From NCBI GenBank assembly GCA_027486835.1, contig JAIXOJ010000199.1:1-53901 (forward strand): a stretch of 53,901 bases of DNA, in the 5' to 3' direction. Below the pieces are notes generated by a model. That model did no database searches and was not told the DNA's origin. It worked only from the letters and a program-made list of their open reading frames with translations. Below are positions 1 through 53,901 of the stretch, one piece after another. The translations under genes were made by a program, and so were the position numbers. The stretch comes from Chitinophagaceae bacterium (GTDB taxonomy: Bacteria > Bacteroidota > Bacteroidia > Chitinophagales > Chitinophagaceae). How positions within the stretch are numbered: the first letter of the stretch is position 1; each line of letters begins with the position of its first letter.

Positions 1-67
1 CTTCATTTAAATCATTGAATGAATCATAATGTTTTGACGCTAAGTCAAGAAATTTTTCTTTTGTCAT
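1..67 (-). CDS. Partial CDS, N-terminus only
   Basis: An ATG at 67 reading leftward opens a frame that runs off the window edge and gives MTKEKFLDLASKHYDSFNDL followed by two more residues. The composition (Lys/Glu/Asp rich, amphipathic helix) is that of a real protein start, and the upstream side is A/T rich. I have a weak impression that similar N-termini occur in ORFs linked to insertion sequences in Bacteroidota, but 22 residues cannot establish a family. Confidence 0.55.
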   Translation of the reverse strand, partial: MTKEKFLDLASKHYDSFNDLNE

Positions 68-97
68 AATAGTAGTAGTAGTTTACTATATAACGGA

Positions 98-147
98 TTT
101 GAACCCCTATTTATTGTGCTGGCAAGCGAAAAACTTTTATGCACCCT
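98..147 (+). repeat. Partial copy of the TGCATAAAAGTTTTTCG inverted-repeat element
   Basis: The segment carries the end sequence CGAAAAACTTTTATGCACCC at 128-147 and, 30 bases before it, a TTTGAACCCC that resembles the inner palindrome half of the full elements at 51847 and 52799. The other terminal repeat is missing, so this is a truncated or degenerate copy. Confidence 0.6.
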
Positions 148-293
148 TTTTTAGGGACAAGGAGGATTCTTTGACATCCTTATGAGAATGATATACAAAC
201 AGCAACAATGTTATGAAAGTATCGAAAAAAGGGAAAGGTCTTCTTTGTTAGGTTTTACGCTTTACAATCCAGTATTCTCCGATTGCATTGTTA

Positions 294-353
294 TACTCAA
301 AATGAAATAAAATCGTGCATCAACATCCCGAAAGTTTAAAACTTTCGGGATGT
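294..353. repeat. Dispersed palindrome repeat, left copy
   Basis: Positions 323-353 form a perfect palindrome with 15-bp arms (ACATCCCGAAAGTTT, a single centre base, then its complement). The whole 294-353 segment, starting TACTCAAAATG, is homologous to 52020-52081, where the arms have drifted. It could act as a bidirectional transcription stop. No supported gene overlaps it. Confidence 0.7.
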
Positions 354-456
354 TTAACTGCTGACAATTTCGAGCGCATTTTTTATACCGCTTGAAGTAT
401 AGATGGTTAATCAACCTAATGGGAAGTTTACCATATCTCTCCTTACCAACAATAAA

Positions 457-495
457 AATCCCCACTAAGACTATTGATTCATCTTAGCGGGGATT
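457..495 (-). terminator. Intrinsic terminator, minus strand
   Basis: AATCCCCACTAAGA at 457-470 pairs with TCTTAGCGGGGATT at 482-495 with one non-Watson-Crick position, around an 11-base loop. Read on the minus strand the stem is followed by ATTTTTATT, so it should stop leftward transcripts. The adhesin has its own terminator at 1419-1459, so this one implies another minus-strand transcript ending here, probably the structured stretch at 500-605. Confidence 0.65.
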
Positions 496-499
496 AGGT

Positions 500-605
500 G
501 GTTCGGTTGTTAGGTCTGGTGACCCTATCAAATTGCAAGCGTTGCGTTCTAGGCAGCCATAGCAGCTAAAAGCCTATCGGCTTTTGCAATTTCAGCAACT
601 AATCG
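500..605 (-). other. Structured stretch: gene remnant or small RNA
   Basis: Read leftward this has nested complementarity: AAATTGCAA (530-538) with TTGCAATTT (594-602), a 7-bp hairpin AAAAGCC/GGCTTTT at 578-595, and GGTC/GACC at 513-524, followed by the terminator at 457-495. A minus-strand frame ends ...ADRLLAAMAA-stop at about 551 and is closed by a stop only about 23 codons upstream. It may be the 3' end of a decayed gene or a small structured RNA. The ending resembles a tmRNA tag, but no tRNA-like domain is visible. Confidence 0.35.
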
Positions 606-716
606 AGCATTGTTAAGTCTTTAATAGTCAGCAAATAAAAGTTAGGCGGTTTATTGATTTAGCATTTATGCCCATTTATGCCATTTTGTCTTGAATTGCC
701 GATTTTAGTTTCAAAA

Positions 717-927
717 GGCCTAAAAAGTCGGTCGGATTGGCCGCTTGAATGCTCTTTTTGGGCTCTTGAACGCTTTTTTTGGGCATTTGAATCCTAATTT
801 TAGGCATCCAAATGGTATTTCTAGGCATCAAAATGCTAAGGATGGGCAAAGGAATGCTACCAATTGATAGCTAAATGCTCGTTATGGGTAAACAAAAACT
901 TTCTATGGTTATCCAAATTGTTTTTAG
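717..927. repeat. Degenerate 21-bp tandem array
   Basis: Units start every 21 bases at 739, 760, 781, 802, 823, 844, 865, 886 and 907, with a weaker one near 718. Typical units are AGGCATCCAAATGGTATTTCT and AGGCATCAAAATGCTAAGGAT; the phase holds although individual units have diverged strongly. No stable reading frame crosses it. Confidence 0.7.
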
Positions 928-1011
928 TGTCTTTTTGACCTATTCCTTTTAGACCTATAAGGTTTTTAAATTCTTATAGGATTAAAGAGATTTCTAACGC
1001 ATCTTAATATC

Positions 1012-1410
1012 GTATTTCCACACCTGGATAGCGTATTTCTGTACCTGCTTACCGTATTTCTGTTCCTGCATAGCGTATTTCTGTACCTGCTTACCGTATT
1101 TCTGTTCCTGCATAGCGTATTTCTGCACCTGCACACCGTATTTCTGCACCTGCACACCGTATTTCCACACCTGCACACCGTATTTCTGCACCTGCACACC
1201 GTATTTCTGCACCTGCACACCGTATTTCCACACCTGCACACCGTATTTCCGCACCTGCATTGCGTATTTCGGCACCTGCACACCGTATTTCTGTACCTGG
1301 ATAGCGTATTTCTGCACCTGCACACCGTATTTCCGCACCTGCACACCGTATTTCCGCACCTGCATAGCGTATTTCTGCACCTGCATAGCGTATTTCTGCA
1401 CATGTATTGT
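1012..1410. repeat. 21-bp tandem array, 19 units
   Basis: GTATTTC recurs every 21 bases from 1012 to 1390, giving 19 well-conserved units of the form GTATTTCTGCACCTGCACAC plus one base. Variation is concentrated in two places: CTG/CCG/CCA after GTATTT, and CACAC/CATAG/CTTAC before the next unit. Because 21 is divisible by three, several frames stay open and create artificial Cys/Arg/Asn-rich or KYGVQVQ-type ORFs; none has a signal or family resemblance. Confidence 0.95.
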
Positions 1411-1418
1411 GACATCCT

Positions 1419-1459
1419 AAAAAAAGCAGCACAGGATAAATTTATATCCCGTACTGCTT
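1419..1459 (-). terminator. Intrinsic terminator of the adhesin gene
   Basis: Read leftward, AAGCAGTACGGGATA pairs with TATCCTGTGCTGCTT (15 bp, two G-T wobbles) around a six-base loop and is followed at once by a run of seven T. It lies 141 bases past the adhesin stop codon and just before the 21-bp array, so the array is probably not transcribed from the adhesin promoter. Confidence 0.85.
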
Positions 1460-1599
1460 AACACTCTTTTGCATTGAAGAGCTGGATCTTATTGATTGAT
1501 ATACCTCTAACGATGAGTTGCCGCCCATCATTCGCTTAATAAAAATCTTTAGGCATCATGTTTAAGTATGAATATGCATGATGCACTAAGGCTTAATCA

Positions 1600-4500
1600 T
1601 TATTCTACTACTATTTTAGACTCCCCTACAACATTGCCTTCCTGTAACACTGTTAATTGATACCCACCCTTTGCCAATGCCTGTGGTAGTTTGCAATTAA
1701 GTACAGATCCTGCATAGTTGTAAACGCTGGAATGTATCTGCTGACCTAAGTAATTATATACGTTTACTACGTATTTGCCCACAGTGGCTTCACCGCCTAA
1801 ACGTACAGATATCGTTTTGCCTACCAATGGGTTTGGATAAACACTTATGGTGCTGGCTACAACAGGTGCAACAGCAGTAGCTGCTTTATTAGCCGCTTTG
1901 AACACCACACTAAATCTATTCGTGTAAGTAGCTGGGTTGCTGGAATCTACGGTAAAGCTAATGTTGTTGACTGTAGAGCTTAACAAGGTTTCACTATTGT
2001 TGAAAGCATCATTCAAGTACACATTTTGGTTGACTACATTATAGGCAGAAGCATCTAGGGTTAATTGGTACTCGCAATTGGCCAATTGGCTCAAGCTCAA
2101 TGGTAAAATTTCCTCAGCCGATGCCGGTTGACGACCTTCAATACTAAAAGTTTGACCATTATGATTAATAGCTAGGTTTTCACCTGGGTTAGTCATCTTT
2201 TTTGCATCTTCTTGGCCAAAGCCATTGCTATACGATGGGTCAAACACCACGGTTGCTCCGTCCATTTGTTTCAACTCTGCACCTGTTGATTTCATTAAAC
2301 TGATGGTTAAACGGCTGCGGTTAGTGTTACCAAATACCGCTGTTTTCGTTGAACCAATTGCTTTATCTGCCTCAGTAATAGTTAAGCTTGGTGCGATGCT
2401 GTTGTTATTTTCTACAAAGAATGCCTGACCTGCTTGAATGTATCTACGACTGCCGATTGCCCCATTGCTGGTTGCATCTGTAATAGCATTGTAAGATACG
2501 TATGCTCCTGATGAACCAATCGTTGGATCGAGGTAATAGTAATTCGCAGTTAGGTTCACTGCACGGTTGTTGTCCCAAATGTTTTTCCAATCGATTGGGG
2601 CTACATAAGGATTAGCAACTGAGCTGAAACCTGTTGTGGAACTGCTGTTCAACCCAAAAGAGGCGCTATTATAAGTGGAACCGGTAACAGTGTTGGTAAT
2701 ACCTGATGTAGCATATACGACATTGCCAGTAATCAAATTACCTCGGGTTCTAAGTGCAGTAGCCGCATTCATCAACAACCAACCTGTAGTTCCAACCGTA
2801 GAAATTGGAGTGGTGTAAAGATTAAAGCTTCTATCACCACGAACCAATAAGCGATAGCCTAAGAACGGATTGAGGTTGGTTGTTTTGGTGTTAGTTACTG
2901 CATTCCAAGTACCATTGGTAAAGGTGTAGGCGGATTTCACACTGTTAATCGTTTGGTCAAGACCAGTGGTTGCATCTACTCCATGAGCATTTGTAGTTGC
3001 TGTTGTTCCAGTAATGAATAAACCATAACCGTTATTGGCATAGCTTCCGCCTTCTTGCCAGTTGTTGAAAATACTTCCCGCATTGAATACGCTAGGTGCC
3101 ATATCTCTCCATGCTCTAAAGCCTTTTGGGATGTAACGCTCTACAGTTGCAGTTCCACTTATTGCTCCACCTACCTGATCTACTATAGCACTATTGGCTA
3201 TTGATGTCGATTTAAGTGTCAAAAGATTGGTGCCGATATTCAGCGTTCCACTGTTCACTTTTAATATACCCGTCAAGTTCAAGGCGTTGCCAAGGGTAAA
3301 CGAACCATTGGTTGTCAAATTGTTCAAGTAGTTCTGACTACTGGTTTGAGAAAAATAGAGTTTGCCATTCGTGAAGCCTTGATTGAAGGTCAGGTTGGTT
3401 GCGGCTGTCGAAACAAATTTCCTGTTGGCATTTTCATTACTAATACTATCCAAAGTAATGTTGCCAGAAAGGGTGATTAGACTGGTAGATGATGTGGCAG
3501 CACTTGCCAACATTTCCAACCTTCCGAAAGAAGTGGTTCCAGAAATGGTAAAGGCAGCACCTGATGCGGCAAACGCTCCGCCACCTGTCAATACAAGGTT
3601 GTTGATGATTGAACCATTCTCTGCCAAAATTCTAGTCGCAGCACCTGCTCCTGCATTTGCTGTATAAGACCCGCTACCTGTAATCGTACCAAAAGTCCGC
3701 AACACCGTGCTATTAGCAGTACCGCCACCTAATAACAAGCTTGAACCAGCATTGAATGTTAAGTTTTGGATGTAATTTGAAACTGTTCCAGAAGCTGGAC
3801 TAGCACCCAAGACTACACTTGAACCACCTGAATTATTCAGAACAATATTGGGGTAGTTTGTTCCTGCTGTCGTAGGCAATGAAGTAGCGGTTAGGGTTAT
3901 TGTTCCACTGGTGTTAGATAAACGAATCGTTCCAGAACCAGCAGTTGCGGCTTGAATAATCCCAGAGTTGCGTGTAAAGGAAGAGGTAATATTCAAAGTG
4001 CCTGTGGTCAACGTCAAATTCCCGCCAAGTTCCAAAGCACCAACATTGACAGAATTAGCCAACGAAACGGCACCAGTAGTAGTGAAATTGGTCAAGGAAT
4101 TGTTGGATTGATTGAACCGAACCGTACCACCTGCTGCGGATAAGCTACCATTGCTAGCAGTGATAGAACCATTACCTGATATTGTTCCTGCAGTGAACGT
4201 GAAGCCGTTTAGGTCTATACCACCATTCAAAGTAACATTTAACACGGTCAGGTTAGCTGATAGCTTGGGAGCATTGCTGTTGATTACGATATTGTCTGAT
4301 GAAGAAGGAACGCCACCACACCAGTTGGCATCCACATTGGCATCACCACCATTCGCACCGGTATAAGTTCCTGTATTCGAAGAAACGTTCACACTGTTGG
4401 TAGATGCAGCGGAGGTTACGCCTGGCAAAGACGAAACAACCCGCACTTTATAGGATGAACCACTTGTAGTTCCCCTAGGTATTATACCTACTATCGTACC

Positions 4501-7500
4501 ACTTGTTGTTGATGTTAATGTACCCAATGTTTGTACCCCATTGGAGAAACTTCCACTTGCATTGGACAATTGTGCAGTAAACACATTGCCTACTGTGTAG
4601 GACCCTGTAACGGTATAAGGAACATTGATGGTGCTTAAAGGACAAATCGGGGAAGTAGAAATTGTGCCGACAGTCAACGTAGATGCTGAAATTACAGAAC
4701 CTGTAGTACCAATTACAAAAGTCGTATTGGTAGTTGGCAACGCAAACGAACTTGCACTTGAGGTTACATAAGGATCGGAACCAGTGGTACCAGAGGTACT
4801 ATAGGTTGTGAATGACGAAACATAACCATCTATTTCAACCGAACCAGCAGGATTGAAGCTAGTAAAGTTGGAAGCATTGTACTGATAGCCGATGGTAGCG
4901 GAGGAAGCCCTGTCGGACTGTATGTCCCATTGCAACTGTACCACATTGGCACTATTGGCTACACCTAAACCGAGCGGTGCTGCACTTACCGTTAGGGTTG
5001 GCGTATTGGTGGTACCAGTGAAAATCAACGGCGCATAAACAGTTGAAGTACCTATAGGTAGGGTGGCAGCTGAAGCACCAAGCGCAGTGTAAATCAAATT
5101 ACCATTGCCGCTAGTTGCGATATAACTACTGCTCGATCCACCGGAAATACCCCCTGTTGTCAAATTGAAAGCACCGAGCGTCAATTTGCCCGTTGTTAAT
5201 TGAACACTGCCTACCGTACGGTTAGCAGCCAATGTTACCCCAGCGGCATTGCTGATCGTCAAAGAGCCTGTAATAGTAGCGGGCAATTCAGTGCTAGTTG
5301 TGACAGCAGTTGACCCGTTGTACAAAACATTATATGCCGAACCTGCAATTGTTCCGGTGATCGTACCAGCGGATCTAGCGATGGTCGAATTGGAAGCCAT
5401 GGTCAAATTGGTTCCTGCTGTAAATGCACCGCTTTGCAAATTCAATGTACCATTTACCGTAACCGCGGAACCGAGTGTTACGCCGTTGGAATTGGCAATG
5501 CTCAGGTTTTGCAAAACAGTTGTCGTAGAAGGCAATTCATTGCCCGTTGTAACACTAGCGGTGTGTGAAGGATAAACCACATGGTAACTTGACCCCACAG
5601 GCGTAGCGGATATAGAACCAGCTGTTCTATTCACGATAGCGCCACTGTTCAAGGTCAAAAAGCCACCTGTTGTAAATGTGCCACCATATAGATTAAGGCC
5701 ATTTACCGCCAGCGCATTGCTCAAGGTTGTACTTGCGCTTATACTTAGCGTATCCAAAGAAGCTGATCCGGATGTCATGAAAATTGTTGAAGCAGCTGTC
5801 AGCGCAAGTTTTGCCGATGAACTACCTGAGACTGTTTTGGTGGTAGCCGCAGAACCCGCAAGACCACCTATAGAGGTAATTGAATTAGCAGCTAGTACGA
5901 TCCTTTGCGTGAAGGAATTTGCTCCTGCGGCCAATGTAAAACCAACGCCCGTCAAAGTATTGGTTCCAGTAAAATTCACGTTGGCATTTGCTGCATCAGT
6001 AGCACCTAAAGATGGGCTACCTTTTACAGCGGTCAATGTAAGGTTGGTAACATTGGCGTTATTGTTCAACAATATCCTTTGGTTGCCCACTGCACCGATA
6101 ATCAATTGACCCGTACCAGAGAGGGTTCCAGCAACAAACAGTTTTACGTTTGAAGCTGCCTGACCCGAAGTAAACAATCCATTATTGGTAAACGTGAGAT
6201 TTTGAACGGTTGCAGAGGTGGAAGCATTGTTGAAACCAGCAGAAGAACCATCAATGATGAGGTTGATCAAATTACTAGCAGTGCTGGTGAACGCGCCGGT
6301 CGGTATAAACAATGTATCGTTGAAAGAACCTGTTTTTACTTGTACAGTCGCACCTCCGGCAGTTGGTGCACTGATTACGCCACTTGTTCTGGTGAAAGCA
6401 CTTCCACTAGTGAAAGATAGGGTTGTTCCTGCTGCTAATGAAAGATTGCCGCCCATTGCCAAAGCACCTGTAAACAAGTTTTGATTTAAAGTAACAGCAC
6501 CACTTGTTGTAAGGTTACCTAAAACATTGGTGGTCCCTGGCGTGGTTATATCAAAGTTGAGGCTAGCTGCTCCAACAGACAATCCGGATGTTGCAGAACC
6601 TTTGATGGTTCCACTTCCTGCATATGTACCCGTTACAGTCAAGGTTCTTCCGTTCAAATCAATACCTGAGTTGAGCGTCAAACTACTAACGGTTAGATTG
6701 GCGGTAAGCTTAGGCGATGTGGTACTTACAAGAACTATAGAAGATGCCGTGGGCACACCGCCACACCAGTTTCCAGCAACATTGGCATCGGCACCATTGG
6801 CACCGGTCCAAGTGGTATTATTGATGGTCAAATTAGTACCATTGTTAGCAGAGGTTGCGGATGTTCCAGTTGAAACGATACGAATCCTGTAAAGACTTGC
6901 TGCCGTTGTTCCCGCAGGTATAGAAATGTTGATTGTCCCAGATGGATCAACTCCATCGGTAGATAAGGAACCTACAATTGTTGCGCTATTAAACGTGCCG
7001 TCGCTTGCGGACAATTGTGCATTGAAAGTAGTTCCACTCGCAAATACGCCGGAAGCAGTGAAAGGAAGCGTTATTCCAGTTGAACCCGCACAAGCGGTAT
7101 TGCTAGTAAATCCAGTTAAAGTGCCAAGGGAAATAGAAGGTGCTACAAGCGACCCTGAGTTTCCTACCAAGAAATAATCCCCGTTGATAGAAGACAGGGT
7201 TACGCCATTCACTACATCCACATAAGGAGAACCTGATCCACCTGTACCAGATACAGAAGTAAAGACGCCTTCTGATAAAATAGCATTAACGCTCTTTGCG
7301 AAGCTTACGGTAGCTTGGCTTGCATCAAAACCCAATGCAACATTGGTTGACAAGAATTGGAAGGTCACGTTGCTGGTTATGGAAGCAGTAGAAGTATTGA
7401 TATTCCATTTCAAGCTTGCCAAATTAGCTGGGGTCAAACCAGTGATGGTAGAAGTGTCCACGCCTACGGAAAGATTGGTAGAACCGCTCAGGCTGCTAAA

Positions 7501-10500
7501 ACTAACTGGATTATAAGTGGTAGCCGTACCCATTGGGAACACATAGGTCGTTGCTGTGACAACAGGAATGGTGAATTGACCACCGCCCCTAGCGTCGATG
7601 TACTTGGTTAAATCGAAGTTGCTAGCACTTGTGTTGTTGGCCAAGCTAGCAGCAACAACATTCCTACTGCCCAATTTCAAGACACCTTTTGTTAATGTAA
7701 GAGTACCTGCAAGGGTAAGGGATTGACTTAAAGAATAAACACCGGAAGCACTATTGTTCAACGTCAAATTGTTCAAGGAAGTAATGGTAGATGGGATGCT
7801 AAAGGTTGCACTTGAACCGCCAAATGTGATACTAGAAGCAGAAGTAGTGCTAATTGCCGTTCCAGAAATAGCACCGTTGATATTGATGGTATTGGCACCA
7901 ACCGCAAAAGACCCACTGGTAAGTGTCAAAGTACCATTAATGGTGGGTGTGGAAGATGTTGCTACGCTCACAGTGTTTCCTGCCCCAGGTGCAATTTCCA
8001 AATTACCATAGTTGCCCGTACCAATAATACCCGAAGTTGCGGTAACCAACATTTTACCAGAACCCGTGTGCGTACCACTTCCGCCCACTACCCTGTTGGT
8101 AATGGTTAAAGTGAACCCACCATCGTTTAAAGTACCGTTGGTCAATGTTAATGAATCCAAGGAAAGGGCTGCTGCCAATGTTGCTGCTGCACTATTGTTT
8201 AGAATCACCTTAGAGCCCGTTAATACAAATTTGTTTGGTAGGGCAAAGGTGGCGGTATTCGCTAATTCAACAGAAGTGCCACCTATTGTAGCATCGATTG
8301 CGGCACCGCTGTTTGTAAAGGAATTGCCAGTAATGGTAAGTTTAGTGGTAGCACCTGCGGTAGCTTGGTTCAGCTTTATGCCTGCGTTAGTGTTGGTATT
8401 TCCCAATGAAAGAGTGCCTACTATCAGGTTGTTATAAACATCAAGCCTTACGTTGGCATTGCCTGTCATTTGTAATGAGGCCAATCTATTGGTTGTGCCA
8501 GGTATAGTTTGATCTAAATAAAGAGAACCTAGTGTTGAAATACCTGCCCCAAATATTAAGGTAGATAAACCATCGCTCTTGAATAACCTAGAAGCAGAAC
8601 CGAGTGTAAACCCAATAGAGTAGGTAGTTGTGGTATTATTTAAGGTAATGATGGCATTATTAGAGAAGGTGCCAGCGCCAGAAAATGAATTTGTACCACT
8701 GAATGTAAGGTTACCCAAATAGTTGATACCAGCAGCAGCAGCCAAAGGACCAGCCTGTTGAGTAAAGTTATTTACTGTAGATGCTCCTGTATTACTCAAC
8801 AAAATCTTGCTACCAGCGGCTGCGCCCGTATTGATTTCATAAGCACCGCTTCCTGTTAAAATACCATTTACAGTTAAAGTAACAGCCGTAACATTGCCAG
8901 AAGTGTTCATTAATAAATAAGAACCACTAGTAAAAGTTAGGTTATTGATGGTATTTGTACCAGTGATATTTACTGGGGCCGAGGTAGTGTTAGATAACAT
9001 TACATTGGTTGTTGTTGTTAAGCAAGCTGCTGGTAAAGTAACAGTACCACTAGAATGGGCAATTTCAAAGAATGCACCCGAAGCCGAAGCATCCACCCTA
9101 CCGCCAGAAGCTGTGAAACCAAAAGTAGATCCTACTAGTTTCAACGTTTTATTGGCCGATACCACCAAATTGGAATTGGCTGTTGCCGAAAGCGTTAATG
9201 CAGTAACAACAGCATCCGTGGTTAAACTGGTGGAAGTAGCCCCAGATACTGTCAAGGCTGATAAAGCATTGGTAATGCCAAGGGTAGTTGTATTCATATT
9301 AATGGAACTACCACTTCCAACCGATAAGGAAGAAGATGCAGACCCTGTAATGGTTCCGGCACCGGTCATTGCACCTGAAACGGTAAACGTATTGCTACCA
9401 ATTGTTAGTCCCGATCCAGAACCAATTGCTGCACTTGCCACGGTCAAATTGTCCGACATTGCAGGGGTAGTGGAATTGTTGATGATAATATTGGATGCTG
9501 CAGTTGGTAAACCACCGCACCAGTTGCCAGCAACATTGGCATCTGCACCATTTGCTCCTTGCCAAGTTGTATTATTGATGGTGATATTGGTTCCATTATC
9601 ACTGGATTGCACACTTGGAGTTGATGAACTAATTCTGATCCTATATCCTGTGCCTGGCGTTGTGCCTGGTGGAATCGTAATATTTATTGTGCCCGAACCA
9701 GTCGAATTTAATGTGCCGAGCGAAACAGGACTGGAAAAACTACCGGACGCATCAGAAAGCTGTGCAGAAAATACGTTACCGCCTGTAAAAGAACCACCTA
9801 CAGTATAAGTAAGCGTGATGCCACTAGTGCCTGCACAAACGGTATTGGCAGTAATGCCACTTAATGTACCAAACGTTATGGTACTTGCTGTAAGAATAGA
9901 ACCTTGTTTACCGATTACAAAATATTCAGAAACAGTTGATGGAATTGCAAGCCCTGATACCATAGTGGTAAATGGTGTTGGCGTACCAATACTTAGGTTT
10001 GAAGAGGCTATGGATAGTGAAGAACCTCCACTTGTAACTGCTAAGTCATTGGTATTTGTTTCAGAAAAAGAATTAGCTATATTGCTGCTATTGAATTGAT
10101 AAGTTACATTACTAGTAATTGAAGATGCACTTGATCGAACATACCATTGCAATGCTAATAAATCGGCTTGGGTTGCACCTAAATTGCTTGCTGTGCCCAT
10201 TCCTACAGTAATCGTAGGACTACCAGCGCTAGTTCCTGAGAAAGTAATCGGGGTAAAGCTGTTGGAAGTACCAATAGGCAAAACCGTTGTAGCGTTAGTC
10301 ATGCCTACAAAGGCAAGCCTACCTGAATTGGAAGCGTCAACATAGTTTGAATTGGAACTATTGAAGTTTCCTACAGATGAGCTTCCTGTAATAGCTGATG
10401 TAGTTAAGTTGAACGTACTTAATGTTAGTTTACCACTAGTTAGTGTAAATGTATTGGCAGTAGTTGATGAAGCAAGTGTAACCCCACCGGAATTATTGAT

Positions 10501-11802
10501 TGTCAAAGTCCCATTTCCTAAAGAAGTTGGCAACTCAGAGCCAGTGGTTACGCCTGTACTACCTGTGTAAGTAACATGGATATTAGCACCAAATACAGCA
10601 GCTTGCGCGGTGGTTGTAATCACTCCAGTAGCACGGCTAACAGTAGCTCCAGAATTGATCGTTACGGTTTTTGCAGCAGCAGTTGCAAGTGTACCAGAAG
10701 TCAAAGTAAGTGTGGATGTAACTGCAACATTCGCCCCCAAGGTTACTGTATTAGAACCGTTGATGGTAAGATTTGCAACTGATGTTGCTGGTAGTTCATT
10801 ACTAGTTGTGATTGCACCTGTATTGGAATAAGTAAGACTGATTCCTGTTGAAGGAACAGAAAAAGTACCAGTTGCAGTAACTGATCCTGCAGTACGAGTT
10901 ATAGAACCACCACTAGCAATGGTTAATGTTTGGGCAGAGGCAACTGTTAAAACACCTGAATTTAACCTAAGATTACTTACCGTAACAGAATTGCCAATTG
11001 TTGTACTACCAGTGATTGTAAGGTTTGGTATGGTTTGGCTAGCAGCAGAAATAAGCGTACCACTACTTATTGAAATAGTGGTATTGGTTCCTGCGTAAGT
11101 AAAAGTCTTTGTTGCAGAAGAACCAGAAAGGCTCATTGAAATTGTACTAGTAACCCCAGTTGCACCAAGCGTGTAGGCACAAGTAGCGTTGCCTGCCGAA
11201 TTACTACCAGCCCTGATAACACCACCCAGTGTACAATTTCCTTTTATAACAGCACTTGTTCCAAAATTTTGCAGTTCAACCCCTTGCAGATTGACCGCAG
11301 TGGAAGTTCCATCGATAACTGCACCAGTGCCCAACATCAACCTACCAGTAGAACCTGTGGTAGAACCTGTAACAGTGCCATTTACAACCGTATAGGCAGT
11401 AGCACTTGGTGCAGTTTGTAATGCACAAGTTCCCCCTGCAAATGATACATTACCCGAAATAGTGGTAATAGACCCTGTTGAATTTGAAGTAAATGCCCCA
11501 CTCGTAATTGTCAGACTTGCAATTGTGGTAGGAACAGAAACAGTTGATCCCGTGATGGATACATTGCCCCCGTTCAACGTTAAATTCCCTACCGTAGTGG
11601 CAGCCGTGGAGGAAAGGGTAAGTGTACCTGAGGTCACAATTAAGTGATCTCCTGCTGCAAAAGCATTACCAGTAATAGTTCCTCCGCCGCTTACTGTAGT
11701 ACCATTAATGGTAATAGGGCCTACAACAGATCTTGTTGTTTGTGCCTGAACTATGAGTACACAACAAAACAAGAGCATAACTAAAGAAATTATCTTTTTC
11801 AT
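1600..11802 (-). CDS. Giant repetitive cell-surface adhesin with T9SS sorting domain
   Basis: About 3,400 residues. The N-terminus MKKIISLVMLLFCCVLIVQA is a signal peptide; an ATG 15 codons upstream (11847) is an alternative start. The body is Thr/Ser/Gly/Asn-rich beta-repeat sequence of the GTLTLTSGT / NLTLNNSGGV type, as in beta-helical adhesins. Three copies of GANG(A/G)DANV(A/D)xNWCGG near residues 757, 1670 and 2490 mark long repeated blocks. The last ~600 residues leave the repeat pattern and include a VERYIP...GYRLLVRGDRS module shared with the giant GH16 protein. The C-terminal ~85 residues (SVYPNPL... ending KIVVE) are a type A T9SS sorting domain, so export and surface attachment are expected. 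No catalytic domain is recognisable. A role in attachment to substrate or cells is inferred. Strong terminator downstream. Confidence 0.93.
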   Translation of the reverse strand: MKKIISLVMLLFCCVLIVQAQTTRSVVGPITINGTTVSGGGTITGNAFAAGDHLIVTSGTLTLSSTAATTVGNLTLNGGNVSITGSTVSVPTTIASLTITSGAFTSNSTGSITTISGNVSFAGGTCALQTAPSATAYTVVNGTVTGSTTGSTGRLMLGTGAVIDGTSTAVNLQGVELQNFGTSAVIKGNCTLGGVIRAGSNSAGNATCAYTLGATGVTSTISMSLSGSSATKTFTYAGTNTTISISSGTLISAASQTIPNLTITGSTTIGNSVTVSNLRLNSGVLTVASAQTLTIASGGSITRTAGSVTATGTFSVPSTGISLTYSNTGAITTSNELPATSVANLTINGSNTVTLGANVAVTSTLTLTSGTLATAAAKTVTINSGATVSRATGVITTTAQAAVFGANIHVTYTGSTGVTTGSELPTSLGNGTLTINNSGGVTLASSTTANTFTLTSGKLTLSTFNLTTSAITGSSSVGNFNSSNSNYVDASNSGRLAFVGMTNATTVLPIGTSNSFTPITFSGTSAGSPTITVGMGTASNLGATQADLLALQWYVRSSASSITSNVTYQFNSSNIANSFSETNTNDLAVTSGGSSLSIASSNLSIGTPTPFTTMVSGLAIPSTVSEYFVIGKQGSILTASTITFGTLSGITANTVCAGTSGITLTYTVGGSFTGGNVFSAQLSDASGSFSSPVSLGTLNSTGSGTINITIPPGTTPGTGYRIRISSSTPSVQSSDNGTNITINNTTWQGANGADANVAGNWCGGLPTAASNIIINNSTTPAMSDNLTVASAAIGSGSGLTIGSNTFTVSGAMTGAGTITGSASSSLSVGSGSSINMNTTTLGITNALSALTVSGATSTSLTTDAVVTALTLSATANSNLVVSANKTLKLVGSTFGFTASGGRVDASASGAFFEIAHSSGTVTLPAACLTTTTNVMLSNTTSAPVNITGTNTINNLTFTSGSYLLMNTSGNVTAVTLTVNGILTGSGAYEINTGAAAGSKILLSNTGASTVNNFTQQAGPLAAAAGINYLGNLTFSGTNSFSGAGTFSNNAIITLNNTTTTYSIGFTLGSASRLFKSDGLSTLIFGAGISTLGSLYLDQTIPGTTNRLASLQMTGNANVRLDVYNNLIVGTLSLGNTNTNAGIKLNQATAGATTKLTITGNSFTNSGAAIDATIGGTSVELANTATFALPNKFVLTGSKVILNNSAAATLAAALSLDSLTLTNGTLNDGGFTLTITNRVVGGSGTHTGSGKMLVTATSGIIGTGNYGNLEIAPGAGNTVSVATSSTPTINGTLTLTSGSFAVGANTININGAISGTAISTTSASSITFGGSSATFSIPSTITSLNNLTLNNSASGVYSLSQSLTLAGTLTLTKGVLKLGSRNVVAASLANNTSASNFDLTKYIDARGGGQFTIPVVTATTYVFPMGTATTYNPVSFSSLSGSTNLSVGVDTSTITGLTPANLASLKWNINTSTASITSNVTFQFLSTNVALGFDASQATVSFAKSVNAILSEGVFTSVSGTGGSGSPYVDVVNGVTLSSINGDYFLVGNSGSLVAPSISLGTLTGFTSNTACAGSTGITLPFTASGVFASGTTFNAQLSASDGTFNSATIVGSLSTDGVDPSGTINISIPAGTTAASLYRIRIVSTGTSATSANNGTNLTINNTTWTGANGADANVAGNWCGGVPTASSIVLVSTTSPKLTANLTVSSLTLNSGIDLNGRTLTVTGTYAGSGTIKGSATSGLSVGAASLNFDITTPGTTNVLGNLTTSGAVTLNQNLFTGALAMGGNLSLAAGTTLSFTSGSAFTRTSGVISAPTAGGATVQVKTGSFNDTLFIPTGAFTSTASNLINLIIDGSSAGFNNASTSATVQNLTFTNNGLFTSGQAASNVKLFVAGTLSGTGQLIIGAVGNQRILLNNNANVTNLTLTAVKGSPSLGATDAANANVNFTGTNTLTGVGFTLAAGANSFTQRIVLAANSITSIGGLAGSAATTKTVSGSSSAKLALTAASTIFMTSGSASLDTLSISASTTLSNALAVNGLNLYGGTFTTGGFLTLNSGAIVNRTAGSISATPVGSSYHVVYPSHTASVTTGNELPSTTTVLQNLSIANSNGVTLGSAVTVNGTLNLQSGAFTAGTNLTMASNSTIARSAGTITGTIAGSAYNVLYNGSTAVTTSTELPATITGSLTISNAAGVTLAANRTVGSVQLTTGKLTLGAFNLTTGGISGGSSSSYIATSGNGNLIYTALGASAATLPIGTSTVYAPLIFTGTTNTPTLTVSAAPLGLGVANSANVVQLQWDIQSDRASSATIGYQYNASNFTSFNPAGSVEIDGYVSSFTTYSTSGTTGSDPYVTSSASSFALPTTNTTFVIGTTGSVISASTLTVGTISTSPICPLSTINVPYTVTGSYTVGNVFTAQLSNASGSFSNGVQTLGTLTSTTSGTIVGIIPRGTTSGSSYKVRVVSSLPGVTSAASTNSVNVSSNTGTYTGANGGDANVDANWCGGVPSSSDNIVINSNAPKLSANLTVLNVTLNGGIDLNGFTFTAGTISGNGSITASNGSLSAAGGTVRFNQSNNSLTNFTTTGAVSLANSVNVGALELGGNLTLTTGTLNITSSFTRNSGIIQAATAGSGTIRLSNTSGTITLTATSLPTTAGTNYPNIVLNNSGGSSVVLGASPASGTVSNYIQNLTFNAGSSLLLGGGTANSTVLRTFGTITGSGSYTANAGAGAATRILAENGSIINNLVLTGGGAFAASGAAFTISGTTSFGRLEMLASAATSSTSLITLSGNITLDSISNENANRKFVSTAATNLTFNQGFTNGKLYFSQTSSQNYLNNLTTNGSFTLGNALNLTGILKVNSGTLNIGTNLLTLKSTSIANSAIVDQVGGAISGTATVERYIPKGFRAWRDMAPSVFNAGSIFNNWQEGGSYANNGYGLFITGTTATTNAHGVDATTGLDQTINSVKSAYTFTNGTWNAVTNTKTTNLNPFLGYRLLVRGDRSFNLYTTPISTVGTTGWLLMNAATALRTRGNLITGNVVYATSGITNTVTGSTYNSASFGLNSSSTTGFSSVANPYVAPIDWKNIWDNNRAVNLTANYYYLDPTIGSSGAYVSYNAITDATSNGAIGSRRYIQAGQAFFVENNNSIAPSLTITEADKAIGSTKTAVFGNTNRSRLTISLMKSTGAELKQMDGATVVFDPSYSNGFGQEDAKKMTNPGENLAINHNGQTFSIEGRQPASAEEILPLSLSQLANCEYQLTLDASAYNVVNQNVYLNDAFNNSETLLSSTVNNISFTVDSSNPATYTNRFSVVFKAANKAATAVAPVVASTISVYPNPLVGKTISVRLGGEATVGKYVVNVYNYLGQQIHSSVYNYAGSVLNCKLPQALAKGGYQLTVLQEGNVVGESKIVVE

Positions 11803-12445
11803 AAAGCGAGCATTTATTTGACTAAAAGTATTTGACCTATTTTTCATCTTTCTTTTATTAAAAACCAATACTAAATTTCATATTATCAAGGTATTAACCT
11901 AGGCTCAGCACATACAAACACCATTTATCCATTTAACCTGAAGTTGGATAAGTATTATACTATGCTCGAGTTGTGTTTAATATAATGGCGAAAAGCATTT
12001 AATTAAACAATAAGACATTGCCTACCAATGTATCATACAATTTAAAATCAATTTATCAGACAATTCCATGGTAGCACTGGGAATAAAAGTTGTCTCTTCT
12101 TTCATTTGGTGTGCTTGTTTAGAAACATTCAGTACAAAGCGTTCTAAAGCAACTAGTGACAGCGTCATTTTTCTCATATAAGCAAGCGTATTATGGTTTG
12201 AAAATTTGTTTGAGATTGGTTCATCTTTTACACTATTAGTAAAAGGCTCAAAACCGTTTTTCAGGTCATGATGGGTAATTTAAACTATTTAACACATAGC
12301 AATCAGTTCAATTTAATCTAGCAATCGTTAGGTATTTGTTATTTAAGTATCCTCTAGCCACAAATGCCACTGTAAAAGTATATTCACCACTCATTTGGAT
12401 TAGGTAGAAATGCGCTCAATGCCGCATAAATACCATGTTTTAAAG

Positions 12446-12459
12446 AGGGAACGTTCCCT
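12446..12459 (-). promoter_or_regulatory. Operator-like palindrome AGGGAACGTTCCCT
   Basis: Perfect 14-bp palindrome with a central CG, the layout typical of LacI-family operators. The same core occurs upstream of four other genes here (16375, 32131-32161, 35131, 51545). It is about 640 bases upstream of the adhesin start, further than the other sites, so a long leader or an unseen gene is needed if it controls the adhesin. Confidence 0.5.
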
Positions 12460-12957
12460 TTAGTTGGTGCAATACCATCGCTTTTTTAGGTTTCTCCTTT
12501 GTTAATTTCAGGTATGGTCTAGCCAATTTTCCATTGCTATTTGATTATACTTTCGGGGTTACAATAAAACAAAGGGGTAATATTTGATGGATTTCTAAGG
12601 ATTCTTTGTAATCCATCTTCTAGATGGTGTATAAAGAGATCATACATAACATGTAAAACCACAACAAAACATTTCTTCTTTATACATGAAAAGGTATCAA
12701 TGAAATAACCAGCTACATCAATTAATTGCGTTTTAAAACAACTTTTCGTTTCTATGTTATTTGCTGAATCTCAGTTTGCTTGCCAACAAATGACTTGTTT
12801 ACGACGAATCCCAACAGGAGTTATTGGCGTAACCATCAAATAGGTACAAATCAGCAGCTTTTAATAATTTAAAAAAATGCTTTTTTCTATGCACAACAGA
12901 TTAGTAATGGAATCGACAGGTTTTTAGAAATAACCCTAGCCAAACTTACTTAACATC

Positions 12958-12973
12958 GTGTGTATATACACAC
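12958..12973. repeat. 16-bp perfect palindrome
   Basis: GTGTGTATATACACAC is fully self-complementary and lies 185 bases past the GH43 stop codon. It has no following T run, so it is more likely a protein-binding site or chance alternating purine-pyrimidine sequence than a terminator. Confidence 0.4.
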
Positions 12974-13158
12974 CGCCTTAGCAGGGGGTTTTCAATTGGG
13001 TTTATCCATATTGATTTCAATTTTCATTATTAAAATAAACATTCTAAAACAGGTATGATGCATACAAGAACAAGCAAGTCAGATAGTCCTTACCATAACC
13101 GTACTCCCAAAATTCGATAAAGGATGTTTCAATTTTATCGGTTTATGGTTGTACATTT

Positions 13159-14775
13159 TTACTTACCATCCCTATTCCGATAAGTAAAAAAATCAAAATC
13201 GGCCTTTATCTTTTCCTTGCCACTAGGGTCGCAGGCATAAACACCCACCATTGTGCCATGATACCCATATTTTCCGCCTAAGAAATCGGTATTCTTTACC
13301 TCGCCTGCGGCTTTCCAATGTTTTCCGTCATCACTGTAATAAAAACTACGTACCAAACTGTCGGCTTGCACTTTCAAAAACAATTTCTTATTCGTTGCGA
13401 CGGGGGTCGATTGAAGTTGTTTCATTTTTCCAGACCTGTTTTCTATGAGCAATAACTGATTGCCCGATAGACCTAGTTTAATAAAATTCTTGGTGTTGTA
13501 AAAACATACCATGCCCGCTTGTGCCGACCCTTTTGCCTCAAAATCCATCGAGGTGATGGCTTCTGAATTAATGAATGTCTCCCGCTTTACCACCACGCCC
13601 TTGCTTTTCATCGTGTCTAAATCGTAAGGATGGGTATAAAGGCGTAGATACCCTTTACGCTCTTGCAAGGAAAAATAACTGCTGTCCGGGTTTCTGGAAA
13701 ACTGCCATTCCACTGACAAGGCAGGTTTGCTAAAGTTGTCACGCTCTGTTGTCTTGTATTTTTTTTGGGGCAAATCCGGGGCAGTATTTTCCTCGGTAAT
13801 CCCTTTCCCCTCGTTTACAACGGGCCAGCCATCTTCTCGCCAGGTTAGTTTGTCCAAACTGGTTTCTCTCCCCAATATATTGGCACCATTGATGTTCCGT
13901 TTTGAATGATATACGGCCCACCAATCGCCATTGGGAATCTCCACAAAAGCAGCATGTTCGGTATTGGTGGTGTAGCCCTGCCCATTTTCTATGATCAGTG
14001 GGTTATAGGGACTAGGTTCGTAGGGGCCATAGATGTTTTTTGAACGTGCGATGGCTTGTTGATTGATGCCTGTCTTCATATCGCCGTAAGCCATGGAATG
14101 GTAATAATATCCGTTCCTTTTGTAAATATGCGGCCCTTCAGGATGTCTTTTTTCTTCGCCCCAATTCAACCAAAATGGCCCCTCCACCACTTTGGTACAG
14201 GCCCTGTCAAGTTTCACAATTTTGTTGCCATAGCCCTTTGGTATCCCTGCGGCATACACCATGTAATGCTCCCCATCATCGTCCATAAAATGTGACGGAT
14301 CGTTGCCCTCCGTGGTTAACTGAAGGGGTGTTGACCAAGGCCCATTGATCTGCTTGGCATGAACCACATAATTGCCTCGAACGTTTATTTTCCTGTCGTT
14401 CGTTACATAGACCATGCAATAAAAAATGTAGAATGTTTCATCGAAATACGCAATATCACAGGCCCACACGCCAAGATTATCGGGATAATTATCCAAGAAA
14501 ACATCGCTCTTGGTGTTCAACACATTGGTAATATGTTTCCAATGCACCAAATCCTCCGATTCACAAACACTAATGCCCGGAAAAAATTGAAAGGTGGTAT
14601 TTACCATATAAAATTTCCGCCCTACCCTCACCACCGCTGGGTCGCAATAGGAACCTGGTAAAACGGGGTTATTATATTTCCTGCCACTACTTTCTGTTTT
14701 GTTTTGCGCAACAACCATTGGCACAGTAGATACGATACTTATCAATAGGCATAGCCCGTAAACTAATCTTTTCAT
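13159..14775 (-). CDS. GH43 beta-xylosidase/alpha-arabinofuranosidase-like enzyme, secreted
   Basis: 538 residues with an N-terminal signal peptide (cleavage near VVAQ, residues 21-24). The five-bladed propeller starts with NNPVLPGSYCDPAVV, placing the catalytic base at Asp45. The transition-state Asp is about D159 (NDPSHF) and the acid Glu about E213 (RHPEGPHIY). Residues ~345-530 form a ConA-like C-terminal domain (SVEWQFSRNPDSSYFSL...), as in two-domain GH43 enzymes. Family activity is removal of xylose or arabinose from side chains or oligosaccharides. It follows the 441-aa GH16 gene by 181 bases and probably shares its promoter. The gap holds a repeated GTTAATGGTCAATTG (14847 and 14882) but no terminator. 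Exact specificity cannot be read from sequence. Confidence 0.92.
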   Translation of the reverse strand: MKRLVYGLCLLISIVSTVPMVVAQNKTESSGRKYNNPVLPGSYCDPAVVRVGRKFYMVNTTFQFFPGISVCESEDLVHWKHITNVLNTKSDVFLDNYPDNLGVWACDIAYFDETFYIFYCMVYVTNDRKINVRGNYVVHAKQINGPWSTPLQLTTEGNDPSHFMDDDGEHYMVYAAGIPKGYGNKIVKLDRACTKVVEGPFWLNWGEEKRHPEGPHIYKRNGYYYHSMAYGDMKTGINQQAIARSKNIYGPYEPSPYNPLIIENGQGYTTNTEHAAFVEIPNGDWWAVYHSKRNINGANILGRETSLDKLTWREDGWPVVNEGKGITEENTAPDLPQKKYKTTERDNFSKPALSVEWQFSRNPDSSYFSLQERKGYLRLYTHPYDLDTMKSKGVVVKRETFINSEAITSMDFEAKGSAQAGMVCFYNTKNFIKLGLSGNQLLLIENRSGKMKQLQSTPVATNKKLFLKVQADSLVRSFYYSDDGKHWKAAGEVKNTDFLGGKYGYHGTMVGVYACDPSGKEKIKADFDFFTYRNRDGK

Positions 14776-14956
14776 TCTAATATTATTTTGTAGATGAAAT
14801 TTCAGCAGCGATTAATTAACCTTTATAGGGTTTGAAATCTATATTGGTTAATGGTCAATTGTCAATGGTTAATGGTTGTTAGTTAATGGTCAATTGCACC
14901 AAATCAAACAGTGGGCTTTGGATTCGGAAAACCAAATAAATAGCATCTATCTCCAA

Positions 14957-16282
14957 TTAATCAATCGCGCTAAATACCGCTTCATCCAATTTCAGCACCT
15001 CCCCTTCTTTGCCGATATATTTTATTTCAATGGTTGCCCTATTGCCAGAAACGTTGATGTTTTTTCGTTCCACTTTTTGCCAAGTGTCTGAAACTTTTAT
15101 AGGGATTTCAATGGCTTTTGTTCCAACATAAATGGTAATAACCGATTGGGTTTTCGATTTGCTGCCTTTCACCCATACACTAAAATCGTACTTGCCGTTG
15201 GGAATATATTCTATGATTTGTTTGGCTATAGTAGGGCTGTTGTTTGGGCAACCCAATTCCAAAAACCGTTTGCCCTGTTTCGCTTCCAAACTATCCGTAA
15301 CCACTTTCACCGCATCGGGATTATTGTTCGTTTGGGGAACCACCCATGCTATCGGGTAATTATTTTCGGTATTGCCATATTCAAATCCTGCATTGCCAAT
15401 CAGATTTATGGTGGGTATTTTTTTTGCATAGAAAGTAAAATAGTCCACCTGCATTGCCGCAGATGGGGGCGGAACCGACAACCCTCCCCACCATTTGGTG
15501 GAAACGGGTAAAGCCGTTAGCCAGAAATTTTGTGGGGCATACACCGCCCATTTCCCTTCCAACTTTTTGGTGGAAATAAGTGTGTCGTCGCAATAAAAGT
15601 TGATTTTATCCGGCAACCATTCATAGCCCATCTTTATCCATCGTGTCAAATCTTTTTTAACCTGATGGTTCTTGGGTGCTTCGCTCAAATGGGTAGGCGT
15701 ATAAATATGATAATTCTGGGCCAAGGCATTGTCTTTGGAGTTGTGTTCAAAGCCATCTATTTCCAATACCCTGTTTTCCTTGGGCATTAAGTCTTTGTTT
15801 ACCCAAATATCCCTTACGCCTTTTCCCTCCCCTTCGTTGGTGCCTGTTAGCCCCATCGACCAAAAAGATTGGTGCAGACCGCTCCATTCCGGCTTGCCGC
15901 CATACAGTTTTACCTTGGTTTCATAATATCCGTATCCAAAATTGTGCGTTGACACAATGCCCCCGCCCCTATACTGTTCATCCTTGGGCAAGGTGCTGTC
16001 GTACGTAAAATGTATCGATAAACAGCCGATGTCGCTTCCGTCCGTTGCCTTGCCCACCGTCACATTATCCGGTATGCTCGCTCCGCCCATCTTCTTGTTT
16101 TTCCTAAACATCCAATCTTGTTCGTTGGGTTTGTCCCCTTTATCAAAAGCCTCCTTGTACAGAAGTTGGTATCCGTTGTCAAGCGGTTTGAAAATAGGGT
16201 TTACTGGCGGCTGTTGGGCTTTCAACGTACAGAAAATATTGGAAAGGCAGCTAACCAACAAAATAGGGACAATAGTCTTCAA
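14957..16282 (-). CDS. GH16 endo-glycanase with C-terminal carbohydrate-binding domain
   Basis: 441 residues. The start is TTG at 16282: an in-frame TAG lies two codons upstream, the next Met is residue 58, and MKTIVPILLVSCLSNIFC is a good signal peptide only from this codon. GH16 fold spans ~36-290 with an intact catalytic motif EIDGFE (E174 nucleophile, D176, E179 acid/base). Residues ~295-440 (NLIGNAGFEYG...NGKYDFSVWVKG...) are a CBM4/9/22-type beta-sandwich. The same GH16-CBM pair, more divergent and with a Ser in place of the acid/base, heads the giant protein at 17529-31973. Expected to cut internal bonds in a beta-glucan or galactan and act outside the cell. An operator-like site lies about 95 bases upstream, and a GH43 gene follows. 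Confidence 0.92.
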   Translation of the reverse strand: MKTIVPILLVSCLSNIFCTLKAQQPPVNPIFKPLDNGYQLLYKEAFDKGDKPNEQDWMFRKNKKMGGASIPDNVTVGKATDGSDIGCLSIHFTYDSTLPKDEQYRGGGIVSTHNFGYGYYETKVKLYGGKPEWSGLHQSFWSMGLTGTNEGEGKGVRDIWVNKDLMPKENRVLEIDGFEHNSKDNALAQNYHIYTPTHLSEAPKNHQVKKDLTRWIKMGYEWLPDKINFYCDDTLISTKKLEGKWAVYAPQNFWLTALPVSTKWWGGLSVPPPSAAMQVDYFTFYAKKIPTINLIGNAGFEYGNTENNYPIAWVVPQTNNNPDAVKVVTDSLEAKQGKRFLELGCPNNSPTIAKQIIEYIPNGKYDFSVWVKGSKSKTQSVITIYVGTKAIEIPIKVSDTWQKVERKNINVSGNRATIEIKYIGKEGEVLKLDEAVFSAID

Positions 16283-16374
16283 AGCAATCTAGTTTAAGGG
16301 TGTAAATGTATTTTTTACACCCCACTTCAAATAACCTATCCCTAGGAATCGCTCAAAAAAGCGAGCTTTCAATA

Positions 16375-16390
16375 AGAAACCGTTCCCTTT
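16375..16390 (-). promoter_or_regulatory. Operator-like site upstream of GH16-GH43 pair
   Basis: Read toward the gene the sequence is AAAGGGAACGGTTTCT, matching the AAGGGAACG[G/T]TT core of the other sites. It is about 95 bases upstream of the GH16 start, a plausible place for an operator or activator site. Confidence 0.55.
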
Positions 16391-16523
16391 GCCGAACCAA
16401 CGGGCTTGAATCCTATAAACGGAATTCATCATAACCACCTACTTCATTCCATTTTAATAATGGAAGATACCTAGAGAAAACATTCAAACAACTTTCTATT
16501 CTGGTCTCTCGATTCAAAACAAA

Positions 16524-17021
16524 TTACACAGTCAACAACTGCCTTATTTCCAACGCCAACAATTGCTGTTTTGCAAGGCCGTTGTCCAGCAGTTTCAGCT
16601 TGGCGAAAGAGGTGGCCCCTTCAATCCAATTGTGGACATGGGCATTTTCCTCAATCTTCGGCAACTGTTCACCATAGGTCTGCAGCAACTGCAAAAGCCG
16701 CAGGCCTTGTTCGTATCTCTTGATAATCTTGTCCAGTTCCCGTTGCTTGTTGGCCGCTTTCACCCTGCATCCTTCCTTGTAAAATGCCAGTTGATCGTTG
16801 GCCTCAGCAGCTTCGTTGGCCAGCACGTCTAGCACCGAGGGCAGGTCTTCCTCATTGGCTGATGGGGGAACGAGCTTACAAAGCGCGATCAACTGTTGCA
16901 ACCCTTCAGCCGGAAAGCTCCGCTCACCCGATTCGCCCATAGAATAGGCGCTTCGCGGCATTTTAAGTAAGGCCGCCAACATTTCCTGTGTTAATCCCGT
17001 AGCCTCCCTCAATTCTATCAT
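16524..17021 (-). CDS. Small XRE-like DNA-binding regulator
   Basis: 165 residues from the ATG at 17021. The N-terminus MIELREATGLTQEMLAALL followed by KMPRSAYSMGESGER is a Cro/C1-type helix-turn-helix of reduced length. Residues ~75-130 are charged helix (QLAFYKEGCRVKAANKQREL...), probably coiled coil for dimerisation. The frame can be extended 48 codons upstream, but that part only translates the TGTGGC repeats and looks nothing like protein. It is the only regulator candidate in the window and sits between the GH16-GH43 pair and the giant protein gene. The palindrome array immediately upstream suggests autoregulation. It has no sugar-binding domain, so it is not an obvious partner for the GGGAACG sites. 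Confidence 0.75.
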   Translation of the reverse strand: MIELREATGLTQEMLAALLKMPRSAYSMGESGERSFPAEGLQQLIALCKLVPPSANEEDLPSVLDVLANEAAEANDQLAFYKEGCRVKAANKQRELDKIIKRYEQGLRLLQLLQTYGEQLPKIEENAHVHNWIEGATSFAKLKLLDNGLAKQQLLALEIRQLLTV

Positions 17022-17033
17022 GTCTGAACTTAT

Positions 17034-17165
17034 TTGTGGCAAAAAAAGAAAAATAAGAAATTTCGCCACAAAATTGTGGCAAAAAGTTTTGCGCAAAAAA
17101 AATTGCCACAAGAAAATTGCCACAAGTTTGTGGCAATTTTTGTTTTTTGCGAAAATGTGCCACAA
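17034..17165. promoter_or_regulatory. Array of TTGTGGC/GCCACAA half-sites upstream of the XRE gene
   Basis: Seven copies of the heptamer lie within 132 bp. Forward copies start at 17034, 17074 and 17128; inverted copies at 17065, 17105, 17119 and 17159. They combine into a 16-bp palindrome (17065-17080) and a 24-bp one with perfect 11-bp arms, AATTGCCACAA and TTGTGGCAATT (17115-17138). Three same-orientation pairs are exactly 40 bp apart (17034/17074, 17065/17105, 17119/17159). The array ends 13 bases before the start codon, so protein bound here would cover the promoter; RNA hairpins are also possible. Confidence 0.75.
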
Positions 17166-17353
17166 AGAGCGTCATGGGAAGTATCTACAAATTCTGTTTC
17201 AATTTAGCAGATCGTCGAAAGACGTAGGTAGATCTTGAGGTACAGTCCAATTAGGCTGGTAAAGACCTTGAAGTATTACATAGTGCGAGATTGGGCGCGA
17301 ATATTTCTTAAGTAATAAAACTTGTGCGGAATTACCACCCCGGCTTTCAGCCA

Positions 17354-17367
17354 CCCCTCAAGAGGGG
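17354..17367. repeat. REP-like palindrome CCCCTCAAGAGGGG
   Basis: Short palindrome inside a CACCCCGGCTTTCAGCC / CCCCTCAAGAGGGG context, resembling an intergenic repeat type I recall from Bacteroidota genomes. Related CCCCT-AGGGG palindromes occur at 37108 and in the last 400 bases of the window. Confidence 0.5.
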
Positions 17368-17451
17368 AATTACCCACCGAGTATCTAGATACCAACTTTT
17401 TCGTAAAGTAGTTATTTAGTAGATCAAAAATATCAACTCGAAGCCCAACAA

Positions 17452-17482
17452 CAACGGCTACCCCAATCTGGAGTAGCCGTTG
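17452..17482 (-). terminator. Terminator-like hairpin after the giant gene
   Basis: CAACGGCTAC (17452-17461) and GTAGCCGTTG (17473-17482) are perfect 10-bp arms around an 11-base loop, 46 bases past the stop codon of the giant protein gene. Read leftward it is followed by TTGTTGGGCTTCG, a weak T run, so termination may be partial or need Rho. Confidence 0.65.
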
Positions 17483-17528
17483 CAACAGTCCAACTTCGTT
17501 CGACCATCAGCTGTTTACTATCATCAAC

Positions 17529-20500
17529 TTATTCCTCCACTTGCAAACGAACCGTCCAAACCGTGCCGTCCCGGCCTTGGACTTTTAATTGGTAAACACC
17601 GATTGCCAATCCGTTGGTGGTCAAGCGGAGGGCATTGGCCTCTGTCGGGGCGAGGTTTTGTTCGGTGCGTACCGCTTTTCCATCTACGCTATACACCGTT
17701 ATGTTATAGCGTTGTTGGGTGGCAACTGATGGCAATTGTACCGTGAACGCTCCTTTGGCGGGGTTGGGATAAATAGAGATTTGTGGTGAGTGGTGAGTGA
17801 TTAGTTGAACTACTTGGCTGTATGCCTTTTGTCCATTCAGCTCCACTAACTGTATTCTGTAATAAACCATTTCCGCATTCTCCGGTAATTGAGCATCCTT
17901 GATGCTGTATTGATTGGATGCAGTCGCTTTTACTGATGCAATTGGTGCGAATGCCACGCCATTGGAACTGCGTTCTACAACATAAGCAACTACATCTTTC
18001 GCATCCCCTACTGTCCAAGCAACCAACGCTTCCCTCCTATCCGTTGCTTTTGCAGTTAATGCAACAAAACGAACAGGTAAGGTAGTGCCTGATGGTTTGG
18101 CGATGAGCAGGAATCTGCTGTCGCCCTTGCTGAGACTATCGGCGGTGATGTTGAAGACATAGCTGCTGCTGTTGCGGATGTTTTGGCTTTGGTTCAAATA
18201 AGTATCGCGAAGCCAATAAGTCTTGTTGCTATCCAAGCCTGCTAGGTCGTTGAAATTGAGTTGGAATGAACCGTTGGCATTGCTTTTTATGGTCAATAAG
18301 ATACTATCTGTGCTATTGGTTAGCGGCAATGTTGCGATGGCCAAACGACTGCTGCCTTTTTGGATGGCGATGTTTTGCGCAGCTCCACCAAAGGTTGCAG
18401 CGTCCCAATCGGCCACATAGGTTTTTGCACCCATGCCGTTGAAGCGCACGATGGCTTCATCGAGGCTGCTATCGCTACTGGTTTTTAATCCGATGCGGAT
18501 CAATTGTTGATTGGCTGTTCCGAAATACTGGGTGTTGGGGATTGTTCCAGATGCTTTGTGGGATTCTTGGAATGTTACCGTACCGCTACCTGTCGGTTTG
18601 GCCTCTACGAAAAAGGATTGACCGCTGGCAATTAAATCGCCGTTGGTATTGTCATAACCTGTTGCAGCGTTGGCAATTAAGCCATTGGAATACGTAGTGT
18701 AATTACCATTACCATAAGGACTGTAGGTCCACATCTTGTTGCTGATATTACTGGTGTTGCTCGACAACAAACTAGTGAAACTGATTTGGCTGGGGTAGGG
18801 ATTGCCCAACAACGTGTATAAATGCGTGGCTGGGTTGTTGAGCGTTACTGCCACATTGCCCGTGCTTACCGTGCCTGTTGATTGTAAGGTAACGGCTACA
18901 GGTGCAGTTGGGGTATTGCTGTTCAACTGGTCGGCACAGGTGCCCACATTGCGGTCGCCACGAATGTTTACCCGATAGCCCTTGCCCGGTTCCAAATTCG
19001 TGTTGGTAGTGCTAGCAATGGTTACCCAACGGCTGCCGTTGCTGCCGGGGGTTGGATTATAGGTAAACATACTTGGGGCGTTCACCTGCGTTTTATCAAA
19101 TCCATTGCTGTTGTACTTGTCCGAGGAGCCTCCATAGTTTACACCAATACCGCAGGTCAGGCCGCCCGTTCCCGGACCCGTGATAAAGATTTGGTTTTGC
19201 CATCCGTTTCGGATGGATTGGTTAGTGGTTGCGGCAATAAAAGCATACTTACGGGTGGTTTTACTGGGTATGAATCGCTCTACGGTCACTGCCCCGTTCA
19301 AATAATTGCCTGTTCCTGCAGCGATGCGGGCGGTATTTGCGGCTGTTGATGTAAGTATCAGTTTATTGTTGGTATTCAATACCCCTGCCGTTGGGGATAG
19401 TGTTCCGATGATTTTCAAGGTATCTGCCAAGTCAACGCCAGCATTATTGTTTACGATCAAATTCTTGACTGCCTTGCCCACGAAACCGCCCGACGGGATG
19501 CTTTGCGCGATACTGCCGTTCATTTCCAAGGTTGCAGCGGAAAGGTCGAGCGTGCCGCTGTTGTTGATGCTACCGCTCACCTGCAAAGTACCCGTAACCG
19601 TGAAAACCGCATTAGCAGTTATTGATAAATTCCTAACCGCACCACTGGTTGTCAATACGGGATAATTGCTCAAACCATTGGGTATCGCAACGTTTACCGA
19701 GGAGGTAGGTAAGATATTGCCGCACCAGTTCCCTGCATCGTTCCATACCGTGGAGGATGCCCCTGTCCATTGATGGTTCGTGGCAGTTGCCAAACTGGTT
19801 ACCCCATAGGCACTTGCGCCACCATTGTTCACCGCTGCAATACGGTAGTAATAGGTGGTGTTGGCGGTAAGATTGGTGAGGGCTTGACTTAAAGCCGCAG
19901 GTTGAATATTGGTGAGGGTGGTTACGGACGCACTAAAATTGGCCGTTGGGGAATATTGCAAAGTATAGGTATAACTCGCTCCACCTTGATTGGTGGGGGC
20001 AGTCCAATTGATGGTAGCTATGTCCGTACACACGTTCGTAGCTGCTGCAAAAACGGGTGCGTTGCTAAGGGTGGTTACCTGTTGACCGGAAGACCAAGCA
20101 CTTTGGCCTGTTCCATTCAAGGTTGCCACACGATAATAATACACGGTATTAGATGCAAGCCCCGTTAGGTCGTTAGCAGTAACCGATGAAGAAATAGAGG
20201 TGATGGTTGTTACAGAAGCACTAAAATCAGCGGTTGTACTGTATTGTAAGGAATAAGAAAAAGACGCATTTCCCCCTGTTGGTGCAGTCCAATTGGCTGT
20301 GAAACCATTGGTTGCAATATTCGTAGCTGCCGCAATGGTTGGAGTAGCAGGCATGGTGAGGAACGTACTATCCTCCGAATAAAAAGTTCCTAATCCATTG
20401 GTGACATAGCCCCGATAATAATAAGGCGTATTGGGTACCAGTGTATCGCGTGTATGCGTGTAAGTACCAATGGTTGTTGATCCTTCGGCCAAAGCATTCG

Positions 20501-23500
20501 TGGTTGGCTTGGCTGTTGTGCCATATACCGTACCCCTTGCGGTAATGGTAGCATTGGAATTGGTCGAAATGGTAGCTCCAAGTGTGGCCGAGGTTGCAGT
20601 AATGGACGTTACCGTTGGTTTTCTTACAGATAAAATGCCATACACGTTTGTTTGATCGGTGATGATGGCCGTAGCGTCTGCTTCATTGATTGCGGTACTT
20701 GTTGAACCATAGAACAATAGTTCCGGACAGTTTCCCTCATAGAAGGTATTCACAAAACCAGTATAACCAAAGATTTGGGGCTGCGTGGCATCCAATACCG
20801 TTGCGTTGGATGCTCCCAAGAAATCTTTCACGCCCGTATTGGCATTAAAAGAGGTATAGATATAAGCAGAATCGGTGTTGGAAACAATAAAGGTCCGAAG
20901 CCTAGCCGCGGCCAACAAGCCTTGCGAAAAGGAGGCTGCTTGGGCAGTGGTATTTCCGGTGGTCAACGATTTGTAGATACTGTTCGTGCCCGATCTGGAC
21001 AAATTGAATTGGAACCGATTGGTGACTCCCGTGCCCACTGCACCACTGTTCAAAAGTCCGTTGTCGTTGTTTAGGTTGCCCAATTGTTGTGCGGTTACAA
21101 ATACATTGAAGTATTTCATGCCTTGCAAATTGGTGCCGCCCCCATCGTTGGTGAAATTGGTAATCGCCAAGGGCGCACCATTGAATACGCCGTTCATCAT
21201 CCTGAGCGAAGGCATCCCATTGGCCAAGGTATCCAAAACCCCTGCGTTTATCAATCGAGGCTGGCTCACAAAACCATAAGCTGAACTGCTAAGGGTTGTA
21301 GTGGCAGCAGATTTTAATGCAATGGTGGTGGTATTGTTACTGTACAAAGAATCCACAACGCCGATAACCTGACCTGTGGTGTTCGAGAGCAGGTTGCCGG
21401 GCGATACATTGGAAATCGTCAAAGTGGTGGAAGCGGGAATGCTGGCAGCGTTGGACATAGATATCACAATCGGATTGCCAGAAAAACCAGTCACGACCGT
21501 GTTGGCTGGAACACCATTGCCCACAATGGAATAGCCTGTACGGATGGTACTATTGGAACTCGATGTTGTGGTTACGGTAGTGCTATTGGTGGTTGCTGTT
21601 GCTGAACTGGTAAAGCTCGTATTGGCCAGACCTGTTACCGTAGCGATTCTTGAACCACTGGTGGTGGAGATGGTACTGGAAGATTTTGTGGTGACAGCCG
21701 CATTGGAAAAAGCATTCCGTCCATTCCCACTTTGATCGTACCAGATGGTAACAAAAGCAGAATTTGTACCTACAAAAGCAGCGAGCGTAGTGCTTGTGGC
21801 CGCACCAATACCTGCTCCCGATAAAACGGCTGACACCGGAGAAGTGAGCGATACCCGTTGCTTGGCATCAAAATATACATCCACCGAATCGTTGGTGGCG
21901 TTGTCTTTTCTTATCCTAAGGGCCGGCCCAGTATAGGCAGTTCTTAATTGACGAACAGAATAAGCAAACGTGGGCTGTGCATTTAGATTGTCCAAAATGC
22001 CAGAAATTGGCTGACTGGTCACCAAGGTTTGGGTGGATGACCATGCACTCGCACCGCCTTGATTGACCACTTGCACCCGATAGTAATAAGTTACATTGGA
22101 ACCAAGACCAGAAACCGCCGTTGACAATGCGGAGGATGCAATGCCCGAAACCGTGGTAATGCCACTGCTAAAATTAGCAGCGGTAGAATATTGTAAAGTA
22201 TATGTATAAGCAGCACCGCCCTGACTGATGGGGGCTGTCCAATTAGCTGTGAATCCAACAATAGTGATGGCACTTGCTGCTGTTGAAGTGGGTGGCAAGG
22301 ATAGCGTAGCGATCGTAGTCGTAGCTGTATATGCTGAATTTCCAGTTGCATTTACGGACATCACACGGAAATAATAATTGGTATTTGCGGTAAGTCCTGA
22401 GATGACCGTGTTCAAGGTTGCGATATTGGCAACCGTTGTGTTGCCTGCACTGAAATCAGCAGCGGTGGAATATTGTAATGAATAAGTGAACGCAGATGCA
22501 CCCTGATTGGCAGGTGCAGTCCATCCTATTGTACATCCTGTCGTTGAAATATTGCTGGCAATTAAACCAATTGGCGCATTTGGCAACAACAAAACAGACT
22601 GTATAGCAGACCAATCACCCGTTCCCCCACTGTTCACCGCTGCAACTCGATAGTAATAATTGGTATTTGCTGTCAAGGAACTAACCACATTGTTTAGGGT
22701 AGCAATCCCACTAACCGTGCTATTGTCCAAACTAAAATCAGCGGTGGTGCTGTATTGCAACGTGTAGGTAAATGTCGCATTCCCACCTGTTGGGGCTGTC
22801 CAATTGCCTGTGAAGCTGGTTGAAACGATATTGGTAGCGGCGGCAATGGTGGGTGCCAGCGGCAAGGTTGTGGCAGTCAACGTAGCGGAATAATTACCCA
22901 AACCTGTGGCGTTTAATACGGCTATTCGGATGTAGTATGATGTATTGGCCGTCAATCCTGTCAATGCTTGGTTGATGGCTGTGCCTGAAATACTAGCAAT
23001 TGTTGTTACCGAAGAACTAAAATCGGAGGTGGTGGCATATTGCAAAGTATAGGTGTAGTTGGCTGCCCCTTGGTTGGCCGGTGCCGTCCAATTGACCGTA
23101 AAGCCTGTTGCAGTTATGGCACTTGCGGTCAAACCTGTGGGTACGTTGCTTAGTGTTACCAACGACTGAACAGCAGACCAAGCACTACTACCAGTAGCAT
23201 TTACTGCTTGAACACGGTAGTAGAGGGTAGTATTGGGTAATAATCCCGTAACGGATACACTGTTTACTGCGGATGAAATTGCGGTTACGCTGCTATTGCC
23301 CGAACTAAAATCAGCAGTGGTACTGTATTGCAACGTGTAGGTAAATGTCGCATTCCCACCTGTTGGGGCTGTCCAATTGGCCGTGAAGCTGGAAGATGTG
23401 ATGTTCGTGGCGGCGGCAATCGTGGGTGCAGCAGCATTGGTCAGTACAGCTTGAATAGCACTTGCTATACTGTTGCCACCACTGTTTACTGCAACTACCT

Positions 23501-26500
23501 GATAATAATAATTGGTATTGCCAACCATTCCGTTTACCACATTGCTCAACGCATTGATATTGGAAATGGCGGTTGTGCCTAAACTAAGGTCGGAGGTGGT
23601 TCCATAAACAAGGTTATAAGTGATGGTCGCATTCCCTTGGCTTACAGGGGCTGTCCAATTGGCTGTGAAAGAAGTAGTTGTAACCGTTGTAGCCGCGGCA
23701 ACTATTGGGGCATTGCTCAACGTAGCGGTGCTTTGTGTTGCAGACCATGCGCTGTTGCCGCTCATGTTTACGCATTGTACCCGATAATAATAATTGGTGT
23801 TGGGGGTTAATCCAGTCAATACAGTGCTTGTGCTGCTGAGATTGGCCACTACCGTATTGCCTGAACTGAAATTGGAAGTTGTACTGTATTGTAACGTATA
23901 GGTAAATGCCACATTGCCACCACTGGGTGCTGTCCAATTGGCCGTAAACCCTGAAGTTGTATTATTGGTTGCAGGGGCAATGACGGGTGCATTGGGCAAA
24001 GTTGTAAACACGCTATCTTCTGAATAAAATGTGCCGAGCGAATTGGTTACGTAACCACGATAATAATATAGGGTATTGGCGGTAAGACCTGTCCTTGTAT
24101 GAGAATAGGTGCCAATGGAAGTAGCCACTTCTGCCAAAGCATTGGTGGTTGGTTTGGTTGTTGTGCCATATACCGTACCCCTTGCGGTAATGGTAGCATT
24201 GGAATTGGTCGAAATGGTAGCCCCAAGGGTTGCCGAGGTTGCAGTAATGGATGTAACCGATGGTTTGGTAACCGACAATACACCAAAATAATTGGTTTGA
24301 TCCACCAAGTAGTTCACTGCAACAGTTTCAACCAAGGAATCAGTGGAAGAAGCATACAATACCATTTCGGAAGCCAACCCATCAAAGCAGTTGCTGTTCA
24401 AGCCTAGGTTACCAAAAATCCGTACGCTGGTATTGTCAAATACACTGGCATTATTGGTTCCTAAGAAATTGTTTGTTGGTGTTGACAAAGCTTGGAATGA
24501 AGAAGCCACTTGTGCATTTGCCCCACTTGCATACACAGATACTTTCAACCTTCCACAAGCTTGAACCGTGTTTCCGAATGTTGGGGAAGTTGGGGTGCTT
24601 GCGGAGGATACGCCACGGTAATAACTATTGGAAGAAGAAGGCTCGAGGTTGAATTGTAGTTTGGTTGTAGGTGCGCTCGAGTTTGCAGATGCCGTATTGA
24701 GCAACCCTACTTTGTTGGACGTGTTCGCCAATTGTCTTTGTGCCACAAATACGTTGACAAATTTCATGTTTTGCAAGGATGTTGCCGGGGTAATCAAGCC
24801 TGTAGCATACAATCCCCCATTGGCACCGTCACTAATCCTTAGCGATGCAATGCCGCTCGGCAAAGTATCCAACACCCCTTTATTGACCAAGCGGGGCAAG
24901 CGTTGGATATACAAGGTATTGTTTGTAACACTATTTTTTGCTCCTCCAGTCAATGTTAGACTTGTAGCGGAAATGATGGACTCAACATGTCCGATGATTT
25001 GACCACTTTGTCCATAAAGTGCATTGCCCGCAACCAATTGAGTATTGGTGGTAAACAAGGTTGAAGTTCCTGTTACCGAAGTACTGCCTGCGCTTACCGT
25101 AATGGTTCCAGTACGGTTTAAGGTGGAAGTTGTGGTATGCTTGCCGTTTCCGCTCTGATCGTACCAAATGGTTACAAATGCACTGTTGTTTCCTACCCAA
25201 TCGCCAAGAGTATTGCCGGTTGCTGCACCACCACCATTGGCGGAAATGGGCGAGGAAAGGGAAACCCGTTGGTTGCCATCAAAATACACATCCACCGAAT
25301 CGCAGGTATTATCCCTTCTTACTCGCAATGCTGGTCCGGTATAACTACTGCGCAACAAACGCACAGAGTAAGCGAAAAGTGGATTGCCGCTGTTGTCCAA
25401 ACTACTTACTGGAATGGCTGAGGTAACAACCGTTTGAACAGCAGACCAAGCACCTACGCCTGTTTGGTTCTCCAATCTTATCCTATAGTAATAGGTAGTG
25501 CTTGGGCTTAACGAAGTAATTAAATAACTGGATTTGCTAGCCGCAATACCCGATAGGTTATACACCAAGCTATTGAAATCAGCAACTAAACTCACCTGTA
25601 TCGTACTGGTATAATCCGCATTGCCTATTGAGGGTGTCCATCGTGGCGTAAAGCTGATGGGGGTAATGGCATTGGTGGCAATGACAATACATTGCTCGGG
25701 CAAGGTGACGAAACTGCTGTCGTTGGTATAAGCTGTTCCGGCACTGTTGGTAGCAAAGCCCCTGAAATAATAGCGTGTATTGCTGCTGAGGCTGTTTCTT
25801 GTATGGGTAAATGTGCCAACGGATGTATTACCCTCTGCCAAACTATTGGACGTAGGCGTTGATGTTAAGGCGCAAACAGTACCTCGTGCAGATAATACTT
25901 GCCCTCCATTTTGTACAACTGTAGCTCCCAACACAGCCGAATTGGCCGTTATGGATGTTACTGTTGGGGCATTGATGGTTGGCAGGGCGACCAAAGTGGC
26001 AAAGCTTTGGGTTGCAGACCATGCACTATTGCCTGTTGCGTTTCTAATCAACACCCGATAATAATAGGTAGTATTCGGTAATAAATTGGTTAACGGATAA
26101 CTACTGTCCGACAAATTTTGAAACGTCAAGGTATCGGATGTATTGAACGCATTGGTTGAACCGATTTGCAAGGAGAAAGTATATGGCACCCTGCCCATGC
26201 TTCCTGAGAACCCAAATTGAGCAATCGCACTATTGGTCGTTATGGAAGCAACGGCTTTTATTGAAGGGGCCAACGGAAAGGTGATAAAGCTACTATCGGG
26301 GGTAAAAGATGTATCGCTGCCAGTGGTAATGAATCCACGGAAATAATATTGGGTATTGGCAACCAAACCTGTGCGGGCTTGGGTAAACGTTCCTGAATAA
26401 TCGCCGTTGATTCCTAATGGGTTGCTACGAGGCTGTGCCACCGTATCGTAAACAGTGCCTCTTGAGGAAATGGTGGCGGAGGCAGAACGAAATACCGTTG

Positions 26501-29500
26501 CGCCTAAGATTACATCATTGGGCTGGACATTAGTAACAGTTGGATTCGTGATGGACAGTACCCCAAAGGTTTGGGATTGATTGGTAAACAAATTACTTGC
26601 TTGGCTCTCGGTAATTGGGCTTGCAATGGTACTACCATAAAAAACCAGCTCGGAAGCAATACCTTCAAACATGTTGGTAGTTGTTGCTAAGTGCCCAAAT
26701 AATTGGATACTATCCCCATTGAAATTACCTACCGATAAAAAATTGGTGGCCGTGCTTGGGGTCACACTTGTTGCGATTGGTATGCTTGCCGTGGTAACCC
26801 CAGCAAGGGTGGTCATTTTGAACCTTGCATTCATCACGCCATTCATGGTGAAAGCGGTAGCCCTGATGTTGTTGTTGCTATTGGGGCCTGATACGCCATT
26901 AAAAAAGGAATTACGGGTGGTGCTGTTGGTGAGCATCTGGAATTGAAAACGGTTGGAAGGTGCTGATGCGCCCGAATTAACCCCTGTGGTATTGAATATG
27001 CCCGCAAAATTGAACGTGTTTTCTTGCTTTACCACCGCGAACAAATGCACATGGCGCATATTGGTCATGTTGGAATAGCCACTATCATTCTGGAAAGTTG
27101 GGTGTTGAAGATTGGTGCCGCTATTCGCCCCTTGAAAAAACCTGATGGCAGTGCGGCCATTTTCCAATGTATCCAACACGCCCCTATCTGCCAATCTTGG
27201 TTGGCGCAACAAACCATAGCCTATACCGCTTTGCGAAAAATTAGCAGCGGTTGCCAAAGTGATGCTTGTGGTGGAATTGATGGTGCTTACCCTTCCAATC
27301 ACCCGGCCCGTTGCGGTAGTTAGAATGCCACCCACGGGGGTATTGGTGGTGCTAAAAGTAGTGCCACTTCCCGTGAGGGTATTACTACCGTTGGTGATGG
27401 TTACCGTTCCAGTCCTTAGTATGTGAGCGGTGTTTTTGTAAGCATGGTTGTTATTACCGCTTTGGTCGTACCAAACAGATACAAAAGCACTGTTGTTTCC
27501 AAGCCAAGCCCCAAGGGTGCTGTCCATTGGCGTATTGCCACTGAACGAAATTGGTGAACTTAAAGAGATGGTTTGCTTGGCATCGAAATAAACATCTGCA
27601 AAACTGCTGTCGTTGTCCCTGCGCACCCGAACCACTTTTTGGTTGTATGCACTGCGGAGCATCCTTGTTGAAAAGGCCGAGGTGGGTGCAGCTACCCCAT
27701 CTAATATGGCGGTTGGCAAGGGCAATGTAGTCACGGTACCTGTTGCCCAGGCACCGCTGCCTATGGCATTGGTACTTCTTGCCCTTATATAATAGAGACT
27801 GTTGGACGTTAAGGAATTGAAACATTTATTTCCAGAACTACCTGTGAAGGAATAAGATTGCAGATTGGCTTGAAAATCGGCTTGGGTGCTTATCTGGAAT
27901 TCGGTGGTAAATGGCTGGTTGCCTGCCTGAGATTGCAAAAAGCCCACACAATAGCCTATGGTGGTAATGTTCGTGAATGATAAAGTAGGCGCATTGGGCA
28001 GGGTGATAAAACCCGTGTCTTGCGTGTAGCTGGTACCCGCTGAATTGGTCGCAAACCCTTTGAAATAATATTGGGTATTCCCTTTCAAACCAGTTAGGGT
28101 TTGTGTGTAAGTGCCACTGAGGTTGTTGGTATGGCTTACCGATGTAGTTGGGCTTGGGAACGTATCTATGATTACCCCCTTGGCGGTTAGGCTAACGCCG
28201 GAACTGTCCATCACGGTTGCCCCTACCACTGCGGTTGCATTGGTAATAAATGCAATGGTCGGCATTACAATAGATGGGGGGAGGGTATTGCGAGTTACGG
28301 TCTTTGTACTCGTGTTGATGCACAATTGTTGCACCACGCTTACGGGTAGATTATTATCATCCCCATCCTGTACAGCGGTTATGTTCACCTTGCAGTCGGT
28401 AATGTTTTGCCAAGCACTGCCATCCCAATATTGCACCCGCAACAAATTGTTGTCCATCAATCCTGCCCATGTTCCGTTTGAGTTTTGGTAGCCATTGACG
28501 AATTGGATATTTCCTACCGTTTTGTTGCTGCCAAAATCTAATTGCAACCATTTTTCAGCAGGACTGGTGGTAGATGTTTGGGACACCCAAGAGGTATTTA
28601 CCAAACCATCCACGGCATTCTCAGGCCAATAGGTGGTGCCAATGGCGTACTGCCCGCTTGCACTTATAGTCGTGTTGGGGTCAGCGGCCAAATTCACTAG
28701 GCCATTGGGCAAGGAATCCAGCACGTTCTCCAATACATCGGTTGGATAATCGGAACTTTCAACCCCAAATGCCCTAAACTCCCTGATGTGGAAATGACTG
28801 CTTTGGGTGGTATAAATCCTGATCTTACTGGTCGTTATGGGGTTGAGTAGTGTATAGGAATAATCTGGGTTGGCCCGTTGCACCGCCCCTAGGGTATCGT
28901 TCAAGAAACTAAACAAGTAGGTATTGGAACTTTGGAAGTAAACAGGCAAACCGCTGCTTGCCGTTGCTGCCAATGGAATGGTTGTAGTGGTGGTGCTATA
29001 GGTGCTTAGATTGGGAATATTCCTAAAATTGATGGTCTGTGGTCGCTTGGTTACACCCACCGTTTCGGTATCGCTGGCAATGAAATTGTTGGCCAAATCG
29101 GTGACCATTATTGTATAATTCCCACTATTTGCAGCATTGAAAGCGTTGATGGTGGCATTTAATGTGGTGGCAGAAAAACCATTGGGCCCTCTCCACAAAT
29201 AACTATAATTTCCTGAACCACCGGTTACAGTGGCAGTGAGGGTCAAACTACTGTAGGAAGCAACCATTGACGGTGCAGCAGCAACTACGGTAACTGGGTT
29301 TTCGGGTGCAGCTTGAGCGGTTACAACTATCGAATTGGAGAGATAGCATCCTTGATTATCCGTTACCGTTGCTACATAAGTACCATTTTGTGCAGCACTT
29401 ATTTTGGGCAGGAAGGCTACTTTATTGGTATCCGAAAAATTGGTAGGGCCTGTCCAAGCATAACTTGAAATGGTTCCGCTGCCACCCGACGCGGTTACAT

Positions 29501-31973
29501 CCAACTTTAATGTCCCTGTCAAGTAAACGGGGGTAAATACAGTTGGCGTTACCACCAAGGCATTATTGATAGCATCGAGTTGATAGGTATTGCCATAGCG
29601 AACATAAGCCACAGAAGTGGAAGTAGCTGGGGTTGTCATCAAACAACGGAACCTTGCTTTTTGCAACGCAGCTGGTATGGTGCCAATCACCAAACTGTCT
29701 TTGGTAACATTGGAATAAGTAGCCCCAAATCCATTGGTACTGCCTACGGTTGTGGCCCCATTGGACAAATTAGCCCATGCGTTGTATTGGTTGCTGCTGA
29801 AAGAGCTAACCTGCCATTGGTAGTTGGTGGAATCTGGTATCAATTTATCGGTAGTAAGTTTAATGCTTCCGCCAACACAACCTTGCTTGCTTACCGTAAA
29901 CAAGGTATCGCCCACACCGATAAACAAAGCGGAATCAAAATAGGTATAGCTGCCAGCCGCCGCATCCGACAAAAATTCCACCACGGCATTGTTGTCTATC
30001 ACGGGCACATTGGCTATTTTCACCTTTCTCCAATTCACATCTGCCACGTTGCTGCCAAGATTGGCAGATGCTTCATACACGGTATCGGCAAGATTGCCCG
30101 CTGTTCTTGTTTTCACCCGCAATACCACCCTGTCGCCGGGCTTGTTACTCCCCTTTACATAGGCACTGAACTCGTAGTTGCCATTGGGGATGAGGTCCAA
30201 CCTTTGTCGGGTAGTTACTTTATAGGCCGCGGAAGCGAGCTTGTGTACCAATGCCCATCTATTTGGAGCGATTTTATATTTATTGGCTGCGTCCGGCACA
30301 TATTGGGTGCTATCTTGATAGGACGCATCGGGGTTGTAGCTTACGGTATTGCCCAACAAATCTTTTGTTTTTGGTTCTACCCAACCGTTCGGGCTTTGGA
30401 TGTAGGAAGTATCCATCACCCAAGGGTCGCCAAAGGTAAAGTTGCTTAAAAAGTTGAGTCCCAAGCAGCTTTTAGGAGCATAATAACGCATGTAGTCAAC
30501 GGTCATTTCCGCACCAACTGGCGGTAAAGGCACCGCGGTGCCATAATACCCAGAAGGCGTAGGCAAGGCTGAAATTTGCATACTCATTCCCATTACATCT
30601 CTATTGTAAGGATACCCAAAGGGATAACTCAACCGCAATTTACCATTGAAGTAATACCTAATACTATCCGGCATAATTTCTACCCCACAGGTAAAAAAAG
30701 AATCAACGGTAATGTCTTTAATATGGCTTATCGCATGAAAACCTAAATCGGTTGGCCCATCGGTTCGATAATTGAAATTGTCCACAGCATTGTCGTCACT
30801 TGGCCCTTTCAAACGGCTGTTGTTGTAATCATAATGTCCGCCTTTTACCGTCCAAATACTAGGCTGTAAATCGGAAGAGTAAGAATCTTGTTCAAACAAT
30901 TGGTTTTGGTATGTATTGACGCTCGAGTTGGTTTCGGCACTTATTTGTGCGTTGTTAGAAACTGAGCCTACCGCCCAAATGGATTGGTGCAAGCCCTTTA
31001 CACCCTTATACAATTTCGTCTTAAACTCATAATACCCATACTTAATGTTCTTGGTGTTTTGCAAACCCGAACCTACGAAAGCGGTATCCGTTTTGCCTGC
31101 CACTGAACTGCTCGGCACGGTATCCCAAGTATATTTCAAGTGCAGCAACCCATTGTACACCTGTGCGTTGCTGTCCCTCATTAACCCACCAAAACCGCCA
31201 GAGGCCCTAAGCACCCATTCGTTTTTGTTGTAGGCCGTGCTGTCAAATTCATCGGCATAGACCAATTGGTATTTGGAATAGGGAAAAGCGGTTCCGGTAT
31301 GGTAACCTGTTTGCACCGTTTTGCCCATACAATCGGTGGTGGCACTAGCTGGCAAGACACAACCGTACACTTTTACACTGGAAACCCGCACATCGGCAGC
31401 AGTGGATGTACCAAAAAACACAATGATTACCTCCATCCGATTGATGTAATCAATAATGTTGGTACCAAGCATCCATCCCGGAAAATTAATTAGCCTTTCG
31501 GTGGTGGAACTATTTATGGAGCTATTACAGGTTACAGAGGGGGTGGGCACCAAAACCGTGTCGTAATAAGAACTGCCCGCTGCCGTCATTGTGGAAATAC
31601 GAAAATGGACATTGTACCGTAGGTTGGGATTGCTTGAAGAAATCTTGAACCCAAGGCTTGAAATGAGTAGTTTATTATTGTTGTTGGAAGGATAAATATT
31701 AAAGCTCATTTTATTGCCCGAGCTTGCCATCGCATTTTCATATACCGTCCTTGTTTCCGAAACCGTACGGCTTGGGGCAAAAGAGCAAGGATTGGTTGTG
31801 TTGTCTGTAAACCCAGAGAATTTAGGGGCACCAGCACTCACATTCGCCGCTCGGGTGAGGGAAAAGGTGGTTGGTGTTTTGGTAGATGGAACGGCCTGGA
31901 AAAGTACCGTTTGCGCATGGGCAATTGAGGCATAAAGGCAGCACAGGGTAAAAAGTAAAATTGTTTTTTTCAT
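17529..31973 (-). CDS. Giant multidomain GH16 / GH54-like / FN3 surface protein with T9SS sorting domain
   Basis: About 4,814 residues. Signal peptide MKKTILLFTLCCLYASIAHA; an ATG four codons upstream (31985) is possible. Domain order: unknown beta-domain (~25-205); GH16 (~230-500) with motif EQDSYS (~361-366), so the usual acid/base Glu is Ser; CBM-like sandwich (~510-690); Ig/PKD-like domains (~690-990); discoidin F5/8C module (~1045-1205); then 5 copies of an FN3-like ARGTVY...YYFRGF repeat and about 12 FN3 domains (TANWTAP...YYYRV). Between them are three ~380-450-residue modules (near 1425-1805, 2190-2560, 3325-3780) with YSxRxLR...VRRDN...WYDQSGN, as in GH54/ConA folds. A module shared with the adhesin (VERFIPS) and a type A T9SS domain (SIYPNPAKGAF...) end it. 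Probably surface-displayed and carbohydrate-binding; catalysis is doubtful. Confidence 0.93.
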   Translation of the reverse strand: MKKTILLFTLCCLYASIAHAQTVLFQAVPSTKTPTTFSLTRAANVSAGAPKFSGFTDNTTNPCSFAPSRTVSETRTVYENAMASSGNKMSFNIYPSNNNNKLLISSLGFKISSSNPNLRYNVHFRISTMTAAGSSYYDTVLVPTPSVTCNSSINSSTTERLINFPGWMLGTNIIDYINRMEVIIVFFGTSTAADVRVSSVKVYGCVLPASATTDCMGKTVQTGYHTGTAFPYSKYQLVYADEFDSTAYNKNEWVLRASGGFGGLMRDSNAQVYNGLLHLKYTWDTVPSSSVAGKTDTAFVGSGLQNTKNIKYGYYEFKTKLYKGVKGLHQSIWAVGSVSNNAQISAETNSSVNTYQNQLFEQDSYSSDLQPSIWTVKGGHYDYNNSRLKGPSDDNAVDNFNYRTDGPTDLGFHAISHIKDITVDSFFTCGVEIMPDSIRYYFNGKLRLSYPFGYPYNRDVMGMSMQISALPTPSGYYGTAVPLPPVGAEMTVDYMRYYAPKSCLGLNFLSNFTFGDPWVMDTSYIQSPNGWVEPKTKDLLGNTVSYNPDASYQDSTQYVPDAANKYKIAPNRWALVHKLASAAYKVTTRQRLDLIPNGNYEFSAYVKGSNKPGDRVVLRVKTRTAGNLADTVYEASANLGSNVADVNWRKVKIANVPVIDNNAVVEFLSDAAAGSYTYFDSALFIGVGDTLFTVSKQGCVGGSIKLTTDKLIPDSTNYQWQVSSFSSNQYNAWANLSNGATTVGSTNGFGATYSNVTKDSLVIGTIPAALQKARFRCLMTTPATSTSVAYVRYGNTYQLDAINNALVVTPTVFTPVYLTGTLKLDVTASGGSGTISSYAWTGPTNFSDTNKVAFLPKISAAQNGTYVATVTDNQGCYLSNSIVVTAQAAPENPVTVVAAAPSMVASYSSLTLTATVTGGSGNYSYLWRGPNGFSATTLNATINAFNAANSGNYTIMVTDLANNFIASDTETVGVTKRPQTINFRNIPNLSTYSTTTTTIPLAATASSGLPVYFQSSNTYLFSFLNDTLGAVQRANPDYSYTLLNPITTSKIRIYTTQSSHFHIREFRAFGVESSDYPTDVLENVLDSLPNGLVNLAADPNTTISASGQYAIGTTYWPENAVDGLVNTSWVSQTSTTSPAEKWLQLDFGSNKTVGNIQFVNGYQNSNGTWAGLMDNNLLRVQYWDGSAWQNITDCKVNITAVQDGDDNNLPVSVVQQLCINTSTKTVTRNTLPPSIVMPTIAFITNATAVVGATVMDSSGVSLTAKGVIIDTFPSPTTSVSHTNNLSGTYTQTLTGLKGNTQYYFKGFATNSAGTSYTQDTGFITLPNAPTLSFTNITTIGYCVGFLQSQAGNQPFTTEFQISTQADFQANLQSYSFTGSSGNKCFNSLTSNSLYYIRARSTNAIGSGAWATGTVTTLPLPTAILDGVAAPTSAFSTRMLRSAYNQKVVRVRRDNDSSFADVYFDAKQTISLSSPISFSGNTPMDSTLGAWLGNNSAFVSVWYDQSGNNNHAYKNTAHILRTGTVTITNGSNTLTGSGTTFSTTNTPVGGILTTATGRVIGRVSTINSTTSITLATAANFSQSGIGYGLLRQPRLADRGVLDTLENGRTAIRFFQGANSGTNLQHPTFQNDSGYSNMTNMRHVHLFAVVKQENTFNFAGIFNTTGVNSGASAPSNRFQFQMLTNSTTRNSFFNGVSGPNSNNNIRATAFTMNGVMNARFKMTTLAGVTTASIPIATSVTPSTATNFLSVGNFNGDSIQLFGHLATTTNMFEGIASELVFYGSTIASPITESQASNLFTNQSQTFGVLSITNPTVTNVQPNDVILGATVFRSASATISSRGTVYDTVAQPRSNPLGINGDYSGTFTQARTGLVANTQYYFRGFITTGSDTSFTPDSSFITFPLAPSIKAVASITTNSAIAQFGFSGSMGRVPYTFSLQIGSTNAFNTSDTLTFQNLSDSSYPLTNLLPNTTYYYRVLIRNATGNSAWSATQSFATLVALPTINAPTVTSITANSAVLGATVVQNGGQVLSARGTVCALTSTPTSNSLAEGNTSVGTFTHTRNSLSSNTRYYFRGFATNSAGTAYTNDSSFVTLPEQCIVIATNAITPISFTPRWTPSIGNADYTSTIQVSLVADFNSLVYNLSGIAASKSSYLITSLSPSTTYYYRIRLENQTGVGAWSAVQTVVTSAIPVSSLDNSGNPLFAYSVRLLRSSYTGPALRVRRDNTCDSVDVYFDGNQRVSLSSPISANGGGAATGNTLGDWVGNNSAFVTIWYDQSGNGKHTTTSTLNRTGTITVSAGSTSVTGTSTLFTTNTQLVAGNALYGQSGQIIGHVESIISATSLTLTGGAKNSVTNNTLYIQRLPRLVNKGVLDTLPSGIASLRISDGANGGLYATGLITPATSLQNMKFVNVFVAQRQLANTSNKVGLLNTASANSSAPTTKLQFNLEPSSSNSYYRGVSSASTPTSPTFGNTVQACGRLKVSVYASGANAQVASSFQALSTPTNNFLGTNNASVFDNTSVRIFGNLGLNSNCFDGLASEMVLYASSTDSLVETVAVNYLVDQTNYFGVLSVTKPSVTSITATSATLGATISTNSNATITARGTVYGTTTKPTTNALAEVATSIGTYSHTRTGLTANTLYYYRGYVTNSLGTFYSEDSVFTTLPNAPVIAPATNNTTSGFTANWTAPSGGNVAFTYTLQYSTTSNFSSGNTVVANLSSTSTVLTGLTPNTNYYYRVQCVNMSGNSAWSATQSTATLSNAPIVAAATTVTTTSFTANWTAPVSQGNATITYNLVYGTTSDLSLGTTAISNINALSNVVNGMVGNTNYYYQVVAVNSGGNSIASAIQAVLTNAAAPTIAAATNITSSSFTANWTAPTGGNATFTYTLQYSTTADFSSGNSSVTAISSAVNSVSVTGLLPNTTLYYRVQAVNATGSSAWSAVQSLVTLSNVPTGLTASAITATGFTVNWTAPANQGAANYTYTLQYATTSDFSSSVTTIASISGTAINQALTGLTANTSYYIRIAVLNATGLGNYSATLTATTLPLAPTIAAATNIVSTSFTGNWTAPTGGNATFTYTLQYSTTADFSLDNSTVSGIATLNNVVSSLTANTNYYYRVAAVNSGGTGDWSAIQSVLLLPNAPIGLIASNISTTGCTIGWTAPANQGASAFTYSLQYSTAADFSAGNTTVANIATLNTVISGLTANTNYYFRVMSVNATGNSAYTATTTIATLSLPPTSTAASAITIVGFTANWTAPISQGGAAYTYTLQYSTAANFSSGITTVSGIASSALSTAVSGLGSNVTYYYRVQVVNQGGASAWSSTQTLVTSQPISGILDNLNAQPTFAYSVRQLRTAYTGPALRIRKDNATNDSVDVYFDAKQRVSLTSPVSAVLSGAGIGAATSTTLAAFVGTNSAFVTIWYDQSGNGRNAFSNAAVTTKSSSTISTTSGSRIATVTGLANTSFTSSATATTNSTTVTTTSSSNSTIRTGYSIVGNGVPANTVVTGFSGNPIVISMSNAASIPASTTLTISNVSPGNLLSNTTGQVIGVVDSLYSNNTTTIALKSAATTTLSSSAYGFVSQPRLINAGVLDTLANGMPSLRMMNGVFNGAPLAITNFTNDGGGTNLQGMKYFNVFVTAQQLGNLNNDNGLLNSGAVGTGVTNRFQFNLSRSGTNSIYKSLTTGNTTAQAASFSQGLLAAARLRTFIVSNTDSAYIYTSFNANTGVKDFLGASNATVLDATQPQIFGYTGFVNTFYEGNCPELLFYGSTSTAINEADATAIITDQTNVYGILSVRKPTVTSITATSATLGATISTNSNATITARGTVYGTTAKPTTNALAEGSTTIGTYTHTRDTLVPNTPYYYRGYVTNGLGTFYSEDSTFLTMPATPTIAAATNIATNGFTANWTAPTGGNASFSYSLQYSTTADFSASVTTITSISSSVTANDLTGLASNTVYYYRVATLNGTGQSAWSSGQQVTTLSNAPVFAAATNVCTDIATINWTAPTNQGGASYTYTLQYSPTANFSASVTTLTNIQPAALSQALTNLTANTTYYYRIAAVNNGGASAYGVTSLATATNHQWTGASSTVWNDAGNWCGNILPTSSVNVAIPNGLSNYPVLTTSGAVRNLSITANAVFTVTGTLQVSGSINNSGTLDLSAATLEMNGSIAQSIPSGGFVGKAVKNLIVNNNAGVDLADTLKIIGTLSPTAGVLNTNNKLILTSTAANTARIAAGTGNYLNGAVTVERFIPSKTTRKYAFIAATTNQSIRNGWQNQIFITGPGTGGLTCGIGVNYGGSSDKYNSNGFDKTQVNAPSMFTYNPTPGSNGSRWVTIASTTNTNLEPGKGYRVNIRGDRNVGTCADQLNSNTPTAPVAVTLQSTGTVSTGNVAVTLNNPATHLYTLLGNPYPSQISFTSLLSSNTSNISNKMWTYSPYGNGNYTTYSNGLIANAATGYDNTNGDLIASGQSFFVEAKPTGSGTVTFQESHKASGTIPNTQYFGTANQQLIRIGLKTSSDSSLDEAIVRFNGMGAKTYVADWDAATFGGAAQNIAIQKGSSRLAIATLPLTNSTDSILLTIKSNANGSFQLNFNDLAGLDSNKTYWLRDTYLNQSQNIRNSSSYVFNITADSLSKGDSRFLLIAKPSGTTLPVRFVALTAKATDRREALVAWTVGDAKDVVAYVVERSSNGVAFAPIASVKATASNQYSIKDAQLPENAEMVYYRIQLVELNGQKAYSQVVQLITHHSPQISIYPNPAKGAFTVQLPSVATQQRYNITVYSVDGKAVRTEQNLAPTEANALRLTTNGLAIGVYQLKVQGRDGTVWTVRLQVEE
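20514..20576. repeat. Near-identical internal duplication in giant gene, copy 1
   Basis: The stretch from TGTTGTGCCATATACC onward matches 24154-24216 base for base over about 63 positions, and the wider ~115-bp context differs at only a few sites. Both encode the ARGTVY FN3-like repeat that follows a GH54-like module. Such identity at synonymous sites points to recent duplication or gene conversion within the gene. Confidence 0.8.
22750..22806. repeat. Near-identical FN3 duplication in giant gene
   Basis: CTGTATTGCAACGTGTAGG and the following bases through the TANWTAPTGG-coding part recur at 23322-23378, 572 bp away, with essentially no synonymous change. Adjacent FN3 domains are much more divergent, so single units have been copied recently. 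Confidence 0.75.
24154..24216. repeat. Near-identical internal duplication in giant gene, copy 2
   Basis: Partner of 20514-20576, exactly 3,640 bp away. Both sit directly after a GH54-like ConA module, so the duplicated unit may be the larger block of ConA module plus FN3-like repeat, with this part recently homogenised. Confidence 0.8.
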
Positions 31974-32130
31974 AACAGCAATCATTTAAGTAAACCGAAC
32001 GAATCGTACTTGGCAAACAGGGCATTCCGGAAGTTATATTTTACTTACAGTAATACCCTAAGTACATGGCATTCGCAAAATGACTACTTAATGGATTTTT
32101 TCCAATGCTGAATCAGTGCCTAAACCCAAA

Positions 32131-32161
32131 GAAACCGTTCCCTCGAAAGGGAACGTTCCCT
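32131..32161 (-). promoter_or_regulatory. Double operator-like site upstream of the giant gene
   Basis: Read toward the gene there are two adjacent sites: AGGGAACGTTCCCT (32148-32161, perfect palindrome) and GAGGGAACGGTTTC (32131-32144), 17 bp apart. They lie 158-188 bases upstream of the giant gene's start and just before the GH2 stop codon region. Tandem sites usually mean cooperative binding. Confidence 0.6.
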
Positions 32162-32214
32162 CGAAAAAAACATTTACCCCTACCCTTTTTATTAGAGGCA
32201 AGTTAAATGTAAGC

Positions 32215-35034
32215 CTACAAAGGCTGCATGGAAACGTCTATAATGTTTTCCGAGCCAACACCGCTTAATGCTATCAACGTGGGAACAGATTGGTTAATGA
32301 TGTACTCGTTCTTCCCTTTTGCTGTTGTGCAAACCAACTTGAACCCAACGGCATGGCGGCACGGGGCGCAACTGACCATGAGCGTATTGCCAACTTGTAC
32401 AAAACCATGCACCGTTGTATTGCCAGATTGATGGCCTTCATTGGGGGTGATGGTTTGCAATTCACTCCATTCGCTAGGGTTTGAGTTGAAGGCACTTTCT
32501 CTTTTTAATTGATAATAATAGGTAGTGCTGTTTGCGAGGTTGGGCACTTGCATCATGCCAAAAGTCCCAGAAACAATTGTTCTCCAATGTGCTTTGTCGC
32601 TGCTATCCGTTCCATAGCGGATGGAATATTGGTTGTCGGAATAATGAAAAGAATAACCCGTAAAAAAGCTTTTGTTGGAAGGCTCGCTCAGCCAAATAAC
32701 AGGTGGCAGGGCTGCATAACCCGCCTTGGGAGTGAAGGTATAGGTATTGCTTGGTGCGCTCTCACCATACCCATTTGTAGCAACTGACCATACCTTACAT
32801 TCTTTGCCCAAGGGGATGCCTACAAGGTCTGCATAATGGTCTATCGTGGGTTTTAATGACTTGGTGATGCCGTCAACGGTGTATTTTACCACATATTCCG
32901 TAGCGAAAGCATTTTTTTCAAACACCAACCTTGCTTCTTTATCTGCCGCTATAAAGGCGGTGATGTTTGGCGGTGGTGGCGGGGCGAGGAATACCGTGGT
33001 ATCCATCACCACATATCCTGTAGGTGATAATAAGGAAGCCTTAAAGAACATGGATTTGTGGCTGCTGGCATACTCCACGGGAAATGAAAGGGGGCTGGCT
33101 CCTGGCACCACATCGGGCAGGTTGATAAAGCCTGTGCGCTCGTTCTTTTGGTCGTTGCCCCTGAGTTCCCACACCAACCGATACCCCGAAAGGGTAAACG
33201 CCGGGATGTCGTTCTTGCTTCTTGGAACTATGGTCAGGGTTGCTTTTGTATTTCCCTCAGATGGCTTTTCCAGGGTTATGCCCAAAGATTTAGCTGGCGC
33301 ATAAAAGGCCTGCATCTGCCGGAATGCCCGCTTTTTGTTCCGATATACGTCCACAATGCCCCATTGCCTATTTTGGTGGAGCGGGGTGGTGGTTTCGGGG
33401 TTGGGCGATTGGTAACAGCTTCGGTAATCGTTGAAGGTCCAAAGGCTGTAGCCATACAGGTTTTCTTTCATGCCCAAGCTATCCACCATGAAGTGTTTGA
33501 AAACCGTCCTGTCGGGTGTTTCATAAATCAGGTTGCCTGCGGTAAGATAGCCGCCATATTCCGACATGAATACGGCTTTGTTGGGATAACGTTGTTTCAA
33601 AGCATCCACGCCTTTGCTGTAAGAACCATATTTATTGATCATGATTGCATCGCAATATTGTGCCGCATCGTTGTCTTGAAAATCGGCTGAATTGGAAACA
33701 TAGGTAACCCAATGGCTGCTGTCGATGTTGGTCTTGATATAGGAAATAATGCTCTTTACATATTCGTTCACCTTGGGGTTTTCCTTAAGGCTGCCGTTTT
33801 CGTTGCCCACGCTCCAACCTATTATACAGGCGTGGTTCATTTTCTGTTGTACCAGTTTGGTGGCAAACTGTCTTGGTTCTTCGCTTTCTGCGTTCATAAA
33901 CCCTGCCCAATTGTTGAACTCCGCCAACACCAATACCCCTTTTTCATCCAGATAATCCATTACATCTTCAGGAAGTGGGCGGTGCGAAAGCCTTGCCATG
34001 TTCAGGCCCGTTTGTTTCATCAAATCAATGTCTTCCTTGTATCGGAATGCAGGGAGGGTGTTACCCGTTGTCCTATCATCGGCTACCCAATTGTATCCTG
34101 TCAACCTAACTGGTTCGCCATTCAGTTTGAACTGATAACCATCAAACGCTATTTTCTTAATGCCGAACCTATCATTTATTTGATACGTGGTTTTCTTGTC
34201 CTGCACAATGGCCACTGCACTTGTGTACAAGTTGGGATGGTCTATGTGCCACAACTTTACTTGCCCCTTGCTTAGCGATTGTTGGAAGGTGTATGTCAAT
34301 GTCCCCTTTGCAGGTACGGTTAAGGTGATAGGGCGTTCGGTTTTTACGGGCAATTGGTTGAAAAAAAGCTGTTGGTTCAATTGGATGTTGGCGGCTTGGC
34401 CTGAGGTATTTTCCAGAAAGACGGTGGTCTGCACTATGGCCGTGCCTTTGTCCAAATCGGGCGTGGCAACAATCTGTTGCCGAAGGATATGAACAGGTTC
34501 TTGCACGAGCAATTGTACAGGCCTGCGAATGCCTCCCCAATTCCAATAGGCACCCCATTTCAAGCTGTTGTCAACCATTACCGCAAGGGTATTGGTTTGG
34601 TTGGGTTTTACCCATTGGGAAATGTCAAAATCCTCGCGATAGTTGCCACAGAGAATGTCTGCGATGAGCTTGCCGTTGAGAAAAACTTTGTAGCCCATGG
34701 CCACTTCGCCAAAGGAGAGCACTAATTTTTTGTTCCCAAAGGCAGGGGTTTCAAAACGGGTACGGTACCAAGTTTTACCCTTGTAATTGGCGTATTCATT
34801 GTCCAAGTCCCAATTGTGTGGTATCTCAACATTCTTCCAACCACCATCGTTATGGGCAATTGCATACCAGTGCAGGGTTTCCCCTTCGTTATTGGGGTCG
34901 ATGGTAAATTTCCAAGCTTTGTCCAAGGGTATTTTAAGCTCACCAACAACCACATCATTTGCTAAAACTTGGGAGATACCAACAAGAAGAACCGATATCC
35001 ACAAGGAAAACCGCACCATACGCTTTGCAATCAT
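32215..35034 (-). CDS. GH2 beta-glycosidase with C-terminal FN3-like domains
   Basis: 939 residues with signal peptide (MIAKRMVRFSLWISVLLVG..., cleavage near VLAN). GH2 order is intact: jelly-roll sugar-binding domain (~35-185, WYRTRFE and WGGIRRPV), Ig-like domain (~190-300), TIM barrel (~305-600). The acid/base is E412 in SVGNENGS and the nucleophile E492 in FMSEYGG. Residues ~690-870 contain two FN3-like domains, followed by a short beta-rich end without a recognisable T9SS signature. The family contains exo-beta-galactosidases, beta-mannosidases and beta-glucuronidases; which applies is not determinable here. An operator-like site lies about 100 bases upstream. The gene ends 241 bases before the giant gene and could be co-transcribed with it, though the giant gene has its own operator-like sites. 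Confidence 0.93.
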   Translation of the reverse strand: MIAKRMVRFSLWISVLLVGISQVLANDVVVGELKIPLDKAWKFTIDPNNEGETLHWYAIAHNDGGWKNVEIPHNWDLDNEYANYKGKTWYRTRFETPAFGNKKLVLSFGEVAMGYKVFLNGKLIADILCGNYREDFDISQWVKPNQTNTLAVMVDNSLKWGAYWNWGGIRRPVQLLVQEPVHILRQQIVATPDLDKGTAIVQTTVFLENTSGQAANIQLNQQLFFNQLPVKTERPITLTVPAKGTLTYTFQQSLSKGQVKLWHIDHPNLYTSAVAIVQDKKTTYQINDRFGIKKIAFDGYQFKLNGEPVRLTGYNWVADDRTTGNTLPAFRYKEDIDLMKQTGLNMARLSHRPLPEDVMDYLDEKGVLVLAEFNNWAGFMNAESEEPRQFATKLVQQKMNHACIIGWSVGNENGSLKENPKVNEYVKSIISYIKTNIDSSHWVTYVSNSADFQDNDAAQYCDAIMINKYGSYSKGVDALKQRYPNKAVFMSEYGGYLTAGNLIYETPDRTVFKHFMVDSLGMKENLYGYSLWTFNDYRSCYQSPNPETTTPLHQNRQWGIVDVYRNKKRAFRQMQAFYAPAKSLGITLEKPSEGNTKATLTIVPRSKNDIPAFTLSGYRLVWELRGNDQKNERTGFINLPDVVPGASPLSFPVEYASSHKSMFFKASLLSPTGYVVMDTTVFLAPPPPPNITAFIAADKEARLVFEKNAFATEYVVKYTVDGITKSLKPTIDHYADLVGIPLGKECKVWSVATNGYGESAPSNTYTFTPKAGYAALPPVIWLSEPSNKSFFTGYSFHYSDNQYSIRYGTDSSDKAHWRTIVSGTFGMMQVPNLANSTTYYYQLKRESAFNSNPSEWSELQTITPNEGHQSGNTTVHGFVQVGNTLMVSCAPCRHAVGFKLVCTTAKGKNEYIINQSVPTLIALSGVGSENIIDVSMQPL

Positions 35035-35130
35035 TTTTCAACCTATTTTGGGGGAGGCAAAGCTATTTGTGTATAGAATAACCCAATTGGTAATGCGGCT
35101 TTATTTTCCATTAAACCTTGGAAAGGCGAA

Positions 35131-35144
35131 GGAAACGTTCCCTT
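35131..35144 (-). promoter_or_regulatory. Operator-like site upstream of GH2
   Basis: Read toward the gene: CAAGGGAACGTTTCC, one mismatch from the perfect palindrome. It is about 97 bases upstream of the GH2 start codon, matching the position of the site before the 441-aa GH16 gene. Confidence 0.58.
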
Positions 35145-35326
35145 GAATGGTGAGTGGAGGTTTTATATGTTGCTAATTTTGTTTCGTAGAACAAAGATTT
35201 TGTTTATTTGAATATTGATGGAGGGTTTGGTATTATTTTTTCCCTTTTAAAAGTTCAGTTGATAAGATTGAATTAGTGTATAACATACAATAGCATTGTA
35301 AAAAAATGGTCATTCCAATACTGCAA

Positions 35327-36169
35327 TTACTTCACATAATAGGTATTGTAGGTTTGGATTAGCAAAGTATCGCTAACAAAATCCTTTTGAAAGACCTCTC
35401 CAGCAATTACCTTATAGGTAGTATCTGAGGAAGATAATCGTTGTAAAACTGACGCATCAAATACATTATTTACATTATACCGAATAGTGCTGTAAGAGGA
35501 AACAAAAGTATAAACGCTAGGAGGGTAAATGGTATAATGCGTTTTGAAGTTAATATAATTTAACCCAGGAAATACAAGGCTATTGTTATTATACAAAGCG
35601 TAAAAATACTTAAAGGTTTCAATCCAGCTTCCAAAACCTGAAGAAGCTGGAAGGGGGGTTACTTTAAAATAAGGTTTGTACAATTGAATTGCAATGTTGA
35701 ATGAATCAATAGACCCAGGGTAATTTAAAGTATCAGTTCCAGAAAATTGTAGATAATTGTCAATTTTGGTAATATTGAAATCGTTTTTATAAATTGTAGG
35801 ATTAGCCCTTATAACCCCACCTGGGCAAGAGGAACAATAAACTGTATCACCCCGCTTGTACATGTAGTTATACTTTGCTTTATCTATAGCAGTTACGTGA
35901 AAAGTATCGTTTATAAAAGACCCGTTTGTACTTTGGAGTGGTAATATAAATTGAGCGAACTTAACCTTATAATAATTAATGAGTTGGGCATCTATTATTT
36001 CCCCTTTTTTAGTAAAAAGCCTGATCGGACTAAAATCACTTTGCCTTTGATAAATGTAGTCGCCAGGAACAAGTGGGCCACTGTAGTCGTTTTTTTTATT
36101 GCATGCGCTTAATAAAAATACCAAGCAAACTATTGAATATACATACAAAACCTTTGAAGCGTTTTTCAT
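35327..36169 (-). CDS. Lipoprotein of unknown function
   Basis: 280 residues. The N-terminus MKNASKVLYVYSIVCLVFLL followed by SACNKK is a clear type II signal with lipobox cysteine near residue 23, so it is a lipid-anchored envelope protein. The rest is Tyr/Asn/Ser-rich, beta-strand-like sequence with no motif I recognise. A CSSC pair in the middle (TVYCSSCPGGV) could bind metal or form a disulfide. It is flanked by about 290 bases before GH2 and 1.1 kb of repeats after GH95, so it looks like its own transcription unit. It is more A/T-rich than the GH genes around it, which may mean a different history. It could be a surface glycan-binding protein by position only; no homology supports that. 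Confidence 0.8.
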   Translation of the reverse strand: MKNASKVLYVYSIVCLVFLLSACNKKNDYSGPLVPGDYIYQRQSDFSPIRLFTKKGEIIDAQLINYYKVKFAQFILPLQSTNGSFINDTFHVTAIDKAKYNYMYKRGDTVYCSSCPGGVIRANPTIYKNDFNITKIDNYLQFSGTDTLNYPGSIDSFNIAIQLYKPYFKVTPLPASSGFGSWIETFKYFYALYNNNSLVFPGLNYINFKTHYTIYPPSVYTFVSSYSTIRYNVNNVFDASVLQRLSSSDTTYKVIAGEVFQKDFVSDTLLIQTYNTYYVK

Positions 36170-36804
36170 AAATTAAATGTGAACGTAAATAAATGTAATT
36201 GATAATTTCAGTTGCAAATATATTTGATACACCTAATCATGAAAAAATTTCCATGCTTGGCTTCTTCACTTGACTTCGCTATGCGACCTATTTATTTATA
36301 CTAATACTAAAATCGTTTTCATAGCATATCTTCTTGGAGCAAGGCAATGCAAAAATCTTGTTGGGCTGCTTTGTAGAGTGAATTTACTTTTGACATGATG
36401 CTAATATTTTATAGCATGAAATAAGGGGATTTATTCCATATACCGAAAAAAAATTCCGATAACTTCTTTTTCTTCCTTTTTCTGTTTGATATAGTTCTGT
36501 GTCGATAATGATTGCTAACTGTTAATGGTTTTCTGAAAAAGACAAGTCAGTTTTTTGCGTATTTTAAATTAATAGCTACTAGAAAAGTGGATTCATGTGT
36601 TTGTTTTTGCTTAATTGTGTACTATTTGCGCATCATAAAATGTATTGGATTGGTGTTGTATTGCTACTGTGGCTACCACAGTTTTAAGCGAATGAATAAA
36701 AAATATCTTATGCTGGGCATTGTATCGTGGGCATTGGCATTTATCTATAAAATAAATCAATCTATTGGATGCTAAAAAGCAAGGTTTGGATGGATTATAG
36801 GAAG

Positions 36805-37096
36805 GACGTAGCCTTTTTGAGGAAGGTAAATGCCTTTCTGAAAAGGGTAAAAACAAAAAAAAGTAAGATTTTGAGGTTTTGGATTAGGTAAGCGTGGATT
36901 ATTATAAAGTAAAAATGGTTTTGAGGAAGGCCGTAGCGGATTTGGAAAGGGTAAATGCCGTAAAAGCAAGGTATTTATGGCCTATAATTAAGTAAAAACG
37001 TTTTTGAGGAGGGTAAAAGCAGATTATTGGAAGGTAAAAGCAAATTATTGGAGAGTAAAAGCGGATTATTGGCAGGTAAAAGCGGATTATTGAAGG
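36805..37096. repeat. 21-bp-period array between GH95 and lipoprotein genes
   Basis: About 14 units. The last four are nearly identical, with GTAAAAGC at 37013, 37034, 37055 and 37076. Leftward the phase continues through 36992, 36971, ~36951, 36930, 36909 and 36888, then with small slips to about 36805. Typical unit: GTAAAAGCGGATTATTGGAAG. Units decay with distance from the right end, as expected for an array extended at one end. Non-coding. Confidence 0.8.
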
Positions 37097-37107
37097 ATTG
37101 CCCCCGT

Positions 37108-37119
37108 CCCCTAAAGGGG
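37108..37119. repeat. REP-like palindrome CCCCTAAAGGGG
   Basis: Short palindrome in a GCCCCCGTCCCCTAAAGGGGTG context, directly after the 21-bp array. Same general class as 17354-17367. Confidence 0.45.
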
Positions 37120-37269
37120 TGTTTGGGAGGGTGGGTGTTTTAGGGGTTGGTGGAGGAGGTTGTCTGAATCAAGATTTTCAGAATTATAGAATTTTCAGGA
37201 TGTTTAGCGATTTCGGGTGAATTTGGGTGATTGCGGGTGAAATCGGGGCGGAATCGCGGTGGGGATTTT

Positions 37270-37291
37270 GGGCGGACACGTAGGTCCGCCC
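37270..37291 (-). terminator. Hairpin after GH95
   Basis: GGGCGGAC and GTCCGCCC form perfect 8-bp arms around six bases, seven bases past the GH95 stop codon. There is no T run, so it may be a 3'-stabilising hairpin. The trailing CCCCTACG links it to the GGGCAA...TTGCCCCTACG hairpins at 41032 and 41190. Confidence 0.5.
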
Positions 37292-37297
37292 CTACGT

Positions 37298-39538
37298 TTA
37301 ATTCCGGTCGTTCAATGCCCCATCCAACTCATACTTCCTCCCACTTACCATTGCGATGGTCTTGGTTGTGTCCCCTACCCTGAAAATATATTTACCACTG
37401 ATGGTTGGCTTCACTATGGCTTTGGTCAGTTGGCTGTTTTTCCAGTAGATATCGACGGTCAAATTGCCTCTTGCCTTCAACCCTTTTATGGTTCCTTCTT
37501 TCCATCCGTTGGGAAGGGCGGGCAGAAAATGGATGAAGCCTGCTTGGCTTTGCAGCAACATTTCGGTTACGCCGGAGGTATAGCCAAAGTTGCCATCAAT
37601 CTGGAAGGGAGGGTGCGCATCGAAGAGGTTGGGGTACAAACCGCCACTGTAGGTGGAGATGCCTTTGGATTCGGGTGCGGGTTTTATCAATGCTTTGATT
37701 TGGTCGTGTGCCTTGTTGCCTTGCATCAGGCGGGCGTAGATATTGATTTTCCAAGCGGTGCTCCAACCGGTGCTTTTGTTGCCCCTTGCGTCCAATGAAA
37801 CCACGGCAGCTTTTGCAAGTTCGGGGGTCAGGATGGGATTTATCTGCCTGCCGGGGTGTACTGCAAAAAGGTGGGAATTGTGCCGATGGTGGTCGTCTTG
37901 TCTGTCCACGTCTTCCATCCATTCTTGCAATTGTCCCCACTTGCCAATTTGGGGCGGCAGCATCTGATTCCTAAGCTGGGTAATTTTTTTACAATAATCG
38001 GTATCCCGTTGCAGGATGGTTGCCACTTCTATGTAGTTGGTAAATAAATCATAGACTATCTGTTGGTCGTAAGAAGCCCCTGGGTAAGGCGATTTATCGG
38101 TTTCGTTGAGGTTGGGGCCATGTTCGGGCGACCACCCGTCAGGGCTAATGAATCGGCCAGCTTTGTTTGGCACCAAATGTCCTTCCCAATATTCCACAAT
38201 TTCTTTCAACAAGGGATAGGCACGTTGGCTAAGGAAGGATTTGTCTTGGGTGAAGGCATAATGCTCCCAAAAATGTTGAGTCAACCAAGCAGCACCGGGG
38301 CGATGCAGTCGCCATGTGGAAGGTGCGCCAAAGAGGTTGTTGGTACTGTAGCAAAGCCAACCCTTTTGGGTTTGAAGGGCAGCGTCCTTGGATTGTTTGC
38401 TGGCTGCTGCCAAGGTTTCAATCCAATGTAACAAGGGGAAATGGCACTCGCTCAAATTGGTTTGTTCCGCCAGCCAATAGTTCATTTCCACATTGATGTT
38501 GGTGGTGTATTGGGCATACCATGCGGGCTTGTATTCATTGTTCCAAATGCCCTGCAAATTGGCGGGCAGGCCGCCCGTGCGGGAAGAGGCAATCAATAGG
38601 TAACGCCCATATTGGTACAACAATGCCTCAAGGCCATTGTCTGTTCCTCCGTTTGAATGATAAGCCACCAAGCGCTTGTTTGTGGGCAGGGTGTCTAACT
38701 GTGGGGTGCTGCCCAAACGAAACTGAACCCGATGGTATAAAGCACCGAAATCGGTAAGATGCCGTTGCAGCAATTGCGGGAAGGGGGTGTTGGCCACTTG
38801 GTTCAGTTGGTTTTCCAATGATTTTGTGGGCAAATCCCTTGTAAAACCCTTGTTTATGTCTGTATCGAAAGCGGTGGCTGCTACTACATAAAGGGTAAAC
38901 TCATCTGCATTAGAAACTTGGATGGAATGACCGTCACTGCTCATCGTACCTCCGCTGGCATTGACCCAAAGTCTGGATTGGTATTGCATGTTGTTTTCCT
39001 TTAACGTACCGGTGGCCATGATGGAACGACCATTGACCACTATCTGGGCGTTGTGGGCATCGTTCAATTCTATCGTACCGTTCAAGGCATTTTTGGTGTT
39101 AGAGGTATAGCGCACCACCATGGCTTTGTCGGGATAACTGATGAAATATTCCCTTTTATAGCCCGTTGTTGCGGTTTGGAAACTGACGGTCTGAACGGCA
39201 CTATCCAAGCAAAGCCTTCTGTGGTAATGGATGGCCCCTGAAATAGGTTGGGTTATTTTGATGCTGCCAAAGGGTTGGTAATACCCCATCGTATTCGGAC
39301 TGCCCGAAACAAGCGAAGACTCGTTGAACTGGATGACTTCTTGCTGTATGCCACCAAATACCATTGCGCCCAGCGTACCATTGCCCAATGGTAAAGCTTC
39401 CAACCAGTTTTTTGCCGCTGTATCATACCACAAAGCCTGTGTTTCCTGTTTTGATTGCCCCAAAGCAATCCCAGCAATAAATGGCAGGAAAGTGAAAAAG
39501 GCAAGCCATCGAAAGTGTTCTTTTTTCATCATTTCCAT
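37298..39538 (-). CDS. GH95 alpha-L-fucosidase (or alpha-L-galactosidase), secreted
   Basis: 746 residues, full length for the family. Signal peptide in residues 1-28 (cleavage near ALGQ). Family signatures: WLEALPLGNGTLGAMVFGG (45-63), the catalytic water-activating pair N347/N349 in TTNINVEMNYW, the acid E472 in WSPEHGPN, and HPPFQIDGNFG near residue 655 with the conserved Asp. GH95 enzymes invert and usually remove alpha-1,2-fucose or L-galactose from branched glycans. The ATG follows the stop codon of GH30 with no gap (TAA then ATG), so the two are certainly one transcript and probably translationally coupled. A second start two codons later (MMKKEHF) is possible. Together with the GH29 gene it points to a fucosylated substrate. 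Confidence 0.95.
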   Translation of the reverse strand: MEMMKKEHFRWLAFFTFLPFIAGIALGQSKQETQALWYDTAAKNWLEALPLGNGTLGAMVFGGIQQEVIQFNESSLVSGSPNTMGYYQPFGSIKITQPISGAIHYHRRLCLDSAVQTVSFQTATTGYKREYFISYPDKAMVVRYTSNTKNALNGTIELNDAHNAQIVVNGRSIMATGTLKENNMQYQSRLWVNASGGTMSSDGHSIQVSNADEFTLYVVAATAFDTDINKGFTRDLPTKSLENQLNQVANTPFPQLLQRHLTDFGALYHRVQFRLGSTPQLDTLPTNKRLVAYHSNGGTDNGLEALLYQYGRYLLIASSRTGGLPANLQGIWNNEYKPAWYAQYTTNINVEMNYWLAEQTNLSECHFPLLHWIETLAAASKQSKDAALQTQKGWLCYSTNNLFGAPSTWRLHRPGAAWLTQHFWEHYAFTQDKSFLSQRAYPLLKEIVEYWEGHLVPNKAGRFISPDGWSPEHGPNLNETDKSPYPGASYDQQIVYDLFTNYIEVATILQRDTDYCKKITQLRNQMLPPQIGKWGQLQEWMEDVDRQDDHHRHNSHLFAVHPGRQINPILTPELAKAAVVSLDARGNKSTGWSTAWKINIYARLMQGNKAHDQIKALIKPAPESKGISTYSGGLYPNLFDAHPPFQIDGNFGYTSGVTEMLLQSQAGFIHFLPALPNGWKEGTIKGLKARGNLTVDIYWKNSQLTKAIVKPTISGKYIFRVGDTTKTIAMVSGRKYELDGALNDRN

Positions 39539-40939
39539 TTAGTTTAATACGATTGCCACTAAGGACAAAGCGGGTATTTTTACTGGTAGGGTTTGGTTGC
39601 CCAATTGTATCAAGATTGTTTTTTCCATGTTCTCATCATTTTGCAGTATCATTTTCTTTTCTCCTTTGGGCGATTTTAGGGCAATGCAAGGGGTTTCGTT
39701 GCTCAGAAAATGCGCCATGCGAACATCGCCTTTCTTGATAAACTTACTGATCAAATACATCACGGCATAATCAGGGTTGTAGGTAATTGCGCCCATGTTG
39801 CGATTGATATTGATCAAAGCGTTTTGTTTCCAGTTCCAGCCGCTTTTTCCCGTTTCATTCAAAATCATGTTCCAATAAGCATAGTTTTCTACCCCGTTGC
39901 ACAGATAATCGGTTATTTCTTTCAGCCTTTTTTGCGCTTGTGCCATGCTGTTGTCGCCATTGTCGCAAACCCCTTCGGTGTGCATCATTTTCACATCGGG
40001 ATATAGGGATTTCAAATCGGCTATGTTCTGCGCTTTTGTGTATTGAACACCGATACCCGCTATTGTTTTCCGAAGATTTGCATCAGCCAATAATTCCAAC
40101 GCTTCAAATTTTCCAGATACACGATACGTACCTGCCCAAATCTGTGTGGGGTTATTATTACGGCGCATTTCAGGGGCGAGATATCGGGTGATAAACCGGT
40201 TCATTTTTTCAGGGGGCATGAGGCAGGAAGGATAGTTGGTGTTGGCATCCGTTTCGTTTTGTGGGGTAATGCGCGCTATGGCCACTCCTTTTTTGGCGTA
40301 CTCGCTGAGGTATTTCGAAAGGTATTTGGCATAAGCCGAAAAAATACCGGGGCTGTCTATGAGGGTATTGTTTTCTTCTTTGCCCACCATTTTTTTGGAT
40401 TCCTTAAGCCAAGCGGGCGGACTCCAAGGCGATGCGAATATTTTCAATGTAGGATTGATGGCTAAAGCGGATTGGATATAGGGCAACACAAATTTTTCAT
40501 CTCGCTGAATAGAGAAAAATTTCATGTCGTAATCGCCTGCTTTTTCCGAATAACTATAAGCATCTATTCCAAAATCACTTGCACCGATTGCCGTTCTACA
40601 AAAACTAAAGCCACAACCTTTGATAGTATCAAATAGGTTGGTAAGGATTTCTTTTTGTTTTTCTTTTGGCAGGCTCAACAATGCTTCTCCACCTATTTCG
40701 TTGAAGCAACCGCCTATGCCCGTGATGGTTTGAAAAAGCAGATGGGGATAGAGCCATAGTTTATCTTTTGCCTTGATTGTAACGGAATCCTGCGGATATT
40801 CTTTAAGGGGATTGCCTGTAATCGTTTGGTCTTTATCCAAGGAGACATAAAAGACCTGAACGGGTTTCTTTTGTGCCGAAACCGTGCTGCATTGCAATGC
40901 CAACAATATTAAAATGAAAGAAACTAACTTATTATTCAT
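39539..40939 (-). CDS. GH30 glucosylceramidase-type beta-glucanase, secreted
   Basis: 466 residues from the ATG at 40939, chosen because MNNKLVSFILILLALQC...VSAQ is a signal peptide while the upstream part of the frame only translates the 52-bp repeats. The (beta/alpha)8 barrel carries the acid/base E229 (ITPQNETDA) and nucleophile E322 (MMHTEGVCD). The C-terminal beta-domain (KGDVRMAHFLSNE... IPALSLVAIVLN) is the usual side domain of GH30. The sequence is closest in style to subfamilies 1 and 3, which act on beta-glucosides and beta-1,6-glucan. Immediately followed by GH95. Upstream lies a five-unit tandem repeat instead of a recognisable promoter. Confidence 0.93.
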   Translation of the reverse strand: MNNKLVSFILILLALQCSTVSAQKKPVQVFYVSLDKDQTITGNPLKEYPQDSVTIKAKDKLWLYPHLLFQTITGIGGCFNEIGGEALLSLPKEKQKEILTNLFDTIKGCGFSFCRTAIGASDFGIDAYSYSEKAGDYDMKFFSIQRDEKFVLPYIQSALAINPTLKIFASPWSPPAWLKESKKMVGKEENNTLIDSPGIFSAYAKYLSKYLSEYAKKGVAIARITPQNETDANTNYPSCLMPPEKMNRFITRYLAPEMRRNNNPTQIWAGTYRVSGKFEALELLADANLRKTIAGIGVQYTKAQNIADLKSLYPDVKMMHTEGVCDNGDNSMAQAQKRLKEITDYLCNGVENYAYWNMILNETGKSGWNWKQNALININRNMGAITYNPDYAVMYLISKFIKKGDVRMAHFLSNETPCIALKSPKGEKKMILQNDENMEKTILIQLGNQTLPVKIPALSLVAIVLN

Positions 40940-40980
40940 ACAATTTTTTTTGACCGTTAAATGATAGAATTTGAAATAAA

Positions 40981-41240
40981 GGGCAACCGCAAGGGGATTG
41001 ACCGTGCGATTGGGATTTTGTAATTTTAAAAGGGCAACCACAAGGGTTTGCCCCTACGGTAGATATTATATAATTTAAAAAATGGGCAACCGCAATGGGA
41101 TTGACCATGGGGTTGGGATCGTATAATGCAAAAAAAAGGGCAACCGCAAGGGGATTGACCATACGATTGGGATTGTTGATTTGAAAATAGGGCAACCACA
41201 AGGGTTTGCCCCTACGATTGGGATTGATGATTTGGGAATT
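40981..41240. repeat. Five ~52-bp tandem repeats upstream of GH30
   Basis: Units start with GGGCAACC at 40981, 41032, 41084, 41138 and 41190 (spacing 51-54). Two unit types alternate irregularly: units 2 and 5 read GGGCAACCACAAGGGTTTG with CCCCTACG after it and can fold (GGGCAA with TTGCCC), while units 1, 3 and 4 have ATTGACC in place of TTGCCC and lose the hairpin. The A/T-rich tails vary most. The array fills most of the 391 bases between the GH16 and GH30 genes and sits in their transcript. Confidence 0.88.
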
Positions 41241-41330
41241 ATTTTCAAATGATAATTTGCCAAAACAATAATAATTTGAAGGTAAACTTCCGAAAGGTTT
41301 TGAAATTTCGGGAAGTTGGGTACATACCAT

Positions 41331-42587
41331 TTATTTCTTTTCAAAAACCCTTACATAATCCACTTCCATTGCAGAACCATTCAACTGTTCTTCCTTGATG
41401 GTTCCTGACCAACCTATAATGGCTTCGCTCAGCCATACGGGGGAAGGGCTGTAGCAGAACTCATTTTTTACCCGACGGATTTCTTTTCCATCAAAATAAA
41501 ATACCAATTCGTCCTTGTTCCAATCCAAGCCATATACATGGTATTCCTTGGAGAAATTGTAATTGCCATTGTTGATGTCGAAAGTGGACATATCGAGCCA
41601 TTTCTTTCCATCGAAATATTGTAGTTTGTAATCGGACATGAACCCCGTCCAATTGCCCTTGTCCTTGTAGCCATTAACTATCTGAACACACCCTATTTTC
41701 TTGGGATCGCTAAAGGTTATTTCCACCCATTTTTCGCCTGCTGCCTGTGTTACCCAATGTTTGGACACTTTGCCATCGGCTAAGTTTTGTTTTTGAAAGG
41801 TCTCCTCCTCTTTGAAGCAGCCGCTCACTTCGATTTTGGTATTTTTTTCCCGTACAAAATTCACTAGCCCTGCCACATCGGTATCAGCTGTTTCCGAAAG
41901 AGCATCGGGATAGCCGCCGGGGTTTACCCCATAAACACGTAGCTCGTCCAAATGAAAATGTTTGCTATTGTTGGATGACAATCGGATTTTTTGCGCCGTA
42001 ATGGGTATTTCAAGCTGCACAGTATAGTCGGGTTTATTGCCAAACTGAAATGATTTGCTGAAGGAATAATGGCTTTTCTTTTCGCCTACCATAAAAAAGT
42101 CGCTCCAATTGTGGATGTTCGTGGCCACTTCATTGGGATAATGGCCTTCATTGATGTCAATTTCGAATTTCTTTCCCTCTGTGGGTTCACCGCCTTGGGT
42201 CATCAACCAAAAAGAATTGTTGGTAGCAGTGGCAGCGGCATATTTATACCTGCATTCAAAATAGCCATATTGAAACTTTTTCTTGGTCCAGATACTGGCC
42301 GAAGTCCAATCCTGCCCTCCCCTGCTTTCTTTTTTATTGACCAATTTCAAGGTGCCGTCACTTACCAGGGCATTCTCCCGCCAACGGCTACAGAGGATAT
42401 GCCCATTAGAACCATTTTGTGCCACCCATTCCTTGTCCAATTGTTTGTCGGGATAATTAAATTCATCTTGCCATACCAACTTCCACTTATCAGCACTGCT
42501 GGGCAGCAAGGAAGCGGGACTTTCTGTTTGACCATATCCCAATAAATGAGCAAAGACTGCCAATGAGACCGTAAAAACTCTTTTCAT
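41331..42587 (-). CDS. GH16 enzyme with a discoidin domain nested inside the catalytic domain
   Basis: 418 residues from the ATG at 42587, with signal peptide MKRVFTVSLAVFAHLLGYGQ and AGGA eight bases before the start. GH16 begins at ~35 (WKLVWQDEFNYP) and has an intact catalytic motif EIDINE (E142, D144, E147). At ~189 the fold is interrupted by an F5/8C-type module (HFHLDELRVYGV ... KWVEITFSDPKKIGCVQIVNG ... YKLQYFDGKKW) until ~343, and GH16 resumes with YHVYGLDWNKDELVFYFDG and ends with MEVDYVRVFEKK. The inserted module is homologous to the discoidin module in the giant protein. Expected to be a secreted endo-acting beta-glycanase. It lies 137 bases after GH3 and 391 before GH30. Confidence 0.93.
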   Translation of the reverse strand: MKRVFTVSLAVFAHLLGYGQTESPASLLPSSADKWKLVWQDEFNYPDKQLDKEWVAQNGSNGHILCSRWRENALVSDGTLKLVNKKESRGGQDWTSASIWTKKKFQYGYFECRYKYAAATATNNSFWLMTQGGEPTEGKKFEIDINEGHYPNEVATNIHNWSDFFMVGEKKSHYSFSKSFQFGNKPDYTVQLEIPITAQKIRLSSNNSKHFHLDELRVYGVNPGGYPDALSETADTDVAGLVNFVREKNTKIEVSGCFKEEETFQKQNLADGKVSKHWVTQAAGEKWVEITFSDPKKIGCVQIVNGYKDKGNWTGFMSDYKLQYFDGKKWLDMSTFDINNGNYNFSKEYHVYGLDWNKDELVFYFDGKEIRRVKNEFCYSPSPVWLSEAIIGWSGTIKEEQLNGSAMEVDYVRVFEKK

Positions 42588-42724
42588 AATTCCTAATTGA
42601 TTGCTATAAACCTTAAACTTTTGCATACTTTTTTTCATTAAATATTGCCCATAAACAACACTTTATTCATCATAATTACAATCACTTTTAACCGAGATAG
42701 GTTATCTTATACCAAATACTTCTT

Positions 42725-45103
42725 TTACCATTTAACGGATGTGCTTTCTGAGAAATAAACCTCTTTTCTATCTTTCAAAACAGGTTGCCCTTTCAATACT
42801 ATCTCCTGCTGCAAGCGTATATCTGCAGAGGAAGCCCCTATTTTGAGTTCATATTTTCCGGGGGAAATGGTCCATTTGCTGTTGCTATAATGAGCCAAAA
42901 CCTGTGGGGCAATGGAGAACGTGACCTTCTTCTTTTCCCCAGGCTTTAGGCTCACACGTTCGAAACCTTTCAATTGTATAGGTTTCAGGGGCTGACCGTC
43001 TTTGGGGAATAAATACAGTTGTACGATTTCAGTCCCAGCCCTTTTGCCCGTGTTTTTGACGGAGCAAGACACTGTAAATGATTTATTGGAAGTGGCAATA
43101 GTTTTCGGTGCTTGGATATTGGAGTATTGATAATTGGTATAGGACAAACCATAACCAAAAGGATGGCTCACCAATTCGGGCGTAGCGGTAAGGTCGTTGT
43201 AACAAATCTGCGCCTTGCTTTCGGTCTTGGGATAGCTGACGCACAATTTACCTGAAGGATATACATTGCCCAATAACAGATCTGCTACTGCATTGCCGCC
43301 TTCTTCGCCGGGATACCAAGCTTGCAGTACGGCAGCACATTGCGCTTCCAAACCTTCCACCACCTGCGACCGACCTCCGAACACCACCAACACCACGGGC
43401 TTGCCTGTGGCTATCAATTCCTTCACAAATTTCTCTTGGTCGCCCGGCAAACGGATACCTTTTCTTTCCCTTCCTTCCCCACAAAGGGTGGGGTTTTCGC
43501 CTACGGCAGCAATGATCACATCGCTGTTGGCAGACAATTCAATCCCTTTTTTCCAATCCGTAGGGTCGGCAGATTGCATCAGCATAAGCTTCAATGCTTT
43601 GGTGCGCGGGTCGCTATCGCCAGTGCGAATAATCCCTGCTTCATTGCTGCTGCTCCAGTCGCAGCCACGCTCATAATTCAATACCACTTTTTTATCTAGC
43701 TTTTGCTGCAACGCCTCGCGAAGGGTAACGAGCTTGGGATTGTTGGGATCCACTTTTCCGCCCCACCAAAACGAATACATCGATTGATAGGTATAATCGC
43801 CCAATAAGCACCAAAACGTATTGGCATTTGGCCCAACCAAGGCTATTTTCTGCAGTTTATTTTGCAAGGGCAAAATGCCGTTGTTTTTCAGCATCACCAC
43901 CGATTCGCAAGCAAGGTCGTAGGCCACTTTGCGGTATTCCGGCTTGTCGATATTGATTTTTCCTTCGCTATACAGGACAGGGTTTTTGTCCAACAAACCG
44001 AGGTTGGCCTTTAGGGTCAACGCCCTTTTTACTGCTTCTTCAAAACGTTGTTCCGTCACCAAACTGTCCTTGATGGCTTCAAACAAATATGGATAGCTGA
44101 TGGGGTCGCTAAATTCCAGGTCGTTGCCTGCATTAATGGCAGCCACACCCCTTGCCTTGAGTTCCTTAGGCGAATTGCCTGTCCATTGCCTGCTGATTGC
44201 AGAATAATCGCTCACCACAATGCCATCAAAACCGATGTATTTTCTCAATATTTCTTTCAAAAGCGTATCGCTCGAGACGGTATTCTTACCTCTGAATTGA
44301 TGATAGCCCGTCATTACTGCCTTACTGTTTCCTTGGCGAATCATGGCTTCGTGGGGAAATAAATATTCTTCCATCAGTTCTTTATCGCCCAGTTCTTTGC
44401 CAGAGCCATACGCCAAAAAATGTTTGCTACAAGCCGCAACGCCGTATTTCAAGCCCTTGCGCTGCAAGCCGTCCACAAAGGCCACACCCATGCTCGCGGA
44501 CAAATAAGCATCTTCCCCATAGCTCTCTTCCAATCGGGGCCAATGGGCAGTCCTAATCACATCGACCATTGGCGACAAAGCCATTGTTCCGCCTATGGAT
44601 CGCATGGCTTCAGCTGTTTGTTCTGTTTTTTTGGCGGCCAATTTGGTGTCCCATGTACAGGCCACGCCTATTTGTTGGGGATAAACCGTTGCACCGAGGG
44701 CAGCAACACCTGTAATGGCTTCTTCGTGGAAAATGGCAGGGATGCCCGATGGGGTTTCCTTGACCAAATAGTTTTGGAGTTCCTTTACAAAATCACGCAA
44801 TTGATCTGACCCCAAATCCAATGCGCAGGCATATTGACTGATATGCCCGATGCCGTTGGGAATCACTTTTCTGCATTTTTCGATTGATAACTTACCTTTT
44901 TCCAACAATGCAATAGGGCGGATGCCGCTCAATTGCGCCAACCTTTCGTTTGGCCTCAATCGGTTATACACCGAATCCACTAAATGTTGAATAGCAGGGG
45001 TGGAAAAAGGCTGTTGTTTCAAAGGGGAACTAGGGTGGTTTTGCCCATGGCCCACATGGACGACAAAGGCAAACACTGTAGTAGTAACAAAAAAACGCTT
45101 CAT
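42725..45103 (-). CDS. GH3 beta-glycosidase, secreted
   Basis: 792 residues from the ATG at 45103 (MKRFFVTTTVFAFVVHVGHG signal peptide); the 15 upstream codons add nothing protein-like. The N-terminal barrel has the KH motif (CSKHFLAYG, ~225) and nucleophile Asp ~299 in GIVVSDYSAI. The alpha/beta sandwich domain (~405-620) contains GPNANTFWCLLGDY and LPGDQEKFV. The C-terminal FnIII-like domain (~680-770) includes KNTGKRAGTEIVQLY. The family releases glucose or xylose from the non-reducing ends of beta-linked oligosaccharides, so it would finish what GH16 and GH30 start. It lies downstream of the 41-bp array and may have its own promoter in the ~100 bases before the ATG. Confidence 0.95.
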   Translation of the reverse strand: MKRFFVTTTVFAFVVHVGHGQNHPSSPLKQQPFSTPAIQHLVDSVYNRLRPNERLAQLSGIRPIALLEKGKLSIEKCRKVIPNGIGHISQYACALDLGSDQLRDFVKELQNYLVKETPSGIPAIFHEEAITGVAALGATVYPQQIGVACTWDTKLAAKKTEQTAEAMRSIGGTMALSPMVDVIRTAHWPRLEESYGEDAYLSASMGVAFVDGLQRKGLKYGVAACSKHFLAYGSGKELGDKELMEEYLFPHEAMIRQGNSKAVMTGYHQFRGKNTVSSDTLLKEILRKYIGFDGIVVSDYSAISRQWTGNSPKELKARGVAAINAGNDLEFSDPISYPYLFEAIKDSLVTEQRFEEAVKRALTLKANLGLLDKNPVLYSEGKINIDKPEYRKVAYDLACESVVMLKNNGILPLQNKLQKIALVGPNANTFWCLLGDYTYQSMYSFWWGGKVDPNNPKLVTLREALQQKLDKKVVLNYERGCDWSSSNEAGIIRTGDSDPRTKALKLMLMQSADPTDWKKGIELSANSDVIIAAVGENPTLCGEGRERKGIRLPGDQEKFVKELIATGKPVVLVVFGGRSQVVEGLEAQCAAVLQAWYPGEEGGNAVADLLLGNVYPSGKLCVSYPKTESKAQICYNDLTATPELVSHPFGYGLSYTNYQYSNIQAPKTIATSNKSFTVSCSVKNTGKRAGTEIVQLYLFPKDGQPLKPIQLKGFERVSLKPGEKKKVTFSIAPQVLAHYSNSKWTISPGKYELKIGASSADIRLQQEIVLKGQPVLKDRKEVYFSESTSVKW

Positions 45104-45199
45104 AACTAATTTAAAATTACTGTCCTTAAAACAGTGGATGTAGTGCAAAGGGAAATTCCTTTTTGGCGATGATAAAGCCAGGACAAACTGAGCTTTATC

Positions 45200-45479
45200 A
45201 AGGCAGACCGAGAACTCGGTTGGTTCAAAACAAGCTACTTGAAGCTGACCGACAACTCGGTTGGCTCAAAACAGGTTGCATGAAGCTGACCGAGAACTCG
45301 GTTTGCTCAAAACAGGCTGCATGAAGCTGACCGACAACTCGGTTTGCTCAAAACAGGCTGCATGAAGCTGACCGACAACTCGGTTGGTTCAAAACAGGCT
45401 GCATGAAGCTGACCGACAACTCGGTTGGTTCAAAACAAGCTGCATGAAGCTGACCGAGAACTCGGTTGGTTCAAAACAA
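45200..45479. repeat. Seven 41-bp tandem repeats between GH29 and GH3
   Basis: Units start at 45200, 45241, 45282, 45323, 45364, 45405 and 45446, exactly 41 apart. Each holds GAAGCTGACCGA(G/C)AACTCGG followed by TTGGTTCAAAACA. In units with G at the variable position, ACCGAG and CTCGGT form perfect 6-bp arms around AA; with C the arm has one mismatch. The flanks and the first unit are slightly diverged, the middle ones nearly identical. Lying in the 424-base gap, it may be protein-binding sites or RNA hairpins that separate GH29 from GH3 expression. Confidence 0.93.
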
Positions 45480-45527
45480 TCGGAAAGAAACCGTCAAACT
45501 TGTTAGCCAACAATTCATCTTTCCTTA

Positions 45528-47219
45528 TCAATCTGCACGGTACAACAACCATTCGCCCAAGCTTGGCGGGACTTTTTCATTCTTCAATTGCAATCTAAAT
45601 TTCTGTGCCTTCACTTGTATGAACGTCTCTGTGGAGCCAGTACCTTCTGAAGTGGAACTGATTACTTCCTTCCATTCCTTTCCATCAAAATATTCGAGGG
45701 TATGTTGTTGTTTTACGCCCGACCAAGGATGCCAAGGTTCTACCAATGCCATCCCAATGATGTTGTAGGCTGCGCCCAAATCAATTTCCAGCGTTGCATT
45801 CTTTTCTCCTTTGGCTGCGGCCCATTTTGTTTTAGGATCTCCATCTGTAAGTAGGGACGCATTGCTTGCAGAGTCATTGGACGAAACAACAGGCAGTTTA
45901 TTAGCAGTTGGGGGCTGTGACACCAACGGTTCGCCCTCAAATTCAACCGCAACCACCGATGCTACCCTATCCGGGGCATATGCAGGAAGTTGTATGGTGC
46001 TTTTGCCCTTTGAGGCTATGACAGACAAATTCTTCTTTCTATCCGCCAATAAATAAGCTTTCGTGATTTTGTTGCCCAAGGGCACATCCAATTTGCCATC
46101 GGCTGGCCAATCGAACACATGCATATAGAGTGTTTGCCCTTTTCGTGTAGCCCTGCCCCAAGAAAGGAAGGGGAAGGGGCTGCCCTTTGTGCCATAAACC
46201 GCCTCGCCATTCAGCTTGAGCCATTCGCCCATTTCCTTGAGGTTTTGCTGACATACTTCTGGAATGATGCCCTCGGAAGTGGGGCCTACGTTCAATAGGA
46301 AATTGCCCCCTTTGCTCACGATATCCACGAGTTTCACAATCAATTCCTTGGTGCTTTTCCAATTTTCATCGTAGGCATTGTAGCCCCAATGACCGTTCAT
46401 AGTCATGCACACTTCCCAGTTTTTGCCAGGAAACCCCGTAGCTGGAATGAACTGTTCGGGCGTTTCGAGGTCGCCACCAACGCCGCCGCCCAATCTGTTG
46501 TTCGTGATAAGATTGGGATAGGGCTTCAGTTCATTAGAAATTTTTTCTGCCATTTCCTTGGTGATGCCAATTGGGGTATCCCACCACAAAACAGCCACAT
46601 CGCCATAGTTTGTCAATATTTCCTTTACCTGCGGCACAACGATGTCGTCCACATATTTTTTCATGTCGCCCACATGCGAAGAATCCCAATTTTTCCCAGA
46701 AACAGCACCTCCTTTGTGGTGCCAATCTTGCGCTTGCGAATAGTAGAAACCAAGCTTCATGTCGTACTTACGGCAGGCTTCCGCCAATTCCTTGAGAATA
46801 TCCCGTTTGAAAGGGGTGGCATCCACCATATTGAAATCGGAAGCATTGGATTTGAACATTGCAAACCCATCATGGTGCTTGGAGGTAATGACCATGTATT
46901 TCTGGCCCGCAGCCTTGGCCACTTTCACCCATTCCTCGGCATTGAACTTAGTTGGATTGAATTTTTTGGTCAACTGTGCATATTCGTTGACCGATATTTT
47001 GGCAGAATTCATGATCCACTCACCAAAATGCGTTTTTTCGCCCCATCTTCCCGCAGGAACTGAATAAACACCCCAATGGATGAACATGCCAAACTTGGCA
47101 TCTTTCCACCAATCCATTTTGGGGTCGTCTTTTTTTGTTTGGATACGCACATCCACATTTTGCGCATGAATGTTCATTGCACCGCACAGCAACAGCATTG
47201 CCCATATACATTTTCTCAT
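45528..47219 (-). CDS. GH29 alpha-L-fucosidase with C-terminal discoidin domain
   Basis: 563 residues from the ATG at 47219 (MRKCIWAMLLLCGAMNIHAQ signal peptide). Family signatures: WWKDAKFGMFIHWGVYSVPA, YMVITSKHHDGFAMF, and the nucleophile Asp (~214) in VAVLWWDTPIG. WEVCMTMNGHWGYN and GGNFLLNVGPTSEG are typical of the Bacteroidota branch of the family. Residues ~430-560 are an F5/8C (CBM32-like) domain (TDGDPKTKWAA...LEIDLG...). GH29 enzymes retain configuration and remove fucose from alpha-1,2/3/4/6 linkages. The gene starts 44 bases after the GH43-like gene, so it is in the same operon. With GH95 it gives two mechanistically different fucosidases in one locus. Confidence 0.95.
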   Translation of the reverse strand: MRKCIWAMLLLCGAMNIHAQNVDVRIQTKKDDPKMDWWKDAKFGMFIHWGVYSVPAGRWGEKTHFGEWIMNSAKISVNEYAQLTKKFNPTKFNAEEWVKVAKAAGQKYMVITSKHHDGFAMFKSNASDFNMVDATPFKRDILKELAEACRKYDMKLGFYYSQAQDWHHKGGAVSGKNWDSSHVGDMKKYVDDIVVPQVKEILTNYGDVAVLWWDTPIGITKEMAEKISNELKPYPNLITNNRLGGGVGGDLETPEQFIPATGFPGKNWEVCMTMNGHWGYNAYDENWKSTKELIVKLVDIVSKGGNFLLNVGPTSEGIIPEVCQQNLKEMGEWLKLNGEAVYGTKGSPFPFLSWGRATRKGQTLYMHVFDWPADGKLDVPLGNKITKAYLLADRKKNLSVIASKGKSTIQLPAYAPDRVASVVAVEFEGEPLVSQPPTANKLPVVSSNDSASNASLLTDGDPKTKWAAAKGEKNATLEIDLGAAYNIIGMALVEPWHPWSGVKQQHTLEYFDGKEWKEVISSTSEGTGSTETFIQVKAQKFRLQLKNEKVPPSLGEWLLYRAD

Positions 47220-47263
47220 CGTTAATCCTATTTTATCCATTAATAAATATTCCTTTAAATTTT

Positions 47264-48394
47264 CTATTTGGTAGTGAATTTCAGCGGTATCGCCACGTTT
47301 ACCGAGTATTTTCTTTTTTCAAAGCCCAAAGCCCCGAACAATAATTTGGGTACCCCCTTTTCGGTATATAAACATGGGCGTTCCAATTTATCGTCAGCGG
47401 TAGTCCCGTCTTCAAATTGCAATTTCAAGGGAATGACTTTCGGATATTTTGAAGGCAACCAATTGATGCCGTCCTTGGAACTCAATATGGACAAGGGCGA
47501 CTGCTTGTCGGTAAAATAGCCAACCACGTCCCGAACAATGGCATAATTGGTTCCCTTGTAATTCCATAGATAAGGGTCTTCTGCCAACATCCAAACACTG
47601 TCCTTGCCCTTTGTTTTGCCCTCGAAAATGGGTTGGGGATATTTTTCAAAAGGACCCAGCAACGACTTGGAAAATGCCACCCCAAAATGCACTTTGCCAC
47701 CTTTCAATGCCTTGCCCCTTGACACTTCCTTGTAAACCAATACTGCCCTGCCGCTGGGTTCAATGGTAATGGCTGGATTGGACACCATTAGGGCATCGAG
47801 TGCCGAACTGTCTTTACTAACATCAAGCACAGGTTTGTCAAAACGCTTCCATTCGCCCTCGGGGTCATCGGCAACTGCCACACCAATGCGTTGGTTGTTG
47901 CGGTATTCCCACCAGTTGGGTTCTTTCATGGAAGCAGGCATGGACACTTGTGAAGTGCCCGTTGTGCCCATGTAAAAAAGATAAAACTTCCCTTTGTACA
48001 CAATCGCCGCAGGGTTGTGGGTACACACACCGTCCCAATATTGGTTCCCCCTTGGTGGCAACACCACTTTCACATGGTGGTAAGGCCCTTCGGGCTTGTC
48101 GGCCTTTGCCAAGGCTATTTCGGATTTTGGGATCCAGGCAAAATGCCCCCCCGAACGTGGCCAACGGCTGTACAGCATATAAAATTTTCCATTATTGCCC
48201 CGAACCACCGAACCGCACCAAATATTATAGGCCGTATCGGAAAATAAATTCGCTTTGGGTATGGGCTGCACCATCGAAAACAGGTCAACACTATCCATTG
48301 AAATCAAATTCCCTTTCTTGTCTATCTGCTGTGCATTGCCCCAAAGACAAGCCATACCCAAACCTATCAACCCAACTAATTTTTTCATCCTCAT
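47264..48394 (-). CDS. GH43-like five-bladed beta-propeller hydrolase, secreted
   Basis: 376 residues with signal peptide (MRMKKLVGLIGLGMACLWGN, cleavage near AQQ). Repeated blade patterns (GKFYMLYSRWP, GKFYLFYMGTT, GRAVLVYKE, TNYAIVRDVVG) and HNPAAIVYKGKFYLFY are characteristic of GH43/GH117-type propellers. The usual DPxI motif at the first blade is replaced by NIWCGSVVRG, so it belongs to a divergent group whose activity I cannot name. AEDPYLWNYKG near residue 275 may provide an acidic catalytic residue. It begins 21 bases after the 998-aa GH16 gene and ends 44 before GH29, a tight operon position. Removal of a side-chain sugar is the reasonable guess. Confidence 0.85.
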   Translation of the reverse strand: MRMKKLVGLIGLGMACLWGNAQQIDKKGNLISMDSVDLFSMVQPIPKANLFSDTAYNIWCGSVVRGNNGKFYMLYSRWPRSGGHFAWIPKSEIALAKADKPEGPYHHVKVVLPPRGNQYWDGVCTHNPAAIVYKGKFYLFYMGTTGTSQVSMPASMKEPNWWEYRNNQRIGVAVADDPEGEWKRFDKPVLDVSKDSSALDALMVSNPAITIEPSGRAVLVYKEVSRGKALKGGKVHFGVAFSKSLLGPFEKYPQPIFEGKTKGKDSVWMLAEDPYLWNYKGTNYAIVRDVVGYFTDKQSPLSILSSKDGINWLPSKYPKVIPLKLQFEDGTTADDKLERPCLYTEKGVPKLLFGALGFEKRKYSVNVAIPLKFTTK

Positions 48395-48415
48395 TCACTT
48401 TCGGGCTTTCCCTTT

Positions 48416-51412
48416 TTATTTTGTTTTAAATGTTATGGTTTCATCGCTCCCCAATGCTTCCCCTACCCTATCCTTGATGGCTTTTTTTACCACAATCTTG
48501 TAGGTGGAAGCAGGCAACAATGGGTTATTGAACTTAATGCGCACTTTGAGCGATGTGAGCACTTCCACGGAAAAATCAACGGCTTTATTTTGTTTTCCTA
48601 CGGTTACTTCAAATCCATTTTTCGTGATGGTTTCCTTGTCGAAGGGTTTGTTGAAAGCAATGACAGGTTGAATGTTTGGGGCCACGCCCGATGATTTATC
48701 TTGTGGCAAGCAATGCGTTGGATCGACTTGCAATTTCCAACTGGCTTTTTTATAAATCCTAACCCAATCGGCAGCCATGAAAGACCCATCGATACGATCA
48801 CGATCTAAGGGTCCATCGAAATAGGTAACAATGGTACTGATCCAAAAACCATAAGGCACCTGTGTAGTGTTTTTTGGGCCAGCATACAAACGGGGATAAT
48901 CCTTCACTTCGTAAGATATTTTACCATCGATACCATAAAACAAATCTTTGGGGTCGAGATAGGCAGAGATGGTATGAAAATCGTGGGCGAAATTGGTGTT
49001 GATCTTGAAATTATTAAAATTCTCTGGCTTCCTTAAAAAGTAATTGTTGTTGGAAACGCCATTGGGATAAGTGCCTTCGTTGTAATTGAAATCGCCACCT
49101 GGCCCCGCCGATGTCCAAAAGGAAGTATGAGAACCATAGGCTTTGTCAGGGTATTTGTAGCGGGCTTCAAAAAAGCCATTTTGCTGCGTGAAATTAGACA
49201 CGATTTCCCCGCTGCTATAAGGCACCAAATGATTATCGAAATAATTGAAACCCTTGTACACCCCATCTTCCACCACACTATTCTCTGCCCATTTTGCGCT
49301 CAGCCCTTTGAACCTTAATTGATTGGACAATTTCCATTTATTGGGGTCGATGTTATCGCCATTGAATTCATCGTTAAACGTCATTTCCCAATCGGCATTT
49401 GAGGGTGGGCCTGAATGCAATACCTGCTCATAAAACTCCTTCAGCAATACGGTTGCTTCGGCTTTTGAAAGGCTTTTGCCAATGGCTTCCTTATTGATGT
49501 CGGTATTTTTTACTACGCCCAAGGTAAGCAACCTATTGGCCGCTTCTTGGCAAAAAGCGGGCAATTCTGCTATAGGGTTTGATTTGGAAAATAGGTTGGT
49601 CACGTTTAAATACTTACCAGCAATTTCTAGGGCATTGTTCATCACTTGCAAGGCCAATGAAAGTGAAACAGGTTCATTAGGATTCGGGGATTCCATCGGC
49701 AAGCCGAGCCAAAGACTTTTTGTTGGCACAACGAAGCTATCGCTCTCCAACATTTTAGAAAGGGCATTGGTAAAATCGCCCACTGGCATGGGTTCGTTGG
49801 GCGCAAAGTGTTGCTTGTCTTTTGGGCTGACCAACCCCTTTTGCACCATGAAACTGATGTCATGTTGTTGCGGAATGTTCTTGGTATCCTCGTAAACCAA
49901 TTCTTTGAAATAGGGATGTCCTGTGATAATCCTTTGCTGCAAAATGGCACCGCCTGCTATTTTCTTTTCAAACAACATATCCGATGCACGGTCTATTTGC
50001 CCTTCCATGACCAAGTATTCGTCTGCTTGGTTTCCAGCAAAAAAGAATTCCCCCAATTTGGTTAATCCACCCTTGACCACTGCGCTTTTGGGGACATCTA
50101 CTTTATCGGTCTTTCCATTGTGCAAAATGGTAAACCTGCCATCGCCCTTCACCGTCCAATAAGCATAATAATACACGGAATAGCTGCCCGAATCAACGAT
50201 TAAGGGATTCCAATAATAAGGCAGTTTGGTATTCTTGATATAGTAGGGTCTTCCGTAGAAAGTCATCCCGTTTTTTGCGCTTGTTTGCACATCATCTTCC
50301 TTGTAAATGGGGGAAAACCCTGGTAGAATTGCCGTATTGGTCTCTTTATCTGCAATGGAAATAGTTGGCTTGGCAGGATTATCCTTTCCATTAAAGGATT
50401 GGGTGGTTACCAATATTCGGTTCACGATAGTGCCATCAAATAAGGTGGATTCGAAATAGACACAATCAGCGAATGAAGTATCGGTGCTGGTTTTGGTCAT
50501 TCGAACATATTCTTTTCCATCGCCTGAAAAATCAAATTCACCCAACTTGTACCAACCCTGATCCACAACAGGATTATAAATATTGGCATTGGCAAATTGC
50601 ATGTATTTCAACGCCACAAAATCCACCTTTCCATCGTGGACTATTTCGTAATGATCATTTGCAGCCACATTTGGACGGAACACATAAACGCCCATTTTCC
50701 CTTTGACATATGCACCTGGGTTCCACAAGCAAACCGCTCCTTTGGTAGTCGATTTTTTTGCCAAGGAATTGACCAAAAAACCTTTTTGTACGCCCGTCTC
50801 CCATTGACCCAAAGTAGAAAAACCAAGGGGATAATTGCCCTTCGTTTCTTCGGTAGTGCGTTTTCTTGGCTTGGTATCGAAATAATAATCAAAGCGTAGC
50901 GTAGGGGCTATCGTGCTTACGTTCAGGTTGCTGTTCAATCGTTGCACACGCACAAATTCGTTTGGGTTGCCCTTGAATGCAAATTTCCCAAGGCTGTACC
51001 AACCTGTTTTAGCTGCGGTCAGCGTTACATTGTGGATGGTATCCAACTTATCGGCATGGGAAACGATACATTCAGTCTTGGCATCGATGCGTTTTGATAG
51101 CTCAACATCAGCCCAATTTTTAAACACCATAATTTCAACCTCGCCTTCCATGCCCGCTATATCAGTAAAGGCGTAATCGGCGTATTCACCTTCTTGGGTT
51201 GTTGAAGGATACCTAAGCCTATTTGGGAATTCAAATCGTTTAGACCAATTGCTTTTATTGGAATAAGTGCAACCATTGTCACTTGCCACCACCACCTTTC
51301 TGGTAATCAATCGAAGCTGTGCATGAGAAGCAAAGCAGCACAAAAATGGTAGAACCACAATGAAAATGTAACTGCGAAATTTTTTTTCCGTGCAAAGCAA
51401 TTCGTTAATCAT
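48416..51412 (-). CDS. GH16-like protein with golvesin-like, SLH-like and Ig-like domains
   Basis: 998 residues from the ATG at 51412 (two TTG codons precede it in frame). Signal peptide around YIFIVVLPFLCCFASHA. Three related beta modules (~30-180, 200-325, 365-490) carry GWYSLGKFAFKG / GWYKLGEFDFSG, like golvesin/Xly-type domains. Two SLH-like segments follow (~503-555 with HFAPNEPMPVGDFTNALSKM; ~600-660 with GVVKNT...LSKAEATVLL). GH16 spans ~676-889, but the catalytic motif reads DFNYNE (D774, N776, E779): the nucleophile Glu is Asp and the middle Asp is Asn. A SbsA-type Ig domain ends it (~895-998). It may be a binding or anchoring protein or a slow enzyme. It heads the seven-GH series and has an operator-like site ~130 bases upstream. 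Confidence 0.9.
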   Translation of the reverse strand: MINELLCTEKKFRSYIFIVVLPFLCCFASHAQLRLITRKVVVASDNGCTYSNKSNWSKRFEFPNRLRYPSTTQEGEYADYAFTDIAGMEGEVEIMVFKNWADVELSKRIDAKTECIVSHADKLDTIHNVTLTAAKTGWYSLGKFAFKGNPNEFVRVQRLNSNLNVSTIAPTLRFDYYFDTKPRKRTTEETKGNYPLGFSTLGQWETGVQKGFLVNSLAKKSTTKGAVCLWNPGAYVKGKMGVYVFRPNVAANDHYEIVHDGKVDFVALKYMQFANANIYNPVVDQGWYKLGEFDFSGDGKEYVRMTKTSTDTSFADCVYFESTLFDGTIVNRILVTTQSFNGKDNPAKPTISIADKETNTAILPGFSPIYKEDDVQTSAKNGMTFYGRPYYIKNTKLPYYWNPLIVDSGSYSVYYYAYWTVKGDGRFTILHNGKTDKVDVPKSAVVKGGLTKLGEFFFAGNQADEYLVMEGQIDRASDMLFEKKIAGGAILQQRIITGHPYFKELVYEDTKNIPQQHDISFMVQKGLVSPKDKQHFAPNEPMPVGDFTNALSKMLESDSFVVPTKSLWLGLPMESPNPNEPVSLSLALQVMNNALEIAGKYLNVTNLFSKSNPIAELPAFCQEAANRLLTLGVVKNTDINKEAIGKSLSKAEATVLLKEFYEQVLHSGPPSNADWEMTFNDEFNGDNIDPNKWKLSNQLRFKGLSAKWAENSVVEDGVYKGFNYFDNHLVPYSSGEIVSNFTQQNGFFEARYKYPDKAYGSHTSFWTSAGPGGDFNYNEGTYPNGVSNNNYFLRKPENFNNFKINTNFAHDFHTISAYLDPKDLFYGIDGKISYEVKDYPRLYAGPKNTTQVPYGFWISTIVTYFDGPLDRDRIDGSFMAADWVRIYKKASWKLQVDPTHCLPQDKSSGVAPNIQPVIAFNKPFDKETITKNGFEVTVGKQNKAVDFSVEVLTSLKVRIKFNNPLLPASTYKIVVKKAIKDRVGEALGSDETITFKTK

Positions 51413-51544
51413 CAACAATTCATTATAGCGTTAAAACAATATCTTATGCTGCTGTGCAGCCATCACTTGAGCAAAACAAATGAAACGACCAGCATAATTT
51501 CTATTCGATTAACCTTTTTAGGCCAAAACCATGGAAATAAAGAG

Positions 51545-51560
51545 AAACCGTTCCCTTTGA
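51545..51560 (-). promoter_or_regulatory. Operator-like site heading the GH series
   Basis: Read toward the gene: TCAAAGGGAACGGTTT, nearly identical to the site at 16375 and to one of the pair at 32131. It lies about 130 bases upstream of the 998-aa GH16-like gene. No further copy was seen between this point and GH95, consistent with one regulated unit. Confidence 0.58.
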
Positions 51561-51631
51561 ATAAAGGGCAAACCCTAACCACTTGTACTGTTGAAGTGTT
51601 TGGGCTTTCGCTAAAATGATGATATTATTAT

Positions 51632-51758
51632 TTCTACTTTGGCAAATTAAATTGCAATTTCGATTTTGGAGTAAGGGCAATCACACAGGATTGCCCCCCT
51701 ACAGATGGCTTTATAGGTTTGGGGGTACGTTTTCTAATCTGAATTTACCAAAGAAGAA
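51632..51758. repeat. 127-bp inverted-repeat element, copy 1
   Basis: Ends are TTCTACTTTGGCAAATT and, inverted, TTCTTCTTTGGTAAATT. The middle holds GGGCAATC...GATTGCCCCCCTAC, a second palindrome. The copy at 53361-53487 is also exactly 127 bp with the same layout. No ORF inside, so it would be non-autonomous (MITE-like). Confidence 0.8.
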
Positions 51759-51846
51759 TTGATTTTCTACTTGTAAAAAAACTTTCAATTCGCTAACTCG
51801 CTTAGATTTTGATTCATTGATAGTAAACTTCAAGCAGCGGAACGAC

Positions 51847-51950
51847 AGGGTGCATAAAAGTTTTCCGTTCCGTCGAAAATTTTTTTAGGGTTTGAAACCC
51901 TAAAAGGTTCAAACTTGAAGTATCAAACCGAAAAACTTTTAATCAACCCT
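51847..51950. repeat. ~104-bp TGCATAAAAGTTTTTCG inverted-repeat element, copy 1
   Basis: Starts AGGGTGCATAAAAGTTTTCCG; the inverted right end is AGGGTTGATTAAAAGTTTTTC. An inner perfect palindrome AGGGTTTGAAACCCT lies at 51887-51901. Same two-level architecture as 52799-52901. Confidence 0.78.
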
Positions 51951-52019
51951 CTTTCCCAAAGAGCGTTGATTAATACAAAGTTGTGATGCGCCTCTTCTCT
52001 TAGTCATTATTAGAAACTT

Positions 52020-52081
52020 TACTCAAAATGGAGTCATATCATTCATCAACTACCCAAAAGTTTGAAACATTCGGGTAGTTG
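52020..52081. repeat. Dispersed palindrome repeat, right copy
   Basis: Homologous to 294-353 from TACTCAAAATG onward. CAACTACCC (52047) pairs with GGGTAGTTG (52073), while the middle has lost some pairing. In both places the repeat follows the TGCATAAAAGTTTTTCG element in the same order. Confidence 0.65.
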
Positions 52082-52329
52082 TATTGTGAAAGCTTCTAAT
52101 TGCATCCTTTTATTCCAGATTAAAGTATCATTACAACATCTCTCACTCCTCTCAAAATATTAACTGTTTCAAATGGTGTACATCAATGGCATCTAGTCTA
52201 AAGGTTAATGAGGTACAAGCCAAGATGTGATAATGAAGCAATATCAAGAACAGAGATATTGTTATAAAAAGGACAAAGGGTTGGTCTTAATATAGCAAAA
52301 AGGCAGTTTTAAATAGCAAAACATTCTAT

Positions 52330-52581
52330 GTACCACCCAGAAATGGTCAGGTACCACAATGAAATGCTATGTGTCCACTCAAAAATTGTCAGGCACCACA
52401 ATGAAATGCTATGTGTCCACCCAGAAATGGTCAGGCACCACAATGAAATGCTATGTGTCCACTCAGAAATGGTCAGGCACCACAATGAAATGCTATGTGT
52501 CCACCCAAAAATGGTCAGGCACCACAATGAAATGCTATGTGTCCACCCAAAAATGGTCGGGAACCACCCAGAAATGGTCGG
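52330..52581. repeat. 42-bp (2 x 21-bp) tandem array
   Basis: Twelve 21-bp units in six pairs. GCACCACAATGAAATGCTATG alternates with TGTCCACCCAGAAATGGTCAG; the two share about 12 of 21 positions, so the 42-bp repeat is a diverged dimer. The first and last units are of the ACCACCCAGAAATGGTC type. Open in several frames only because 42 is divisible by three. Confidence 0.92.
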
Positions 52582-52798
52582 GAACTAAGGACTTGTACAT
52601 TTCAGATTGGGCAAGCACTATTTCTGTAAGGGCTTATGCTGTTTTTGTCCAATGAAGATCTATTTCATTGTGTTACGCTCTTATTTTTCTTTGGAATCAA
52701 GATAGTTCTTCTTGGTTGCAATAATGAATTTTACAGTGACTTTGTATTTTGGATGAAAAACCGTGGTGTTCTAAGTGAGTACATAACTGAGAATAATT

Positions 52799-52901
52799 GG
52801 GTGCATAAATGTTTTTCGCTTGGCTACTTCGAGTCTTAACCTTTTTTAGGGCTTCAAACCCTGTAAAGTTTTTGGGCGGAACGAAAAACTTTTATGTACC
52901 C
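52799..52901. repeat. ~103-bp TGCATAAAAGTTTTTCG inverted-repeat element, copy 2
   Basis: Left end GGGTGCATAAATGTTTTTCG; inverted right end GGGTACATAAAAGTTTTTCG. The inner palindrome AGGGCTTCAAACCCT is partly decayed relative to copy 1. Spacing between end and inner palindrome is conserved. Confidence 0.78.
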
Positions 52902-53190
52902 TTTAGCATTTGGTTATGGTTTACGCCAGAAAAGAATCAGGAGAACTTTTTTTTGAAACAGTCTCATCAAATTAGTTTTTAGTAATACCACTATCATAAG
53001 TATAGCATATATATTTATCATTATTTCCGATGTAATGAACAATTATATACACTCTATTTCCAGTATTCTACACCTATGTTATCCGTAGCTCTACTTGATA
53101 TTTACATGACATACTTACATTACATATCAAGCCTTCTGCTTTGCGCCCATAGCTTACATAAACCCATTTCTGTTACACCCCCTAATAATA

Positions 53191-53367
53191 TTATGCATTC
53201 TTGAGGGCTTGATATTTGAAAACGTATAAAGCCCATTTCCGCTGCCATCTACCCAAATTTTCACTTAACTGTTCTGATAAAAAATTGAAGCCAAAATTCT
53301 TGGAGGCTCGCAATATTAGGCTTGCAAGTTGATCTGGTGTCGCTCTTTGATTTTCCTTAGTTCTACT
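53191..53367 (-). pseudogene. 3' remnant of a gene cut off by the 127-bp element
   Basis: A leftward frame without a start codon runs from the edge of the 127-bp element to a TAA at 53191. It gives TKENQRATPDQLASLILRA then SKNFGFNFLSEQLSENLGRW and about 15 more residues ending QALKNA. Composition and amphipathic pattern look like real protein and the frame is open from the point where the element's terminal repeat begins (53361). I do not recognise the family. Insertion of the element into the gene, or deletion up to it, would explain the layout. Confidence 0.4.
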
Positions 53368-53487
53368 TTAGCAAACTATATAGCAATTTCGATTTTCGAG
53401 TAAGGGCAATTGCGCAGAATTGCCCCCTACAGTTGGCTTTGTGGGTTTAGGGATAGTTTTTTATAATCTGAGTTTACCAAAGTAGAA
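53361..53487. repeat. 127-bp inverted-repeat element, copy 2
   Basis: Left end TTCTACTTTAGCAAACT; inverted right end TTCTACTTTGGTAAACT. The centre has GGGCAATT and AATTGCCC as a perfect hairpin with CCCCTAC after it. Compared with copy 1 the length is identical and the internal sequence about four-fifths the same by eye. Confidence 0.8.
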
Positions 53488-53520
53488 TTAAACTGAATAG
53501 AAAATAGTTTGCGAATTAGA

Positions 53521-53550
53521 CCTCACCCTAACCCTCTCCAAAAGAGAGGG
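53521..53550. repeat. REP-like CCTCACCCTAACCCTCTCC repeat
   Basis: CCTCACCCTAACCCTCTCC is followed by AAAAGAGAGGG, forming a CCCTCTC/GAGAGGG hairpin. A variant in opposite orientation forms the interior of the element at 53668-53758. Confidence 0.6.
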
Positions 53551-53667
53551 AATCACGAAGATTATAGCGATTTTTTTTTGCAAACCATTTTCTTAAGAGT
53601 ATAAACAACTTCCTTCTTTCAATATTTATTCTGGATAAAAAAGCAATGTCTTAGAACTAAAAATGAA

Positions 53668-53758
53668 GGGGTGCATAAAAGTTTTTCGTTTTGCCCCTCG
53701 CCTTTCGGAGAGGGGTTGGGGTGAGGTTTAACTAATAACTGCGAAAAACTTTTATGCA
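53668..53758. repeat. ~91-bp TGCATAAAAGTTTTTCG element with REP-like core, copy 3
   Basis: Ends TGCATAAAAGTTTTTCG and, inverted, the same 17 bases perfectly. The core differs from copies 1 and 2: the AGGGTTT palindrome is replaced by CCCCTCGCCTTTCGGAGAGG and GGGTGAGG, i.e. the REP-like repeat. This looks like one repeat family inserted into or captured by another. Confidence 0.75.
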
Positions 53759-53901
53759 TTCAAATGAAGTATTGTTATCCTGTTTTTCAGTATAGCTATT
53801 GCATAACAATATGGTTCCTGCATGATGTTGTAATTATAATATCAAATCAAGAATTCACACTTTTTGACATAACAATGAATCCGGACCAACAATAATGCTT
53901 A

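Follow-up and report, generated by a model that had tools for sequence, protein, structure and literature searches.

Six operator-like sites in the window, the 53,901-nt stretch of Chitinophagaceae DNA analyzed here, are very probably operators of a LacI-family protein encoded on another contig of the genome, C118, and we suggest on the strength of sequence comparisons that this protein activates both the susCD locus beside its own gene and five dispersed units in the window.

Searching the window for AGGGAACGTTCCCT with up to three mismatches returned six sites at five loci (12446, 16375, 32130, 32148, 35130 and 51543), as the initial annotation had claimed, against a mean of 1.66 matches in shuffled sequence, with six reached in none of 100 shuffles; the strict pattern AAGGGAACGKTT alone gives three window matches. 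All six sites are intergenic, in a window of which only about 15% is non-coding by our own gene list, and all six face minus-strand genes, in keeping with the shared orientation toward the gene reported earlier. The first called start lies 93 bp from site 16375, 145 bp from 32130, 163 bp from 32148, 96 bp from 35130 and 125 bp from 51543, and the earlier range of roughly 95-190 bases holds for the four loci for which it was given; the fifth, 12446, is 578 bp from its start. The sequence has the even palindrome with central CG that characterizes LacI/GalR operators. It is exact at 12446 and 32148, the two perfect palindromes already recognized, and at C118:15608, with one mismatch at 35130. The right half is weak in three of the six window sites (16375, 32130 and 51543), which are therefore asymmetric, and this counts against the LacI-activator reading. 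The predicted operators and the genes that they would control are as follows.

12446..12459, minus strand: predicted operator, a perfect AGGGAACGTTCCCT palindrome, in front of the gene for the 3422-aa secreted protein
1600..11868, minus strand: secreted protein of 3422 aa whose called start is 11868, putative target of 12446
16375..16388, minus strand: predicted operator, asymmetric AGGGAACGGTTTCT, upstream of GH16 and GH43
13159-14775 (GH43) and 14957-16282 (GH16), minus strand: putative targets of 16375
32148..32161, minus strand: predicted distal operator, perfect palindrome, in the tandem pair that precedes the 4818-aa FN3/T9SS protein
32130..32143, minus strand: predicted proximal operator AGGGAACGGTTTCT, offset by 18 bp from its distal partner at 32148
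17529..31985, minus strand: 4818-aa protein with FN3 repeats and a T9SS sorting tail, putative target of 32130/32148
35130..35143, minus strand: predicted operator AGGGAACGTTTCCT, upstream of GH2
32215..35034, minus strand: GH2, putative target of 35130
51543..51556, minus strand: predicted operator AGGGAACGGTTTCT, upstream of the seven-GH series
37298..51418, minus strand: GH16-GH43-GH29-GH3-GH16-GH30-GH95 series, putative target of 51543

The 3422-aa protein (1600..11868) has no Pfam match, and neither susC nor susD was found among the 15 window proteins scanned.

In the 6.4-Mb genome as a whole, exact AGGGAACGTTCCCT occurs three times against 0.014 expected: twice in the window and once on C118, between a lacI-family gene and susC, so that the genome scan for a LacI-family neighbor proposed in the initial annotation found one beside the sole exact copy beyond the window. 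With at most one mismatch, AAGGGAACGKTTYCT matches six times in the window and five times elsewhere, twice inside ORFs (C47, C55) and three times outside ORFs of at least 100 aa (C141, C188, C218); equal frequency in coding regions and at unrelated promoters, which had been named in advance as contrary to the shared-operator reading, is not what these close matches show. When two mismatches are allowed, the genome-wide counts (28 forward, 27 reverse) fall below those of the reversed-pattern control (51 and 39). These looser matches are background, and we rejected a wider regulon in this genome drawn from them. One further sequence, GGGAATATTCCC on C150, has an AT center.

The genome holds only five genes with a LacI helix-turn-helix, and one of them has the exact palindrome in its divergent gap.

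C118:14319-15335, minus strand: lacI-family gene, candidate regulator, outside the window

The palindrome at C118:15608 is 136 bp from susC and 272 bp from lacI, upstream of both. The encoded protein carries an N-terminal LacI helix-turn-helix (PF00356, 44.7 bits, cut-off 27) followed by a periplasmic-binding-protein-like ligand domain (PF13377, 118.2 bits; PF00532, 111.6 bits), as expected of the LacI/GalR family. It consists of LacI domains only, with no periplasmic sensor predicted, and the best solved-structure match of this protein (P0001) is CcpA (3oqo, E 5.9e-54). Its neighbors encode Plug and CarbopepD_reg_2 domains (susC), SusD_RagB and GH43; with a susC-susD pair and CAZymes, the locus qualifies as a polysaccharide utilization locus. 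The C118 LacI protein is likely to be the regulator of the sites.

The motif is tied to one clade of LacI proteins. All 15 relatives found at 55% identity or more have GGGAAYRTTCCC-type sites beside lacI, and a tree of 43 LacI proteins places all 16 motif-bearing rows in one supported fork of 17, whose remaining member, L071, lacks the motif and so counts against the LacI reading. A search of 195 genomes found a LacI orthologue of at least 55% identity in nine besides our own; the motif stands beside lacI in all nine and a tandem pair in eight, as against one of the remaining 185 genomes (G135). Over 394 genomes of the family, a tandem pair with a 19-bp pitch (start to start) is present in 23, of which 21 have the LacI orthologue. 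A culturable relative, Pedobacter helvus P-25, also carries the tandem pair. Many of the sites in relatives have a CA or TG center. G135 has pairs and target orthologues, and a LacI protein above 38% identity was not found there, which also speaks against the LacI reading.

Orthologous promoters, located by gene, retain the site in the same genus at four of the five window units, the GH16-GH43 unit (site 16375) falling outside the comparison. Tandem pairs stand upstream of the G135 orthologue of the 3422-aa protein gene and of the homologues of the 4818-aa protein in G135 (79%) and G344 (77%), the GH2 orthologues in G367 and G289 have GGGAACGATTTC at -107 as compared with -108 in our genome, and orthologues of the seven-GH series in G135, G367 and G289 have a related site upstream. 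On the other side, no site stands within 450 bp upstream of the GH2 homologue in G344 (56%) or in G398 (34%), and two genomes with the LacI protein, G203 and G398, yielded neither a match to the GH16 at 51418 nor a GH2 orthologue above 34%. G135 has a GH2 fragment at a contig end, and G344 gave weaker GH16 matches. The earlier view that a shared LacI-type operator unites the scattered units is supported by the exact copy beside lacI, the clade link and the conservation at four of five units.

We noticed a spacing of 64-66 bp between operator and predicted promoter in our own six promoters before testing it, which counts against the activator reading, and the test counted as a -7 box any match to at least 5/6 of TAnnTTTG. 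All six have a -7 box 64-66 bp downstream of the operator, or of the distal one in a pair, and at least five was reached in none of 5000 shuffles. The candidate boxes in the window are listed here.

12373..12380, minus strand: candidate -7 box TACTTTTA (5/6), 66 bp below operator 12446
16303..16310, minus strand: candidate -7 box TACATTTA (5/6), 65 bp below operator 16375
32076..32083, minus strand: candidate -7 box TCATTTTG (5/6), downstream of both operators, at 65 bp from the distal and 47 bp from the proximal one
35058..35065, minus strand: candidate -7 box TAGCTTTG (6/6), 65 bp below operator 35130
51472..51479, minus strand: candidate -7 box TTGTTTTG (5/6), 64 bp below operator 51543

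Site 51543 has a second 5/6 match at 59 bp. The GH2 promoters of G367 and G289 carry TAGATTTG at 65 bp, and orthologues of the seven-GH series carry TAGCTTCG or TAGTTTCG at 64-65 bp. In relatives, the box stands at 64-66 bp on 23 of 42 non-redundant target sides (the maximum in 200 shuffles was 6), and its absence from the other 19 counts against the rule. Of the susC sides, 23 of 24 have it, compared with none of 17 on the lacI side, where a -7-like box stands at 36-38 bp in 12 cases. The G344 lacI gene has a match at 65 bp, which is target-like and counts against this division. A conserved -33 box was rejected, being only weakly placed in the promoters compared, and this too counts against the model; according to the available part of PMC7366714, attempts to identify such a box in Flavobacterium johnsoniae were also unsuccessful.

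The sites thus lie at a fixed distance upstream of the predicted promoters, apart from the 19 target sides lacking the box, as expected of an upstream-binding activator; at the targets they neither overlap the core promoter nor lie just below it, as operators of a classical LacI repressor would. It is this fixed distance that leads us to read the protein as an activator rather than a textbook lac-type repressor. The LacI-type operator of the initial annotation is supported, with its likely regulator encoded on C118; classical repression fits the geometry less well than activation. We suggest that the C118 protein binds GGGAAYRTTCCC-type palindromes as a single site or a tandem pair, with centers roughly 82 and 63 bp upstream of where transcription would start, and that the bound protein would help RNA polymerase at sigma-ABfr promoters, presumably under the control of a sugar effector. 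Its targets would be susC-susD and their neighbors on C118 and, in the window, the two giant secreted proteins, GH16-GH43, GH2 and the seven-GH series. The pair overlaps the likely lacI promoter in many relatives, where LacI therefore probably represses its own gene; in our genome the lacI start is 272 bp from the site, which makes autoregulation there less certain.

The same LacI protein and regulon could instead work by repression, from an upstream site, through looping or by blocking an activator, until a sugar releases it. Characterized sugar-responsive LacI-family proteins are mostly repressors, and tandem sites would suit cooperative binding. In addition, most sites here fall 140-30 bp before a start codon, the range that holds over 75% of LacI-family sites (PMC4052901, in the part available). 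Nevertheless, the sites stop well short of the predicted promoter, the lacI sides show another geometry, and blocking needs no such constancy as the 64-66 bp found in six of six own promoters and on 23 of 24 susC sides; we regard repression as a credible minority reading. That the motif belongs to another regulator altogether, either the HTH_3/HTH_31 protein (16524-17165) or an ECF sigma factor reading GGAAC, is improbable. The XRE-like gene adjoins site 16375, GGAAC resembles ECF -35 boxes, and G135 has sites without a LacI orthologue, but this leaves unexplained the exact copy beside lacI, the motif in 16 of the 17 rows of a single LacI clade and the palindrome with its 19-bp tandem pitch. 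ECF -35 and -10 boxes are separated by about 16-17 bp rather than the 64-66 bp seen here, and GGAAC as an ECF -35 box was rejected for its spacing. A chance pattern, or a dispersed repeat without regulatory function, would agree with the background level of the two-mismatch genome counts, yet close matches far exceed chance and are kept at orthologous promoters, and we give this explanation almost no weight.

Activation by a LacI-family protein has precedents. CcpA and Cra/FruR, of the same family as the C118 protein, both repress and activate; for Cra, activation is stated in PMC4052901. Both are global regulators of central carbon flow, whereas here a susCD locus regulator is proposed, and no tandem array of 19-bp pitch at a constant distance from the promoter is described for them in the portion of PMC4052901 available. 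The same portion presents PckR of the Rhizobiales as a predicted dual regulator whose mode was likewise predicted from site position relative to promoters; unlike the regulator here, it serves central metabolism in Alphaproteobacteria through a different motif of its own. It also describes the sites of RafR and ScrR as exclusively double, which is interpreted there as obligatory cooperative binding; double sites occur here as well, at 19 bp start to start as compared with 21-22 bp apart, and the overall peaks of LacI-family double-site spacing are 13, 22 and 32 bp (PMC4052901). In Bacteroides, KdgR, UxaR, UxuR and UxmR are LacI-family proteins of Bacteroidota, as here, but act on glucuronate, galacturonate and mannuronate rather than on a polysaccharide regulon; HTCS and SusR-like regulators are credited with the polysaccharide loci, and LacI proteins with monosaccharides (PMC3878776, in its accessible part). 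HTCS and SusR switch on susCD loci (PMC3878776, same part), as we propose for LacI, though they are membrane sensors with direct-repeat sites, in contrast to a LacI-domain-only protein with palindromes. With somewhat better than even confidence, we extend the activator reading to a clade of LacI-family proteins in Chitinophagaceae and Pedobacter, whose members may have become dedicated activators of polysaccharide regulons, with 19-bp tandem palindromes at an invariant distance before sigma-ABfr promoters and the opposite, repressing arrangement at lacI itself; they would be one-component equivalents of the HTCS/SusR membrane activators.

If the activator reading is correct, a single LacI protein turns on both a susCD locus and secreted enzymes encoded far from it, the inducing signal would be a sugar already imported, and the motif and its spacing would together predict the regulon across many genomes of Chitinophagaceae. 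The spacing rule would also offer a simple test of how an activator contacts the unusual Bacteroidota RNA polymerase.

Two other descriptions of the asymmetric sites were considered. The asymmetric 15-mer was dropped as a genus-wide motif; it gave six one-mismatch matches outside our genome, in 4 of 12 genomes. Natural lacO1 is an odd-centered operator, and GGGAAC-G-GTTTC suggests the same for these sites, but GGGAACGATTTC of the orthologues does not. Naming a substrate was likewise dropped: none of ten proteins reached the cut-off in an NCBIfam search, and the PDB matches are mixed, with GH30 nearest to an endo-1,6-beta-glucanase, GH2 nearest to beta-galactosidases and the GH43 at 47264 weakly near anhydro-galactosidases.

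Matches to AGGGAACGTTCCCT with at most three mismatches occur six times in the window (12446, 16375, 32130, 32148, 35130 and 51543), all in intergenic DNA and each facing a minus-strand gene. In 100 shuffled controls the mean was 1.66 matches and none gave six. The initial annotation's claim of six matches at five loci, in one orientation toward the gene, is confirmed. Pfam assignments of the genes behind four of the loci indicate secreted and glycoside hydrolase (GH) functions, and a Pfam scan of the protein behind 12446 gave no match.

Putative operators in the window and the candidate regulator gene on contig C118 of the same genome
12446, minus strand: ahead of a 3422-aa protein
16375, minus strand: ahead of GH16 and GH43
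32130/32148, minus strand: tandem pair ahead of a 4818-aa FN3 protein with a T9SS sorting tail
35130, minus strand: ahead of GH2
51543, minus strand: ahead of GH16-GH43-GH29-GH3-GH16-GH30-GH95
C118:14319-15335, minus strand: lacI, 338 aa, with LacI HTH and ligand domains

The exact palindrome is present three times in the 6,398,453-base genome, against 0.014 copies expected from a dinucleotide model trained on the window. Two copies are in the window, and the third (C118:15608-15621) lies between lacI and susC, 272 bp from the lacI start and, on the opposite side, 136 bp from the susC start. This copy supports the initial annotation's reading of a LacI-type operator. From susC, the gene order continues with susD, an FAD oxidoreductase, an SSF symporter and GH43. 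The genome encodes five LacI HTH genes, and none of the listed genome motif matches lies near the other four.

The motif follows this LacI protein through its relatives. A search of 195 family genomes found nine orthologues of at least 55% identity, and further relatives were found in three Chitinophagaceae MAGs (78%) and Pedobacter helvus (60%). Among the 13 genomes of the genus, including the source genome, five others have an orthologue: G344 (75%), G398 (68%) and, as identified by contig and coordinates, the three MAGs at 78%. Sites of the GGGAAYRTTCCC type stand beside lacI in 15 of 15 relatives, with the Pedobacter pair placed after lacI, ahead of the FAD oxidoreductase gene. At 20 loci with LacI proteins of at most 52% identity (L069-L088), lacI has few matches nearby, and these are weaker: L077 has GGGAACGTTACC, with one mismatch, L072, L074, L078, L079 and L083 have two-mismatch matches, and the other 14 have none. 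When 43 LacI proteins were placed in a tree, all 16 rows with the motif fell within one fork of 17 (support 100/99), whose sole motif-free row is L071.

The pattern GGGAAYRTTCCC-N7-GGGAAYRTTCCC, with at most two mismatches, was found in 23 of 394 family genomes, and the reversed pattern matched once (G085). Nine of the 23 were among the 195 genomes searched for LacI, and eight of these have an orthologue of at least 55%; the ninth, G135, has the pair but no LacI above 38%. Of the other 14, 13 showed an orthologue, and in G305 none was found at the three loci inspected (L203-L205). The start-to-start pitch is 19 in 61 of the 62 pairs at inspected loci and 20 in the other; the source genome has a single pair (32130/32148, pitch 18), its other sites being single. 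Ten of the 62 pairs lie inside a mechanically called ORF, each less than 200 bp from its first ATG, so the starts of these ORFs may have been called too early.

Sites are also kept at orthologues from four of the five window units (positions are those of the 12-mer start relative to the start codon). Pairs precede the homologues of the 4818-aa protein in G135 (79%; -135/-116) and G344 (77%; -182/-163) and of the 3422-aa protein in G135 (76%; -321/-302). The GH2 site is at -108 in the source genome and -107 in G367 and G289, and that of the leading GH16 of the seven-GH series at -137, at -134 in G367 and G289, whose near-identical upstream regions are not independent, and at -123 in G135, where the start codon is estimated. 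GH2 orthologues of at least 56% occur in four other genomes of the genus (G367, G289, G135 and G344), three of them with LacI; none was found in G203 or G398, which have LacI. The GH2 homologues in G344 (56%) and G398 (34%) have no site within 450 bp upstream.

We considered how these sites are placed relative to predicted promoters, which in Bacteroidota carry TAnnTTTG at -7 and TTTG near -33 (PMC7366714). Counting from the site end, and from the distal site of the pair, every one of the six promoters of the source genome (five window loci and C118 susC) shows a -7 match of 5/6 or better 64-66 bp downstream; with each shuffle scored at its best offset, none of 5000 reached five. Some of these promoters have extra 5/6 matches elsewhere, and the distal site was chosen after the spacing had been noticed (from the proximal one the distance is 47), so that relatives provide a cleaner test. 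There the match is found on 41 of 71 target sides and, after removal of redundancy, on 23 of 42, the largest value in 200 shuffles being 6; susC sides have it in 23 of 24 cases, and the GH2 and GH16 orthologues keep the box at 64-65. The 19 non-redundant sides that lack it include a class of ~443-aa proteins (AAAGATTG, 4/6, near 65) and the G135 homologue of the 4818-aa protein (4/6), and some may not be promoters at all. On lacI sides the match at 64-66 occurs in 0 of 17, and in 12 of these sides a -7-like box lies at 36-38, a position at which the operator would cover -33.

Assuming a transcription start ~11 bp downstream of where the -7 box begins, the distal operator would have its centre near -82 and the proximal one near -63, a constant upstream spacing of the kind required by an activator in contact with RNA polymerase. 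Judged from sequence, LacI is probably an activator of its targets at these predicted promoters. The other geometry on lacI sides suggests autorepression in relatives; in the source genus, the distance between the sites and the lacI start ranges from ~90 to 400 bp, so autorepression is not clear there. LacI sites are described as mostly even palindromes with a central CG, with autoregulation in 72% of cases, tandem-site distance peaks at 13, 22 and 32 bp, and Cra and PckR as dual regulators (Ravcheev 2014, PMC4052901). Bacteroides LacI proteins have been assigned to uronates, and HTCS and SusR to polysaccharide loci (Ravcheev 2013, PMC3878776); a review of hemicellulase regulation presents HTCS, ECF sigma factors and catabolite repression as canonical (PMC10766802). 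Among the matches listed for titles and abstract openings of open-licence PMC articles, no paper on the regulon was found.

Several smaller observations concern the genes themselves. Between site 12446 and the start of the 3422-aa gene lie 578 bp (window 11869-13158), and the -7 box at 12380, if used, would give a leader of ~500 nt; in G135 the leader of the orthologue is likewise long, with the site ending 309 bp before the called start and a -7 match at 66. A 64% homologue of this protein adjoins lacI in a same-genus MAG (L091), so C118 and the window's apparent contig (C7) may be, or have been, neighbours. At locus L048, a DDE transposase gene (13012-13719) adjoins lacI, and a nearby 3307-aa secreted protein (1103-11026) opens with repeats HSLFLKNDGTVWATG, which we take to be RCC1-like; its C-terminal part recurs in the giant proteins of the window, matching the 3422-aa protein at 43% over 503 aa. 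The ~443-aa gene recurs behind the tandem pair at L118, L184, L200 and L203, with an AAAGATTG-like string near the -7 position; Pfam gave no match for the L118 copy. At L130:9977 a single GGGAACGTTCCC stands next to susC and susD genes that resemble those of C118 (48% and 53%), near a 738-aa ORF whose match to LacI is just 32%.

The FAD oxidoreductase and SSF symporter (L049:9196-13269) recur across the regulon, the former at 62-69% identity in G162, G006 and Pedobacter, and the remaining genes vary by genus (GH97, GH3, beta-helix, GDSL, SASA esterase). In the window, 51419-53901 (~2.5 kb, the contig end) has no ORF of at least 100 aa, and a small protein at 966-1415 matches PF21300 (grass antifreeze beta roll; 31.8 bits, cut-off 30). 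GH43-like proteins at window 47264-48394 and L049:13452-14510 are 43-45% alike; the best solved-structure matches of the former are two hypothetical proteins (best E 1.8e-8), and it weakly matches solved anhydro-alpha-L-galactosidases (E 1.6e-7).
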